From Bolinopsis microptera (lineage: Eukaryota > Ctenophora > Tentaculata > Lobata > Bolinopsidae): a stretch of 60,000 nt of DNA. This document shows, piece by piece, positions 1 through 60,000 of the stretch; positions within the stretch are counted from its first letter, which is position 1; each line of letters begins with the position of its first letter. The notes under the pieces were generated by a model. The model made no database searches and was not told the DNA's origin. It worked only from the letters and a program-made list of their open reading frames with translations. Position numbers and translations under genes: made by a program. Location: assembly GCF_026151205.1 (NCBI RefSeq), contig NC_087074.1, forward strand, positions 2,358,001 through 2,418,000, written 5' to 3'.

Positions 1-945
1 GAAAAGGCAGTAAGTCCGGACTTACGTCCTTCTCTCAGAAAATAATTGGCCAAAACCGAACATAATGTTTCTCAACAGGGACTTACTTCCTTAGGAATTG
101 CATGCAACAATGTTTCTATACATTAATATGTAGCTCATGTTGTAGAGAATTTTCTACTGAAAATTTTGATACCAATATTGTCATATTTCGAAAATTTGGA
201 CTAACTGCCTTTTCTGAGAAAACGGCAGTATTGGAAATAATCTGATTCTAAATTGTAAGTAATGCGGTGTATTGTGTGCTGTATTGTATAATTGTACATG
301 CTGTATTGTATTGTGTACTGTATTTTGTAATGGATTATACTGGTCTGTACTCTGTATTATTGCATTGTGTCCAATGTAATTTTTGAGCAGATTAATGATT
401 TAATAGTTCAGTGAACTATATTAATTGTTGTTGCTGACAAATACGATAATATGATAGCACTAACACTTTTTAATTTAAGTGTGTTTTGTTAATCAATTTA
501 AATGTAATTGATGAGATTTTCACACAAATATGGAGGATGTAATGAAGTGTGTTTCCTGGATATTTTGGGTATGTTTTAATCGTGTTTGTCCAAATTAAAT
601 GGGTAAGCATTTCCTGATGATAACAGTAATTAACTGAGTGTGTCCAGATTTTACATCAAATTTTCAGCATCATGTGAAATATAATAAGTTCTATTTCCTG
701 GTGTTAATATGATAACCCCCTTACTCCTTAGTAAGGGCTTCCTGAATTTGTGCTCCTGAATGCCTATTTTCCGAATTATAACTTCGTTTTAAGTAGTAAT
801 ATACCTTCACACCAGTATCAACGACCAGGACACGTCTATCTTATCGTATGTTATTGAGTCCACCTTTCACTTAAAGGCTCTAAGATTTATGAAAGTTACT
901 TATTAATTAAATATTGAACTGCCCAGTTATTTTGTTGTATTTCAG
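1..945. other. AT-rich non-coding DNA, probably intron of the kelch gene
   Basis: No open frame with protein-like composition is visible on either strand. The stretch ends in a 3' splice site (TTGTTGTATTTCAG, ending at 945) that leads into the first kelch exon, so it is most simply an intron of that gene. The TGTATTG-rich stretch around 260-360 is low complexity. Confidence 0.5.
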
Positions 946-3047
946 AGCAGTATTATTTGGCGGAAGGACACGCGAAGGCAGAGTATCGGAGTTGTACATT
1001 TTTAACCTAGACACCTTCACCTGGGAAGGGCCCATAGAGACAGGCCCTGGTCCTGAGGCCCGCTCGCTCCACACCTGTACCCGTCTACACGACGATAACG
1101 TACTGTTACTCGGGGGAATGAATGGCAACGGTGACTCAGTCAAAGCTCAGTGGGTTCTTGAAACCGGACCCGACCCGAAATGGAAACGGGTAAGTTATTA
1201 GATTGGTGTCTGCGTACATTGATATGTACATCTTGTAATTCAATTGATCAATTGAGTGCTGATTGCTGATATCGGTGCAAAATACTGGATTTAAAAGTAT
1301 CGCAGCCCTTATATTATGGTTTAAGCCTCAAACTACCATCTTTGTACTTATCTCCTACATATCCTAACTCGAACGTATGTAGCGACAAAGACGCGCGCCA
1401 CAGTGTTATCGGTATTTTCAGTAGCGCGCGAGAGCATATTACCAGTATACTTTAGTTGTGGTGCGCATTGACTATAATATTTTGTGGCTTTTATTTGTGG
1501 CTGTAAAATCTTCAACCATTTCTAGTTTTCTTCAACATTCTGCCCTCCTTTTCACAGTCTCTAGTTATTAATATTTTCTGAGCCGGATAATTTTTATAAT
1601 GGAGACATTTTAAGCTAAAGCGACTTGTAACTCAAGTTCTCAATTTCTACATTGGCAGATTGTGCGAACGCGTGCGCGCATTTGTTACTAAAAATAACGA
1701 ACTAAATCGTGAAGTTGTTTTGCTGCAATTTCTGCAACGGCCAGTCATTGTGCCAATTTGACTTTCGATTACAACAATTATAATAAATAGCATTCTTTAT
1801 AAAAGACTGTCTATAAATTTATCGCATAGTTGACGGTCTCATTTTAGCTTAAGATCGAGTAATAATTCTAAACCAACGTTATTTCATCAGGTGGAGCTAT
1901 GTGATGAGGAACTGTGTGCCCGCACTTGGCATACCACAGCGTCTTACAACGTGTCGGAGCAATGCTCAGAGTTGTTGGTATTTGGGGGAAGCCCTGACAA
2001 CATCTGGCAACCGAAACACAAATACTGGGCTAACATGGTCCGCTTTAATTACGGTAAGAAACACTAGGAATATTATTATCACAATTATAATTGGAAACTT
2101 TCTTTTTGTACGACAGCCCACGTCCTAACTCTCCTCACGTCCGAAAAGGGCGTTTCTCTTGTATCAAATATGAGAAATAAGAAGTTGCATAGTAACCATG
2201 GTAACGGCGTTGAACGCGCACGTGCAAATATTTGCGAGCGACATTTTGATCGGTTTTGTTGTTATTATGTTGTGTTCAGAGCGAGCAACATTTGAATAGG
2301 CTGTATATTCGGTTGTGACGGATATTTTTTGATTCGATAAAAACTGACTACCAAAGAATACTATTATTTTCCTCCCTGTGATCACGGGTTTTCTAGTATT
2401 ATACAATTTTGACTTTCATGTGTGTTTCTTAAAGAAACGCAAATAAAAGTATGTTTGTTCGGAAGTGAAAGTATGTTTGTTCTGGAGTGAAAATATGTTT
2501 GTTCTGGAGTTATAATCTGTTTGTTCTGGAGTTATAATCTGTTTGTTCTGGAGTTATAATCTGTGTGTTGTGGAGTTATAATCTGTTTTTTTTTTTCAGG
2601 AGTAAAGCCGTTATACGAGATGTGTTTAGACTACATTAGTCAGAGGAACACAGATCAGCCTCAAAATGACGATTTAGTTACAGATATTCTCTCAAGGTCA
2701 GTGCCCTTTACTTTTTACCTGAACGTGATAATATCCTTACCGTACTGACATATATATAATTGCCTTACTATTCTTCTTTGACACGTTCTATATTGTCGAG
2801 AACTGTTAAAAATGCAATTTGAGCCATTTAAAATAAAAAGAAGGAAACTTTATCAAGTATTACTTTCCAAAATCTAGTTTGCAATTTATAAGTTTTATAA
2901 GTTGAATTTTGTACAAAAAATGATAAATATAAAAATGATAAATAACTTTTCTGCAGAAAAAAGGTGATGGAAGCGGCGTCCTGTTCTTTTATAGACTCAG
3001 TTCCTATATACGACATGGAGTCCATCGGGCCTACTTCTGCCTCTTGA
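946..3047 (+). CDS. Kelch-repeat protein, C-terminal part (four exons, 5' end outside window)
   Basis: Exons 946-1189, 1891-2053, 2600-2696 and 2957-3047 join in phase (0, 1, 2) and end at a TGA at 3045-3047. The first exon reads AVLFGGRTREG, then ELYIFNLDTFTWEG and a second VLLLGGMNGNG. The second reads RTWHTTASY and LLVFGGSPDNIW. These are kelch beta-propeller blades (a double glycine after hydrophobic residues, then spaced Tyr/Trp). The third exon (LYEMCLDYI) and fourth (SFIDSVPIYDMES) form a non-kelch tail. Donors are GTAAGT, GTAAGA and a weaker GTCAGT; the acceptor of exon 3 follows a T-run. Kelch propellers usually act as protein-binding modules, often as ubiquitin-ligase substrate receptors or actin binders. 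Which subfamily this is cannot be told without the N-terminus; the layout loosely recalls KLHDC1/2-type proteins. The kelch identity and exon joins are secure. Confidence 0.85.
2449..2586. repeat. 22-bp minisatellite in a kelch-gene intron
   Basis: About six units of a 22-bp repeat built on TGTTTGTTCTGGAG followed by TTATAATC or TGAAAAT. It lies directly upstream of the T-run and acceptor of the exon starting at 2600. Confidence 0.85.
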
Positions 3048-3529
3048 ACCGTATTACCGACTACACTGCATGCAGTCACTACATGCACACTACACTGTAG
3101 TCACTACAGCAGTTTATTTTATCATCAGCGAGAGATTTGAACTTTATACTTCTGTCAGGACTTTGCACCGGTAAGATTCTGTAGTTTTGTTCAATAATAA
3201 TAAACATTTCAGTGCAGAAATAGGACAATTGGATTTCAAATAAGTTCCAAGATTGAGGCAATGTTCTACTCTATTTCAAGGCAACAAGGTTGTGTGTGAA
3301 ATCTTGTGTGATTCTGATTCATTCTCCTGATTTCTTATTGTTTGAAATGTCAAGAGGAGAATCTTGTGAGTTTTGAGTGAACTATTTGTACTGAAGCAAT
3401 GTATAATTTCATGTAGTAATATCTTATTGTTATTTGATTTGTGTGTTTTCGATAGTCTGTTATGGAAACAGCTGTTTTGGGGTAAAAGTTATTTTGATAA
3501 GTTTATTTCGAGGGGTATTTAACTGTGTA

Positions 3530-3535
3530 AATAAA
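3530..3535 (+). promoter_or_regulatory. Candidate poly(A) signal of the kelch gene
   Basis: AATAAA about 480 bases past the TGA, followed by TTATTATTGTTGTTG (T/GT-rich). It is the first well-placed hexamer on this strand after the stop. A hexamer alone is weak evidence. Confidence 0.4.
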
Positions 3536-4328
3536 TATTATTATTGTTGTTGTGTTACAGTTAATGTATAGATTGTATAATCTGAGTTTATATGTACCGT
3601 AAATAGAAAGCTTCTGTGGAAAACTAAGATATTTCCATACATTAATCTTAGATTAACTTTTGTGTCAAATCCAAAACTTTCAAACATGGTCATACTTTGC
3701 ACATTACTTATTTTCAGACGACTTTTGATTTGGTTTTGAAAAGAGTGTAAAATTAGATTTTTTAACTTCTCCGTCAGCAACAAAAAAACTGATGCTTCGC
3801 TGCAAAATATATATTACATACATATTATATTGTTATTAGAAAAGTTTAGCCGTGGGTACCAGCCAGGAAGTGGTTCAGTTTTTTTTAATGCTTGATGGCG
3901 ATTTTCGACGCTTGCAGTATAATCGACTAATCGTAATTCATATTCAGTAATACTGGGATTTTGTAAGTTACTGCTGCTAGTTCAATAAAAATCGCTGTCA
4001 TGTTTCAAACAAACATCCTCCTTCATATCACACCGTGTGATCACCTGTGAGAATTGTATCTGTATAATTTCTGTAATTCTCCTTCTACTGACGAGATTCT
4101 CGTTAGTAAATGAACGATTTTATTTCCTGCAAAGATTTCGTCTCTTTATTTCAATTTATTTGTGGACTGTAGCAAATCGTAATTAATTGTCACTTAACCA
4201 CAAACCAAAGATCAAACATTTTGTTTGAATGACATAAATTTACTATTATACTCTCGCTGTCACGTTACTTTAATCAAATCTTTCCGTGGGTTGACCTTAC
4301 CTTTAGTCAGTGTAATAAGCGCCATGAC
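3536..4328. other. Intergenic AT-rich DNA, nothing recognised
   Basis: Short chance frames only; none has recognisable motifs or flanking splice sites. Confidence 0.5.
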
Positions 4329-4370
4329 GCTGAGTGCGCCTGTGTGTACGTACACACAGGCGCACTCAGC
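4329..4370. repeat. Perfect 42-bp palindrome
   Basis: Two 21-bp arms with no spacer, symmetric about 4349/4350 (centre TGTGTGTACGTACACACA, outer ends GCTGAGTGCGCC and GGCGCACTCAGC). The symmetry stops sharply at both ends. Confidence 0.95.
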
Positions 4371-4739
4371 ACAGGCTATATCTCCACCGAAAGCACACAA
4401 ATTGCGCGCATTGCTGTAACTTCTTTCAAACTTCATGAATCGAGATAGTGAAGTCTCTCTCTCTGTTCTGGTCAACAGTTTCTGGCATCTTACTAAAAAG
4501 ATGGAGGCCTTATCACCGTGCCCACAGAATGCAACTCCTGCTAGCTGCATGCCAGGACTCCCAAAGTATATACGAAATCATAAAATAATAAATATCAATG
4601 CAACAGACCCCTGGAGTCTTGAAGCTGTCACTACCTGTCTCAGAGCAAACCCACTTCCGTTGTAGTACTTCTGCGGGCAGACAAGGGATTTCCGAGCCTG
4701 GGAGATATGTCTCTATGCGGAGATGGGCCTAGGTTGAGT

Positions 4740-5243
4740 TCCTAGTATGGGATTTAGCGAAATTTCCTGGTGAAGAATCCTAGGAGGTTACCCAAAAGGG
4801 CTTTCCCTATCCAGTCTTGTCGACTGTTCCACAAATTTGAAGATATGATTGTAGTTAACTGTTGTTAAGGTAGAGTTTACCAATTATCCTCATTCTAAAC
4901 GTCATGATCTGGATGCACTTGCAGAGGAGGTGCTGGGATATTTCTGCTTCTCCTGAAAAGTGTTCACAATCTTGCGTCTCGAATTTGACGTTGTTTGCCA
5001 CGTTCTGAAAATAAACTAGTGTGTAGTGGGCTGTGACCTATCCTGAAAGCGACCATGTTAGCCATCTGATGTGAGTTCCAGAAAAATTAAAGTTCCTGTA
5101 TTTATATTTGTGGAGGAACATCTCAAGTGGAATGTTCCTTAGTCACTGAGTGTGGCCTATTTGGGAGGAAGGGTTCTGGTCCTATGGGGATGTTGTTGGA
5201 TTGATCGTCCCTTGCGAATTCGTCCGATAGTTCTTTAAGTTTA
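4740..5243 (-). pseudogene. Decayed LINE fragment, RNase H domain end
   Basis: Read on the minus strand, 5243 to about 5150 gives ELSDEFARDD followed by IPIGPEPFLP. This resembles the end of the RNase H domain of non-LTR retrotransposons (an 'ADELAR' helix, then 'GPEPFLP'). Further on, 4948-4916 gives EISQHLLCKC, the usual 'ETSEHLLCEC' zinc-knuckle-like motif after that domain. The two parts lie in different frames with several stops between, so this is a dead relic. No reverse transcriptase part is seen next to it. The family assignment is from memory of the domain and not from a search. Confidence 0.6.
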
Positions 5244-5309
5244 CTGGATCGAACGAAGTTCTACTCGACGAGAATACCAAGTGAGTTGAGTTGGTCTCAT
5301 GTTGATAAT

Positions 5310-5528
5310 GATTGACGATGTCAACCCTTCCAGATCGTTGCTCTGCTTCGCAGAGCAATGATCTTGTCTTCGATGCGAAGCAAGAATGCTAGTTTGCGCG
5401 GCGCGTCGTTGACGGATGTTACTCGTCTAAATTTCTTCGAAGTAGCGCGCGCCGTTTTCTTCGAAGTAGCGCGCGCCGGGCCAGACCATTAACAATGGTC
5501 AAGGCATGTCGAAGCGGCGAAGTCCTCC
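5310..5528. mobile_element. Short non-autonomous element, family M2, long copy
   Basis: It begins ATTGACGATGTCAACCC and ends GAAGTCCTCC. The same two ends bound an 88-bp copy at 55819-55906. Inside are a hairpin (GCTCTGC-TTC-GCAGAGC, 5340-5356), a tandem pair of TTCTTCGAAGTAGCGCGCGC units (about 5430-5478) and the GC-rich block GGGCCAGACCATTAACAATG, also found at 56085-56110. No coding capacity. No clear target duplication flanks this copy. Confidence 0.65.
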
Positions 5529-5641
5529 AAGTCTCATGAGATGTTCAAAACGAACCTGGAGTTAAAACTGGTGCTGTTAAGCGCTTTAAATGCAGCCTGG
5601 GAATCTGAAAGTGAGAGGAATTTATGATTGATGGAGATCCT

Positions 5642-5856
5642 TTAATTGACGATGTCAATTCATGGCAGCTCGGCGCGGCACAGTAGCGCATCTCGCCGAT
5701 CTAGTCAGAGAGCACGTGTGGCGTTGTAGCGCGATGCGTTACTGTGCCGCGCCGCGCACTCAATGAGGCTTCTCACAGCGACATCAGACATGGTTAGATC
5801 GGCGAGATGCGCTACTGTGCCGCGCCGAGCTGCCATGAATTGACATCGTCAATTAA
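5642..5856. mobile_element. MITE-like element with 62-bp perfect terminal inverted repeats
   Basis: The left arm 5642-5703 (TTAATTGACGATGTCAATTC...) is exactly mirrored by 5795-5856. The ~90-bp middle has no ORF. A truncated copy (56312-56445) with a 9-bp target duplication shows that this is mobile DNA. It directly abuts the 5' end of the LINE fragment that follows. The ends share the TTGACGATGTCAA motif with family M2. Confidence 0.85.
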
Positions 5857-6608
5857 CCGTGGAACAACAGCATTATTACACCCATACACAAAAAAGGCGA
5901 CAAAGATAATTCTGGCAATTACAGAGCAGTTGCTGTGAGTATAATCGGGAAACTATTCTCGACCATCATGTTAAACAGGATAATCAAGTTCAAAAATGAA
6001 TACAATGTACAACCCGGACCCCATAAATCAACTTGGCTTCGCTAAAGGAGCTCAAAAATACGACCACATACTCACACTCAACACCATTACGTCTAAATAC
6101 AAAAAGCTCAAGGTTCTTGTCTATGCTGTTTTTGTGGACTTCCGGAAAGCATTCGACTCTGTTTGCCGTGAAGCTCTTTTCTTAAAATTAGCTAAACTAG
6201 GTATCACTGGCAAAACATTTAATGTTCTTAAACATATGTATAAAAATTCCACTGGCCAGATAAAACTATTTGGATTTGTCAGCGACAAATTTGATATCAA
6301 TAAAGGAACTGAACCTAGGGTCATCCACTTTCCCCTGATCTTTTTAAGATATACATCAGAGATCTTTCCAATCGACTAGAATATGATAACTGTTCGAAAG
6401 TAATGAACCAACTTATCAGTCACTTACTATGGGCAGATGATCTGATACTCTTGGCACTGGACCCCAAAACCCTCCAAAAGCAACTCGATGCTTTGAACAA
6501 TTTGTGCTTGGAATGGGGCGTCAAAATTAATGTAGATAAAACTAAACTCATGAAATTTAATGCCCGTTTTGATAATTATCAGCCAGTTCCCCTCAAAATT
6601 GGTAATCA
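5857..6608 (+). pseudogene. Non-LTR retrotransposon reverse transcriptase, frameshifted (LINE A, part 1)
   Basis: Reverse transcriptase motifs appear in order on the plus strand but across frames: KKGDKDNSGNYRAVAV (about 5887), NQLGFAKGAQ (about 6026), VFVDFRKAFDSV (about 6128), PLSPDLFKIYIRDL (about 6330) and LLWADDLILLA (6427-6459), the catalytic 'ADD'. At least two frameshifts (near 6015 and 6315) break the frame, so it is inactive. The 5' part (endonuclease) is missing where the MITE abuts. The 3' part continues after an inserted repeat, at 7045. The overall pattern is LINE-type; the clade is not determined. Confidence 0.85.
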
Positions 6609-7044
6609 CAAGTATAAAATAATACGTGCGTGCGCGGCTTGAGTCGCGCCGCATAAGAACGGATGTGTGCAGGGGCTGGAGTACGCTTGTATGTAGATTA
6701 ATGAAATGTTGCATTGTAAATATTGAGAATTGACGATATATTATGATCTAATAGTAATTTTTACAAAGCTGGCTTTGGATTTAGGTAAGATTATAATTTA
6801 TTAAAAAAACCACGGATAGTTTAAATTTATTTCTATAATCATAAACAATTTAATCCTGTTTTCAAGAATTCGCGGCTTTGGCGGCCAGTTATTGACTTAT
6901 ACATTAAATTGAATTTTAAATAGAAATGTGAATATATTAAAATTTAAAACTTTCAAAACGGAGGCTTATAAATATTATTATATTATGATTGTAAAATAAA
7001 GGATAAAATTTTAAATTTGTTTCACTAAAATTTGTTTCACTACT
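6609..7044 (+). mobile_element. Dispersed repeat R1, copy a (5'-truncated), inserted in LINE A
   Basis: From AAGTATAAAATAATACGTG onward it matches 10275-10733 and the reverse complement of 55577-56165 over its whole length. It interrupts the LINE frame between IGNH and YLGIEI. It carries AATAAA near its 3' end and finishes with a doublet of AAATTTGTTTCACT. It has no ORF, so it is probably a non-autonomous retroposon or the 3' untranslated part of one. Confidence 0.8.
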
Positions 7045-7366
7045 TGTTAGAAGAAGTCGAGTTATACTGTTATCTAGGAATCGAAATACACAGATCCGGC
7101 TCATTCACAAATCCCTCTTGTTCACTGCACTAAAAGAGTGTCATTGCAGTAAACCACTTTTCAAGCAACAAAACATCATAGCTTTCAAAAATTTGTATAC
7201 ATATCACACATTTATGGAAGTTTTTAAAATACTAAAACTAATGTGCCCAACATCACTGCAACAGTATTCTTCTCTAGAAATAATAATAAATACGACACTT
7301 CAATTTACAGAATGCTTGCTAGAGATAAGACAAAATATTATCAGACTATACATGCAGCATGAGTAA
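7045..7366 (+). pseudogene. LINE A, part 2 (C-terminal region of the ORF)
   Basis: It resumes the LINE frame with LYCYLGIEIHRSGSF (a 'FLGV/YLGI' thumb motif), then SKPLFKQQNII and FKNLYTYHTFMEVFKI. LINE B downstream has the closely similar SKPLFKNQKLLTVHNLYKYT, which supports the identification. Frame is lost before 7366, where the next insertion begins. Confidence 0.75.
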
Positions 7367-7825
7367 CTGGTGGATAAGCCTTCGGTAAAAACGGATCCGG
7401 AAAAGTCAATGCGGCACTCGGGTCCTTGGTATTGTCGTCGGTATATTGTCCATTATCTACGTTCTGCTTTCGTAGTTTAAACAATAGTGAGTTCTAAATA
7501 TACAGCTTTAAACCGATTAAGTATGAATGAATGAAATACCTGACAATCCGCACTCTTATAATCCAAAAGCATGAGTAACTCGTAGTGATGTATGATTTCT
7601 AGAAACTTTAAATTAAATTTGGCGCTCACAGGTCCTCATGAATATGTGATCGCCGCATAAGGTTCTGTAAATGCGCAGGGCACCTTCAAGCTTAAATTAT
7701 TCACCTTACTGAGGCAGTCAACCAACGCACGGCTTTATTTTTATGATATGATATGTTTTGATTGTTATTAATAAATACCAAAATTTAAATTTGTTTTCCT
7801 AAAAATTTGTTTTCCTGAAACCACT
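7367..7825 (+). mobile_element. Second non-coding insertion in LINE A
   Basis: A 459-bp stretch without ORF separates two in-register parts of the LINE. It ends with AATAAATACC and a tandem doublet of AAATTTGTTTTCCT, the same 3'-end design as R1 but a different suffix. The left boundary is approximate. Confidence 0.6.
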
Positions 7826-7828
7826 CTC

Positions 7829-7981
7829 ATTTCACAAATCCCATCTAATGACTTTATATCAAGATCCACCAAAATTTGGAGCACAATAGCACCTAAACTT
7901 AAGCTTTTTGACTACTCCTACAAGATAAGCCTTGCTAAAAGTCGCCTAAAAAAGACACTCCTAAAGCTGCAACACTCCTAA
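7829..7981 (+). pseudogene. LINE A, part 3 (last 50 codons)
   Basis: One open frame to a TAA: KIWSTIAPKLKLFDYSYK and then a Lys-rich LKKTLLKLQ end. This is the usual basic C-terminus of such LINE proteins ('W N.. P..LK ... F K..LK..L'). It follows the insertion at 7367-7825. Confidence 0.7.
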
Positions 7982-7982
7982 C

Positions 7983-8062
7983 GGCCAGGTAGCGCAGTTG
8001 GTTAGAACGCCAGCTTTGCAATCGTGAGGTTGCGGGTTCAAATCCCACTGTCTGCCTGGTCG
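7983..8062 (+). mobile_element. tRNA-derived SINE head or tRNA-like pseudogene
   Basis: It carries an A box TAGCGCAGTTGG (7990-8001) and a B box GGTTCAAATCC (8035-8045) at tRNA spacing, and a 7-bp acceptor-like stem (GGCCAGG at 7983 with CCTGGTC at 8055). The loop TTTGCAA would carry TGC (Ala). Its anticodon stem does not pair, and six extra bases lie between the T stem and the acceptor strand, so it is not a functional tRNA. The tail runs on to a poly(C) tract. Confidence 0.65.
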
Positions 8063-8113
8063 TGGGGTGAGCGTTTTTGACGTTCAGCTAAGGATACTGA
8101 GTGGTCTATGCAG

Positions 8114-8133
8114 CCCCCCCCCCCCCCCCCCCC
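8114..8133. repeat. Poly(C) tract, 20 bases
   Basis: An uninterrupted run of C between the SINE-like unit and LINE B. It marks the junction of two insertions. Confidence 0.95.
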
Positions 8134-9136
8134 GGTCTATCACATAAATGACATCCGAAACTCATCAATTATAGGAACGTTTATACTATTTGCCGATGAC
8201 ACTAACATATTTATTGAAGAAACATGTGTCAGAAGACTGTACGAAAAGGGAAATGAAGTTTTAGCATCTGTTTATAAGTATATGAAACTAAACTTATTAC
8301 ATATTAACATTAAGAAATGCTGTTTTATCCACTTTAGACCGTCACGTGCCAAAGAGGAAGTAGAAAATGACGAGAACATATTAACTTTGAACAATGTTGT
8401 CATTAAAAAAGTCCAAGAAGCTAAATTTCTAGGTGTCATTATCGATGATCAACTTAATTGGAAAACTCACACACGGTCACTTAACTCAAAACTTAAATGT
8501 GAAGTAGGTAAGTTATGCAGAATACGACACATTGTCCCTAAACAGTATTATAAGGATTTATACCATACTTTATTCGAATCACATTTGGGATTTGGAATAT
8601 CTGTATGGGGTGGTATTAGCAACAACCGACTCGAACCTCTCTTTAAAACACAGAAAAAGTGTATAAGAATTCTATTTGGGGATAAAGAAGCTTACTTAGA
8701 AAAATTTAGAACTTGTGCCCGGACACGACCATTTGGTGAGCAAAGACTAGGTGTGGACTTTTACAAAAAAGAACACTCTAAGCCCTTGTTTAAGAATCAG
8801 AAATTGTTAACTGTTCACAACCTGTATAAGTACACTTGTCTCTTAGAACTATTCAAAATTAATAAGTTAGAGGAACCATTATCACTGTACTCATCATTTA
8901 ACAGGTCACCACGACGAGAGGATTATTTCATCACATCACAACCATCCTCACAATTCATCTACCAATCATCCTACATGTGGAACAGCTGTCGACAAACATC
9001 AAGTAAGATAAGTTTTAATACTCCGACAAACGGGTTTAAGAATACATTGAAAATTGCTTTACAAGAATTGCAATTCAAGCATGATACACTTGATTGGTGT
9101 GAGCTTAATTTTGCCACGAATAAGCTCAAGTTTTGA
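8134..9136 (+). CDS. LINE B: reverse transcriptase C-terminal two-thirds, open to its stop
   Basis: An open frame to the TGA at 9134-9136. It starts abruptly at VYHINDIRNSS just before the catalytic motif FILFADDTNIF, then has KFLGVIIDDQLNW (thumb), LFESHLGFGISVWG and a Lys-rich end. This is a 5'-truncated non-LTR retrotransposon of the CR1/Jockey-like type ('FADDTN', 'FLGV.ID..L.W'). The fingers domain and endonuclease are missing, so the enzyme cannot be active. The rest has no internal stop, so insertion was fairly recent. The upstream ATG in the poly(C) region is not a natural start. Confidence 0.85.
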
Positions 9137-9766
9137 TTAATGTGAGTTACTAAAATAACCACTTATCTTTCCTCATACATGCAACCACTGCACTCCAACT
9201 AAACACATTATTTACCACAGTCCACACACCATACTCCACAGATGATATATTTATATATATACACACAAACACACTAGTACCGAACAATTGCACTGTAAAA
9301 CATGCTCACGATACACTCAAAATTAGAAATATTCGGCTCGTATATGAAACTTAGCGACTTACACTCAGTGTACACCCAGTGTTAACCAGTATTACACACT
9401 AGTAAATTCTACGTAACGCGCGAAAACAATAATTCTGTAGCGTTTTCATTGTCACATTTCACGTCGACGGGATTAAACGCGCGCGCGCGTAACAACTTAT
9501 CTTACTGCTAACTCAGCGACTAAACACACAACGACTTTGACAATTGACAGATGACTAAACAATTGTGAGTTATGACGGACATATATTAACTGTATGGGTC
9601 AACTACTGAAACTATATTGTTTACTATCTTATTCATTATACTGGACATGAGATGACGAAGTATCTTAAGCAGCACTTTATACCCCCACTTAGAACTTGAT
9701 TAGTCACGAACAATAGAATCATCAAAAACCAATACAATAAAACATCTTGATCAATTAATGCCTAGC
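9137..9766. other. Non-coding; probable LINE B 3' flank
   Basis: Rich in ACACAC and ACTCCA. It contains a short GCGCGCGCG run (9479-9487). No frame or fold recognised. Confidence 0.4.
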
Positions 9767-10733
9767 AGCACCAGACAGCAGCCGTGTACCTTTTTCGACT
9801 CCGTGGAGTCCCTGATGGACTTTTGTTTACTTTTGTTAATAATCGGACCAACCTTTCTTTCTCGAAACATGTATCCTATTGTATTTCATTATAGTATTAA
9901 GATGTGAAGATATACTAGATATTACAACGAAATAGAGGTATACCAAATTGGCCCTTGATATGAACTATAACCGTGTTGATGGTTTTAAATTTTGTATGTT
10001 GTAAGCACTTTAGTTTGTGAAGCGTTTACTCCTCCCCCTCAGCAAGACAGCTAGATTATAGATTAATGATAATAATTGTCAAATGTCGTTATATATTATA
10101 TAAAAGTTATAAATGTTCAATAGTTGTAGAGCGACTTCAAGAGTAGTGGTCCACAGGGGTCCGAAAAAGCCGTACAGGCACTTGGGTCCTTATCCTTGTC
10201 ACTAATCTCAATTGGATTCGGTTTACACAAAGCATGAACATTTAGACGTACACATTGACACGATATTTATTAGAAAGCAAAAAGTATAAAATAATACGTG
10301 CGTGCACGGCTTGAGCCGCGCCGCATAAGAACGGATGCGTACAGGGGCTGGAGTACGCTTGTATGTAAATTAATGAAATGTTGCATTGTAAATATTTAGA
10401 ATTGACGATATATTTTGATCTAAAAGTAAATTTTACAAAGCTGGCTTTGGATTTAGGTAAGATTATAATTTATTTTTAAAAAAACCACGGATAATTTTAA
10501 ATTTATTTCTATTTGTCGTATAATCATAAACAATTTAATCATGTTTTTAAGAATGCGCGGCTTTGGCGGCCAGTTATTGACTTATACATTAAATTGAATT
10601 TTAAATAGAAATGTGAATATATTAAAATTTAAAACTTTCAAAACGGAGGCTTATAAATATTATTATATTATGATTGTAAAATAAAGGATAAAATTTTAAA
10701 ATTTGTTTCACTAAAAAAATTTGTTTCACTCAG
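9767..10733 (+). mobile_element. Dispersed repeat R1, copy b (longest uninterrupted copy)
   Basis: From GCAGCACCAGACAGCAG (about 9767) to the terminal doublet of AAATTTGTTTCACT (about 10733) this aligns by eye with the reverse complement of 56858-55577, apart from elements inserted there. It contains a GGTCCACAGG...CCGAAAAAGCCGTAC block, ACGTGCGTGC, the CGCGGCTTTGGCGGCC block and AATAAA near the 3' end. No ORF above about 60 codons. Confidence 0.8.
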
Positions 10734-11252
10734 CTGAATACTCGAGAAATCGGGTGTGAGGGTCAAATGAGGAGCTGCACATTGCAGCAAAGTCTCGGGT
10801 GAAGAAAGTATGGTACACACTACCTTAACCGTCACTGGCTAAAAACAAATCCTTCAGCTTCCTGTAATTGGCTGGTTGCACTTGTGTAACAATGTGGCTG
10901 TTGGAATACTCCGAAGTAAAATAAGTGTCTTGATAAAAATGCTTATAATGATTCAGCATGGACCGCAAGCGATTATGACATAATGCAGCTGTCATTTGAA
11001 AACAACCCCTTCAACAAACAAATTTAATCTAGTGTTCTCGGGCCACAGGTTCCTCCTATTGAAAAATTTTTGATTTTGGTAAACGTGTGCTGACTCCACA
11101 ACCTATATATTTACCTAATATTTAGTGTATTACAGGTAGAAATTAATTAAGGTAGGTATTTTTCTTTTAGGTATATAGTAAGAATTTGGTAAATTTCTAA
11201 ATTGTATGACTATAAATCCATTATTGAGACGTTTTTAATAATTAATTTAGGA
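10734..11252. other. Non-coding, nothing recognised
   Basis: No coding or structural signal. A segment near 10740-10830 (GTGAGGGTCAAATGAGGAG, later TATGGTAC) weakly resembles 14330-14420 in the kinase gene and may be an old shared repeat. Confidence 0.4.
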
Positions 11253-11858
11253 GGGTTTTTTGTGGTTTTTTATAGGACTGGTTCACAGTGTGATCAGATT
11301 CCAGATTTATATATTTTTAAACTGATATTTAATAAACAAATGATTAAAAGAACCAATTTTAAATTTGCCATATGGTAGCCTTTAGATCCAAAAATATACC
11401 CATAATGCTCACTTAAAAACAACTCTAAATCAGTAGGCTGTCACTCTATTAATGCACCACACCGCTCCCTCCACTCCTTGTAGGTTATAAAATAATTCCA
11501 CAATCCTAATTTTGTATAGTGATGGAGACCGGTGTCCATACAAAACTTTTACTAGGGTTTTTTGTGGTTTTTTATAGGACTGGTTCACAGTGTGATCAGA
11601 TTCCAGATTTATATATTTTTAAACTGATATTTAATAAACAAATGATTAAAAGAACCAATTTTAAATTTGCCATATGGTAGCCTTTAGATCCAAAAATATA
11701 CCCATAATGCTCACTTAAAAACAACTCTAAATCAGTAGGCTGTCACTCTATTAATGCACCACACCGCTCCCTCCACTCCTTGTAGGTTTTAAAATAAATT
11801 CCACAATCCTAATTTTGTATAGTGATGGAGACCGGTGTCCATACAAAACTTTTACTAG
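11253..11858. repeat. Tandem duplication, two units of about 302 bp
   Basis: The units 11253-11554 and 11555-11858 are almost identical; the differences seen are in the TTATAAAATAATTCC / TTTTAAAATAAATTCC segment. Each starts GGGTTTTTTGTGG and ends CAAAACTTTTACTAG. Confidence 0.95.
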
Positions 11859-12065
11859 GTTGCCGTTTGGTGTGAGCAATAGCGAACAGCACGCACACTC
11901 CTTTGCCCCGTCAACCTATATCTAATCTATTCAAAGAGTGACAGCCATACTACACATTGAATTAGGATTTTATCAAATATCAAATTGATTTATTGTAAAC
12001 TTGTTTATTCTGTAATAAATGGCATAAAATTGAAATTTTTGTTTAACTGAAATTTTTTGTTCAAC
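11859..12065 (+). mobile_element. 3' end of a retroposon-like element
   Basis: It carries AATAAA near 12016 and a terminal doublet (GAAATTTTTGTTTAACT / GAAATTTTTTGTTCAACT), the same design as the ends at 7040, 7820 and 10730. It sits just upstream of the kinase first exon; its 5' limit may include the tandem duplication. Confidence 0.5.
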
Positions 12066-12157
12066 TGCAGAACAAGGAAATCATTCTCAAGGCTATCCCT
12101 TCAATATTGTGTACTTAAACGTTTTAAACTTCAGCCCCTTCGCTTTAGCTCAATGTT

Positions 12158-12393
12158 ATGACCACATTTGAGGGACACCTGTTAAAAGATGGTGGTTGGA
12201 GAAAAGGCTGGAGGAAAAGATACTTCAAGTTGACGAAAATTTATTTCCAATATTATGAAAACGAATTCAGCACCTCACCTAAGGGGGCTGCAGTCGAGGA
12301 ACCATTCAAAATGTTGAGCTGGTAGATTTAAAAACATTCACATTTAAAGTAGCATTGAAATCAGAAGCATGGGATCTCCAAGCAGCATCTATG
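12158..12393 (+). CDS. First coding exon of the kinase: PH domain, with a one-base frame break
   Basis: ATG at 12158 opens MTTFEGHLLKDGGWRKGW then RKRYFKL and YYEN, a classic PH beta1-beta3 start. The frame then runs into TGGTAG near 12320. One frame over, GTIQNVELVDLKTFTFKV continues the PH fold to the GTAAAT donor at 12394, and the next exon gives QELIQWMEAI, the C-terminal PH helix. One base is missing around 12297-12302 (CGAGGAACC). The exon length of 236 would be 237 with it, restoring phase 0. It may be an assembly error in a G-run or a real lesion. An ATG at 12153 forms a two-codon upstream ORF. An AG at 12071 (CTGCAG) could be the acceptor of the 5' untranslated part. Confidence 0.75.
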
Positions 12394-15300
12394 GTAAATC
12401 ATATTTCAATTTTCCTATGCTAATTACGAATTTGCCTTGTAAGATGTACCGTGTATCGTAAAATAATTCTTATTTGCTCTACTCTAGGCTAGTCTTTCAG
12501 GTTATTATTTCAAATACTGATATCTCTGACACTATTTATGACAATAATATAATAAGTAGTAAGGTCTAACGTAACAAAGATCTTGAATTAAAGCTGTTCA
12601 GCTTAGATGATTTGTCGCTTGATAACTACCATGTTTTTTACCAATTTAAAATTATATTTTCAGCAAGAGTTGATACAATGGATGGAGGCGATAAAGCCCA
12701 AAAGTGCAGCATCGGTTATTCAGTCTCAGCAAGTGAACACGGCAACACAACAAAACATCAGTGCATCTTTACTTCATGCTCAATCAGTAACAACAATAGT
12801 ACCTGAGAACAGTGAGCATGCATACCAACCATTACCCCATTCCTTCACCCATAACCCCAGACTCTCCATGGTAAGTCGTTACATTGACATTTGTTGAACT
12901 TTTTAAACTCAATCTTCTCATTTTTTAATAGACAGTGAAGTTCGTATAGTTTTTTCCACCTTGTTATAGCCAGCTGCTAGTGAACTACGGGCAAGAAAAT
13001 GACAAAAACCTAGTTAATTGGTCTCCCTAGCAGTTGTCAAGTCGTTATGTTAAAATATTCTTTGTGTGATTTATACAAAGTTTATGAAATGAAGGAACTA
13101 CAGGAAACTTCCCAGGGTTCAGATGGAAGATCATCCCCCTCCTCACCCAGAGTCAGGTAATTAATATTTATTAGATTAGTAATTACCCACATATCTTGGC
13201 TTTGATGATTAAAAGTTAGTCAAGACTCAATTTTCATAGAGTTTAAAATTTGTTCAATTAAACATTTTTGAGATCCTAATTTTAGAGAAGTTCAAACTCT
13301 GATGGCACGAGTACATTCGGAGCCAAACAACTATCATGTCAACCATTGGTAAATCCAGCTCATGAAATTTCTCCCATTTCTGTTAAATTTGAGTGTGGTT
13401 TGTGTCGTAGACAATAGGTTGTTGTGTGTGTTGAAGCAAAAATCACAAATTCGTGACAGGCAAATCAATTGAGCTGAGGTGCCCGATTTTTTATGAATTA
13501 ATTAAAACTAAATAATAATCAAACCCAAAAAATTACTCCCTTTCACTATAGAGATCATGGACGTTTTTGTCGAAAGCATTTATTTTAATCCCTCTATCTA
13601 CAAGTATTATGAATTATCGACATCAATATGATTTATGTTATAATGAAGTACAAATTCTTTTTAAATAACTTTGAATTATATAATATGTAACTTATATATA
13701 CAGTAGTTTAAAATAAAGTTTTGATAATCTGATGAAACCTCAGGACGACGAGCAATTCATCAGCTAGAAGTCAGTCACCTTTACGGAGTTCATCACCTGG
13801 AGGTCGAGTAAACCCTCCCCAAGTTAAACCAGAGACTGTAAGTACTACTAAGCAGGGTGTTGTTAGTGTATCTGAGTGTGACAGTATTCCAACTTGCTGA
13901 TATCTATATTTTACTGTGAATTATCGGGGGTTTGTTGTTAGCACTCTGTCACACAGCATCCTGCACGAACAAGTCTCCATGAAACAGACGCCCCACAAAA
14001 ACATGCAGTGTCCGCGCGACAGAGCCTTCCTGGGACATTCACCCCTTCTCTCCCCCTCTATACCTTATCTCAACGTAGGAAGAGCTGTGACATTCCCCTT
14101 ACAGAGGTTACCACTGCATGGCTTGGATCTTTTATTCTTTATCGATTGTCATTTTCTTTGTGATTGCAGGCATGTAGCTTTATAGGAAATGGCATAATTA
14201 TTTCTGTGTTATTTTTTTCTATTATTCTTTCTTTGTTCACCTTCAAGTGTCAGACAATATTTACTCAATATAATTTATACTTAAATACTGTTAGTCTAGG
14301 GAGTAACTAATGTCTATGCGATCTCCTCGGTCGACTCAGTCGAATGATAGGAAACTTGTTTGAGGGTTAAATGAGGAGGGGTACCTGCTAAAAGATCAAG
14401 AATCTTACTATGGTACCCCTTCAGTAAATCTACATTGTAGTGAACTAGAACTGTAAACATAGTATATATACTATTAACTATTAACTATACATTATTCTAT
14501 GTAACCATTAATTAGAAATTCGATTGTATCTGAAAAGGGGACAAACAAAAGTCTAAACAGTAAAAAAAGTGTAGTGCACCCTCCAAAAACGTAAATCATA
14601 GGTTTTCATCCTATAAATGACACGCAGTTAAAAATATTAAAAATAAATTTAGTAAAAAAATAAAACCATAAATAAGATTTTACCCTCGAAAATTACCGAA
14701 AGATTTCCATTAGTTATAAGTATTAAGGTAGAGTAATAACTTAAATTCTGATCATGATCGATAAATTAATTCCTTCAAGACCTTTCTACTTGTGTTTAAT
14801 TTGATGATTTAGTTTTGAAAATTTTTTCCTCGATTCACAGCGAAAATGGCAATTTTACATTTTTCAAATTTTTGGGCATTTTTTCCATGAAATTGAAAGT
14901 GGGCTCCTGATTCGTGAGAAAGTGGGCTCCTAATTAGCGAGAAAGTGGGCTCCTAATTAGCGAGAAAGTGGGCTCCTAATTAGCGAGAAAGTGGGCTCCT
15001 AATTAGCGAGATGATTTAATGTTTGAACGAGTGTTAATCGTATGAAGATGCCATATCTATTGCATTAGTTTTACAATCATAATCACAATGGTTTTTTAAG
15101 GGTTTTACTTCAGTGTGCTGTCGTTAACAATTATGGGTTCTCGATTATTCTACCTGACTACACTCGATTATGTTCTAATTCTTAAATTTCTCTACATTGC
15201 CTCTTTAGAAAATACTGAATCTGCTGTACTTACTGTACTTGTCTAGCATATCATTGTCCTTTCTCTTGCTGTGGCACTGATATGTACTCTTCTTAAACGC

Positions 15301-18300
15301 ATGCTGAACCTTGTAACCCTCTTTTAAACAGATTGAGTATCAGGATCCCGTAGAAGCATTGCCCGACTCACCACAACAAGACACCTCGCTCAACACTGAC
15401 AGAGTGGGCCAGGACACTCCCCCCAACACTTCTCTACCTCTCGACTTGGACTTTAGTGACGACGAATTCCTGGACTTTGGGGACGACGGTAAGTTCCACT
15501 AGGTTTCCTTGTTTTCTTGCGGGAAGCATAAAGTGTAAGTATTACCCGGACTGATACCATTTACTCGCCGGGGAAGGTTTTATCTAATATTATAATAAAT
15601 GGATTAGTTATGGAATCATTGCTTGCCCTATCGAATAAACTGGTGACCATGCTTTTGTTACAATATTCAAAGCAGCTAGCATTGCACAGTGTACCCAGTG
15701 TGCATTGGATGTTACCAAATTATAGCTAGTCTTAAAAAGTGCACCAAGTCTATCCTGTCTAAATCTAGGGACGTACATGAATGATCCACAAGTCTATCCT
15801 GTCTAAATCTAGGGACGTACATGAATGATCCACAAGACTAACCTGTCTAAATCTAGGGACGTACATGAATGATCCACAAGTCTATCCTGTCTAAATCTAG
15901 GGACGTACATGAATGATCCACAAGACTAACCTGTCTAAATCTAGGGACGTACATGAATGATCCACAAGACTATCCTGTCTAAATCTAGGGACGTACATGA
16001 ATGATCCACAAGTCTATCCTGTCTAAATCTAGGGGCGTACATGAATGATCCACAAGTCTATCCTGTCTAAATCTAGGGACGTACATGAATGATCCACAAG
16101 ACTAACCTGTCTAAATCTAGGGACGTACATGAATGATCCACAAGTCTATCCTGTCTAAATCTAGGGACGTACATGAATGATCCACAAGACTAACCTGTCT
16201 AAATCTAGGGACGTACATGAATGATCCACAAGTCTATCCTGTCTAAATCTAGGGACGTACATGAATGATCCACAAGACTAACCTGTCTAAATCTAGGGAC
16301 GTACATGAATGATCCACAAGACTATCCTGTCTAAATCTAGGGACGTACATGAATGATCCACAAGTCTATCCTGTCTAAATCTAGGGGCGTACATGAATGA
16401 TCCACAAGACTATCCTGTCTAAATCTAGGGACGTACATGAATGATCCACAAGACTATCCTGTCTAAATCTAGGGACGTACATGAATGATCCACAAGTCTA
16501 TCCTGTCTAAATCTAGGGGCGTACATGAATGATCCACAAGTCTATCCTGTCTAAATCTAGGGACGTACATGAATGATCCACAAGTCTATCCTGTCTAAAT
16601 CTAGGGACGTACATGAATGATCCACAAGACTATCCTGTCTAAATCTAGGGACGTACATGAATGATCCACAAGACTATCCTGTCTAAATCTAGGGACGTAC
16701 ATGAATGATCCACAAGTCTATCCTGTCTAAATCTAGGGACGTACATGAATGATCCACAAGTCTATCCTGTCTAAATCTAGGGACGTACATGAATGATCCA
16801 CAAGACTATCCTGTCTAAATCTAGGGACGTACATGAATGATCCACAAGTCTATCCTGTCTAAATCTAGGGACGTACATGAATGATCCACAAGACTATCCT
16901 GTCTAAATCTAGGGACGTACATGAATGATCCACAAGTCTATCCTGTCTAAATCTAGGGACGTACATGAATGATCCACAAGTCTATCCTGTCTAAATCTAG
17001 GGACGTACATGAATGATCCACAAGTCTATCCTGTCTAAATCTAGGGACGTACATGAATGATCCACAAGACTATCCTGTCTAAATCTAGGGACGTACATGA
17101 ATGATCCACAAGACTATCCTGTCTAAATCTAGGGACGTACATGAATGATCCACAAGTCTATCCTGTCTAAATCTAGGGACGTACATGAATGATCCACAAG
17201 TCTATCCTGTCTAAATCTAGGGACGTACATGAATGATCCACAAGTCTATCCTGTCTAAATCTAGGGACGTACATGAATGATCCACAAGACTATCCTGTCT
17301 AAATCTAGGGACGTACATGAATGATCCACAAGTCTATCCTGTCTAAATCTAGGGACGTACATGAATGATCCACAAGTCTATCCTGTCTAAATCTAGGGAC
17401 GTACATGAATGATCCACAAGACTATCCTGTCTAAATCTAGGGACGTACATGAATGATCCACAAGGTCTATCCTGTCTAAATCTAGGGACGTACATGAATG
17501 ATCCACAAGTCTATCCTGTCTAAATCTAGGGACGTACATGAATGATCCACAAGTCTATCCTGTCTAAATCTAGGGACGTACATGAATGATCCACAAGTCT
17601 ATCCTGTCTAAATCTAGGGACGTACATGAATGATCCACAAGTCTATCCTGTCTAAATCTAGGGACGTACATGAATGATCCACAAGTCTATCCTGTCTAAA
17701 TCTAGGGACGTACATGAATGATCCACAAGACTATCCTGTCTAAATCTAGGGACGTACATGAATGATCCACAAGTCTATCCTGTCTAAATCTAGGGACGTA
17801 CATGAATGATCCACAAGTCTATCCTGTCTAAATCTAGGGACGTACATGAATGATCCACAAGACTATCCTGTCTAAATCTAGGGACGTACATGAATGATCC
17901 ACAAGACTATCCTGTCTAAATCTAGGGACGTACATGAATGATCCACAAGTCTATCCTGTCTAAATCTAGGGACGTACATGAATGATCCACAAGACTATCC
18001 TGTCTAAATCTAGGGACGTACATGAATGATCCACAAGTCTATCCTGTCTAAATCTAGGGACGTACATGAATGATCCACAAGACTATCCTGTCTAAATCTA
18101 GGGACGTACATGAATGATCCACAAGTCTATCCTGTCTAAATCTAGGGACGTACATGAATGATCCACAAGTCTATCCTGTCTAAATCTAGGGACGTACATG
18201 AATGATCCACAAGTCTATCCTGTCTAAATCTAGGGACGTACATGAATGATCCACAAGACTATCCTGTCTAAATCTAGGGACGTACATGAATGATCCACAA

Positions 18301-21300
18301 GTCTATCCTGTCTAAATCTAGGGACGTACATGAATGATCCACAAGACTATCCTGTCTAAATCTAGGGACGTACATGAATGATCCACAAGACTATCCTGTC
18401 TAAATCTAGGGACGTACATGAATGATCCACAAGACTATCCTGTCTAAATCTAGGGACGTACATGAATGATCCACAAGTCTATCCTGTCTAAATCTAGGGA
18501 CGTACATGAATGATCCACAAGACTATCCTGTCTAAATCTAGGGACGTACATGAATGATCCACAAGTCTATCCTGTCTAAATCTAGGGACGTACATGAATG
18601 ATCCACAAGTCTATCCTGTCTAAATCTAGGGACGTACATGAATGATCCACAAGTCTATCCTGTCTAAATCTAGGGACGTACATGAATGATCCACAAGTCT
18701 ATCCTGTCTAAATCTAGGGACGTACATGAATGATCCACAAGACTATCCTGTCTAAATCTAGGGACGTACATGAATGATCCACAAGACTATCCTGTCTAAA
18801 TCTAGGGACGTACATGAATGATCCACAAGTCTATCCTGTCTAAATCTAGGGACGTACATGAATGATCCACAAGACTATCCTGTCTAAATCTAGGGACGTA
18901 CATGAATGATCCACAAGTCTATCCTGTCTAAATCTAGGGACGTACATGAATGATCCACAAGTCTATCCTGTCTAAATCTAGGGACGTACATGAATGATCC
19001 ACAAGTCTATCCTGTCTAAATCTAGGGACGTACATGAATGATCCACAAGACTATCCTGTCTAAATCTAGGGACGTACATGAATGATCCACAAGACTATCC
19101 TGTCTAAATCTAGGGACGTACATGAATGATCCACAAGACTATCCTGTCTAAATCTAGGGACGTACATGAATGATCCACAAGACTATCCTGTCTAAATCTA
19201 GGGACGTACATGAATGATCCACAAGACTATCCTGTCTAAATCTAGGGACGTACATGAATGATCCACAAGACTATCCTGTCTAAATCTAGGGACGTACATG
19301 AATGATCCACAAGTCTATCCTGTCTAAATCTAGGGACGTACATGAATGATCCACAAGACTATCCTGTCTAAATCTAGGGACGTACATGAATGATCCACAA
19401 GTCTATCCTATCTAAATCTAGGGACGTACATGAATGATCCACAAGACTATCCTGTCTAAATCTAGGGACGTACATGAATGATCCACAAGACTATCCTGTC
19501 TAAATCTAGGGACGTACATGAATGATCCACAAGACTATCCTGTCTAAATCTAGGGACGTACATGAATGATCCACAAGACTATCCTGTCTAAATCTAGGGA
19601 CGTACATGAATGATCCACAAGTCTATCCTATCTAAATCTAGGGACGTACATGAATGATCCACAAGACTATCCTGTCTAAATCTAGGGACGTACATGAATG
19701 ATCCACAAGTCTATCCTGTCTAAATCTAGGGACGTACATGAATGATCCACAAGACTATCCTGTCTAAATCTAGGGGACGTACATGAATGATCCACAAGTC
19801 TATCCTGTCTAAATCTAGGGACGTACATGAATGATCCACAAGACTATCCTGTCTAAATCTAGGGACGTACATGAATGATCCACAAGACTATCCTGTCTAA
19901 ATCTAGGGACGTACATGAATGATCCACAAGACTATCCTGTCTAAATCTAGGGACGTACATGAATGATCCACAAGTCTATCCTGTCTAAATCTAGGGACGT
20001 ACATGAATGATCCACAAGACACGCTTCACACCCTGAGAAGTGAAATCAGGACTCTCAGACTATCAGACGGAAATACTACAGCGATGGAAAGAGGAGTGGA
20101 TCAGGAGACTCCCCCTAACACTGCGCTACTGGACAGAGTGGGCCAGGAAACTTCCTCTATTGCTACTGCTGTACCTTCTGTCCTCATCATACCAGACACA
20201 CCAGGTGATTAAACGATGGAAATGGCAATGAGACAAAGACACTTAGTGATAAGTAATGACGATGATATCAAAATCAAATCACTGACCTGACAAAGAGACG
20301 ACCTCCACTGACCTGACAAAGAGACGACCTCCACTGACCTGACAAAGAGCCGACCTCCACTGACCTGGCAAAGAAACGACCTCCACTGACCTGACAAAGA
20401 GACGACCTCCACTGACCTGACAAAGAGACGACCTCCACTGACCTGACAAAGAGACGACCTCCACTGATCTGACAAAGAGACAACCTCCACTGACCTGGCA
20501 AAGAGACGACCTCCTCTGACCTGACAAAGAGACAACCTCCACTGACCTGACAAAGAGACGACCTCCACTGACCTGACAAAGAGACGACCTCCACTGACCT
20601 GACAAAGAGACAACCTCCACTGACCTGACAAAGAGATGACCTCCACTGACCTTGCAAAGAGACGACCTCCACTGACCTGGCAAAGAGACGACATCCACTG
20701 ACCTGGCAAAATAGTCATATTTAACCGACCCTCTCTCACAGATGGAACATTCAAAGCAGAGTACATTGCACCCCTTAGTATACCTTCACAGTACAGTGAA
20801 TCACCTGCCAACCCTTCTTTGTACTGTGAGAAACCTGAGTATCGTAACGATAGTAACCAAGGTAACCAAAATGACGATAGTTACCTTGGTAACGACACCA
20901 GTCAAGATGGTGGAGGATTTGATTGCTACTCATCTCCAGCAGTTACTAGACGTTCTATCAAATCTAAAAGTAATGTAATTTATATAACTATTCTCAGTAA
21001 TTATATAAATAACAAATTATAATAATTAGATAATATGGATACAAATATTATTATATAGATGATATATATATATTATATGTATATATATTATATAATATGT
21101 AAATAACAATTAATGATGTTAGAAATTTAGATAGCGCTGAATACCAGTTGTTTTTAGTGAGCCCAGCCCCTAATTGACCACGTGTTTCAGATGTGACTGG
21201 CAATGTGAACTACTGTGTTACCGTTCCTACACCTGACTCAGAAGATGATTCAGAAGACAATCTTCCTAACCTTCACATCAAATCCACAGCTCCTGGTAAG

Positions 21301-23101
21301 ATAAAGCAGTAAGTTGCCACATTATCAAGTTACCAGGTTACCAGCTAGTAACCTAGCTGTGAATTTGATATTGAGGTTAAGTAACCTGAGGTTACTTAAC
21401 CTCAACAGCTCCTGGTAAGATATCGCAGACCGTTTGTCCTTGCAGTTTTGTATATCTGACTGAAGGTTCAATGTATACCTCCGTATCTAGTGTATAGTAT
21501 ATAAAGTATCTAGTGTATAGTACACTCTTCATTCTGGTACACTGTTCACTTGTCTCACCTCATCAATAATTGTAAACAGTATGTGTATGTGTTTGTGATG
21601 AACCAGCAGACCCATTTTCGCCGCCCTAAATACCATTATCTCATCTCACCTCATCAACAATTGTAAACAGTATGTGTATGTGTAGTACTATACTCTGAAC
21701 AAAGTGTATTTCCCAATAAGCGGTTACCATAGTGATAACTACATTTATCTGATCATTTCACGTGCTATTGTAAACACTGTAAGAATCACAGACTTACTAA
21801 GTCATATTATGTAACCTTACAAGTACTACACATATTTTTCAACGTTATCAGTTTTTATATTCGATCTTTAAAAAAACGTACATTTTGTATGTCATTACAC
21901 ATCCAGGGTTGTTGTGAATTAATCTGTCATGTTCAATGTTCATTTCAGACATACTTCACTGATAGAATATTGTTACCGATTAATTTTAGTTTTATATTAG
22001 AATTTCTGTATTCCATTAATGTTTTGTAATATGATAACAGATCGAATTGTATAATCTATTTAACTGCGTGATTAAGTTATGGGACTGTTTGTGTGTACCA
22101 TGTAGTGATTGTAACGCATACCTTATTATTGTTTTCAATGATAACGTCGCAATTTACATTTTAAATTCGATTACTAACAAAGCCTTAAAAACAGTGTGCC
22201 CGCTGTGCAGCCTAAACAGTGTGTGCCTTAAAAACAGTGTGCCCGCTGTGCAGCCTAAACAGTGTGTGCATTATAAACAGTGTGCCCGCTGTGCAGCCTA
22301 AACAGTGTGTGCATTATAAACAGTGTGCGCGCTGTGCAGCCTAAACAGTGTGTGCATTATAAACAGTGTGCCCGCTGTGCAGCCTAAACAGTGTGTGCCT
22401 TATAAACAGTGTGCCCGCTGTACAGCCTAAACAGTGTGTGCATTATAAACAGTGTGCCCGCTGTGCAGCCTAAACAGTGTGTGCCTTATAAACAGTGTGC
22501 CCGCTGTGCAGCCTAAACAGTGTGTGCATTATAAACAGTGTGCCCGCTGTGCAGCCTAAACAGTGTGTGCCTTATAAACAGTGTGCCCGCTGTGCAGCCT
22601 AAACAGTGTGTGCCTTATAAACAGTGTGCCCGCTGTGCAGCCTAAACAGTGTGTGCCTTATAAACAGTGTGCCCGCTGTGCTGCCTAAACTTGAGTTGTG
22701 ATGAAAATGAACACCATCGTGTCCTCTAATTAACAAGTACTTAGTACAGCTATATTTCAACTCAATAGAGGTATCAGAAATATAAAAACTTAATTTGGAC
22801 TTGTAACCTGTCTTCTTTTCAGCCACCACTGATCACACGCTACACAGAGATAACAGCAATTCCTTTCTCTCTACCGAGTCATCTCCAGCCAATCCTATAA
22901 CTACACTTAGAATCCGAGAGTGGGTCAGAAAAATCACGATCGGTTAGTTACTTTTTAGTTAGTTAGATTAGTTAGTTAGATTAGTTAGTTAGATTAGTTA
23001 GGTTGATTACTAGTTAGTTAATAGTTAGTTTAGTTAGTTAGTTAGTTACTAGTCAGTTAGTTACTAGTCAGTTAGTTACTAGTCAGTTAGTTACTAGTTA
23101 C

Positions 23102-23167
<66 letters not shown>

Positions 23168-26100
23168 CTTGTTTGTTTGTTTGTTTGTTTGTTTGTTTGT
23201 TTGTTTGTTTGTTTGTTTGTTTGTTTGTTTGTTTGTTTGTTTGTTTGTTTGTTTGTTTGTTTGTTTGTTTGTTTGTTTGTTTGTTTGTTTGTTTGTTTGT
23301 TTGTTTGTTTGTTTGTTTGTTTGTTTGTTTGTTTGTTTGTTTGTTTGTTTGTTTGTTTGTTTGTTTGTTTGTTTGTTTGTTTGTTAGGTATTACGCAAAC
23401 CAGATCAGCTACTGTGCAGAAATTAAACTAGCAAGCTTTTCAAAATTATGTGTGAACGACTACTAAGTAAGTTATCATAGCGATTACTATTAAGTTATAA
23501 TCAATCATAACCTTATTAGCAATAAATAAAGTTCATTTAATATTATAGTTACAATATGTACAGTATAACTAATAACTATAAGAGTCGGATCCCGAACTAA
23601 AACCGTCTCCTTTAGTTCAATATGATCGAAGGGCTGCCGTCTTTTCATTTGTTCATTTTTACACATCTTCTTTGTGATGTATACATTAGTGTCGTTTATC
23701 AGGGACATGTTTGTTTTGTGTACACACAGCCTACAGCGTGTCTACACACAGTTTTTTTATAATGTATTTAATGTATACAATATACGATGTATACAATGTA
23801 TACCATATACATCTTACATCCTTGTTATCAAGTTATCTAGAGACTTTTCTAGTGACATGGTATGATAACTGTAACAAGCGCTAGATAACCAAATATGTAC
23901 ATATATATTTATATGTCGCGGTATAACCGCAACAAAATCCTTGTTAAAGATTAAAACTTCTTTTTTTCAGTAAAGAAAGCGTTTGTGGATCCGGAAGATC
24001 AAGAAGTGGGTGCTCTTGACAAGTTTCTGATAGAGCACGCCACCTGTCTTCCCAAAGATAACTTTACTCTACTTCAGAAAATTGGAAATGGTATTTGAGT
24101 TTTGTTCATATTAGACGTGTGATACAGTGATAATGTCAGCCTTGTTTTTGTTGGTATTCAACAACTGTTGTTGTAGTGAACGTTCCAATAAGAGAATAAG
24201 GGGGCCACAAGTTAATACACATAAGCTGAGGGTTATAGCTCAACTACTTAGTGCCCACTAACTTATTCAGATAAGTATTTTGTTACACTGTTACACTGTA
24301 ACACTGTAACACTGTTACACTGTTACACTGTTACACTGTTACACTGTTACACTGTTACACTGTTACACTGTTACACTGTAACACTGTTACACTGTTACAC
24401 TGTTACACTGTTACACTGTTACACTGTTACACTGTTACACTGTTACATTGTTACACTGTTACACTGTTACACTGTTACACTGTTACACTGTTACACTGTT
24501 ACACTGTTACATTGTTACACTTTTACACTGTTACACTGTTACACTGTTACACTGTTACAGGTGCCTTTGGTGAGGTCTGGAAAGCCCGGTGTGAAACTGC
24601 TGTTAACGGAGATGATGTAGTCGCAGTTAAGTGTCTGAAAGTAAGTTTACTTAATTAGTCACTAGTTAGTTACTAGTTTAGTAACTAGTATAGTTACTAG
24701 TTAGTTACTAGTTTAGTTACTAGTTAGTAACTAGTTTAGTAACTAGTTTAGTTACTAGTTTAGTTACTAGTTTAGTTACTAGTTTAGTTACTAGTTTAGT
24801 TACTAGTTAGTTACTAGTTAGTCACTAGTTAGTTACTAGTTTAGTTACTAGTTAGTCACTAGTTAGTTACTAGTTTAGTCACTAGTTAGTTACTAGTTTA
24901 GTTACTAGTTTAGTTACTAGTTTAGTTACTAGTTTAGTTACTAGTTTAGTTACTAGTTTAGTTACTAGTTAGTTACTAGTTAGTCACTAGTTAGTTACTA
25001 GTTTAGTTACTAGTTAGTCACTAGTTAGTTACTAGTTTAGTCACTAGTTAGTTACTAGTTTAGTTACTAGTTTAGTTACTAGTTTAGTTACTAGTTTAGT
25101 TACTAGTTTAGTTGCTAGTTTAGTTACTAGTTTAGTTACTAGTATAGTTACTAGTTAGTCACTAGTTAGTCACTAGTTAGTAACTAGTTTAGTTACTAGT
25201 TAGTTACTAGTTTAGTTACTAGTTTAGTTACTAGTTAGTTACTAGTTAGTCACTAGTTAGTTACTAGTTTAGTTACTAGTTTAGTCACTAGTTAGTTACT
25301 AGTTAGTCACTAGTTAGTTACTAGTTTAGTAACTAGTTAGTTACTAGTTAGTTACTAGTTTAGTCACTAGTTAGTTACTAGTTTAGTTACTAGTTTAGTT
25401 ACTAGTTTAGTTACTAGTTTAGTTACTAGTTTAGTTACTAGTTAGTCACTAGTTAGTTACTAGTTTAGTCACTAGTTAGTTACTAGTTTAGTAACTAGTA
25501 TAGTTACTAGTTAGTTACTAGTTTAGTTACTAGTTAGTAACTAGTTTAGTTACTAGTTTAGTTACTAGTTTAGTTACTAGTTTAGTTACTAGTTTAGTTG
25601 CTAGTTTAGTTACTAGTTTAGTTACTAGTATAGTTACTAGTTAGTCACTAGTTAGTCACTAGTTAGTAACTAGTTTAGTTACTAGTTAGTTACTAGTTTA
25701 GTTACTAGTTTAGTTACTAGTTAGTTACTAGTCTAGTTAGTCACTAGTTAGTTACTAGTTTAGTTACTAGTTAGTCACTAGTTAGTTACTAGTTTAGTCA
25801 CTAGTTAGTTACTAGTTTAGTTACTAGTTTAGTTACTAGTTTAGTTACTAGTTTAGTTGCTAGTTTAGTTACTAGTTTAGTTACTAGTTAGTCACTAGTT
25901 AGTCACTAGTTAGTAACTAGTTTAGTTACTAGTTAGTTACTAGTTAGTCACTAGTTAGTTACTAGTTTAGTAACTAGTTAGTTACTAGTTAGTTACTAGT
26001 TTAGTCACTAGTTAGTTACTAGTTTAGTTACTAGTTTAGTTACTAGTTTAGTTACTAGTTTAGTTACTAGTTTAGTTACTAGTTAGTCACTAGTTAGTTA

Positions 26101-29100
26101 CTAGTTTAGTCACTAGTTAGTTACTAGTTTAGTTACTAGTTAGTAACTAGTTTAGTTACTAGTTTAGTTACTAGTTTAGTTACTAGTTTAGTTACTAGTT
26201 TAGTTGCTAGTTTAGTTACTAGTTTAGTTACTAGTATAGTTACTAGTTAGTCACTAGTTAGTCACTAGTTAGTAACTAGTTTAGTTACTAGTTAGTTACT
26301 AGTTTAGTTACTAGTTTAGTTACTAGTTAGTTACTAGTCTAGTTAGTCACTAGTTAGTTACTAGTTTAGTTACTAGTTAGTCACTAGTTAGTTACTAGTT
26401 TAGTCACTAGTTAGTTACTAGTTTAGTTACTAGTTTAGTTACTAGTTTAGTTACTAGTTTAGTTACTAGTTTAGTTGCTAGTTTAGTTACTAGTTTAGTT
26501 ACTAGTATAGTTACTAGTTAGTCACTAGTTAGTCACTAGTTAGTAACTAGTTTAGTTACTAGTTAGTTACTAGTTAGTCACTAGTTAGTAACTAGTTTAG
26601 TAACTAGTTAGTTACTAGTTAGTTACTAGTTTAGTCACTAGTTAGTTACTAGTTTAGTAACTAGTATAGTTACTAGTTTAGTTACTAGTTTAGTTACTAG
26701 TTTAGTTACTAGTTTAGTTACTAGTTAGTTACTAGTTAGTCACTAGTTAGTTACTAGTTTAGTTACTAGTTAGTCACTAGTTAGTTACTAGTTTAGTTAC
26801 TAGTAAGTCACTAGTTAGTTACTAGTTTAGTCACTAGTTAGTTACTAGTTTAGTTACTAGTTTAGTTACTAGTTTAGTTACTAGTTTAGTTACTAGTTTA
26901 GTTACTAGTTTAGTTACTAGTTAGTTACTAGTTAGTCACTAGTTAGTTACTAGTTTAGTTACTAGTTAGTCACTAGTTAGTTACTAGTTTAGTCACTAGT
27001 TAGTTACTAGTTTAGTTACTAGTTTAGTTACTAGTTTAGTTGCTAGTTTAGTTACTAGTTTAGTTACTAGTATAGTTACTAGTTAGTCACTAGTTAGTCA
27101 CTAGTTAGTCACTAGTTAGTTACTAGTTTAGTAACTAGTTAGTTACTAGTTAGTTACTAGTTTAGTCACTAGTTAGTTACTAGTTTAGTAACTAGTATAG
27201 TTACTAGTTAGTTACTAGTTTAGTTACTAGTTAGTAACTAGTTTAGTAACTAGTTTAGTTACTAGTTTAGTTACTAGTTTAGTTACTAGTTTAGTTACTA
27301 GTTTAGTTACTAGTTTAGTTACTAGTTAGTCACTAGTTAGTTACTAGTTTAGTTACTAGTTAGTCACTAGTTAGTTACTAGTTTAGTCACTAGTTAGTTA
27401 CTAGTTTAGTTACTAGTTTAGTTACTAGTTTAGTTACTAATTTAGTTACTAGTTTAGTTGCTAGTTTAGTTACTAGTTTAGTTACTAGTTTAGTTACTAG
27501 TATAGTTACTAGTTAGTCACTAGTTAGTCACTAGTTAGTTACTAGTTAGTCACTAGTTAGTTACTAGTTTAGTAACTAGTATAGTTACTAGTTAGTTACT
27601 AGTTTAGTTACTAGTTAGTAACTAGTTTAGTTACTAGTTTAATTACTAGTTTAGTTACTAGTTTAGTTACTAGTTTAGTTGCTAGTTTAGTTACTAGTTT
27701 AGTTACTAGTATAGGTACTAGTTAGTCACTAGTTAGTAACTAGTTTAGTTACTAGTTAGTTACTAGTATATTTACTAGTTTAGTTACTAGTTAGTTACTA
27801 GTTAGTCACTAGTTAGTTACTAGTTAGTCACTAGTTAGTTACTAGTTTAGTTACTAGTTAGTCACTAGTTAGTTACTAGTTTAGTCACTAGTTAGTTACT
27901 ATTTTAGTTACTAGTTTAGTTACTAGTTTAGTTACTAGTTTAGTTACTAGTTTAGTTGCTAGTTTAGTTACTAGTTTAGTTACTAGTATAGTTACTAGTT
28001 AGTCACTAGTTAGTCACTAGTTAGTTACTAGTTAGTCACTAGTTAGTTACTAGTTTAGTAACTAGTTAGTTACTAGTTAGTTACTAGTTTAGTCACTAGT
28101 TAGTTACTAGTCTAGTAACTAGTATAGTTACTAGTTAGTTACTAATTTAGTTACTAGTTAGTAACTAGTTTAGTAACTAGTTTAGTTACTAGTTTAGTTA
28201 CTAGTTTAGTTACTAGTTTAGTTACTAGTTTAGTTACTAGTTTAGTTACTAGTTAGTTACTAGTTAGTCACTAATTAGTTACTAGTTTAGTTACTAGTTA
28301 GTCACTAGTTAGTTACTAGTTTAGTCACTAGTTAGTTACTAGTTTAGTTACTAGTTTAGTTACTAGTTTAGTTACTAGTTTAGTTACTAGTTTAGTTACT
28401 AGTTTAGTTACTAGTTAGTCACTAGTTTAGTTACTAGTTAGTTACTAGTTAGTCACTAGTTAATTACTAGTTTAGTAACTAGTTAGTTACTAGTTAGTTA
28501 CTAGTTTAGTCACTAGTTAGTTACTAGTTTAGTTACTAGTTTAGTTACTAGTTTAGTTACTAGTTTAGTTACTAGTTTAGTTACTAGTTTAGTTACTAGT
28601 TAGTCACTAGTTAGTTACTAGTTTAGTCACTAGTTAGTTACTAGTTTAGTAACTAGTATAGTTACTAGTTAGTTACTAGTTTAGTTACTAGTTAGTAACT
28701 AGTTTAGTAACTAGTTTAGTTACTAGTTTAGTTACTAGTTTAGTTACTAGTTTAGTTACTAGTTTAGTTACTAGTTAGTTACTAGTTAGTCACTAGTTAG
28801 TTACTAGTTTAGTTACTAGTTAGTCACTAGTTAGTTACTAGTTTAGTCACTAGTTAGTTACTAGTTTAGTTACTAGTTTAGTTACTAGTTTAGTTACTAG
28901 TTTAGTTACTAGTTTAGTTACTAGTCTAGTTACTAGTTAGTTACTAGTTAGTCACTAGTTAGTTACTAGTTAGTTACTAGTTAGTCACTAGTTAGTCACT
29001 AGTTAGTTACTAGTTAGTTACTAGTTAGTCACTAGTTAGTTACTAGTTAATCACTAGTTAGTTACTAGTTTAGTTACTAGTTTAGTTACTAGTTTAGTTA

Positions 29101-32100
29101 CTAGTTTAGTTACTAGTTTAGTTACTAGTTTAGTTACTAGTTTAGTTTCTAGTTTAGTTACTAGTTTAGTTGCTAGTTTAGTTACTAGTTTAGTTACTAG
29201 TATAGTTACTAGTTAGTCACTAGTTAGTCACTAGTTAGTTACTAGTTTAGTAACTAGTATAGTTACTAGTTAGTCACTAGTTAGTTACTAGTTAGTCACT
29301 AGTTAGTTACTAGTTTAGTTACTAGTTAGTCACTAGTTAGTTACTAGTTAGTTACTAGTTAGTCACTAGTTAGTTACTAGTTAGTCACTAGTTACTAGTT
29401 TAGTTACTAGTTAGTCACTAGTTAGTTACTAGTTTAGTCACTAGTTAGTTACTAGTTTAGTTACTAGTTTAGTTACTAGTTTAGTTACTAGTTTAGTTAC
29501 TAGTTTAGTTACTAGTTAGTCACTAGTTAGTTACTAGTATAGTTACTAGTTAGTTACTAGTTTAGTCACTAGTTAGTTACTAGTTTAGTTACTAGTTTAG
29601 TTACTAGTTTAGTTACTAGTTTAGTTACTAGTTTAGTTGCTAGTTTAGTTACTAGTTAAGTTACTTTTATAGTTACTAGTTAGTCACTAGTTAGTCACTA
29701 GTAAGTAACTAGTTTAGTTACTAGTTAGTTACTTGTTTAGTTACTAGTTTAGTTACTAGTTAGTTACTAGTTAGTCATTTGTTAGTTACTAGTTTAGTTA
29801 CTAGTTAGTCACTAGTTAGTTACTAGTTTAGTCACTAGTTAGTTACTAGTTTAGTTACTAGTTTAGTTACTAGTTTAGTTACTAGTTTAGTTACTAGTTT
29901 AGTTGCTAGTTTAGTTACTAGTTTAGTTGCTAGTATAGTTACTAGTTAGTCACTAGTTAGTCACTAGTTAATAACTAGTTTAGTTACTAGTTAGTTACTA
30001 GTAGTCACTAGTTAGTTACTAGTTTAGTAACTAGTTAGTTACTAGTTAGTTACTAGTTTAGTCACTAGTTAGTTACTAGTTTAGTTACTAGTTTAGTTAC
30101 TAGTTTAGTTACTAGTTTAGTTACTAGTTTAGTTACTAGTTTAGTTACTAGTTAGTCACTTGTTAGTTACTAGTTTAGTCACTAGTTAGTTACTAGTTTA
30201 GTTACTAGTTTAGTTACTAGTTTAGTTACTAGTTTAGTTACTAGTTAGTTACTAGTTAGTCACTAGTTAGTTACTAGTTTAGTTACTAGTTAGTCACTAG
30301 TTAGTTACTAGTTTAGTCACTAGTTAGTTACTAGTTTAGTTACTAGTTTAGTTACTAGTTTAGTTACTAGTTTAGTTACTAGTTTAGTTGCTAGTTTAGT
30401 TACTAGTTTAGTTACTAGTATAGTTACTAGTTAGTCACTAGTTAGTCACTAGTTAGTAACTAGTTTAGTTACTAGTTAGTTACTAGTTAGTCACTAGTTA
30501 GTTACTAGTTTAGTAACTAGTTAATTACTAGTTTAGTTATTAGTTAGTCACTAGTTAGTTACTAGTTTAGTAACTAGTATAGTTACTAGTTTAGTTACTA
30601 GTTTAGTTACTAGTTTAGTTACTAGTTTAGTTACTAGTTAGTTACTAGTTAGTCACTAGTTAGTTACTAGTTTAGTTACTAGTTAGTCACTAGTTAGTTA
30701 CTAGTTTAGTTACTAGTAAGTCACTAGTTAGTTACTAGTTTAGTCACTAGTTAGTTACTAGTTTAGTTACTAGTTTAGTTACTAGTTTAGTTACTAGTTT
30801 AGTTACTAGTTTAGTTACTAGTTTAGTTACTAGTTAGTTACTAGTTAGTCACTAGTTAGTTACTAGTTTAGTTACTAGTTAGTCACTAGTTAGTTACTAG
30901 TTTAGTCACTAGTTAGTTACTAGTTTAGTTACTAGTTTAGTTACTAGTTTAGTTGCTAGTTTAGTTACTAGTTTAGTTACTAGTATAGTTACTAGTTAGT
31001 CACTAGTTAGTCACTAGTTAGTTACTAGTTTAGTAACTAGTTAGTTACTAGTTAGTTACTAGTTTAGTCACTAGTTAGTTACTAGTTTAGTAACTAGTAT
31101 AGTTACTAGTTAGTTACTAGTTTAGTTACTAGTTAGTAACTAGTTTAGTAACTAGTTTAGTTACTAGTTTAGTTACTAGTTTAGTTACTAGTTTAGTTAC
31201 TAGTTTAGTTACTAGTTAGTCACTAGTTAGTTACTAGTTTAGTTACTAGTTAGTCACTAGTTAGTTACTAGTTAGTCACTAGTTAGTTACTAGTTTAGTT
31301 ACTAGTTTAGTTACTAGTTTAGTTACTAGTTTAGTTACTAGTTTAGTTGCTAGTTTAGTTACTAGTTTAGTTACTAGTTTAGTTACTAGTATAGTTACTA
31401 GTTAGTCACTAGTTAGTCACTAGTTAGTTACTAGTTAGTCACTAGTTAGTTACTAGTTTAGTAACTTGTATAGTTACTAGTTAGTTACTAGTTTAGTTAC
31501 TAGTTAGTAACTAGTTTAGTTACTAGTTTAGTTACTAGTTTAGTTACTAGTTTAGTTACTAGTTTAGTTGCTAGTTTAGTTACTAGTTTAGTTACTAGTA
31601 TAGTTACTAGTTAGTCACTAGTTAGTAACTAGTTTAGTTACTAGTTAGTTACTAGTTTAGTTACTAGTTTAGTTACTAGTTAGTTACTAGTTAGTCACTA
31701 GTTAGTTACTAGTTAGTCACTAGTTAGTTACTAGTTTAATTACTAGTTAGTCACTAGTTAGTTACTAGTTTAGTCACTAGTTAGTTACTAGTTTAGTTAC
31801 TAGTTTAGTTACTAGTTTAGTTACTAGTTTAGTTACTAGTTTAGTTGCTAGTTTAGTTACTAGTTTAGTTACTAGTTAGTTACTAGTTAGTCACTAGTTA
31901 GTCACTAGTTAGTTACTAGTTAGTCACTAGTTAGTTACTAGTTTAGTAACTAGTTAGTTACTAGTTAGTTACTAGTTTAGTCACTAGTTAGTTACTAGTT
32001 TAGTAACTAGTATAGTTACTAGTTAGTTACTAGTTTAGTTACTAGTTAGTAACTAGTTTAGTAACTAGTTTAGTTACTAGTTTAGTTACTAGTTTAGTTA

Positions 32101-35100
32101 CTAGTTTAGTTACTAGTTTAGTTACTAGTTAGTTACTAGTTAGTCACTAGTTAGTTACTAGTTTAGTTACTAGTTAGTCACTAGTTAGTTACTAGTTTAG
32201 TCACTAGTTAGTTACTAGTTTAGTTACTAGTTTAGTTACTAGTTTAGTTACTAGTTTAGTTACTAGTTTAGTTACTAGTTTAGTTACTAGTTAGTCACTA
32301 GTTTAGTTACTAGTTAGTTACTAGTTAGTCACTAGTTAGTTACTAGTTTAGTAACTAGTTAGTTACTAGTTAGTTACTAGTTTAGTCACTAGTTAGTTAC
32401 TAGTTTAGTTACTAGTTTAGTTACTAGTTTAGTTACTAGTTTAGTTACTAGTTTAGTTACTAGTTTAGTTACTAGTTAGTCACTAGTTAGTTACTAGTTT
32501 AGTCACTAGTTAGTTACTAGTTTAGTAACTAGTATAGTTACTAGTTAGTTACTAGTTTAGTTACTAGTTAGTAACTAGTTTAGTAACTAGTTTAGTTACT
32601 AGTTTAGTTACTAGTTTAGTTACTAGTTTAGTTACTAGTTTAGTTACTAGTTAGTTACTAGGTTAGTCACTAGTTAGTTACTAGTTTAGTCACTAGTTAG
32701 TTACTAGTTTAGTCACTAGTTAGTTACTAGTTTAGTTACTAGTTTAGTTACTAGTTTAGTTACTAGTTTAGTTATTAGTTTAGTTACTAGTTTAGTTACT
32801 AGTTGGTTACTAGTTAGTCACTAGTTAGTTACTAGTTTAGTTACTAGTTAGTCACTAGTTAGTTACTAGTTTAGTCACTAGTTAGTTACTAGTTTAGTTA
32901 CTAGTTTAGTTACTAGTTAGTTACTAGTTTAGTCACTAGTTAGTTACTAGTTTAGTTACTAGTTTAGTTACTAGTTTAGTTACTAGTTTAGTTACTAGTT
33001 TAGTTACTAGTTTAGTTACTAGTTGGTTACTAGTTAGTCACTAGTTAGTTACTAGTTTAGTTACTAGTTAGTCACTAGTTAGTTACTAGTTTAGTCACTA
33101 GTTAGTTACTAGTTTAGTTACTAGTTTAGTTACTAGTTTAGTTACTAGTTTAGTTACTAGTTAGTTGCTAGTTTAGTTACTAGTTTAGTTCCTAGTATAG
33201 TTACTAGTTAGTCACTAGTTAGTCACTAGTTAGTAACTAGTTTAGTTACTAGTTAGTTACTAGTTTAGTTACTAGTTAGTTACTAGTTTAGTTACTAGTT
33301 AGTTACTAGTTTAGTTACTAGTTTAGTTACTAGTTAGTTACTAGTTAGTCACTTGTTAGTTACTAGTTAGTCACTAGTTAGTTACTAGTTTAGTTACTAG
33401 TTAGTCACTAGTTAGTTACTAGTTTAGTCACTAGTTAGTTACTAGTTTAGTTACTAGTTTAGTTACTAGTTTAGTTACTAGTTTAGTTACTAGTTTAGTT
33501 GCTAGTTTAGTTACTAGTTTAGTTGCTAGTATAGTTACTAGTTAGTCACTAGTTAGTCACTAGTTAGTTACTAGTTAGTCACTAGTTAGTTACTAGTTTA
33601 GTAACTAGTTAGTTACTAGTTAGTTACTAGTTTAGTCACTAGTTAGTTACTAGTTTAGTAACTAGTATAGTTACTAGTTAGTTACTAGTTTAGTTACTAG
33701 TTAGTAACTAGTTTAGTAACTAGTTTAGTTACTAGTTTAGTTACTAGTTTAGTTACTAGTTTAGTTACTAGTTTAGTTACTAGTTAGTTACTAGTTAGTC
33801 ACTAGTTAGTTACTAGTTTAGTTACTAGTTAGTCACTAGTTAGTTACTAGTTTAGTTACTAGTTTAGTTACTAGTTTAGTTACTAGTTTAGTTACTAGTT
33901 TAGTTGCTAGTTTAGTTACTAGTTTAGTTACTAGTTTAGTTACTAGTATAGTTACTAGTTAGTCACTAGTTAGTCACTAGTTAGTTACTATTTAGTCACT
34001 AGTTAGTTACTAGTTTAGTAACTAGTATAGTTACTAGTTAGTTACTAGTTTAGTTACTAGTTAGTAACTAGTTTAGTTACTAGTTTAGTTACTAGTTTAG
34101 TTACTAGTTTAGTTACTAGTTTAGTTGCTAGTTTAGTTACTAGTTTAGTTACTAGTATAGTTACTAGTTAGTCACTAGTTAGTCACTAGTTAGTAACTAG
34201 TTTAGTTACTAGTTAGTTACTAGTTTAGTTACTAGTTTAGTTACTAGTTAGTTACTAGTTAGTCACTAGTTAGTTACTAGTTAGTCACTAGTTAGTTACT
34301 AGTTTAATTACTAGTTAGTCACTAGTTAGTTACTAGTTTAGTCACTAGTTAGTTACTAGTTTAGTTACTAGTTTAGTTACTAGTTTAGTTACTAGTTTAG
34401 TTACTAGTTTAGTTGCTAGTTTAGTTACTAGTTTAGTTACTAGTTAGTTACTAGTTAGTCACTAGTTAGTCACTAGTTAGTTACTAGTTAGTCACTAGTT
34501 AGTTACTAGTTTAGTAACTAGTTAGTTACTAGTTAGTTACTAGTTTAGTCACTAGTTAGTTACTAGTTTAGTAACTAGTATAGTTACTAGTTAGTTACTA
34601 GTTTAGTTACTAGTTAGTAACTAGTTTAGTAACTAGTTTAGTTACTAGTTTAGTTACTAGTTTAGTTACTAGTTTAGTTACTAGTTTAGTTACTAGTTAG
34701 TTACTAGTTAGTCACTAGTTAGTTACTAGTTTAGTTACTAGTTAGTCACTAGTTAGTTACTAGTTTAGTCACTAGTTAGTTACTAGTTTAGTTACTAGTT
34801 TAGTTACTAGTTTAGTTACTAGTTTAGTTACTAGTTTAGTTGCTAGTTTAGTTATTAGTTTAGTTACTAGTATAGTTACTAGTTAGTCACTAGTTTAGTT
34901 ACTAGTTAGTTACTAGTTAGTCACTAGTTAGTTACTAGTTTAGTAACTAGTTAGTTACTAGTTAGTTACTAGTTTAGTCACTAGTTAGTTACTAGTTTAG
35001 TTACTAGTTTAGTTACTAGTTTAGTTACTAGTTTAGTTACTAGTTTAGTTACTAGTTTAGTTACTAGTTAGTCACTAGTTAGTTACTAGTTTAGTCACTA

Positions 35101-38100
35101 GTTAGTTACTAGTTTAGTAACTAGTATAGTTACTAGTTAGTTACTAGTTTAGTTACTAGTTAGTAACTAGTTTAGTAACTAGTTTAGTTACTAGTTTAGT
35201 TACTAGTTTAGTTACTAGTTTGGTTACTAGTTTAGTTACTAGTTTAGTTACTAGTTAGTTACTAGTTAGTCACTAGTTAGTTACTAGTTTAGTTACTAGT
35301 TAGTCACTAGTTAGTTACTAGTTTAGTCACTAGTTAGTTACTAGTTTAGTTACTAGTTTAGTTACTAGTTTAGTTACTAGTTTAGTTACTAGTTTAGTTA
35401 CTAGTTTAGTTACTAGTTGGTTACTAGTTAGTCACTAGTTAGTTACTAGTTTAGTTACTAGTTAGTCACTAGTTAGTTACTAGTTTAGTCACTAGTTAGT
35501 TACTAGTTTAGTTACTAGTTTAGTTACTAGTTTAGTTACTAGTTTAGTTACTAATTTAGTTGCTAGTTTAGTTACTAGTTTAGTTCCTAGTATAGTTACT
35601 AGTTAGTCACTAGTTAGTCACTAGTTAGTAACTAGTTTAGTTACTAGTTAGTTACTAGTTTAGTTACTAGTTAGTTACTAGTTTAGTTACTAGTTTAGTT
35701 ACTAGTTAGTCACTAGTTAGTTACTAGTTTAGTCACTAGTTAGTTACTAGTTTAGTTACTAGTTTAGTTACTAGTTTAGTTACTAGTTTAGTTACTAGTT
35801 TAGTTACTAGTTTAGTTACTAGTTTAGTTGCTAGTTTAGTTACTAGTTTAGTTACTAGTATAGTTACTAGTTAGTCACTAGTTAGTCACTAGTTAGTAAC
35901 TAGTTTAGTTACTAGTTAGTTACTAGTTAGTCACTAGTTTAGTAACTAGTTAGTTACTAGTTAGTTACTAGTTTAGTCACTAGTTAGTTACTAGTTTAGT
36001 TACTAGTTTAGTTACTAGTTTAGTTACTAGTTTAGTTACTAGTTTAGTTACTAATTTAGTTACTAGTTTAGTAACTAGTATAGTTACTAGTTAGTTACTA
36101 GTTTAGTTACTAGTTAGTAACTAGTTTAGTAACTAGTTTAGTTACTAGTTTAGTTACTAGTTTAGTTACTAGTTTAGTTACTAGTTAGTTACTAGTTAGT
36201 CACTAGTTAGTTACTAGTTTAGTTACTAGTTAGTCACTAGTTAGTTACTAGTTTAGTCACTAGTTAGTTACTAGTTTAGTTACTAGTTTAGTTACTAGTT
36301 TAATTACTAGTTTAGTTACTAGTTTAGTTACTAGTTAGTTACTAGTTAGTCACTAGTTAGTTACTAGTTTAGTTACTAGTTAGTCACTAGTTAGTTACTA
36401 GTTTAGTCACTAGTTAGTTACTAGTTTAGTTACTAGTTTAGTTACTAGTATAGTTACTAGTTAGTCACTAGTTAGTCACTAGTTAGTAACTAGTTTAGTT
36501 ACTAGTTAGTTACTAGTTTAGTTACTAGTTTAGTTACTAGTTAGTTACTAGTTAGTCACTAGTTAGTTACTAGTTTAGTTACTAGTTAGTCACTAGTTAG
36601 TTACTAGTTTAGTCACTAGTAAGTTACTAGTTTAGTCACTAGTTAGTTACTAGTTTAGTTACTAGTTTAGTTACTAGTTTAGTTACTAGTTAGTTACTAG
36701 TTAATCACTAGTTAGTTACTAGTTTAGTTACTAGTTTAGTTACTAGTTTAGTTACTAGTTTAGTTGCTAGTTTAGTTACTAGTTTAGTTGCTAGTATAGT
36801 TACTAGTTAGTCACTAGTTAGTCACTAGTTAGTAACTAGTTTAGTTACTAGTTAGTTACTAGTTAGTCACTAGTTAGTTACTAGTTTAGTAACTAGTTAG
36901 TTACTAGTTAGTTACTAGTTTAGTCACTAGTTAGTTACTAGTTTAGTTACTAGTTTAGTTACTAGTTTAGTTACTAGTTTAGTTACTAGTTTAGTTACTA
37001 GTTAGTCACTTGTTAGTTACTAGTTTAGTCACTAGTTAGTTACTAGTTTAGTTACTAGTTTAGTTACTAGTTTAGTTACTAGTTTAGTTACTAGTTAGTT
37101 ACTAGTTAGTCACTAGTTAGTTACTAGTTTAGTTACTAGTTAATCACTAGTTAGTCACTAGTTAGTAACTAGTTTAGTTACTAGTTAGTTACTAGTTAGT
37201 CACTAGTTAGTTACTAGTTTAGTAACTAGTTAGTTACTAGTTAGTTACTAGTAGTTACTAGTTCACTAGTTAGTTACTAGTTTAGTTACTAGTTTAGTTA
37301 CTAGTTTAGTTACTAGTTTAGTTACTAGTTAGTCACTTGTTAGTTACTAGTTTAGTCACTAGTTAGTTACTAGTTTAGTTACTAGTTTAGTTACTAGTTT
37401 AGTTACTAGTTAGTTACTAGTTAGTCACTAGTTAGTTACTAGTTTAGATACTAGTTAGTCACTAGTTAGTTACTAGTTTAGTTACTAGTTTAGTTACTAG
37501 TTTAGTTGCTAGTTTAGTTACTAGTTTAGTTGCTAGTATAGTTACTAGTTAGTCACTAGTTAGTCACTAGTTAGTAACTAGTTTAGTTACTAGTTAGTTA
37601 CTAGTTAGTCACTAGTTAGTTACTAGTTTAGTAACTAGTTAGTTACTAGTTAGTTACTAGTTTAGTCACTAGTTAGTTACTAGTTTAGTTACTAGTTTAG
37701 TTACTAGTTTAGTTACTAGTTTAGTTACTAGTTTAGTTACTAGTTAGTCACTAGTTAGTTACTAGTTTAGTCACTAGTTAGTTACTAGTTTAGTTACTAG
37801 TTTAGTTACTAGTTTAGTTACTAGTTTAGTTACTAGTTAGTTACTAGTTAGTCACTAGTTAGTTACTAGTTTAGTTACTAGTTAATCTAGTTAGTCACTA
37901 GTTAGTAACTAGTTTAGTTACTAGTTAGTTACTAGTTAGTCACTAGTTAGTTACTAGTTTAGTAACTAGTTAGTTACTAGTTAGTTACTAGTTTAGTCAC
38001 TAGTTAGTTACTAGTTTAGTTACTAGTTTAGTTACTAGTTTAGTTACTAGTTTAGTTACTAGTTAGTCACTTGTTAGTTACTAGTTTAGTCACTAGTTAG

Positions 38101-41100
38101 TTACTAGTTTAGTTACTAGTTTAGTTACTAGTTTAGTTACTAGTTAGTTACTAGTTAGTCACTAGTTAGTTACTAGTTTAGATACTAGTTAGTCACTAGT
38201 TAGTTACTAGTTTAGTCACTAGTTAGTTACTAGTTTAGTTACTAGTTTAGTTACTAGTTTAGTTACTAGTTTAGTTACTAGTTTAGTTGCTAGTTTAGTT
38301 ACTAGTTTAGTTACTAGTATGATTTTGTTGGGTGGTGTGTATTTGCGAATAGAGCTCAAACTTCGCATCTGAATTAGTGAACAAGCATATCGGAAAAATC
38401 AAGGCACTGGGGACTGGACCGGGAATTGAAACCGGGACCTCCAGCTATCCGGACTGGTGTTATGACCGCTAAACTACCCAGGCCCTAGATACCCTGAAAT
38501 TTCCAACGGCTTTGTTCACGTAATCATAGCTATTATTATCATTACTCTACTCATTGCATTCCACACATCAGGTATAGACTGTTACATGTTATCAATTTTT
38601 ATACTGGGGGGGGGAGTTGAGTGCAAGTATTATAGAATACTCGTGTATCTGTACACATATGGTACACACTTAAGCACTTCACTCCAAGGGTAGTCTAAAT
38701 ATTTAGACTACCCTTGGAGTGAAGTGCTTAAGTGTGTACCATATGTGTACAGATACACGAGTATTCTATAATACTTGCACTCAACTCCCCCCCCCCAGTA
38801 TAAAAATTAGTTACTAGTATAGTTACTAGTTAGTCACTAGTTAGTCACTAGTTAGTAACTAGTTTAGTTACTAGTATAGTTACTAGTTAGTCACTAGTTA
38901 GTCACTAGTTAGTAACTAGTTTAGTTACTAGTTAGTTACTAGTTAGTCACTAGTTAGTTACTAGTTTAGTAACTAGTTAGTTACTAGTTTAGTTATTAGT
39001 TAGTTACTAGTTTAGTAACTAGTTAGTTACTAGTTTAGTTACTAGTATAGTTACTAGTTTAGTTACTAGTATAGTTACTAGTTTAGTTACTAGTTTAGTA
39101 ACCAGTTTAGTTACTAGTTTAGTTACTAGTTTAGTAACTAGTTAGTTACTAGTTAGTTACTAGTTAGTTACTAGTTAGTTACTAGTTTAGTCACTAGTTA
39201 GTTACTAGTTTAGTTACTAGTTTAGTTACTAGTTTAGTTACTAGTTTAGTTGCTAGTTTAGTTACTAGTTTAGTTACTAGTTTAGTTACTAGTTTAGTTA
39301 CTAGTTTGATTACTAGTTTAGTTACTAGTTTAGTTGCTAGTTTAGTTACTAGTTTAGTTACTAGTTTAGTTACTAGTTTAGTTACTACTTACTAGTTTAG
39401 TTACTAGTTTGATTACTAGTTTAGTTACTAGTTTAGTTACTAGTTAGTTACTAGTTTAGTTACTAGTATAGTTACTAGTTAGTTACTAGTTTAGTTACTA
39501 GTTTAGTTACTAGTTTAGTAACTAGTTTAGTTACTAGTTAGTTAGTTAGTTTAGTTTAGTTTACAAATAACTTATATTCAGGAGGGGGCGACTGATAAAC
39601 ACAGACATGATTTCTATGGGGAGGCCGCACTCCTCGGACAATTCCGACACGCCAATGTTATAGCTCTTCACGGAGTCATTTTAAGAGGTTTTCTCTTTCA
39701 CCTTTTGATTTTCAGTTTTGTATTGCAACTAACCAAACATATCAAGTCAAGATTATAATGAAGCTGACAATATTTAAATATCCAGATACCTCACCGTGGA
39801 TAGTAATAGAGTACGCAGAGAATGGAGCTCTGAAGGGATTTGTGAAGAAACACGGAGAAAACCGCCACAGTAACCAACTCCTCAACTACTGTAGGGATAT
39901 TGTTAGAGGGATGAAGTACCTATCAGAGAGAGGTTACATCCACCGAGTAAGTTATTTTATATCTATCAGAGAGAGGTTACATCCACCGAGTAAGTTATTT
40001 TATATAACTAACTCGATGAACTGTGTAAGATAACCCCGTCATTATTTTATAATATCTCTTATTTTTTACGTCTTGAGTTTCGATATAATGCTGTTTTACC
40101 AATCTTTCCTACTCAATCTCAGGATTTGGCTGCCCGCAACGTACTTCTCACTAGAATGGAAGTTTGTAAGATTGCTGACTTCGGTTTATCTAGAAAGTTG
40201 GGCGATGACGATGAAATTTATGTTTCAAAGGTAATAATTTGCTTTTTCTTGAACATTTGTTAGATACAGTTTAAGAGGGGAATCAAACTGTATATACTAT
40301 ATACTATACTGTACAGGTTAAGATTCCATCAAAGTAACATGCGTTGAGGCGATGTATTCTCAATATTTGTGGCACGCCCCTGCGTTGAGGCGATGTATTC
40401 TCAATACTTGTGGCACGCTCCCATTTCTTGCCCCCATCTATGTATGTGTTTAGTAATTATAACGAGAACAGCAGTTTCTATGAGGGAATATATCGTATTA
40501 AGTTATCCATCTTAAGACGGTTTATGGGTTTTACTGTTTTACTAATATTATCGGACAGCTTGCCCCCATTTGTGGCACGGTTGCATACACATCATTAAAT
40601 GATCACAGTAGCTCCCTAAGCTATGAAGGTAGACCAATAATATTATAACGCAAAGTCAACCATCTTTAAAAATTGGCTAAGGGGGCCGGGGGTCTTCATC
40701 CAAACTCCCCTCTATCAGAAACAATTATAAAGTTATTTTCGAGATAATTTTGATGAAGACCCCCGGCCCCCTTAATTGAGTAATTATTAACGCTGCTGAT
40801 AACTCGATAGTTGATTCCAGTCATAGTTGTTATTATATACAAAGACCGTGCCACAAAAATTGAGAATACAAACTTTGCATGTGTTTGGGTACAAGTATGC
40901 TAGGCTGACAGCGGGCGACTAACCTTTCATTTATGGTCACAACGGCGCGATATGTTGCTTCAACCAGCGCGCTACTTTGCGCGCAACAGAAAGCTGTATT
41001 ATATAACGAACACTACTTCATTGGGACAGCACAACGAACTATAAAAAAAAGACCGTATAGTATATATAGACCGTATAGTATATATAGTAAGTAGGGAGAA

Positions 41101-41689
41101 TGGAGTCGACGGCATTTAATACTGCTACCGTTTTGGCTAAACCATTCTTTCTGCAGTTACATGACATGACCGGATATTATTACAGGGAGGAATGGTGGCG
41201 ATTAAGTGGACTGCTCCGGAGGGAGTGTTGGGAGCAAGCTACTCGAGCGCCAGTGACGTCTGGAGTTGTGCTATCACCATGTGGGAGGTTTTCTCGGACG
41301 GGGCTAATCCGTGGTCCGGGCAATCTAACGAGGACGCCTTTAGGAGAATCCGGAAGGGTGGCAGACTCGCTAAACCGGAGGTACTTTCGCTAACCAAGTA
41401 TATTATTTCAACATTTAGTTTATAAGTGAGGACCAGTGTAACCCCGGCCCTGTTTCACGGTTATTTATGACTGAAACTGTTTCAGAAATGTCCACTAGAC
41501 ATCTACAAGACCATGCTCAAGTGCTGGGAAGCTAACCCGCTGGAGAGACCGACCTTCGCTGAGTTGGACAGACTACTGTACGACCCTAGCACGGACAATG
41601 TCGGACAACCTCTGTATGAGAATACGGAGGGGTTTGTACAGTACGTGAACTTACAGTATGAAAATATGCAGGATGTTCAAGGAACATGA
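12158..41689 (+). CDS. Cytoplasmic tyrosine kinase with N-terminal PH domain and docking-type linker
   Basis: Exons 12158-12393, 12664-12870, 13104-13156, 13744-13837, 15332-15488, 20019-20204, 20742-20969, 21191-21295, 22823-22942, 23971-24090, 24561-24640, 39582-39687, 39786-39946, 40123-40230, 41186-41380 and 41486-41689 all join in phase, giving about 786 residues. PH domain ~1-100. Ser/Pro/Asn-rich linker ~105-485 with YQDP (Y200), YIAP (Y319), YRN (Y345) and YSSP (Y374). Kinase domain ~490-755: GNGAFGEV glycine loop, VAVK (K526), alpha-C Glu543, HRDLAARN (D619), DFG (637-639), activation-loop Y651, IKWTAPE. The HRDLAARN form marks a tyrosine kinase, and all catalytic residues are present. 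The tail has YENT, YVNL and YENM. No signal peptide, transmembrane segment, SH2 or SH3 was seen, so it should be a lipid-recruited cytoplasmic kinase. Exon 3 could instead start at 13095. No known family (Tec, Akt) has this layout; the kinase core recalls Eph/Src-type enzymes. Confidence 0.85.
13957..14106 (+). CDS. Candidate optional exon of the kinase linker
   Basis: A good acceptor (CACTCTGTCACACAG, ending 13956) leads into exactly 50 open codons (HPARTSLHETDAPQ... to DIPLTE) and a weak donor GAG|GTTACC. It enters and leaves in phase 0, as do the flanking exons 13744-13837 and 15332-15488, so it could be included or skipped without changing frame. Base composition is coding-like (GC-rich, C-rich third positions) against an AT-rich intron. 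Inclusion would add 50 Ser/Pro/Thr-rich residues. Confidence 0.5.
14896..15010. repeat. 23-bp minisatellite, five units
   Basis: AAAGTGGGCTCCTAATTAGC plus GAG repeated five times (115 bp), the first unit slightly diverged. Intronic. Confidence 0.95.
15749..20018. repeat. 44-bp satellite array, about 97 copies, in kinase intron 5
   Basis: The monomer runs CTATCCTGTCTAAATCTAGG, GACGTACATGAATG, ATCCACAAG and repeats with very little change. Two main types alternate irregularly, with TC or AC before TATCC. Early units also have CTAACC, and some have GGGGCGT for GGGACGT. Rare extra bases occur near 17464 and 19772. It fills almost all of the 4.5 kb intron, and its last unit ends exactly at the acceptor AG of exon 6 (20018). 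It cannot be coding: 44 is not a multiple of three and each unit has stops. Confidence 0.98.
20281..20710. repeat. 26-bp minisatellite in kinase intron 6
   Basis: About 16 units of ACTGACCTGACAAAGAGACG plus ACCTCC. The reverse complement lacks stops in all three frames, so it produces long spurious minus-strand frames. It lies 31 bases before the acceptor of exon 7. Confidence 0.95.
21371..21405. repeat. Short near-perfect palindrome
   Basis: TTGAGGTTAAGTAACC and its exact complement around a 3-base loop (TGA). It sits immediately before a second copy of the exon-8 donor sequence. Confidence 0.9.
22188..22690. repeat. 43-bp minisatellite in kinase intron 8
   Basis: About 11.5 units containing AAACAGTGTGCCCGCTGTGC, AGCCTAAACAGTGTGTGC and ATTAT or CTTAT. 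Each unit holds two AAACAGTGTG half-repeats. Confidence 0.95.
22943..23168. repeat. GTTA-type short tandem repeat
   Basis: Begins directly at the donor of exon 9 (G|GTTAGT). It is made of GTTA, GATTA and ACTAGTTA variants, a low-order relative of the large TTAGTTACTAGT array. Confidence 0.9.
23169..23385. repeat. (TTTG)n microsatellite, about 54 units
   Basis: Uninterrupted tetranucleotide run of about 217 bp. The Phe-Val-Cys-Leu frames it produces are artefacts of the repeat. Confidence 0.98.
24282..24558. repeat. 8-bp minisatellite (TTACACTG)n ending in a splice acceptor
   Basis: About 34 units with rare changes (TAACACTG, TTACATTG). The last unit, changed to TTACAG, is the acceptor of exon 11, which encodes the glycine loop and the catalytic lysine. 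Confidence 0.95.
38403..38485 (-). mobile_element. tRNA-derived SINE-like unit inside the satellite
   Basis: Minus strand: A box TAGTTTAGCGG, a fully paired five-base anticodon stem (CCAGT/GCTGG) around CCGGATA, and B box GGTTTCAATTC (38423-38433). As in the unit at 7983, about six extra bases separate the T stem from the acceptor-like strand (CTGGG/CCCAG), so it is tRNA-like but not a standard tRNA. It is part of the 488-bp insertion into the array. Confidence 0.65.
38594..38808. mobile_element. ~215-bp fold-back palindrome inserted in the satellite
   Basis: Arms 38594-38700 and 38701-38808 mirror each other without a spacer (centre TCTAAATATTTAGA). The only difference seen is the length of a homopolymer, G9 on the left and C10 on the right. 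No ORF. Such near-perfect arms imply recent origin or gene conversion. Confidence 0.95.
39921..40006. repeat. 43-bp tandem duplication across a 5' splice site
   Basis: TATCAGAGAGAGGTTACATC...CACCGAGTAAGTTATTTTATATC is present twice (from 39921 and from 39964), so the exon-13 end and its GTAAGT donor exist in two copies. Only the first donor (39947) keeps the HRD motif in frame. Confidence 0.95.
40341..40430. repeat. Short direct repeat, part of a possible inverted-repeat element
   Basis: GCGTTGAGGCGATGTATTCT... GTGGCACGC occurs twice in tandem. Its complement (CGTGCCACAAAAATTGAG) recurs at about 40847-40865, suggesting a small intronic MITE around 40340-40880. Confidence 0.6.
40678..40774. 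mobile_element. 97-bp hairpin element in kinase intron 14
   Basis: 23-bp perfect arms (TAAGGGGGCCGGGGGTCTTC... and its complement) flank a ~51-bp loop. Probably a small MITE. The arms are GC-rich in an AT-rich intron. Confidence 0.8.
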
Positions 41690-41924
41690 ACATTTCGTAA
41701 ATGTGTAATAATTGTCGTTCCAAGGTTGGTTTTATTAAGGTTTACCCGCCTTGTATTAATGCATGAGCTGAATTAGTTGTTATAAGCACTAGGTGATTTA
41801 ATATTTTTCGTCAGACAGATGCATTTTAGCTTTTTACGTTAGAAAATTGTTTTGGAGTACATTTCAGCAGTTTTTGTTTGTTTGAGCAGTTTCAGGTGTT
41901 GAATGTTTAATATTCATATTTCAC

Positions 41925-41930
41925 AATAAA
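41925..41930 (+). promoter_or_regulatory. Candidate poly(A) signal of the kinase gene
   Basis: AATAAA about 235 bases after the TGA at 41687-41689, followed by TTTGATTGTT. Confidence 0.5.
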
Positions 41931-42810
41931 TTTGATTGTTAATAAATAATAGGCGAAACTTTCAATTTGTAAACATAAAAGTGAAAAATGAACATTCAAA
42001 TAGTAAACTTAGCCAACTGAAAAATTGAAACTTTGGCCCAGAAGATTCCGATTGGATAGTTAAAAGGAGTAATATAGGACAATATCAATATGTCCATATT
42101 CAGTGGTCGGAGTTCAACAATCAACAAGGCCCTGTGATAGATAATGAGAGTAGCTTGGTCCGGGGCATCAGGATTTTATCTTACTCTTCAGTTCATGCTT
42201 CTGAAATAATATGATGGTTGAATGGTATAGCGGAGTAACAAGTAAGCAACCAGCTGAATTAAGTTGACTTCGTTCAGCTTCAAACTAACTGGCCTATGCG
42301 CGCTTATAATGCTGACAATAGCTTGGCGCGTATAACAGCTTACAAATTTGTGAAGACCGTTTGAAGCAATATTCGCTTAATCAAAATTTATACTGTGCAT
42401 CACTAATTTGACTTCGAACTAATCATTGAAATCGCAGCGATCAGGTCGCATAGAACACTTCACCTTTATAACTAGAAAAGGACTTGAATGTGGTGGAGGT
42501 TCACGAAAAATTTGATTCAAATATGAAATAATAGGAGTGAGTTTGTGCAAACTTGAATTATCAAAATGTTGTTATAAGGTGAATAGAAAGTTGGGCCCGT
42601 AATGTTAATGAAAACCACCAATACTACATCTTAAGTTGTAGAACCACAAAAACTCACCTCTTTACTGTGTATAATAGTGCTAATTTCACCATGATTATAA
42701 TAGTGCCGTTGGCAAATTTCTGCAAATGCATCGGAGTGATGCATTTCCTAACCCTGTCAGCGAATAAACTATCCCTCGCGGGACCGTTCAAGTAAGTCAG
42801 TTTGATACAG
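41931..42810. other. Intergenic DNA between convergent genes
   Basis: No repeat or coding feature recognised. It separates the kinase 3' end from the 3' end of the SR gene. Confidence 0.5.
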
Positions 42811-42816
42811 TTTATT
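42811..42816 (-). promoter_or_regulatory. Candidate poly(A) signal of the SR gene
   Basis: TTTATT on the plus strand, i.e. AATAAA on the minus strand, about 60 bases after the TAA at 42879-42877. Confidence 0.55.
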
Positions 42817-42876
42817 CCGTAAAATTTTGGAAATTTACAGTATATTGTAAAACAGAAACTCCATAGAAGAGTTATA

Positions 42877-45800
42877 TTACCTGGATCTAGAACGAGACCT
42901 TGAGCGAGATCTGGAGCGAGATTTGGAGCGAGATTTAGAGCGAGATTTAGAGCGAGATTTGAACTTTGATCTGGATCTTTCCTCCATCTTTTCATCTGTC
43001 TCCTGGTCCTTAGATGTAGAGGGGCTGCGTTCAGCACTTTTGGGTCTCGACTTAGACCTGGACTTAGATTTTGATCTGGATTTCGACTTGGATTTTGCAT
43101 CTTGGTGCTCTGCAGACTTGGATCGTCGTTCAGCGGACTTCTTTTCTCGGGACCTCGATCGAGACTTCCTATCACGTGAACGTGAACCAGATTTAGACTT
43201 TCTCTCTCTAGACTTTGAACGGGACTTGGACCCTGATCTGCGTCGTTTGCTCTTCCTTTCCTTGGAGCGAGATCTCCGGTCCCTAGACCTCCTCTTCTTG
43301 TCCCTAGAACGGGATGTTCTTTTCTTATCCTGGGATTTGGAGCGAGAACGGGACTTGGAGCCCGACTTGGAGCGGGAACGGGAGCGAGATCTTGAGCGGC
43401 TGCCTGAGCGCGAGCGACTCGAACTGAAATGTACTTTGTTAGGAGTAATCTTAACACTCCTGACATAAATAACGCTATACTACTACGAGTAAACAATACA
43501 TGTACCGGTCACAGTTCTAGAAAGCAACGCCTCTTACCTGTACCGGTCACAGTACTAGAAAGCAACACCTCTTACCTGTACCGGTCACAGTACTAGAAAG
43601 CAACACCTCTTACCTGTACCGGTCACATAGTACTAGAAAACAACAACTCTTACCTGTACCGGTCACAAAGTACTGGAAAGCAACACCTCTTACCTGTACC
43701 GGTCACAGTACTAGAAAGCAACACCTCTTACCTGTACCGGTCACATAGTACTGGAAAGCAACACCTCTTACCTGTACCGGTCACATAGTACTAGAAAACA
43801 ACACCTCTTACCTGTACCGGTCACATAGTACTAGAAAGCAACACCTCTTACCTGTACCGGTCACATAGTACTAGAAAACAACAACTCTTACCTGTACCGG
43901 TCACATAGTACTAGAAAGCAACACCTCTTACCTGTACCGGTCACATAGTACTAGAAAACAACAACTCTTACCTGTACCGGTCACATAGTACTGGAAAGCA
44001 ACACCTCTTACCTGTACCGGTCACATAGTACTGGAAAGCAACACCTCTTACCTGTACCGGTCACATAGTATTAGAAAGCAACACCTGGTTACTATGGTGG
44101 TTACCATGGTAACTCTTACCTGGAACGACGGCGAGACCTGGAGCCTGAGCGGGATCGTGACCAACCAGTTCTAGATCTGGGAGAGGAGTTGTTACAGATG
44201 AGTTACAGTAACTAGTAGTTACGTTTACTAATTATTACTACAATCGCCAAGTCATGCAGTGACAACTTCAACCAAGCAACAGCTGATTAAATAATTCATA
44301 ATTTCAATTGCATGATCCAAACATTCTACCCATACATAGATATATATTAAACAATTTTGGAGAGAATTGGGAGGACTTATTCCCTAGAACCACCCAAAGG
44401 AGAAGCCAAATGTCATATAGTGTCCCTCATGTATCCACCGAACATAGAATCTGAATCTCTGCTTTATTATTATATATTATGATTATTTCATCACTTTTGC
44501 CTCTTCAATCTGAGAGTCTCCGGTAGAAATAAAATGCTTCGTGCTGCTCGTTTCCTCTGATCTGTGTCTGCTCAGCTTCCGTTCTCATCAGCTCCTTGTC
44601 CACCGTTCAACCAAACTCAGGAAGAAGACAAATAAACAACACTCCCTCGAGGGAGAATATGCAGACGGGCAGTGACTTACCTTCTTAGTACGCAGCCCCC
44701 ATGTGAGACCTATATTACAACTGTGTGTTCTCTCACTCAAAACATTACTATTGTGTCACGTGTCACTGTGTGTTTGCCCACGTGTCACTGTGTGTTTGCC
44801 CACGTGTCACTGTGTTTGCTCTCTCTGTGTCTCAGTGCACGACCGCCCTCATTTGTAACACACCTCTATTTAGAAAGAGGGGTTGGTTTTATTTCTCAAC
44901 AGACGTAACTTTCATAATTAAGACAGCAGAAATTGTATTCACATTTGATTCATATTTCAGTAACAGTGCAACTGTAGACCTGTCACAGATTTAGAAAATG
45001 CACGTGAAATTGTAAGGGAACTGTGGATAGAAGACGTGTGTTCCAGCAGTGTAAACCGCATGTTTTCTTGTGCTAATGCTGTAGGTTGAGGATTGTCACA
45101 ACACCACCAGTCTCGTAGCTCTCATCACCATCAGCCGCTTATTGCTGCACAGTTAATTGGTTAATAAACGGTTAATTAATTCACGAATAGTGGAACTTAC
45201 CCCCTGCAATCCCGAGCGAAGTGACCATAGCGGTTACAAGCGAAACATCTGTCGTCGGGTCCGGCTCTACCTCTACCTCGGAACCCGCCGCCTCCACCTC
45301 CACCTCCTCCACCACCACCACCACCACCACCGCCGCCACCTGTCGGTGAAAGTTAATTCTAGTTGATGCAGGTACTGTTGAAGATATAAGAACTAAGACG
45401 CAAACTTGTTGGTCGAGATCTAGTACGTAAAGTGTTTCGCTCAGAGAGACAGCGAACCGTTTCTGAACGATCAGAATCTGTTGTCAAAGTGACCTTAATA
45501 ATAAGTAGAAAGTATAGGGAAATTTCTATACAAAGAGTATGTTCTTAATCCGCAGTAGTCCCATTACCTTAGTATTGCTGTACAACTACTACAGAAGTAA
45601 TCCCGATAACACTCGACCTCTGCCTGATCCAGAGGATGTCACCATTTTACCTTCACACAGACATCCAACGCTGTAAGAAGTTAGAAGATGACGATCAGAC
45701 CTTGTTATTGATGATCCCGCTCGTCGGAAAAGATAAAGGCCTTACTCAGCAATGGATAGGGTTTGCAGTTTAGATAGCCATGTGGCACGCTGCAACTAAA

Positions 45801-48291
45801 TTATTCGAGATTCTTCTCGAATAATTTTCAAGACTTTATCGTCAATTCATTATCGGAGAAAAATACGATTTATAAAGGAGCAACCTTACATTCTACCTAC
45901 TACTCATTTCTCAAGGCATTTAGGAGCTGTGCTGGGGACGCCTGAATTCAAGGATACCTACATTAACAACCTTGTAGTTGAGTGGAGTGATATGCTAAAA
46001 AAGTTAGTACAGTTTGCCAAATCACAGCCTCAGGCAGCCTACGCTTGTTTTACGCACGGTGTCCGCCACAAATTTACATATTTTATGAGGACACTAGATA
46101 TCAGCTCTTATATGGGCCCTCTTGACAGAATAATCACTCATGAGCTTATTCCAACTATATTTGGTTGTCCAGTATCTCATATACACCGAGAGCTTATGTC
46201 ATTACCATTAAAGAACGGAGGTATGGGAATGCCACAATTGGAGTATCTAGCGAAAAGAGAACATGCATCATCGCTTTTGGTAACCCGGGGACTGGTAAAT
46301 TCCATGAAAGGAAAATCTCTTGCTACAACTGACACGGAATCGAGAGATGAGCTTCAAGATATGTTGAAACAGCGTGTTTTGGAATATAAAGAACAACAAG
46401 AGGAGATACTTAAAAAGGTTGACAAGAAGACTGCAAGGGTTTTGGAGCAGATTAGCGAACCAGGGAGCTCAAATTGGCTCTCATGTCTACCACTAAGAAA
46501 ACATAGTTTCGTTCTAAATAAATCTGAATTTAGGGATTCTATCAGATTGCGATACAACTTAGATCTGGATCGTTTACCTTCACACTGTCCATGTGGAAAA
46601 ACGTTTGATGTGAACCATTCTCTAAATTGCCATCTTGGTGGCTACATCATTATCAGACACAACGAGATTAGGGATTTTTTAGCTGGCTTGCTAAACACTG
46701 TTTGCTCGGACGTGGAACTTGAACCTCAGCTTCAAGAACTAGAAGGCGAGCAGTTCAAGAGGTCCTCAACACTAACGGGTGACCAGGCAAGACCCGATAT
46801 TAGAGCTCGTGGTTTCTATAGGCCGGGCCAAGTGGCTTTTTTCGATGTTAAGGTAATTAATCCCAATTCTAATTCCTACCTTCAACATTCGACAAAAAAG
46901 ACTATGGAGAATGCCGAGAAACAGAAATCACGATGCTACAACGAGAGAATACTTAATGTAGAGCACGGGTCATTCGCTCCATTAATTTATTCAGTAACAG
47001 GTGGCATGGGACCTCAAGCCAGGACATTTGAGAAACTGCTTTGCAACAAACTTGCTTATAAGAAGAAGCAGAATTACAACGATATTATAAATTTTTATCG
47101 GTGTAAATTATCATTTTTAATTAGGAAATTAATTTTATTGTGTATTAGAGGATCAAGAAATACCTCAAACAAAACTTACGAATTATCTAACATGGATGAT
47201 TTAGAATTTAACTCTTTCGAATCGAAAGTCAACTAATTTTTTCAGTCCCATGGACTGGGTTTTATTTTTGCAATGATGATGTTCATAATATATAACCTGT
47301 AATACTATTCTGTATATATCTAATTTCGTTTTCCAAAAAAATTTCTCAAGATGTTCACTACATGATGTTGCTCTACCACTTTGACGTATGTCCCTTAAGC
47401 GCTTTTAACTACCGTTCACCGAACCTTGACTGCGGCTTTGTTAACAAGGTTTAGCCAGTACTATTGCTGTACAACTACTACAGAAGTAATCCCGACAACA
47501 CTCGACCTCTGCCTGATCCAGAGGATGTCACCATTTTACCTTCACACAGACATCGAACGCTGTAAAAAGATGACAATCAGATCTCGTTAAAAGTTAAAAG
47601 AATCTGATAAGTACCAAAGCGTCCGGTAGCTCTTCTAGAGTGAGCCCAGTCACAGGTGATCCTATATCCGTCTATCTTCCGTCCATCCATATCACGTAGT
47701 GCATCTTCAGCTGAAAGAGTTTCTAAATTTAATACCTGTCAGAAAGACATGTGATGACGGTATTTAGTAAATGCTAAAATGTAACAACCCAGAGGCCAAT
47801 GTTACCAGGAATGCAACAATTGAACATGTGCTGATCACATTATGAAGATGATGCCAGTAAGTTGGAACATGCTGTGATGGGAACTGTATGTGGAGAACAT
47901 GTATTCAGATTTAGCAGCGTCACGTACCGTCTCTCATATGTTTGAATTCCACGAAACCGTAGCCATAAGGTGGCTTGCTGAGCCAGACGCTACGCACGGT
48001 GCCATAGTAAGCAAACTCTTTCTCTACCTTACGCTTATCCGGGTCCGCGCCCAGATTTGACAAATAGAGCGTAGCCATGCTATGAGATAAAATTACATTA
48101 CGAAAGAAGATATCAGAACGGTATTACCTACCATCACGACTACTTTTAAACTGGACGAAGCCGTAACCGAAGGGGGGCTTGCTAAGCCAGACGTCGTCTA
48201 GTCGGCCGTAGTACGAGAATTCCTTCTCGACCTGCCGCTTGTCGGGGTCCGGGCCCAGGCCCGCAAGATACAGACGAGTTGTACTGGACAT
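42877..48291 (-). CDS. SRSF7: SRSF7/9G8-like splicing factor (RRM, CCHC zinc knuckle, RS domain)
   Basis: Minus-strand exons 48291-48132, 47710-47615, 45339-45201, 44176-44120 and 43459-42877 join in phase to about 344 residues. RRM ~6-80: LYLAGLGPDPDKRQVEKEF, RNP1-like YGYGFVQF, then the second half DAEDALRDMDGRKIDGYRI. A run of 18 glycines (86-103) is followed by a C-X2-C-X4-H-X4-C knuckle (CFACNRYGHFARDC, 116-129). About 210 residues of RS/KS dipeptides end RSRSR and TAA. An RRM plus one knuckle plus an RS tail is diagnostic of SRSF7 (9G8) and plant RSZ proteins; SRSF3 lacks the knuckle. These nuclear shuttling proteins bind exonic enhancers and recruit splicing and export factors. The RS tail is longer than in human SRSF7 (238 residues in all). 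The large frames that overlap it on both strands are shadows of the Arg/Ser codons. Intron 2 carries a retroelement and intron 4 a minisatellite. Confidence 0.9.
43501..44086. repeat. 38-40 bp minisatellite in SR-gene intron 4
   Basis: About 14.6 units of TGTACCGGTCACATAGTACT plus AGAAAGCAACACCTCTTACC. On the minus (sense) strand every unit contains CAGGTAAGAG, a near-perfect 5' splice-site consensus. The array starts about 30 bases past the real donor of the exon 44176-44120, which is also CCAG|GTAAGAG. Confidence 0.95.
44757..44812. repeat. Short 24-bp repeat
   Basis: About 2.3 copies of ACGTGTCACTGTGTGTTTGC plus CC in SR-gene intron 3. Confidence 0.85.
45566..45706 (+). repeat. Left direct repeat flanking the retroelement
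   Basis: ATTGCTGTACAACTACTACA ... GAGGATGTCACCATTTTACC ... is repeated in the same orientation at 47457-47591 with about 95% identity by eye. It may be a terminal direct repeat of the element or duplicated intron sequence. Confidence 0.85.
45929..47236 (+). CDS. Retroelement protein C-terminal part: CCHC plus PD-(D/E)XK-type nuclease
   Basis: An open frame of 435 codons. The frame is already open before the ATG (RHLGAVLGTPEFKDTY), so the protein is 5'-truncated. It has PQAAYACFTHG, LPLKNGGMGMPQLEYLAKRE, a Cys/His cluster CPCGKTFDVNHSLNC, RHNEIRDFLAGLL, then ARPDIRARGFYRPGQVAFF and DVKV, and ends LCIRGSRNT. PD followed by D-V-K fits the restriction-like endonuclease found C-terminal to the reverse transcriptase in R2/NeSL-type retrotransposons, there also preceded by a Cys/His cluster and 'RHN'. 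The reverse transcriptase core is absent. Similar proteins are, from memory, abundant in cnidarian genomes. It lies antisense in intron 2 of the SR gene and has no internal stop, so it is young. Confidence 0.75.
   Translation: MLGTPEFKDTYINNLVVEWSDMLKKLVQFAKSQPQAAYACFTHGVRHKFTYFMRTLDISSYMGPLDRIITHELIPTIFGCPVSHIHRELMSLPLKNGGMGMPQLEYLAKREHASSLLVTRGLVNSMKGKSLATTDTESRDELQDMLKQRVLEYKEQQEEILKKVDKKTARVLEQISEPGSSNWLSCLPLRKHSFVLNKSEFRDSIRLRYNLDLDRLPSHCPCGKTFDVNHSLNCHLGGYIIIRHNEIRDFLAGLLNTVCSDVELEPQLQELEGEQFKRSSTLTGDQARPDIRARGFYRPGQVAFFDVKVINPNSNSYLQHSTKKTMENAEKQKSRCYNERILNVEHGSFAPLIYSVTGGMGPQARTFEKLLCNKLAYKKKQNYNDIINFYRCKLSFLIRKLILLCIRGSRNTSNKTYELSNMDDLEFNSFESKVN
47457..47591 (+). repeat. Right direct repeat flanking the retroelement
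   Basis: Partner of 45566-45706. It ends about 24 bases before the donor of SR-gene exon 2 (47614). Confidence 0.85.
47928..48078 (-). CDS. Alternative first exon (1b) of the SR gene, tandem duplicate
   Basis: ATG at 48078 opens MATLYLSNLGADPDKRKVEK, continuing to YGTVRSVWLSKPPYGYGFVE and MRD, then a GTACGT donor in phase 1. It is parallel to exon 1a (48291-48132) residue for residue and also joins exon 2 (AEDALRD). Only 53 bases separate the two. Each would give a full RRM, 341 versus 344 residues in the whole protein. 1b keeps 'NLG' at the RNP2 site, closer to the SRSF3/7 consensus than the 'AGLG' of 1a. Confidence 0.8.
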
Positions 48292-49666
48292 GTGTAGTAC
48301 CGGGCTAAAAAAGTATACCTGTTTGTAATATAGCTCATCATAACCGCACAAATACCCGCCTATTCTCACATTGCCTCATAAATATCCGCATAACCCAGCA
48401 TCTCATAATTATCCGCATAACCCCGCATAAATATCTCACGTTCCTGTGAACGGGTGAATAGAAATCAGCTATTTTGTTTGATCAATCGAATTATCTATAA
48501 TTCTAAACCAAACTGATAGTGAAAGTAGATGAACAAAAAATAGGTGTTCATTGTTTATTGGTCAGTGACCCAATGGAATGAATAACAAACAATTTTACCT
48601 TTATCAGATCTGTATTAAAGTACAGGGAAAATCTGCCCTAAAACGATGGAAATACAGGGAACAAGGATTATACGAGGATACAAGAATTACCAAATAGAAA
48701 TTTCTTTGAACTTGAATGATTAATTATTTCAATTCACAGCATGCTTGAGATTTGGGATTTAAACATTTAATTAAAATTGTCAAATGTTTGATAAAATATG
48801 ATCAAATCAGCAATCTATTAAAAAATAAGGTTCAATTTTACTTGAAATAAACGAATCAGCTCTCAATGAAGGCCATGGGTGCAAAAGAGTTGAATCACTT
48901 GATAGAAATTATGGTCCATTGACCATAATTGATTATGGTCGGCTTCAATGAAACTCTTGGCACACCATTGTTTATAGACTTTTGGGATATAATAGAAAAA
49001 AACTGGCTTTTGTAAATTGTGAACGATTTCTTGCTACAACATTTTGTTAACAGTTACATTCTGGAGTAGACAATAGTGAAGGTCCCTGTTAAGTCTATTT
49101 TCGTAGTCTGCAAAGCTCTAGGTGGCAAGAACTTTTAGGCGCCAAATTCGGTTGAGGTTCTATAATACAGTTAACATTCTGATCCCAGAGTAAAACAAGT
49201 ATGAGAAAATTTCACCCTGGGAACATTGTGGAAAATCCTCCAGAACGATTGTGGGGCGATGAAACAGCTACCACATTGGAAGGAGGACTGATGATTTTAT
49301 TGAGTTTACAGAATAACATGAAAATGTGATTTGTATAGGCAGACTAAGAAACAGACTTAAAATTAATCTAGAGGAATTTAAGAAGACTAATAATTTAGTA
49401 GACACAGCTAGTTATGTCAGTAATAAAGAGAAACATAACAATTATCTTTGGTTTCATCCTTATGTGGCAAAAGAAGCGTTTCATAAATCTTTATTCCACT
49501 GGGAAGTTTGATTAGGTTTTTGAAATAGGATAATGTTTTGATAAAAATTTTTTAAATATTGTATACAATATATATTTGTTAGAGCTTTCACTGACGTTGA
49601 GGTGGAAAAACAAGCGAGTTTTGTAGCCACAATCGCCCCGGAATAAAGCAGTAAAGGATCACAAGA
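48292..49666. other. 5' flank of the SR gene and non-coding DNA
   Basis: The promoter of the SR gene should lie here; no TATA or initiator could be assigned. A short CCGCATAA repeat occurs around 48345-48430. A 61-codon frame at 49326-49511 has no recognised domain. Confidence 0.4.
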
Positions 49667-50162
49667 TAGTTAAGTGTCATCAAACAAATGATACGACGTA
49701 TTCCAGGGTGATCTGCTGAAGACTCAACTAAAATTAAATAAATAAAATAAAGTCAATTTTTACAGCACAGCAATATATATCTAAATATCAGATCCTCTGT
49801 AATCATAATGTATAAAAAAAGGAGCTTTTCTCTGTGCTGAAGGATGAATCAAGGCAGATCATGGTTTTGTTAGCAGGCCACCCTAGTTATGGACAATACA
49901 TATATATAAAATAATTAAATTATAATTTTAAAATTGTGTCTAGTTTCGGCCTTTGAGGGCCATCCACAGGAGTGTCACCTCAAATTATTTGTTATATAGT
50001 AGTGTTGAAAGTATTTAAAGTATTAATACTTTCAACAGTTACTATATAACAAATAATTTGAGGTGACACTCCTGTGGATGGCCCTCAAAGGCCGAAACTA
50101 GTTGAGTCTTCAGCAGATCACCCTGGAATACGTCGTATCATTTGTTTGATGACACTAAACTA
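49667..50162. mobile_element. Nested inverted-repeat element
   Basis: Outer arms 49667-49730 and 50099-50162 (64 bp, one mismatch seen) enclose an inner fold-back 49940-50015 / 50025-50101 (about 76 bp each, 9-base loop). AT-rich sequence outside (about 49540-49580 and 50163-50205) is also inverted. No ORF. This looks like one fold-back element inserted in, or evolved within, another. Confidence 0.85.
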
Positions 50163-52250
50163 TACAATATATATACAATATTTAAAAAAATATATGATAA
50201 ATAATTAATGTTGGTGGGGAAATATTTATTATATACTTTTTCACATAGTGCAATGATATTTTGTAAACATGTGTAATGATGTGATGACTTAATTTTTACT
50301 CTTACTCTTACTCTTACAGGCAAATTTTGGGAAGTGTCAAATACAGTTTTAGCGAAGATCGAGGGTATATTATATCGAGAAGAAGAAGCAACAAGTTCAA
50401 TATTTACATAAAAATCCGTGTGTTGCTCTTGAATTTTTTAAATTAACAGTTTTTTAACTTTTTACTCATTAATTTAATTTCTACTATATGTAAATAAGTT
50501 GCGACAATTATGTTAGAATTTGTTTGTTTTACTTTTTATGACAAAGGCTGTGAAATGTTTACAGTTCCGATAATGAAGAAATCAGAAAGAATTCTTATGT
50601 GTTGGTTCAGCCGAATTAATTATTATGTAATCAAGTTCATTTTACTTTTTTAGTTAGTTGTCATCCGAGGCCGACCAAACATTAAGCAACTTATATTGCA
50701 GTACCATTTATCAATTAGTATATCAAAATATGTCATTGTAATTTTGCATGGCTGAAATGTAATAATTAATTGAATTTTCAAATTTAAAAAAATAAAACTA
50801 GTGATGATGTTTATGTCATTATTCTTTATCTAATCTAATCTAAAACAATATAAAAGTTCACATAGCCATGAGTCTACGCGTACTGCGTGACACGCTTGTT
50901 TCACAAGTAAGATAGATCCTGTGCCTTCGGCGATCGCACTACTGCAAGCGAGAGGGCTCTAGTTAGGGCAAATATAAAAGCTTTCTACCATATGTAAATA
51001 AGTTGATATAACAATTATGTTCAAATTTGTTTGTTTTTAACGACGAAGGCTGTGAAATTTTCACAGTCCTGATAAAGAAAGAAATAAGGACATCATACAA
51101 TTTGTGATGATGTTATGTCATTATTTTTAATCTAATCTACTTTTTATGCCAAGAAAACAACAAATTTTTTTCAAGAAAACAACAAATTTTTATTTAAATC
51201 AATTATAGCAACAATTTGAAAAACTTTAAAGCTCTTCTATTACCATGGAATATACTACGGGTATGGTGACTTGGGCTATTGAGTTGTTAAGTAGATTAAG
51301 ATTAGTAAACCTGCACTTGCATTGTATATTTTATAAAAACTAGAAATTAGGCTTCACGGTAAAATGGAGAAGCAGGCTGATCTTGGAGAGAGCAGACCGT
51401 AAAGTTTACGCACCCACCAGGGCTACCTACCTACCCCAGTTGTTCTTTTTGGTTTATCAGCTTGTATTGTTATATTTATGGACCCCAAGTCACCACACTA
51501 AGAAGGAGTATGTAAAAAAAATAATAATAATAAATTAAGTTAATATCATCATATCTGTTTAAAACAGTAAAAGTCAAGTTGAGGATTGACTTTCCTAGTT
51601 AATTTAAAGGTTCAAACGTTTGGGAATATAATAATGTTGGTATTAGTATCTGCTGCAGCAATAATATCGAAATATCATTTGTCTAGAAAATTTTGGCCAC
51701 TTCAATAGATATTGGGTCGGCAATTTGGTGAGTGAGTGATGAAATGGTTTGGTCTGTGACTGAGTGAGGGGCGATGTGAAAGTTGTGGTAAGTCCAGGTG
51801 TTATCATTGTTGATGGATTGAGATCCCAGGATGATACTTAGGTCGATCCTACTTCTTATACATATTCAAATAAGAAAAAAGATAAAACAAGACAACAAAA
51901 GAAAATACAACACATTTAGGTCACTGTACTGGACCAATTTTCCATTTAACCGAAACTGTTGTTTATCTTGGTACCACTAAAATGTAGCTTGCTGTCATTT
52001 CAATGATAATGTAGAGCATGAATATTGAATAACAACGTGAGTATACACTGCTTATTGGTCTAATTGAGCTAATTAATATGATACAATGTTTATTGCAAAC
52101 AGAGTTTTCTTTCAGAAGTTTTTGCCTTGAAGAGATTAAAGTAATGTTTTAACATTTGAGCTTTCATTCAGAAATTGCAAAAATCCAAAAATTTGTGATC
52201 CTTAATCTTAAAACACCAAAACTTTATTTTGCGATTCAGGCCGATTCCGG
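50163..52250. other. Non-coding DNA with old dispersed repeats
   Basis: 50481-50844 and 50985-51140 are diverged direct copies (TATGTAAATAAGTTG, AAGGCTGTGAAAT, ACAGT.CTGATAA, TAATCTAATCTA tail). 51148-51196 is a doublet of AAGAAAACAACAAATTTTT, the complement of the doublet-tail design seen at 7040 and 7820. No gene recognised. Confidence 0.5.
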
Positions 52251-52259
52251 CCGAAAAGA

Positions 52260-55200
52260 TAGGGCCTGTCGTGATATCATGGATCGCTTAGGTTCCACCA
52301 GGATCTGGTAGTCCTCATAATTCTGCGGCCTCTATGTATCGTCATCTTGTACAACTCTTTAAGAATCTTAGGGATTTGGCATGTGAAAATTTGCAGCCTT
52401 CCAGACATTGATTGGGTTAACGAGGTGTCGTACGTCACCTCAAGATCGGGTGACAGGGGCTGACCAGGCCAGAACCCAATTGATTGGGTCTGAGGTCACG
52501 TGATTATGAGCCTGAGGTCACGTGACTATGACGTCACCAGACCTTGTTCTCCGTTTCCCGCTCATTGGACCAGGTGAGCTTGCATGCTTGTGAATGTGGG
52601 TGTAAGTACAGCTGTACTGTAGTTTATACCTAATTAACCCCTATAGAAACCGAAAATTTATTTTCTGGCAGAAAGCTAGAAATTTACCAAAATATCGACA
52701 TTGTTATAAATTTATTTTGATAAATAAATAAATAAATAAATAAATATTTATATTTGATGACCATTCCTGACCTAAAATTGCACGAGAAATCGATTAAACT
52801 TGGTTTCAGGACTCAACAATGCTTCTTTATGCCTTAAAATCCATGTTTTATCGATACAATCAACATTATGATCCCGTTGATTAATTAGTAACAGGTACCT
52901 AACAAATACGCAGAAACAACTATCACACCTACATTGCATTCCTAACGGGTCGATTTCGAGTGACCAATAATCGTCGTGATGATACGTCATGTGTTCCTGA
53001 TCATCATCAGCAATCAAGAGACAGGAGCGGCGGTAGCTTTAAATCAATGGTTTACGTTATTTTTGTGAATTCGACCCCTGTTGAAACAGTTATCTCACTT
53101 TGTAACTGCATATGTATCGAGGATAGCTTTACAAATAAGAGTATCAGTAAATAAAATTGCCACAAGTGTTTCTTTCACTCACTTTCGATAAGACACATTG
53201 CATGGTCATTAACCGTGCTACCCATTTCTGCAGATAGCCTGTTACAAATCAAAAGTTACAAGTTTTGTCCGTTTTTGTCCGTTTTTGTCCGCTCGGTACC
53301 CTATTATCTGAAAACGGACAAAATCGAACGGACAAAAACGGACAAAAACAACATGAGCCCCCCCCTCCTCCCTTGTACATTATTACAATGTGGGTGTGTA
53401 CAGTGTAGTGTATTTTGTACTTTACAGACAGTCGATTGTCTACATTAAACTACCTTACACCCCGACATACTTCACATCATTATTCCTATTTAATATTTAT
53501 AACCGCTGCATACCAAGTATTTCATGTTCATTTCATGTATTCGTAACATTATCACGAATTTTGACATAAATATAATATTGTAACTACATTGAACAGTTAT
53601 CTTTGCCTAAAAAGAGCAGTTCCCCGTCCTTTTTACAGATTCATCATAACAATATTACGACGCATAAATAAATTTACTGTCCGGAAATTACTTAAATATA
53701 GAATGGGAGTGAGTATTACAAACCTCGGGTCAGTTAGTTCGAGTAATAAAAGTTTCCAAGGACCGTGAATCAGTAGAATAAGCATCAGTAGAATAAGCAT
53801 TTTTAGTCATTGGTCATGCAACTTGAACGTGAGTAATTATAGAAAGTGTTTTATTTACATTGTAGATATAAATGATCAAAACTAATAATTGGTTAGACAA
53901 CTTTGCATGTAGTTAAAATGTAATTTTCAGCGTTGACAAGCTTGAAAATTATTGTGTTCGATTAACCGTTCAAAGGTTGATAAGTGTGATTAAATTTTAT
54001 AAAATTCCGATATACTTCGGCGTTTAAAAAAATTCCGAATCTTATGGAAGTAAGAATTTCCAACGTGTCTTATCGAAAGTGAGTGAAAGAAACACTTGTG
54101 GCAATTTTATTTACTGATACTCTTATTTGTAAAGCTATCCTCGATACATATGCAGTTACAAAGTGAGATAACTGTTTCAACAGGGGTCGAATTCACAAAA
54201 ATAACGTAAACCATTGATTTAAAGCTACCGCCGCTCCTGTCTCTTGATTGCTTTTTGATTGAAATAAATTTTCGTGCACATACAGAATGAATGGTTAATA
54301 ATTTAATATATATGTAGACCAAGGTCTGTGCACGGGATGCTTCCTGGAAGAATCCAGTTCTTTTAGCGGGGCACCCTACCTAAAGCCAAATTGAGATATA
54401 ATAATCATATTCCTAAGAAATAATCAGAAATCGAATACCAATCAAATAATATGATATATATGAGTAGTAACCATATTTACTATGCAAAATGCCCCAACCA
54501 CATAGTGTAAATTTATATAGAATTCAAATTCCATATCATCATTAAACCTCAATACCTAGTCAATATAATAGCCCAAGCAAAATTAAATAACTTCTTATAT
54601 ACCTTACTGTCATACTACAAATTAATTAAACATTTGAAATCTGTTGACCAGAGAATAAATTCTAAGCCTAATGCTGATGATGATCAGGAACACATGACGT
54701 ATCATCACGACGATTATTGGTCACTCGAAATCGACCCGTTAGGAATGCAATGTAGGTGTGATAGTTGTTTCTGCGTATTTGTTAGGTACCTGTTACTAAT
54801 TAATCAACGGGATCATAATGTTGATTGTATCGATAAAACATGGATTTTAAGGCATAAAGAAGCATTGTTGAGTCCTGAAACCAAGTTTAATCGATTTCTC
54901 GTGCAATTTTAGGTCAGGAATGGTCATCAAAATAAATTTATAACAATGTCGATATTTTGGTAAATTTCTAGCTTTCTGCCAGAAAATAAATTTTCGGTTT
55001 CTATAGGGGTTAATTAGGTATAAACTACAGTACAGCTGTACTTACACCCACATTCACAAGCATGCAAGCTCACCTGGTCCAATGAGCGGGAAACGGAGAA
55101 CAAGGTCTGGTGACGTCATAGTCACGTGACCTCAGGCTCATAATCACGTGACCTCAGACCCAATCAATTGGGTTCTGGCCTGGTCAGCCCCTGTCACCCG

Positions 55201-55387
55201 ATCTTGAGGTGACGTACGACACCTCGTTAACCCAATCAATGTCTGGAAGGCTGCAAATTTTCACATGCCAAATCCCTAAGATTCTTAAAGAGTTGTACGA
55301 GATGACGATACATAGAGGCCGCAGAATTATGAGGACTACCAGATCCTGGTGGAACCTAAGCGATCCATGATATCACGACAGGCCCTA
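52260..55387. mobile_element. 3.1 kb element with ~1 kb terminal inverted repeats and 9-bp target duplication
   Basis: The ends TAGGGCCTGTCG and CGACAGGCCCTA are flanked by CCGAAAAGA at 52251-52259 and 55388-55396. The left arm is 52260-53196. The right arm is 54065-55387, with 421 extra bases (about 54250-54671). Arms match almost perfectly. Each arm encodes the same two short peptides: one to LVQF (minus at left, plus at right, with a CRCDSCFC cluster) and one ending TNKSISK in the opposite sense. No transposase was seen. A 9-bp duplication with long arms fits Mutator-like or Foldback-type elements, so it is probably non-autonomous. Confidence 0.8.
53261..53350. repeat. TTTTGTCCG / CGGACAAAA inverted tandem motif
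   Basis: Three TTTTGTCCG units, a ~30-base spacer, then three CGGACAAAA-type units, in the spacer between the arms of the 3.1 kb element. It would fold into a hairpin. Confidence 0.85.
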
Positions 55388-55452
55388 CCGAAAAGAGTAG
55401 AATTTTTGCCTTCTTTAGAGCCCGGTCGCATACCACAGGGTGCCATAGTGCA

Positions 55453-55580
55453 ATGAAACTGCTGCTGACTGCTGCTGACTGCTGCTAACTGCTGCTGACT
55501 GCTGCTAACTGCTGCTAACTACTGCTAATTGCTGCCATGCTAACGGCGCGCGCGACAGCGGCAGTTAGCAGCAGTTAGTA
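55453..55580. repeat. CTGCTGACT/CTGCTAACT nonamer repeat with inverted end
   Basis: About nine units of a 9-bp repeat, then CGGCGCGCGCGAC and a short inverted segment (GCAGTTAGCAGCAGTTAG). Confidence 0.85.
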
Positions 55581-55818
55581 AAACAAATTTTAGTGAAACA
55601 AATTTAAAATTTTATCCTTTATTTTACAATCATAATATAGTAATATTTATAAGCCTCCGTTTTGAAAGTTTTAAATTTTAATATATGCACATTTTTATTT
55701 AAAATTCAATTTTATGTATAAATCAATAACTGGCCGCCAAAGCCGCGCATTCATGAAAACAGGATTAACTTGTTTATAAGAAAACAACAATTTTTCAAAA
55801 AAAGAATACATTATAGTT

Positions 55819-55906
55819 GGAGGACTTCGACGCTTCGATGCGCCGCGCAAACTTTCATTCTTTCTTCGCAGAGCAACGATCTGAAAGGGTTGACATCGTC
55901 AATCAA
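55819..55906 (-). mobile_element. M2 element, 88-bp internally deleted copy
   Basis: Flanked by an exact 11-bp duplication ACATTATAGTT (55808-55818 and 55907-55917). Its ends GGAGGACTTCG and GTTGACATCGTCAATC equal those of 5310-5528 read in reverse; the middle is missing. Confidence 0.85.
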
Positions 55907-56311
55907 ACATTATAGTTATACAACAAAGTAAATTTAAAACTATCCGAAGTTTTTTAAATAAATTATCATCTTACCTAAATCCAAAGCCAGCTTTGTAAAA
56001 TTTATTTTTAGATCATAATATATCGTCAATTTTAAATATTTACAATTGACAATGCAATTCAACATTTCATTAATCTATTGACCATTGTTAATGGTCTGGC
56101 CCGGCGCGCGCTACTTCGTAGCACTTGCCATCGGCTCAAGCCGCGCACGCACGTATTATTTTATACTTTTTGCTTTCTAATAAATATCGTGTCAATGTGT
56201 ACGTCTAAATGTTCATGTTTGTGTAAACTGAATCGAATTGAGACTATAGTCAATAGTGACAAGGATAAGGACCCAAGTGCATGTACGGCTTTTTCGGATC
56301 CCTGTGGACCA

Positions 56312-56445
56312 TTAATTGACGATGTCAATTCATGGCAGCTCGACGCGGCACAGTAACGCATTTCGCCGATCTAGCCAGGATCGCTGTGAGAATGGAGAAG
56401 CCTCATTGAGTGCGCGGCGCGGCACCGAAACGCATCGCGCTACAA
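56312..56445. mobile_element. Truncated copy of the 5642-5856 MITE
   Basis: Starts TTAATTGACGATGTCAATTC and stops at GCGCTACAA, lacking the second inverted repeat. It is still flanked by an exact 9-bp duplication TGTGGACCA (56303-56311 and 56446-56454). Confidence 0.8.
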
Positions 56446-56858
56446 TGTGGACCACTACCAACTACTTTTTGCTTTTGAAAATGCTCTACAACTATTGAAT
56501 ATTTATAACTGTTATATAATATATAACGTCATCTGACAATCATTATCATTAGTCTACAATCTAACTGTTTTGCTGAGGGGGAGTATTAAATGCTTTACAT
56601 TAAAATATTTACAACATACAAAATCTAAAATCATCAACACGGTTAGACTTAGTTAATATCATGGACAATTTGATATACATCTATTTCGTTGTAATATCTT
56701 CACATTTGCTTTATCTTATTATTATAATTAAGTACAGTAGGATACATTTCGAGAAAGAAAGGTTGGTCCGATTATATTATATTAACAAAAGTCACGTCCA
56801 TCAGGGATTCTGTGGAGTCGAAAAAGGTACACGGCCGCTGTCTGGTGCTGCTGGCTCG

Positions 56859-59337
56859 ATCTTACTAATTCGCTCGCCCAAAAATTTGGTGGTTTTCGCC
56901 ACCAGCCACGATACGTCGTTACCCGGGGACCCCAGGCTATTATGTTCATTAACATAGAATAGAGATTAGGCGGAATGACAGGCTGAGCGCGGCCCAGTAA
57001 GATACGTCGATACTTAGTGAAACGACAATGCACAATGGGGGTCACGACGTGATACAACACACGTGCGTATGCATATGCCGCGCAGCGCACATCTATTGAT
57101 CGAGTACATTGAACTCACATAATCCGTCCTTGGTTTTGTTTGTGGTTTTGTTGCGCGTGCGATTAACCATTAACTACATTGTTAATTGTACATAATATTT
57201 ACACTGTGCTGTACTGTAGAATAAATGTTATTCTCGATACATTATTCTTAGTATCATTTGTTTAGTTCCTTCAAAAATCAAATGACCCTTGAAAATCGGT
57301 CAAATTGGTGGACAATCTTCACTGGCCCAAATAATGGCGCCAATGATTGTTAATTACTTGTTCATGTCTCCACAAAATGGGTTCAAGCGGCCGGCGTTAA
57401 TGGATATTGGATACGCCGAATTGGAGCTAAATAAGTAATCTTTCAAGAATTAAGATGTGGTTAACAAGTGTATGACGTCATTACTAACAACGTATGACGT
57501 CATACACGTGTGCTGGAGCCTACACGACCAGATCACCACAGCACACAGGTTTAAAGGGGGTACATGACATCATAAGAGCATAAGACTGGCCGTTGTCCTG
57601 ATCCTTATTACTTTATTACTGTCTATTACACCATCGCGTTACAAATGTAACACGATACCTTTATTGATACTCCTTTATTCTTAGTAATCGGGGGTTATTT
57701 CTTACGCTTCGTTTTTAGTTCCGGGTTCATTGTGGGTTGTGAGGCACTCCGATAATGTTACTTTAGTGTTCAGTTCATTTTTTGTCTTGAATAGTATTGA
57801 GTATCATGGGCAGCCGCATTCCTTTGTGGAGGACGGCCCGTTGTCATGTATATTGACTGCTGTTATATATTAAACATCTGGAGCATATTCTATTACTTGT
57901 GAGTCATAACAGTTAACACTGGTGATTACTTGTGTAAAGTGTTACAGGCTGTGAGGCCGTCCTTTTGTAAGTCTCATACCTACACGCATACCCACACTAT
58001 ATGACGTGTAGATGTGTGTTATCTTCCGTCAATCACTTAGATACACACAACACACACTTCAGACACAAAATAATCGAATTTGTTTCCTCCCCACACGATT
58101 GCAGGTCCCCCTCCGGACACACACACATCCCGCTTATAACATCATCATTCCATATAAGGAATAATGAGGACCGTTGCTTCTTATAATGCCTGTTCTACCG
58201 TTATTCTTTGAACATGAGCCTCACATATGTGTACATTGTGTGTTTTGGTTGTGGACTCTTCTTGCATGTGCTCTCTCTCTCACACGATCAAGGTACACAC
58301 TTTCCGTTCGTACACACTTTGTGTAGAAACTTGGTTCCGGTGTGATGTTTGTTTTGGCGGGAGAGAGAGAGAGAGAGAGCGGTGATTTTCAGTTATTTCG
58401 CTACATGTTAGTTTTGTAGTACATGCTCTTGCTCTCACGTGTAGTCGAATAGGCTCCGTAGTTATCTTATGTTACATAACGTTTAGTTTACTACCACTGA
58501 ACTGAGTGGTCTGTAACTGTTTGTTACATTACTTATAAACCTTGAGGCTGAACTGAGATTTCTTCGTTTGTTTGAGATGTAGGTCGGTTCATAAACTAGT
58601 TGTGACTGTTTAGATTGGATTAGCAGCTCGCTGTCCTCATTTTAAACTTTCGTCTGTATGATCAGCTAGCTTTATTTGTCCATGATCAGTCCAAAGGGCC
58701 ACCTTTTTCCATAGCAATCATGTTGAGTAATGAGAGTAGGTATCATTATTAGCTATGTAATATGGAATGTGAGGTATCCACATCATAATGTTAATCGTAT
58801 CAATATTCAATACTAGTCCCTCGGTCACAGTAATTTATGGACAGATCCCCCCTATCTGATTTGTTGACTAAACGTGTACACTCTACACTCACAGAGCAAA
58901 TCCTCCAGAGCTTTAGTCCAAATCACACAATTACCCACACAAATATTTTTTGTGCTTGGTATGTGAATTTTGTTAGCGGCCCCTAATCAGATTTCAAGGA
59001 TCGTGTAGTAGGGAAATTGGAGCATGGGTGTGTATAAACTATTTTATTTTTAGAATCTATAATTTTGGAAACTATAATAATAAAAATTAGATCTAGTTCG
59101 ATTCAAGTATAGTTCTACACTAACCCTAGTTTCATTGTTCCTTTAGGAAAACCTTTTTTTGAATTAACTATGTTAAGATTTATCGCAAATTCTTTTGTTG
59201 TACAATTACTACATTGTTTCTTTTTTCTTCGCCAAAAGTGAAATTATTAAATTGTGTCTCACACATTGTAGCCACATCTGCAATAACATGACCTCATTTT
59301 GCCTGTACTACCATACTTATTGCTGCACACCGTGATA
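56859..59337. other. Non-coding DNA, no gene recognised
   Basis: Two TGACGTCA sites (57473-57502), a (GA)n tract (58358-58378) and GC-poor sequence. Open frames are short and have no recognised domain or splice context. Confidence 0.45.
57473..57502. promoter_or_regulatory. Pair of palindromic CRE-type sites
   Basis: TGACGTCA at 57473-57480 and 57495-57502, each embedded in GTATGACGTCAT or the like. The consensus CREB/ATF site is TGACGTCA. No adjacent gene start is visible, so a role is only possible. Confidence 0.35.
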
Positions 59338-59344
59338 TTACTGT

Positions 59345-59938
59345 CTCACAGTGAGCACTGCCTCCCCCAACACAGTGAGCACTGCCTCCCCCAACCCAGT
59401 GAGCACTGCCTCCCCCAACCCAGTGAGCACTGCCTCCCCCAACACAGTGAGCACTGCCTCCCCCAACCCAGTGAACACTGCCTCCCCCAACCCAGTGAGC
59501 ACTGCCTCCCCCAACACAGTGAGCACTGCCTCCCCCAACCCAGTGAGCACTGCCTCCCCCAACCCAGTGAGCACTGCCTCCCCCAACACAGTGAGCACTG
59601 CCTCCCCCAACCCAGTGAGCACTGCCTCCCCCAACCCAGTGAGCACTGCCTCCCCCTACACAGTGAGCACTGCCTCCCCCAACCCAGTGAGCACTGCCTC
59701 CCCCAACCCAGTGAGCACTGCCTCCCCCAACCCAGTGAGCACTGCCTCCCCCAACCCAGTGAGCACTGCCTCCCCCAACCCAGTGAACACTGCCTCCCCC
59801 TACCCAGTGAGCACTGCCTCCCCCAACACAGTGAGCACTGCCTCCCCCAACCCAGTGAGCACTGCCTCCCCCAACCCAGTGAGCACTGCCTCCCCCAACC
59901 CAGTGAGCACTGCCTCCCCTAACCCAGTGAGCACTGCC
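59345..59938 (+). repeat. 24-bp minisatellite, possibly a coding exon (STASPNPV repeat)
   Basis: About 25 units of AGTGAGCACTGCCTCCCCCA plus ACCC. The plus frame 59351-59992 reads STASPNPV or STASPNTV repeated and ends ISHLPQYYIITWSQ and TAA. It is preceded by an acceptor-like ATATTACTGTCTCACAG. This is the only long array in the window whose period is a multiple of three, and changes between units are substitutions that keep the frame. Against coding: the other strand and another frame are also open, and no neighbouring exon is recognised. If coding, it would be a Ser/Thr/Pro-rich, mucin-like stretch. Confidence 0.5.
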
Positions 59939-60000
59939 TCTACTGTTATTTCGCACCTACCTCAATATTACATTATAACCTGGTCCCAGTAAATGTTAAC

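Follow-up and report, generated by a model that had tools for sequence, protein, structure and literature searches.

The prevailing view is that animal tyrosine kinases adopted a small number of domain layouts early on. Eph receptors carry juxtamembrane tyrosines before their kinase domain, and the PTB domain, found on some other kinases, has a PH-like fold. The layouts SH3-SH2-kinase and PH-SH3-SH2-kinase are the most anciently conserved among tyrosine kinases according to the accessible part of PMC8662651, where a PH domain is mentioned only for Tec, and the term PH domain is unused in two papers on Eph evolution (PMC6993872, PMC6485061). PH domains are common on eukaryotic protein kinases generally (PMC3019232, accessible part). 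Docking proteins of the Gab/DOS type are recognised by an N-terminal PH domain, proline-rich SH3 sites and several tyrosine motifs (PMC2747914, accessible part). In the choanoflagellate Monosiga, the N-terminal PTB domain of HMTK1 steers a receptor-like kinase, which was compared with FGFR1, to its substrates (PMC3082566, accessible part), and HMTK1 is the nearest tested precedent for the mechanism proposed below.

Here, we present a locus from a 60,000-nucleotide stretch of the Bolinopsis microptera genome (264.65 Mb, 232 contigs), which we call the window and which covers bases 2,358,001-2,418,000 on contig C3. The predicted protein resembles Eph receptors in the best matches of its kinase, its position in trees, the absence of a long insertion between helices D and E and one exact intron position shared with an Eph-type gene of the same genome, but it differs from them in having an N-terminal PH domain, in that no ephrin-binding domain, FN3, SAM or hydrophobic membrane segment was detected, and in a pre-kinase FVDP segment free of tyrosine. 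With the Tec family it shares the placement of a PH domain before a tyrosine kinase, but SH3 and SH2 are missing and the kinase is closer to Eph. The likeness to Gab/DOS proteins lies in the N-terminal PH domain, the long disordered middle and the YxN motifs; unlike them, the protein has its own kinase, carries its motifs in a short post-kinase tail and finds no Gab protein among its solved PH matches. Monosiga HMTK kinases also place an adaptor domain N-terminal to a receptor-like tyrosine kinase, but theirs is PTB rather than PH and their catalytic loop has HM rather than HR (PMC3082566, accessible part). Among the literature matches listed, with their incomplete coverage of kinome surveys, there is no named family with the order PH-linker-kinase, as originally predicted, and no animal PH-tyrosine kinase without SH2 or SH3, which does not in itself establish absence from print. 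By our reading, what is new is the domain combination, the kind of enzyme being already known.

The 17-exon gene model, a prediction from genomic sequence, was assembled by eye and then checked computationally (Table 1). All 16 introns are bounded by GT-AG, and E2-E17 form a single open frame of 762 codons (762 aa) with one terminal stop; an in-frame TAG was read immediately 5' of the ATG at 12158. The domain order and the E2-E17 frame are evident from these data, and we take the locus to be one gene with a real outline and, as assembled, a frame-broken first exon. The original prediction of sixteen phase-matched exons holds for the splice sites and for the frame of E2-E17, but the exons number 17 and phase fails inside exon 1. 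Its linker of ~380 residues compares with 457 aa after the PH domain when E7 is included and 395 aa when it is left out, so E7 was probably omitted from the earlier exon count. The acceptor of E7 is formed by the last unit of the 44-bp tandem array, with an alternative start at 20067 seen by eye. E6 and E7 have an 11-residue stretch in common (VGQDTPPNTSL and VDQETPPNTAL; score reached by 5 of 2000 shuffles), which suggests a local duplication.

Table 1. Exons of the predicted PH-kinase gene and associated features, in window positions.
Feature	Positions	Strand	Remarks
E1	12158..12393	+	ATG and most of PH domain; frame break ~12283-12311 between PH halves
E2	12664..12870	+	last PH helix, then linker start
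E3	13104..13156	+	linker; phase support only (3/3 + frames stop-free, two score equally high)
E4	13744..13837	+	linker; sole stop-free + frame; codon signal weak alone
E5	13942..14106	+	linker; claimed frame stop-free, other stop-free + frame scores higher; rests on phase
E6	15332..15488	+	linker; phase and codon usage
44-bp x97 array	15745-20018		ends one base before E7; unit carries splice dinucleotide
E7	20019..20204	+	linker; 62 whole codons, phase-symmetric, skippable without frame loss
E8	20742..20969	+	linker; carries 6/10 linker tyrosines
E9	21191..21295	+	linker; phase and codon usage
E10	22823..22942	+	linker; phase and codon usage
GTTA array	22943-23387		begins at first intron base after E10; unit carries splice dinucleotide
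E11	23971..24090	+	pre-kinase segment (FVDP..), glycine loop start
8-bp array	24281-24559		one base left between array and E12
E12	24561..24640	+	glycine loop through VAVK
Intron	24641..39581	+	14,941 bp, nearly all TTAGTTACTAGT-type tandem array (24655-39556); interrupts kinase N-lobe
12-bp array	24655-39556		begins 14 bases after E12
E13	39582..39687	+	alpha-C helix region
E14	39786..39946	+	hinge through HR of HRD
E15	40123..40230	+	DLAARN, DFG, activation loop; preceding intron between HR and D, phase 0
E16	41186..41380	+	APE and C-lobe
E17	41486..41689	+	kinase end, tail, stop codon
Tail motifs YENT, YVNL, YENM	41615..41668	+	C-terminal
Two AATAAA signals	41925 and 41941 (41925..41946)	+	3' of stop

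Codon usage was scored with a coding model of 3397 codons from five loci. In their claimed frames the linker exons E2-E10 reached 101.7 bits. Length-matched noncoding stretches free of stops, drawn 2000 times, gave a null of -53 +/- 29, and no draw (0/2000) attained the E2-E10 score. This first null drew on stretches that had also trained the noncoding model and was thus biased toward the coding claim; with the noncoding set split into training and test parts, E2-E10 was again matched by 0/2000 draws, and the weakest part, E2-E5, by 2/2000, in both directions in each case. When these exons are scored singly, the claimed frame of E2-E5 does not outscore the alternatives. Taken as a whole, the linker reads as coding sequence. 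It is quite improbable that PH and kinase exons belong to two adjoining genes and that the fused protein is an artefact, even with introns as long as 14.9 kb, a frame-broken exon 1 and the indifferent single scores of E2-E5 in favour of such a division: E2 carries the last PH helix, the eight phase-matched, stop-free linker exons E3-E10 run in frame into the kinase exons, and the codon score of the linker lies far above its null, that of E2-E5 alone being matched by only 2/2000 draws.

In exon 1, the frame of the ATG encodes the first PH half and then meets a stop at 12323-12325, while the second half, recognisable from about 12298, lies in another frame beside a run of G. As a consequence of this break, the assembled gene encodes no intact PH-kinase. 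When the frame pieces are joined over an X, they match the PH family PF00169 (E=2.7e-10, 41.1 bits vs a Pfam cut-off of 25.1), and in this joined form the predicted PH domain was recovered; alone, the first half lies above the cut-off (E=7e-6, 27.0 bits) and the second below it (E=0.0058, 17.6 bits). Six candidate micro-introns of 14-56 bp (12245-12345; one GT donor, five GC) would restore the frame, and all were rejected as not believable in length or splice context. Among the 5 candidates scored in the genome, none is a further copy of the PH exon, the next PH match being 40% over 45 residues (E=0.001).

A frame break without a plausible intron, in a genome where no second PH exon copy was found, is also what would be expected of a decaying gene that has lost its PH domain and whose product is a linker-kinase starting downstream, or of a pseudogene. 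We consider such decay unlikely, given 762 codons without a further stop or frame break and the retention of the kinase motifs. In addition, indels next to homopolymers occur in long-read assemblies of the wtdbg/pilon type, to which the B. microptera assembly belongs. This assembly was built from long reads with wtdbg and polished with pilon (PMC10232365, accessible part). Under the reading of a working PH-kinase, we infer an unbroken exon 1 in the living animal.

The 34 solved structures matching the PH domain at E<=1 include TAPP1, pleckstrin, GRP1/cytohesin and DAPP1, as well as four rows of complement factor H that match by chance; Gab, Dok, IRS and Btk are absent from these 34. The PH domains of GRP1 and DAPP1 bind 3-phosphoinositides, and the PH sequence fits, by eye, the K..R.R..Y pattern that we take to be typical of PIP3-binding PH domains; lipid binding is a prediction.

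The kinase domain is complete, as the original prediction had it, with a PF07714 match at E=1.2e-84 and the motifs HRDLAARN, DFGLSR and WTAPE complete in translation. Its best single-kinase matches among solved structures are Eph receptors at ~250 bits, followed by a Src-Abl ancestor (199) and Lck (193); one EGFR chain heads the list only through the sum of its two kinase copies, at 172 each. The Eph-type kinase of the same genome shows a similar margin in the structure search (Eph 231 vs 173 bits), and a control kinase from this genome matches Abl (224) and FGFR3 (212), with Eph absent from the best 60 of 2669 rows. Identity is 43.5% to EPHA3, 41.2% to EPHB2 and at most 38.9% to the other 11 references; a kinase on contig C1 of the same genome is 33.5% identical. 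With 123 of 191 candidates scored, the genome yielded no close kinase paralogue: the kinase ranked next by E-value shares 37% identity across most of the domain, and candidates reach at most 59% over single short exons. Kinase matches in the genome lie nearly all on contigs C1-C13, with C68, C102 and C107 as exceptions.

In a tree of 15 rows the window kinase groups with the two Eph references (89/95), with an unsettled bootstrap and the window row flagged as a long branch, and in a tree of 20 rows it shares one side of a branch with the genome's own Eph-type kinase, EPHA3 and EPHB2 (93/92). The Eph branch is unstarred in both trees, which are built with eleven reference sequences entered by hand rather than retrieved from a database and allow a place inside or beside the Eph receptors alike. 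The kinase-domain phylogeny suggested along with the original prediction thus groups the kinase with Eph, but the AU test on the 20-row tree rejects neither a pairing with BTK (p=0.284) nor one with FES (p=0.182). The window gene and the genome's own Eph-type gene have a phase-0 intron at the identical position, between HR and DLAARN. A survey of 49 loci, a sample of the kinome, yielded 13 other tyrosine-kinase-type motifs, of which only the Eph-type gene matches; at L049 the intron is one base off and in another phase, and in 11 loci the site is uninterrupted (L001, L004, L019, L023, L026, L035, L037, L040, L042, L043, L048). The exons of this Eph-type kinase lie ~53-58 kb further down from a partial ephrin-binding-domain match (C4:4449076-4449348) on the same strand, and we treat the two, as an assumption, as one Eph gene. 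Searched by itself, the N-lobe together with the preceding FVDP segment matches MAP4K1 and not Eph, and a juxtamembrane likeness to Eph, considered as independent evidence, was therefore downgraded to suggestive. Between helices D and E the kinase alignment shows no long insertion, as is characteristic of Eph and of cytoplasmic kinases (PMC8662651, accessible part).

Together, these comparisons point to an Eph-type kinase domain, Eph rather than Tec, an affinity that had gone unseen in the original prediction, as had the frame break in exon 1. The N-terminal PH and C-terminal kinase do stand in a Tec-like order, and the BTK pairing is not rejected by the AU test, but that the protein is a divergent Tec-family kinase with SH3 and SH2 lost is very improbable with an identity of only 33.6% to BTK, Eph ahead by ~50 bits, no Tec kinase among the best 60 of 2576 solved-structure rows and no Btk among the PH matches. 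A domain search of the joined protein at E<=0.1 reported neither SH2 nor SH3, in agreement with the earlier claim, and no other Tec domain.

The receptor half of an Eph protein was likewise not encountered. Neither an ephrin-binding domain nor FN3 appears in the joined protein, and the + frames of the intervals scanned on either side of the 44-bp array, 3100-15741 and 20019-24700, show none either; upstream, the frame scan matched a reverse transcriptase, a sub-threshold TMIE and the first PH half only. Since this unspliced scan also missed the kinase pieces in E11-E12, an ectodomain made of short exons could escape it. SAM was found neither in the joined protein nor in the sequence after the stop, and no hydrophobic membrane segment precedes the kinase, the highest 19-residue hydropathy being 1.0.

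The linker falls barely on the disordered side of the charge-hydropathy boundary (0.414 vs 0.431) and contains 10 tyrosines in 457 residues (2.2%). The spaced tyrosine motifs ascribed to it are weak: YxN occurs once vs 0.52 expected and Y..P three times vs 0.94 (P=0.057), and among the six patterns tried only P..Y/Y..P departs from chance (5 vs 1.9 expected, P=0.03). The clear cluster is instead in the C-terminal tail, where 37 residues hold three YxN motifs vs 0.42 expected (shuffle P=0.0017, uncorrected, one of twelve tests). The comparison with docking proteins (Gab, Dok, IRS) accordingly survives as a layout, but not in the PH matches or in any YxN enrichment of the linker. YxN is a Grb2-type SH2 site, and YENM is also a p85-type site.

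Based on these features, we propose, with confidence about evenly balanced, a cytoplasmic Eph-lineage tyrosine kinase in which the receptor half is absent and an N-terminal PH domain is present, and which would be recruited by lipid, phosphorylate its own tail and dock SH2 proteins. The PH domain would bring the protein to phosphoinositide-rich membrane (probably to PI3K products), and the long disordered linker would free the kinase to reach both nearby molecules and the C-terminal tail of its own. The kinase would then be turned on by phosphorylation of its activation-loop tyrosine in trans, and the phosphorylated tail may recruit Grb2-type SH2 adaptors through YxN and p85-type adaptors through YENM; the lipid binding, activation and docking in this scheme are predictions. 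A more far-reaching reading, which we put forward tentatively, is that an Eph-lineage kinase left the cell surface in an animal lineage among the earliest to branch and became its own docking protein, the PH domain having replaced the receptor half and the YxN docking tail having replaced SAM. If true, a receptor-type kinase was converted in a ctenophore into a cytoplasmic kinase that is recruited by lipid and carries its own docking sites, and the shuffling of tyrosine-kinase domains continued within animals.

Tandem arrays adjoin splice sites in the gene (Table 1), and the seven largest arrays make up ~21.0 of its 29.5 kb. The end of E14 and its donor lie in a 43-bp tandem duplicate of two identical copies (39920-40005), which provides an identical second donor 43 bp downstream; splicing there would disrupt the frame. 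The 15-kb satellite intron contains a tRNA-like match on the minus strand (38411-38483; Rfam RF00005, 40.8 bits, uncalled by ARAGORN) near an inverted repeat seen by eye at ~38600-38810, and this match is probably a tRNA-derived mobile element.

Upstream of the gene, the window contains a Kelch-repeat match at 950-1201 (+), a neighbour with likely further exons to about 3050 by eye, broken reverse-transcriptase pieces (RVT_1) in two frames at 5990-6555 (+), and a 351-aa open frame at 8081-9136 (+) to which the frame scans assigned no Pfam family. The downstream neighbour, at 45200-48070 (-), consists of RRM and CCHC zinc-knuckle pieces of an SR-type splicing factor, with an RS-rich stretch seen by eye at ~42880-43420, and a 478-aa open frame lies at 45800-47236 (+). 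Near the end of the window, a 24-bp x24.7 array (59349-59940) is open in several frames on both strands.
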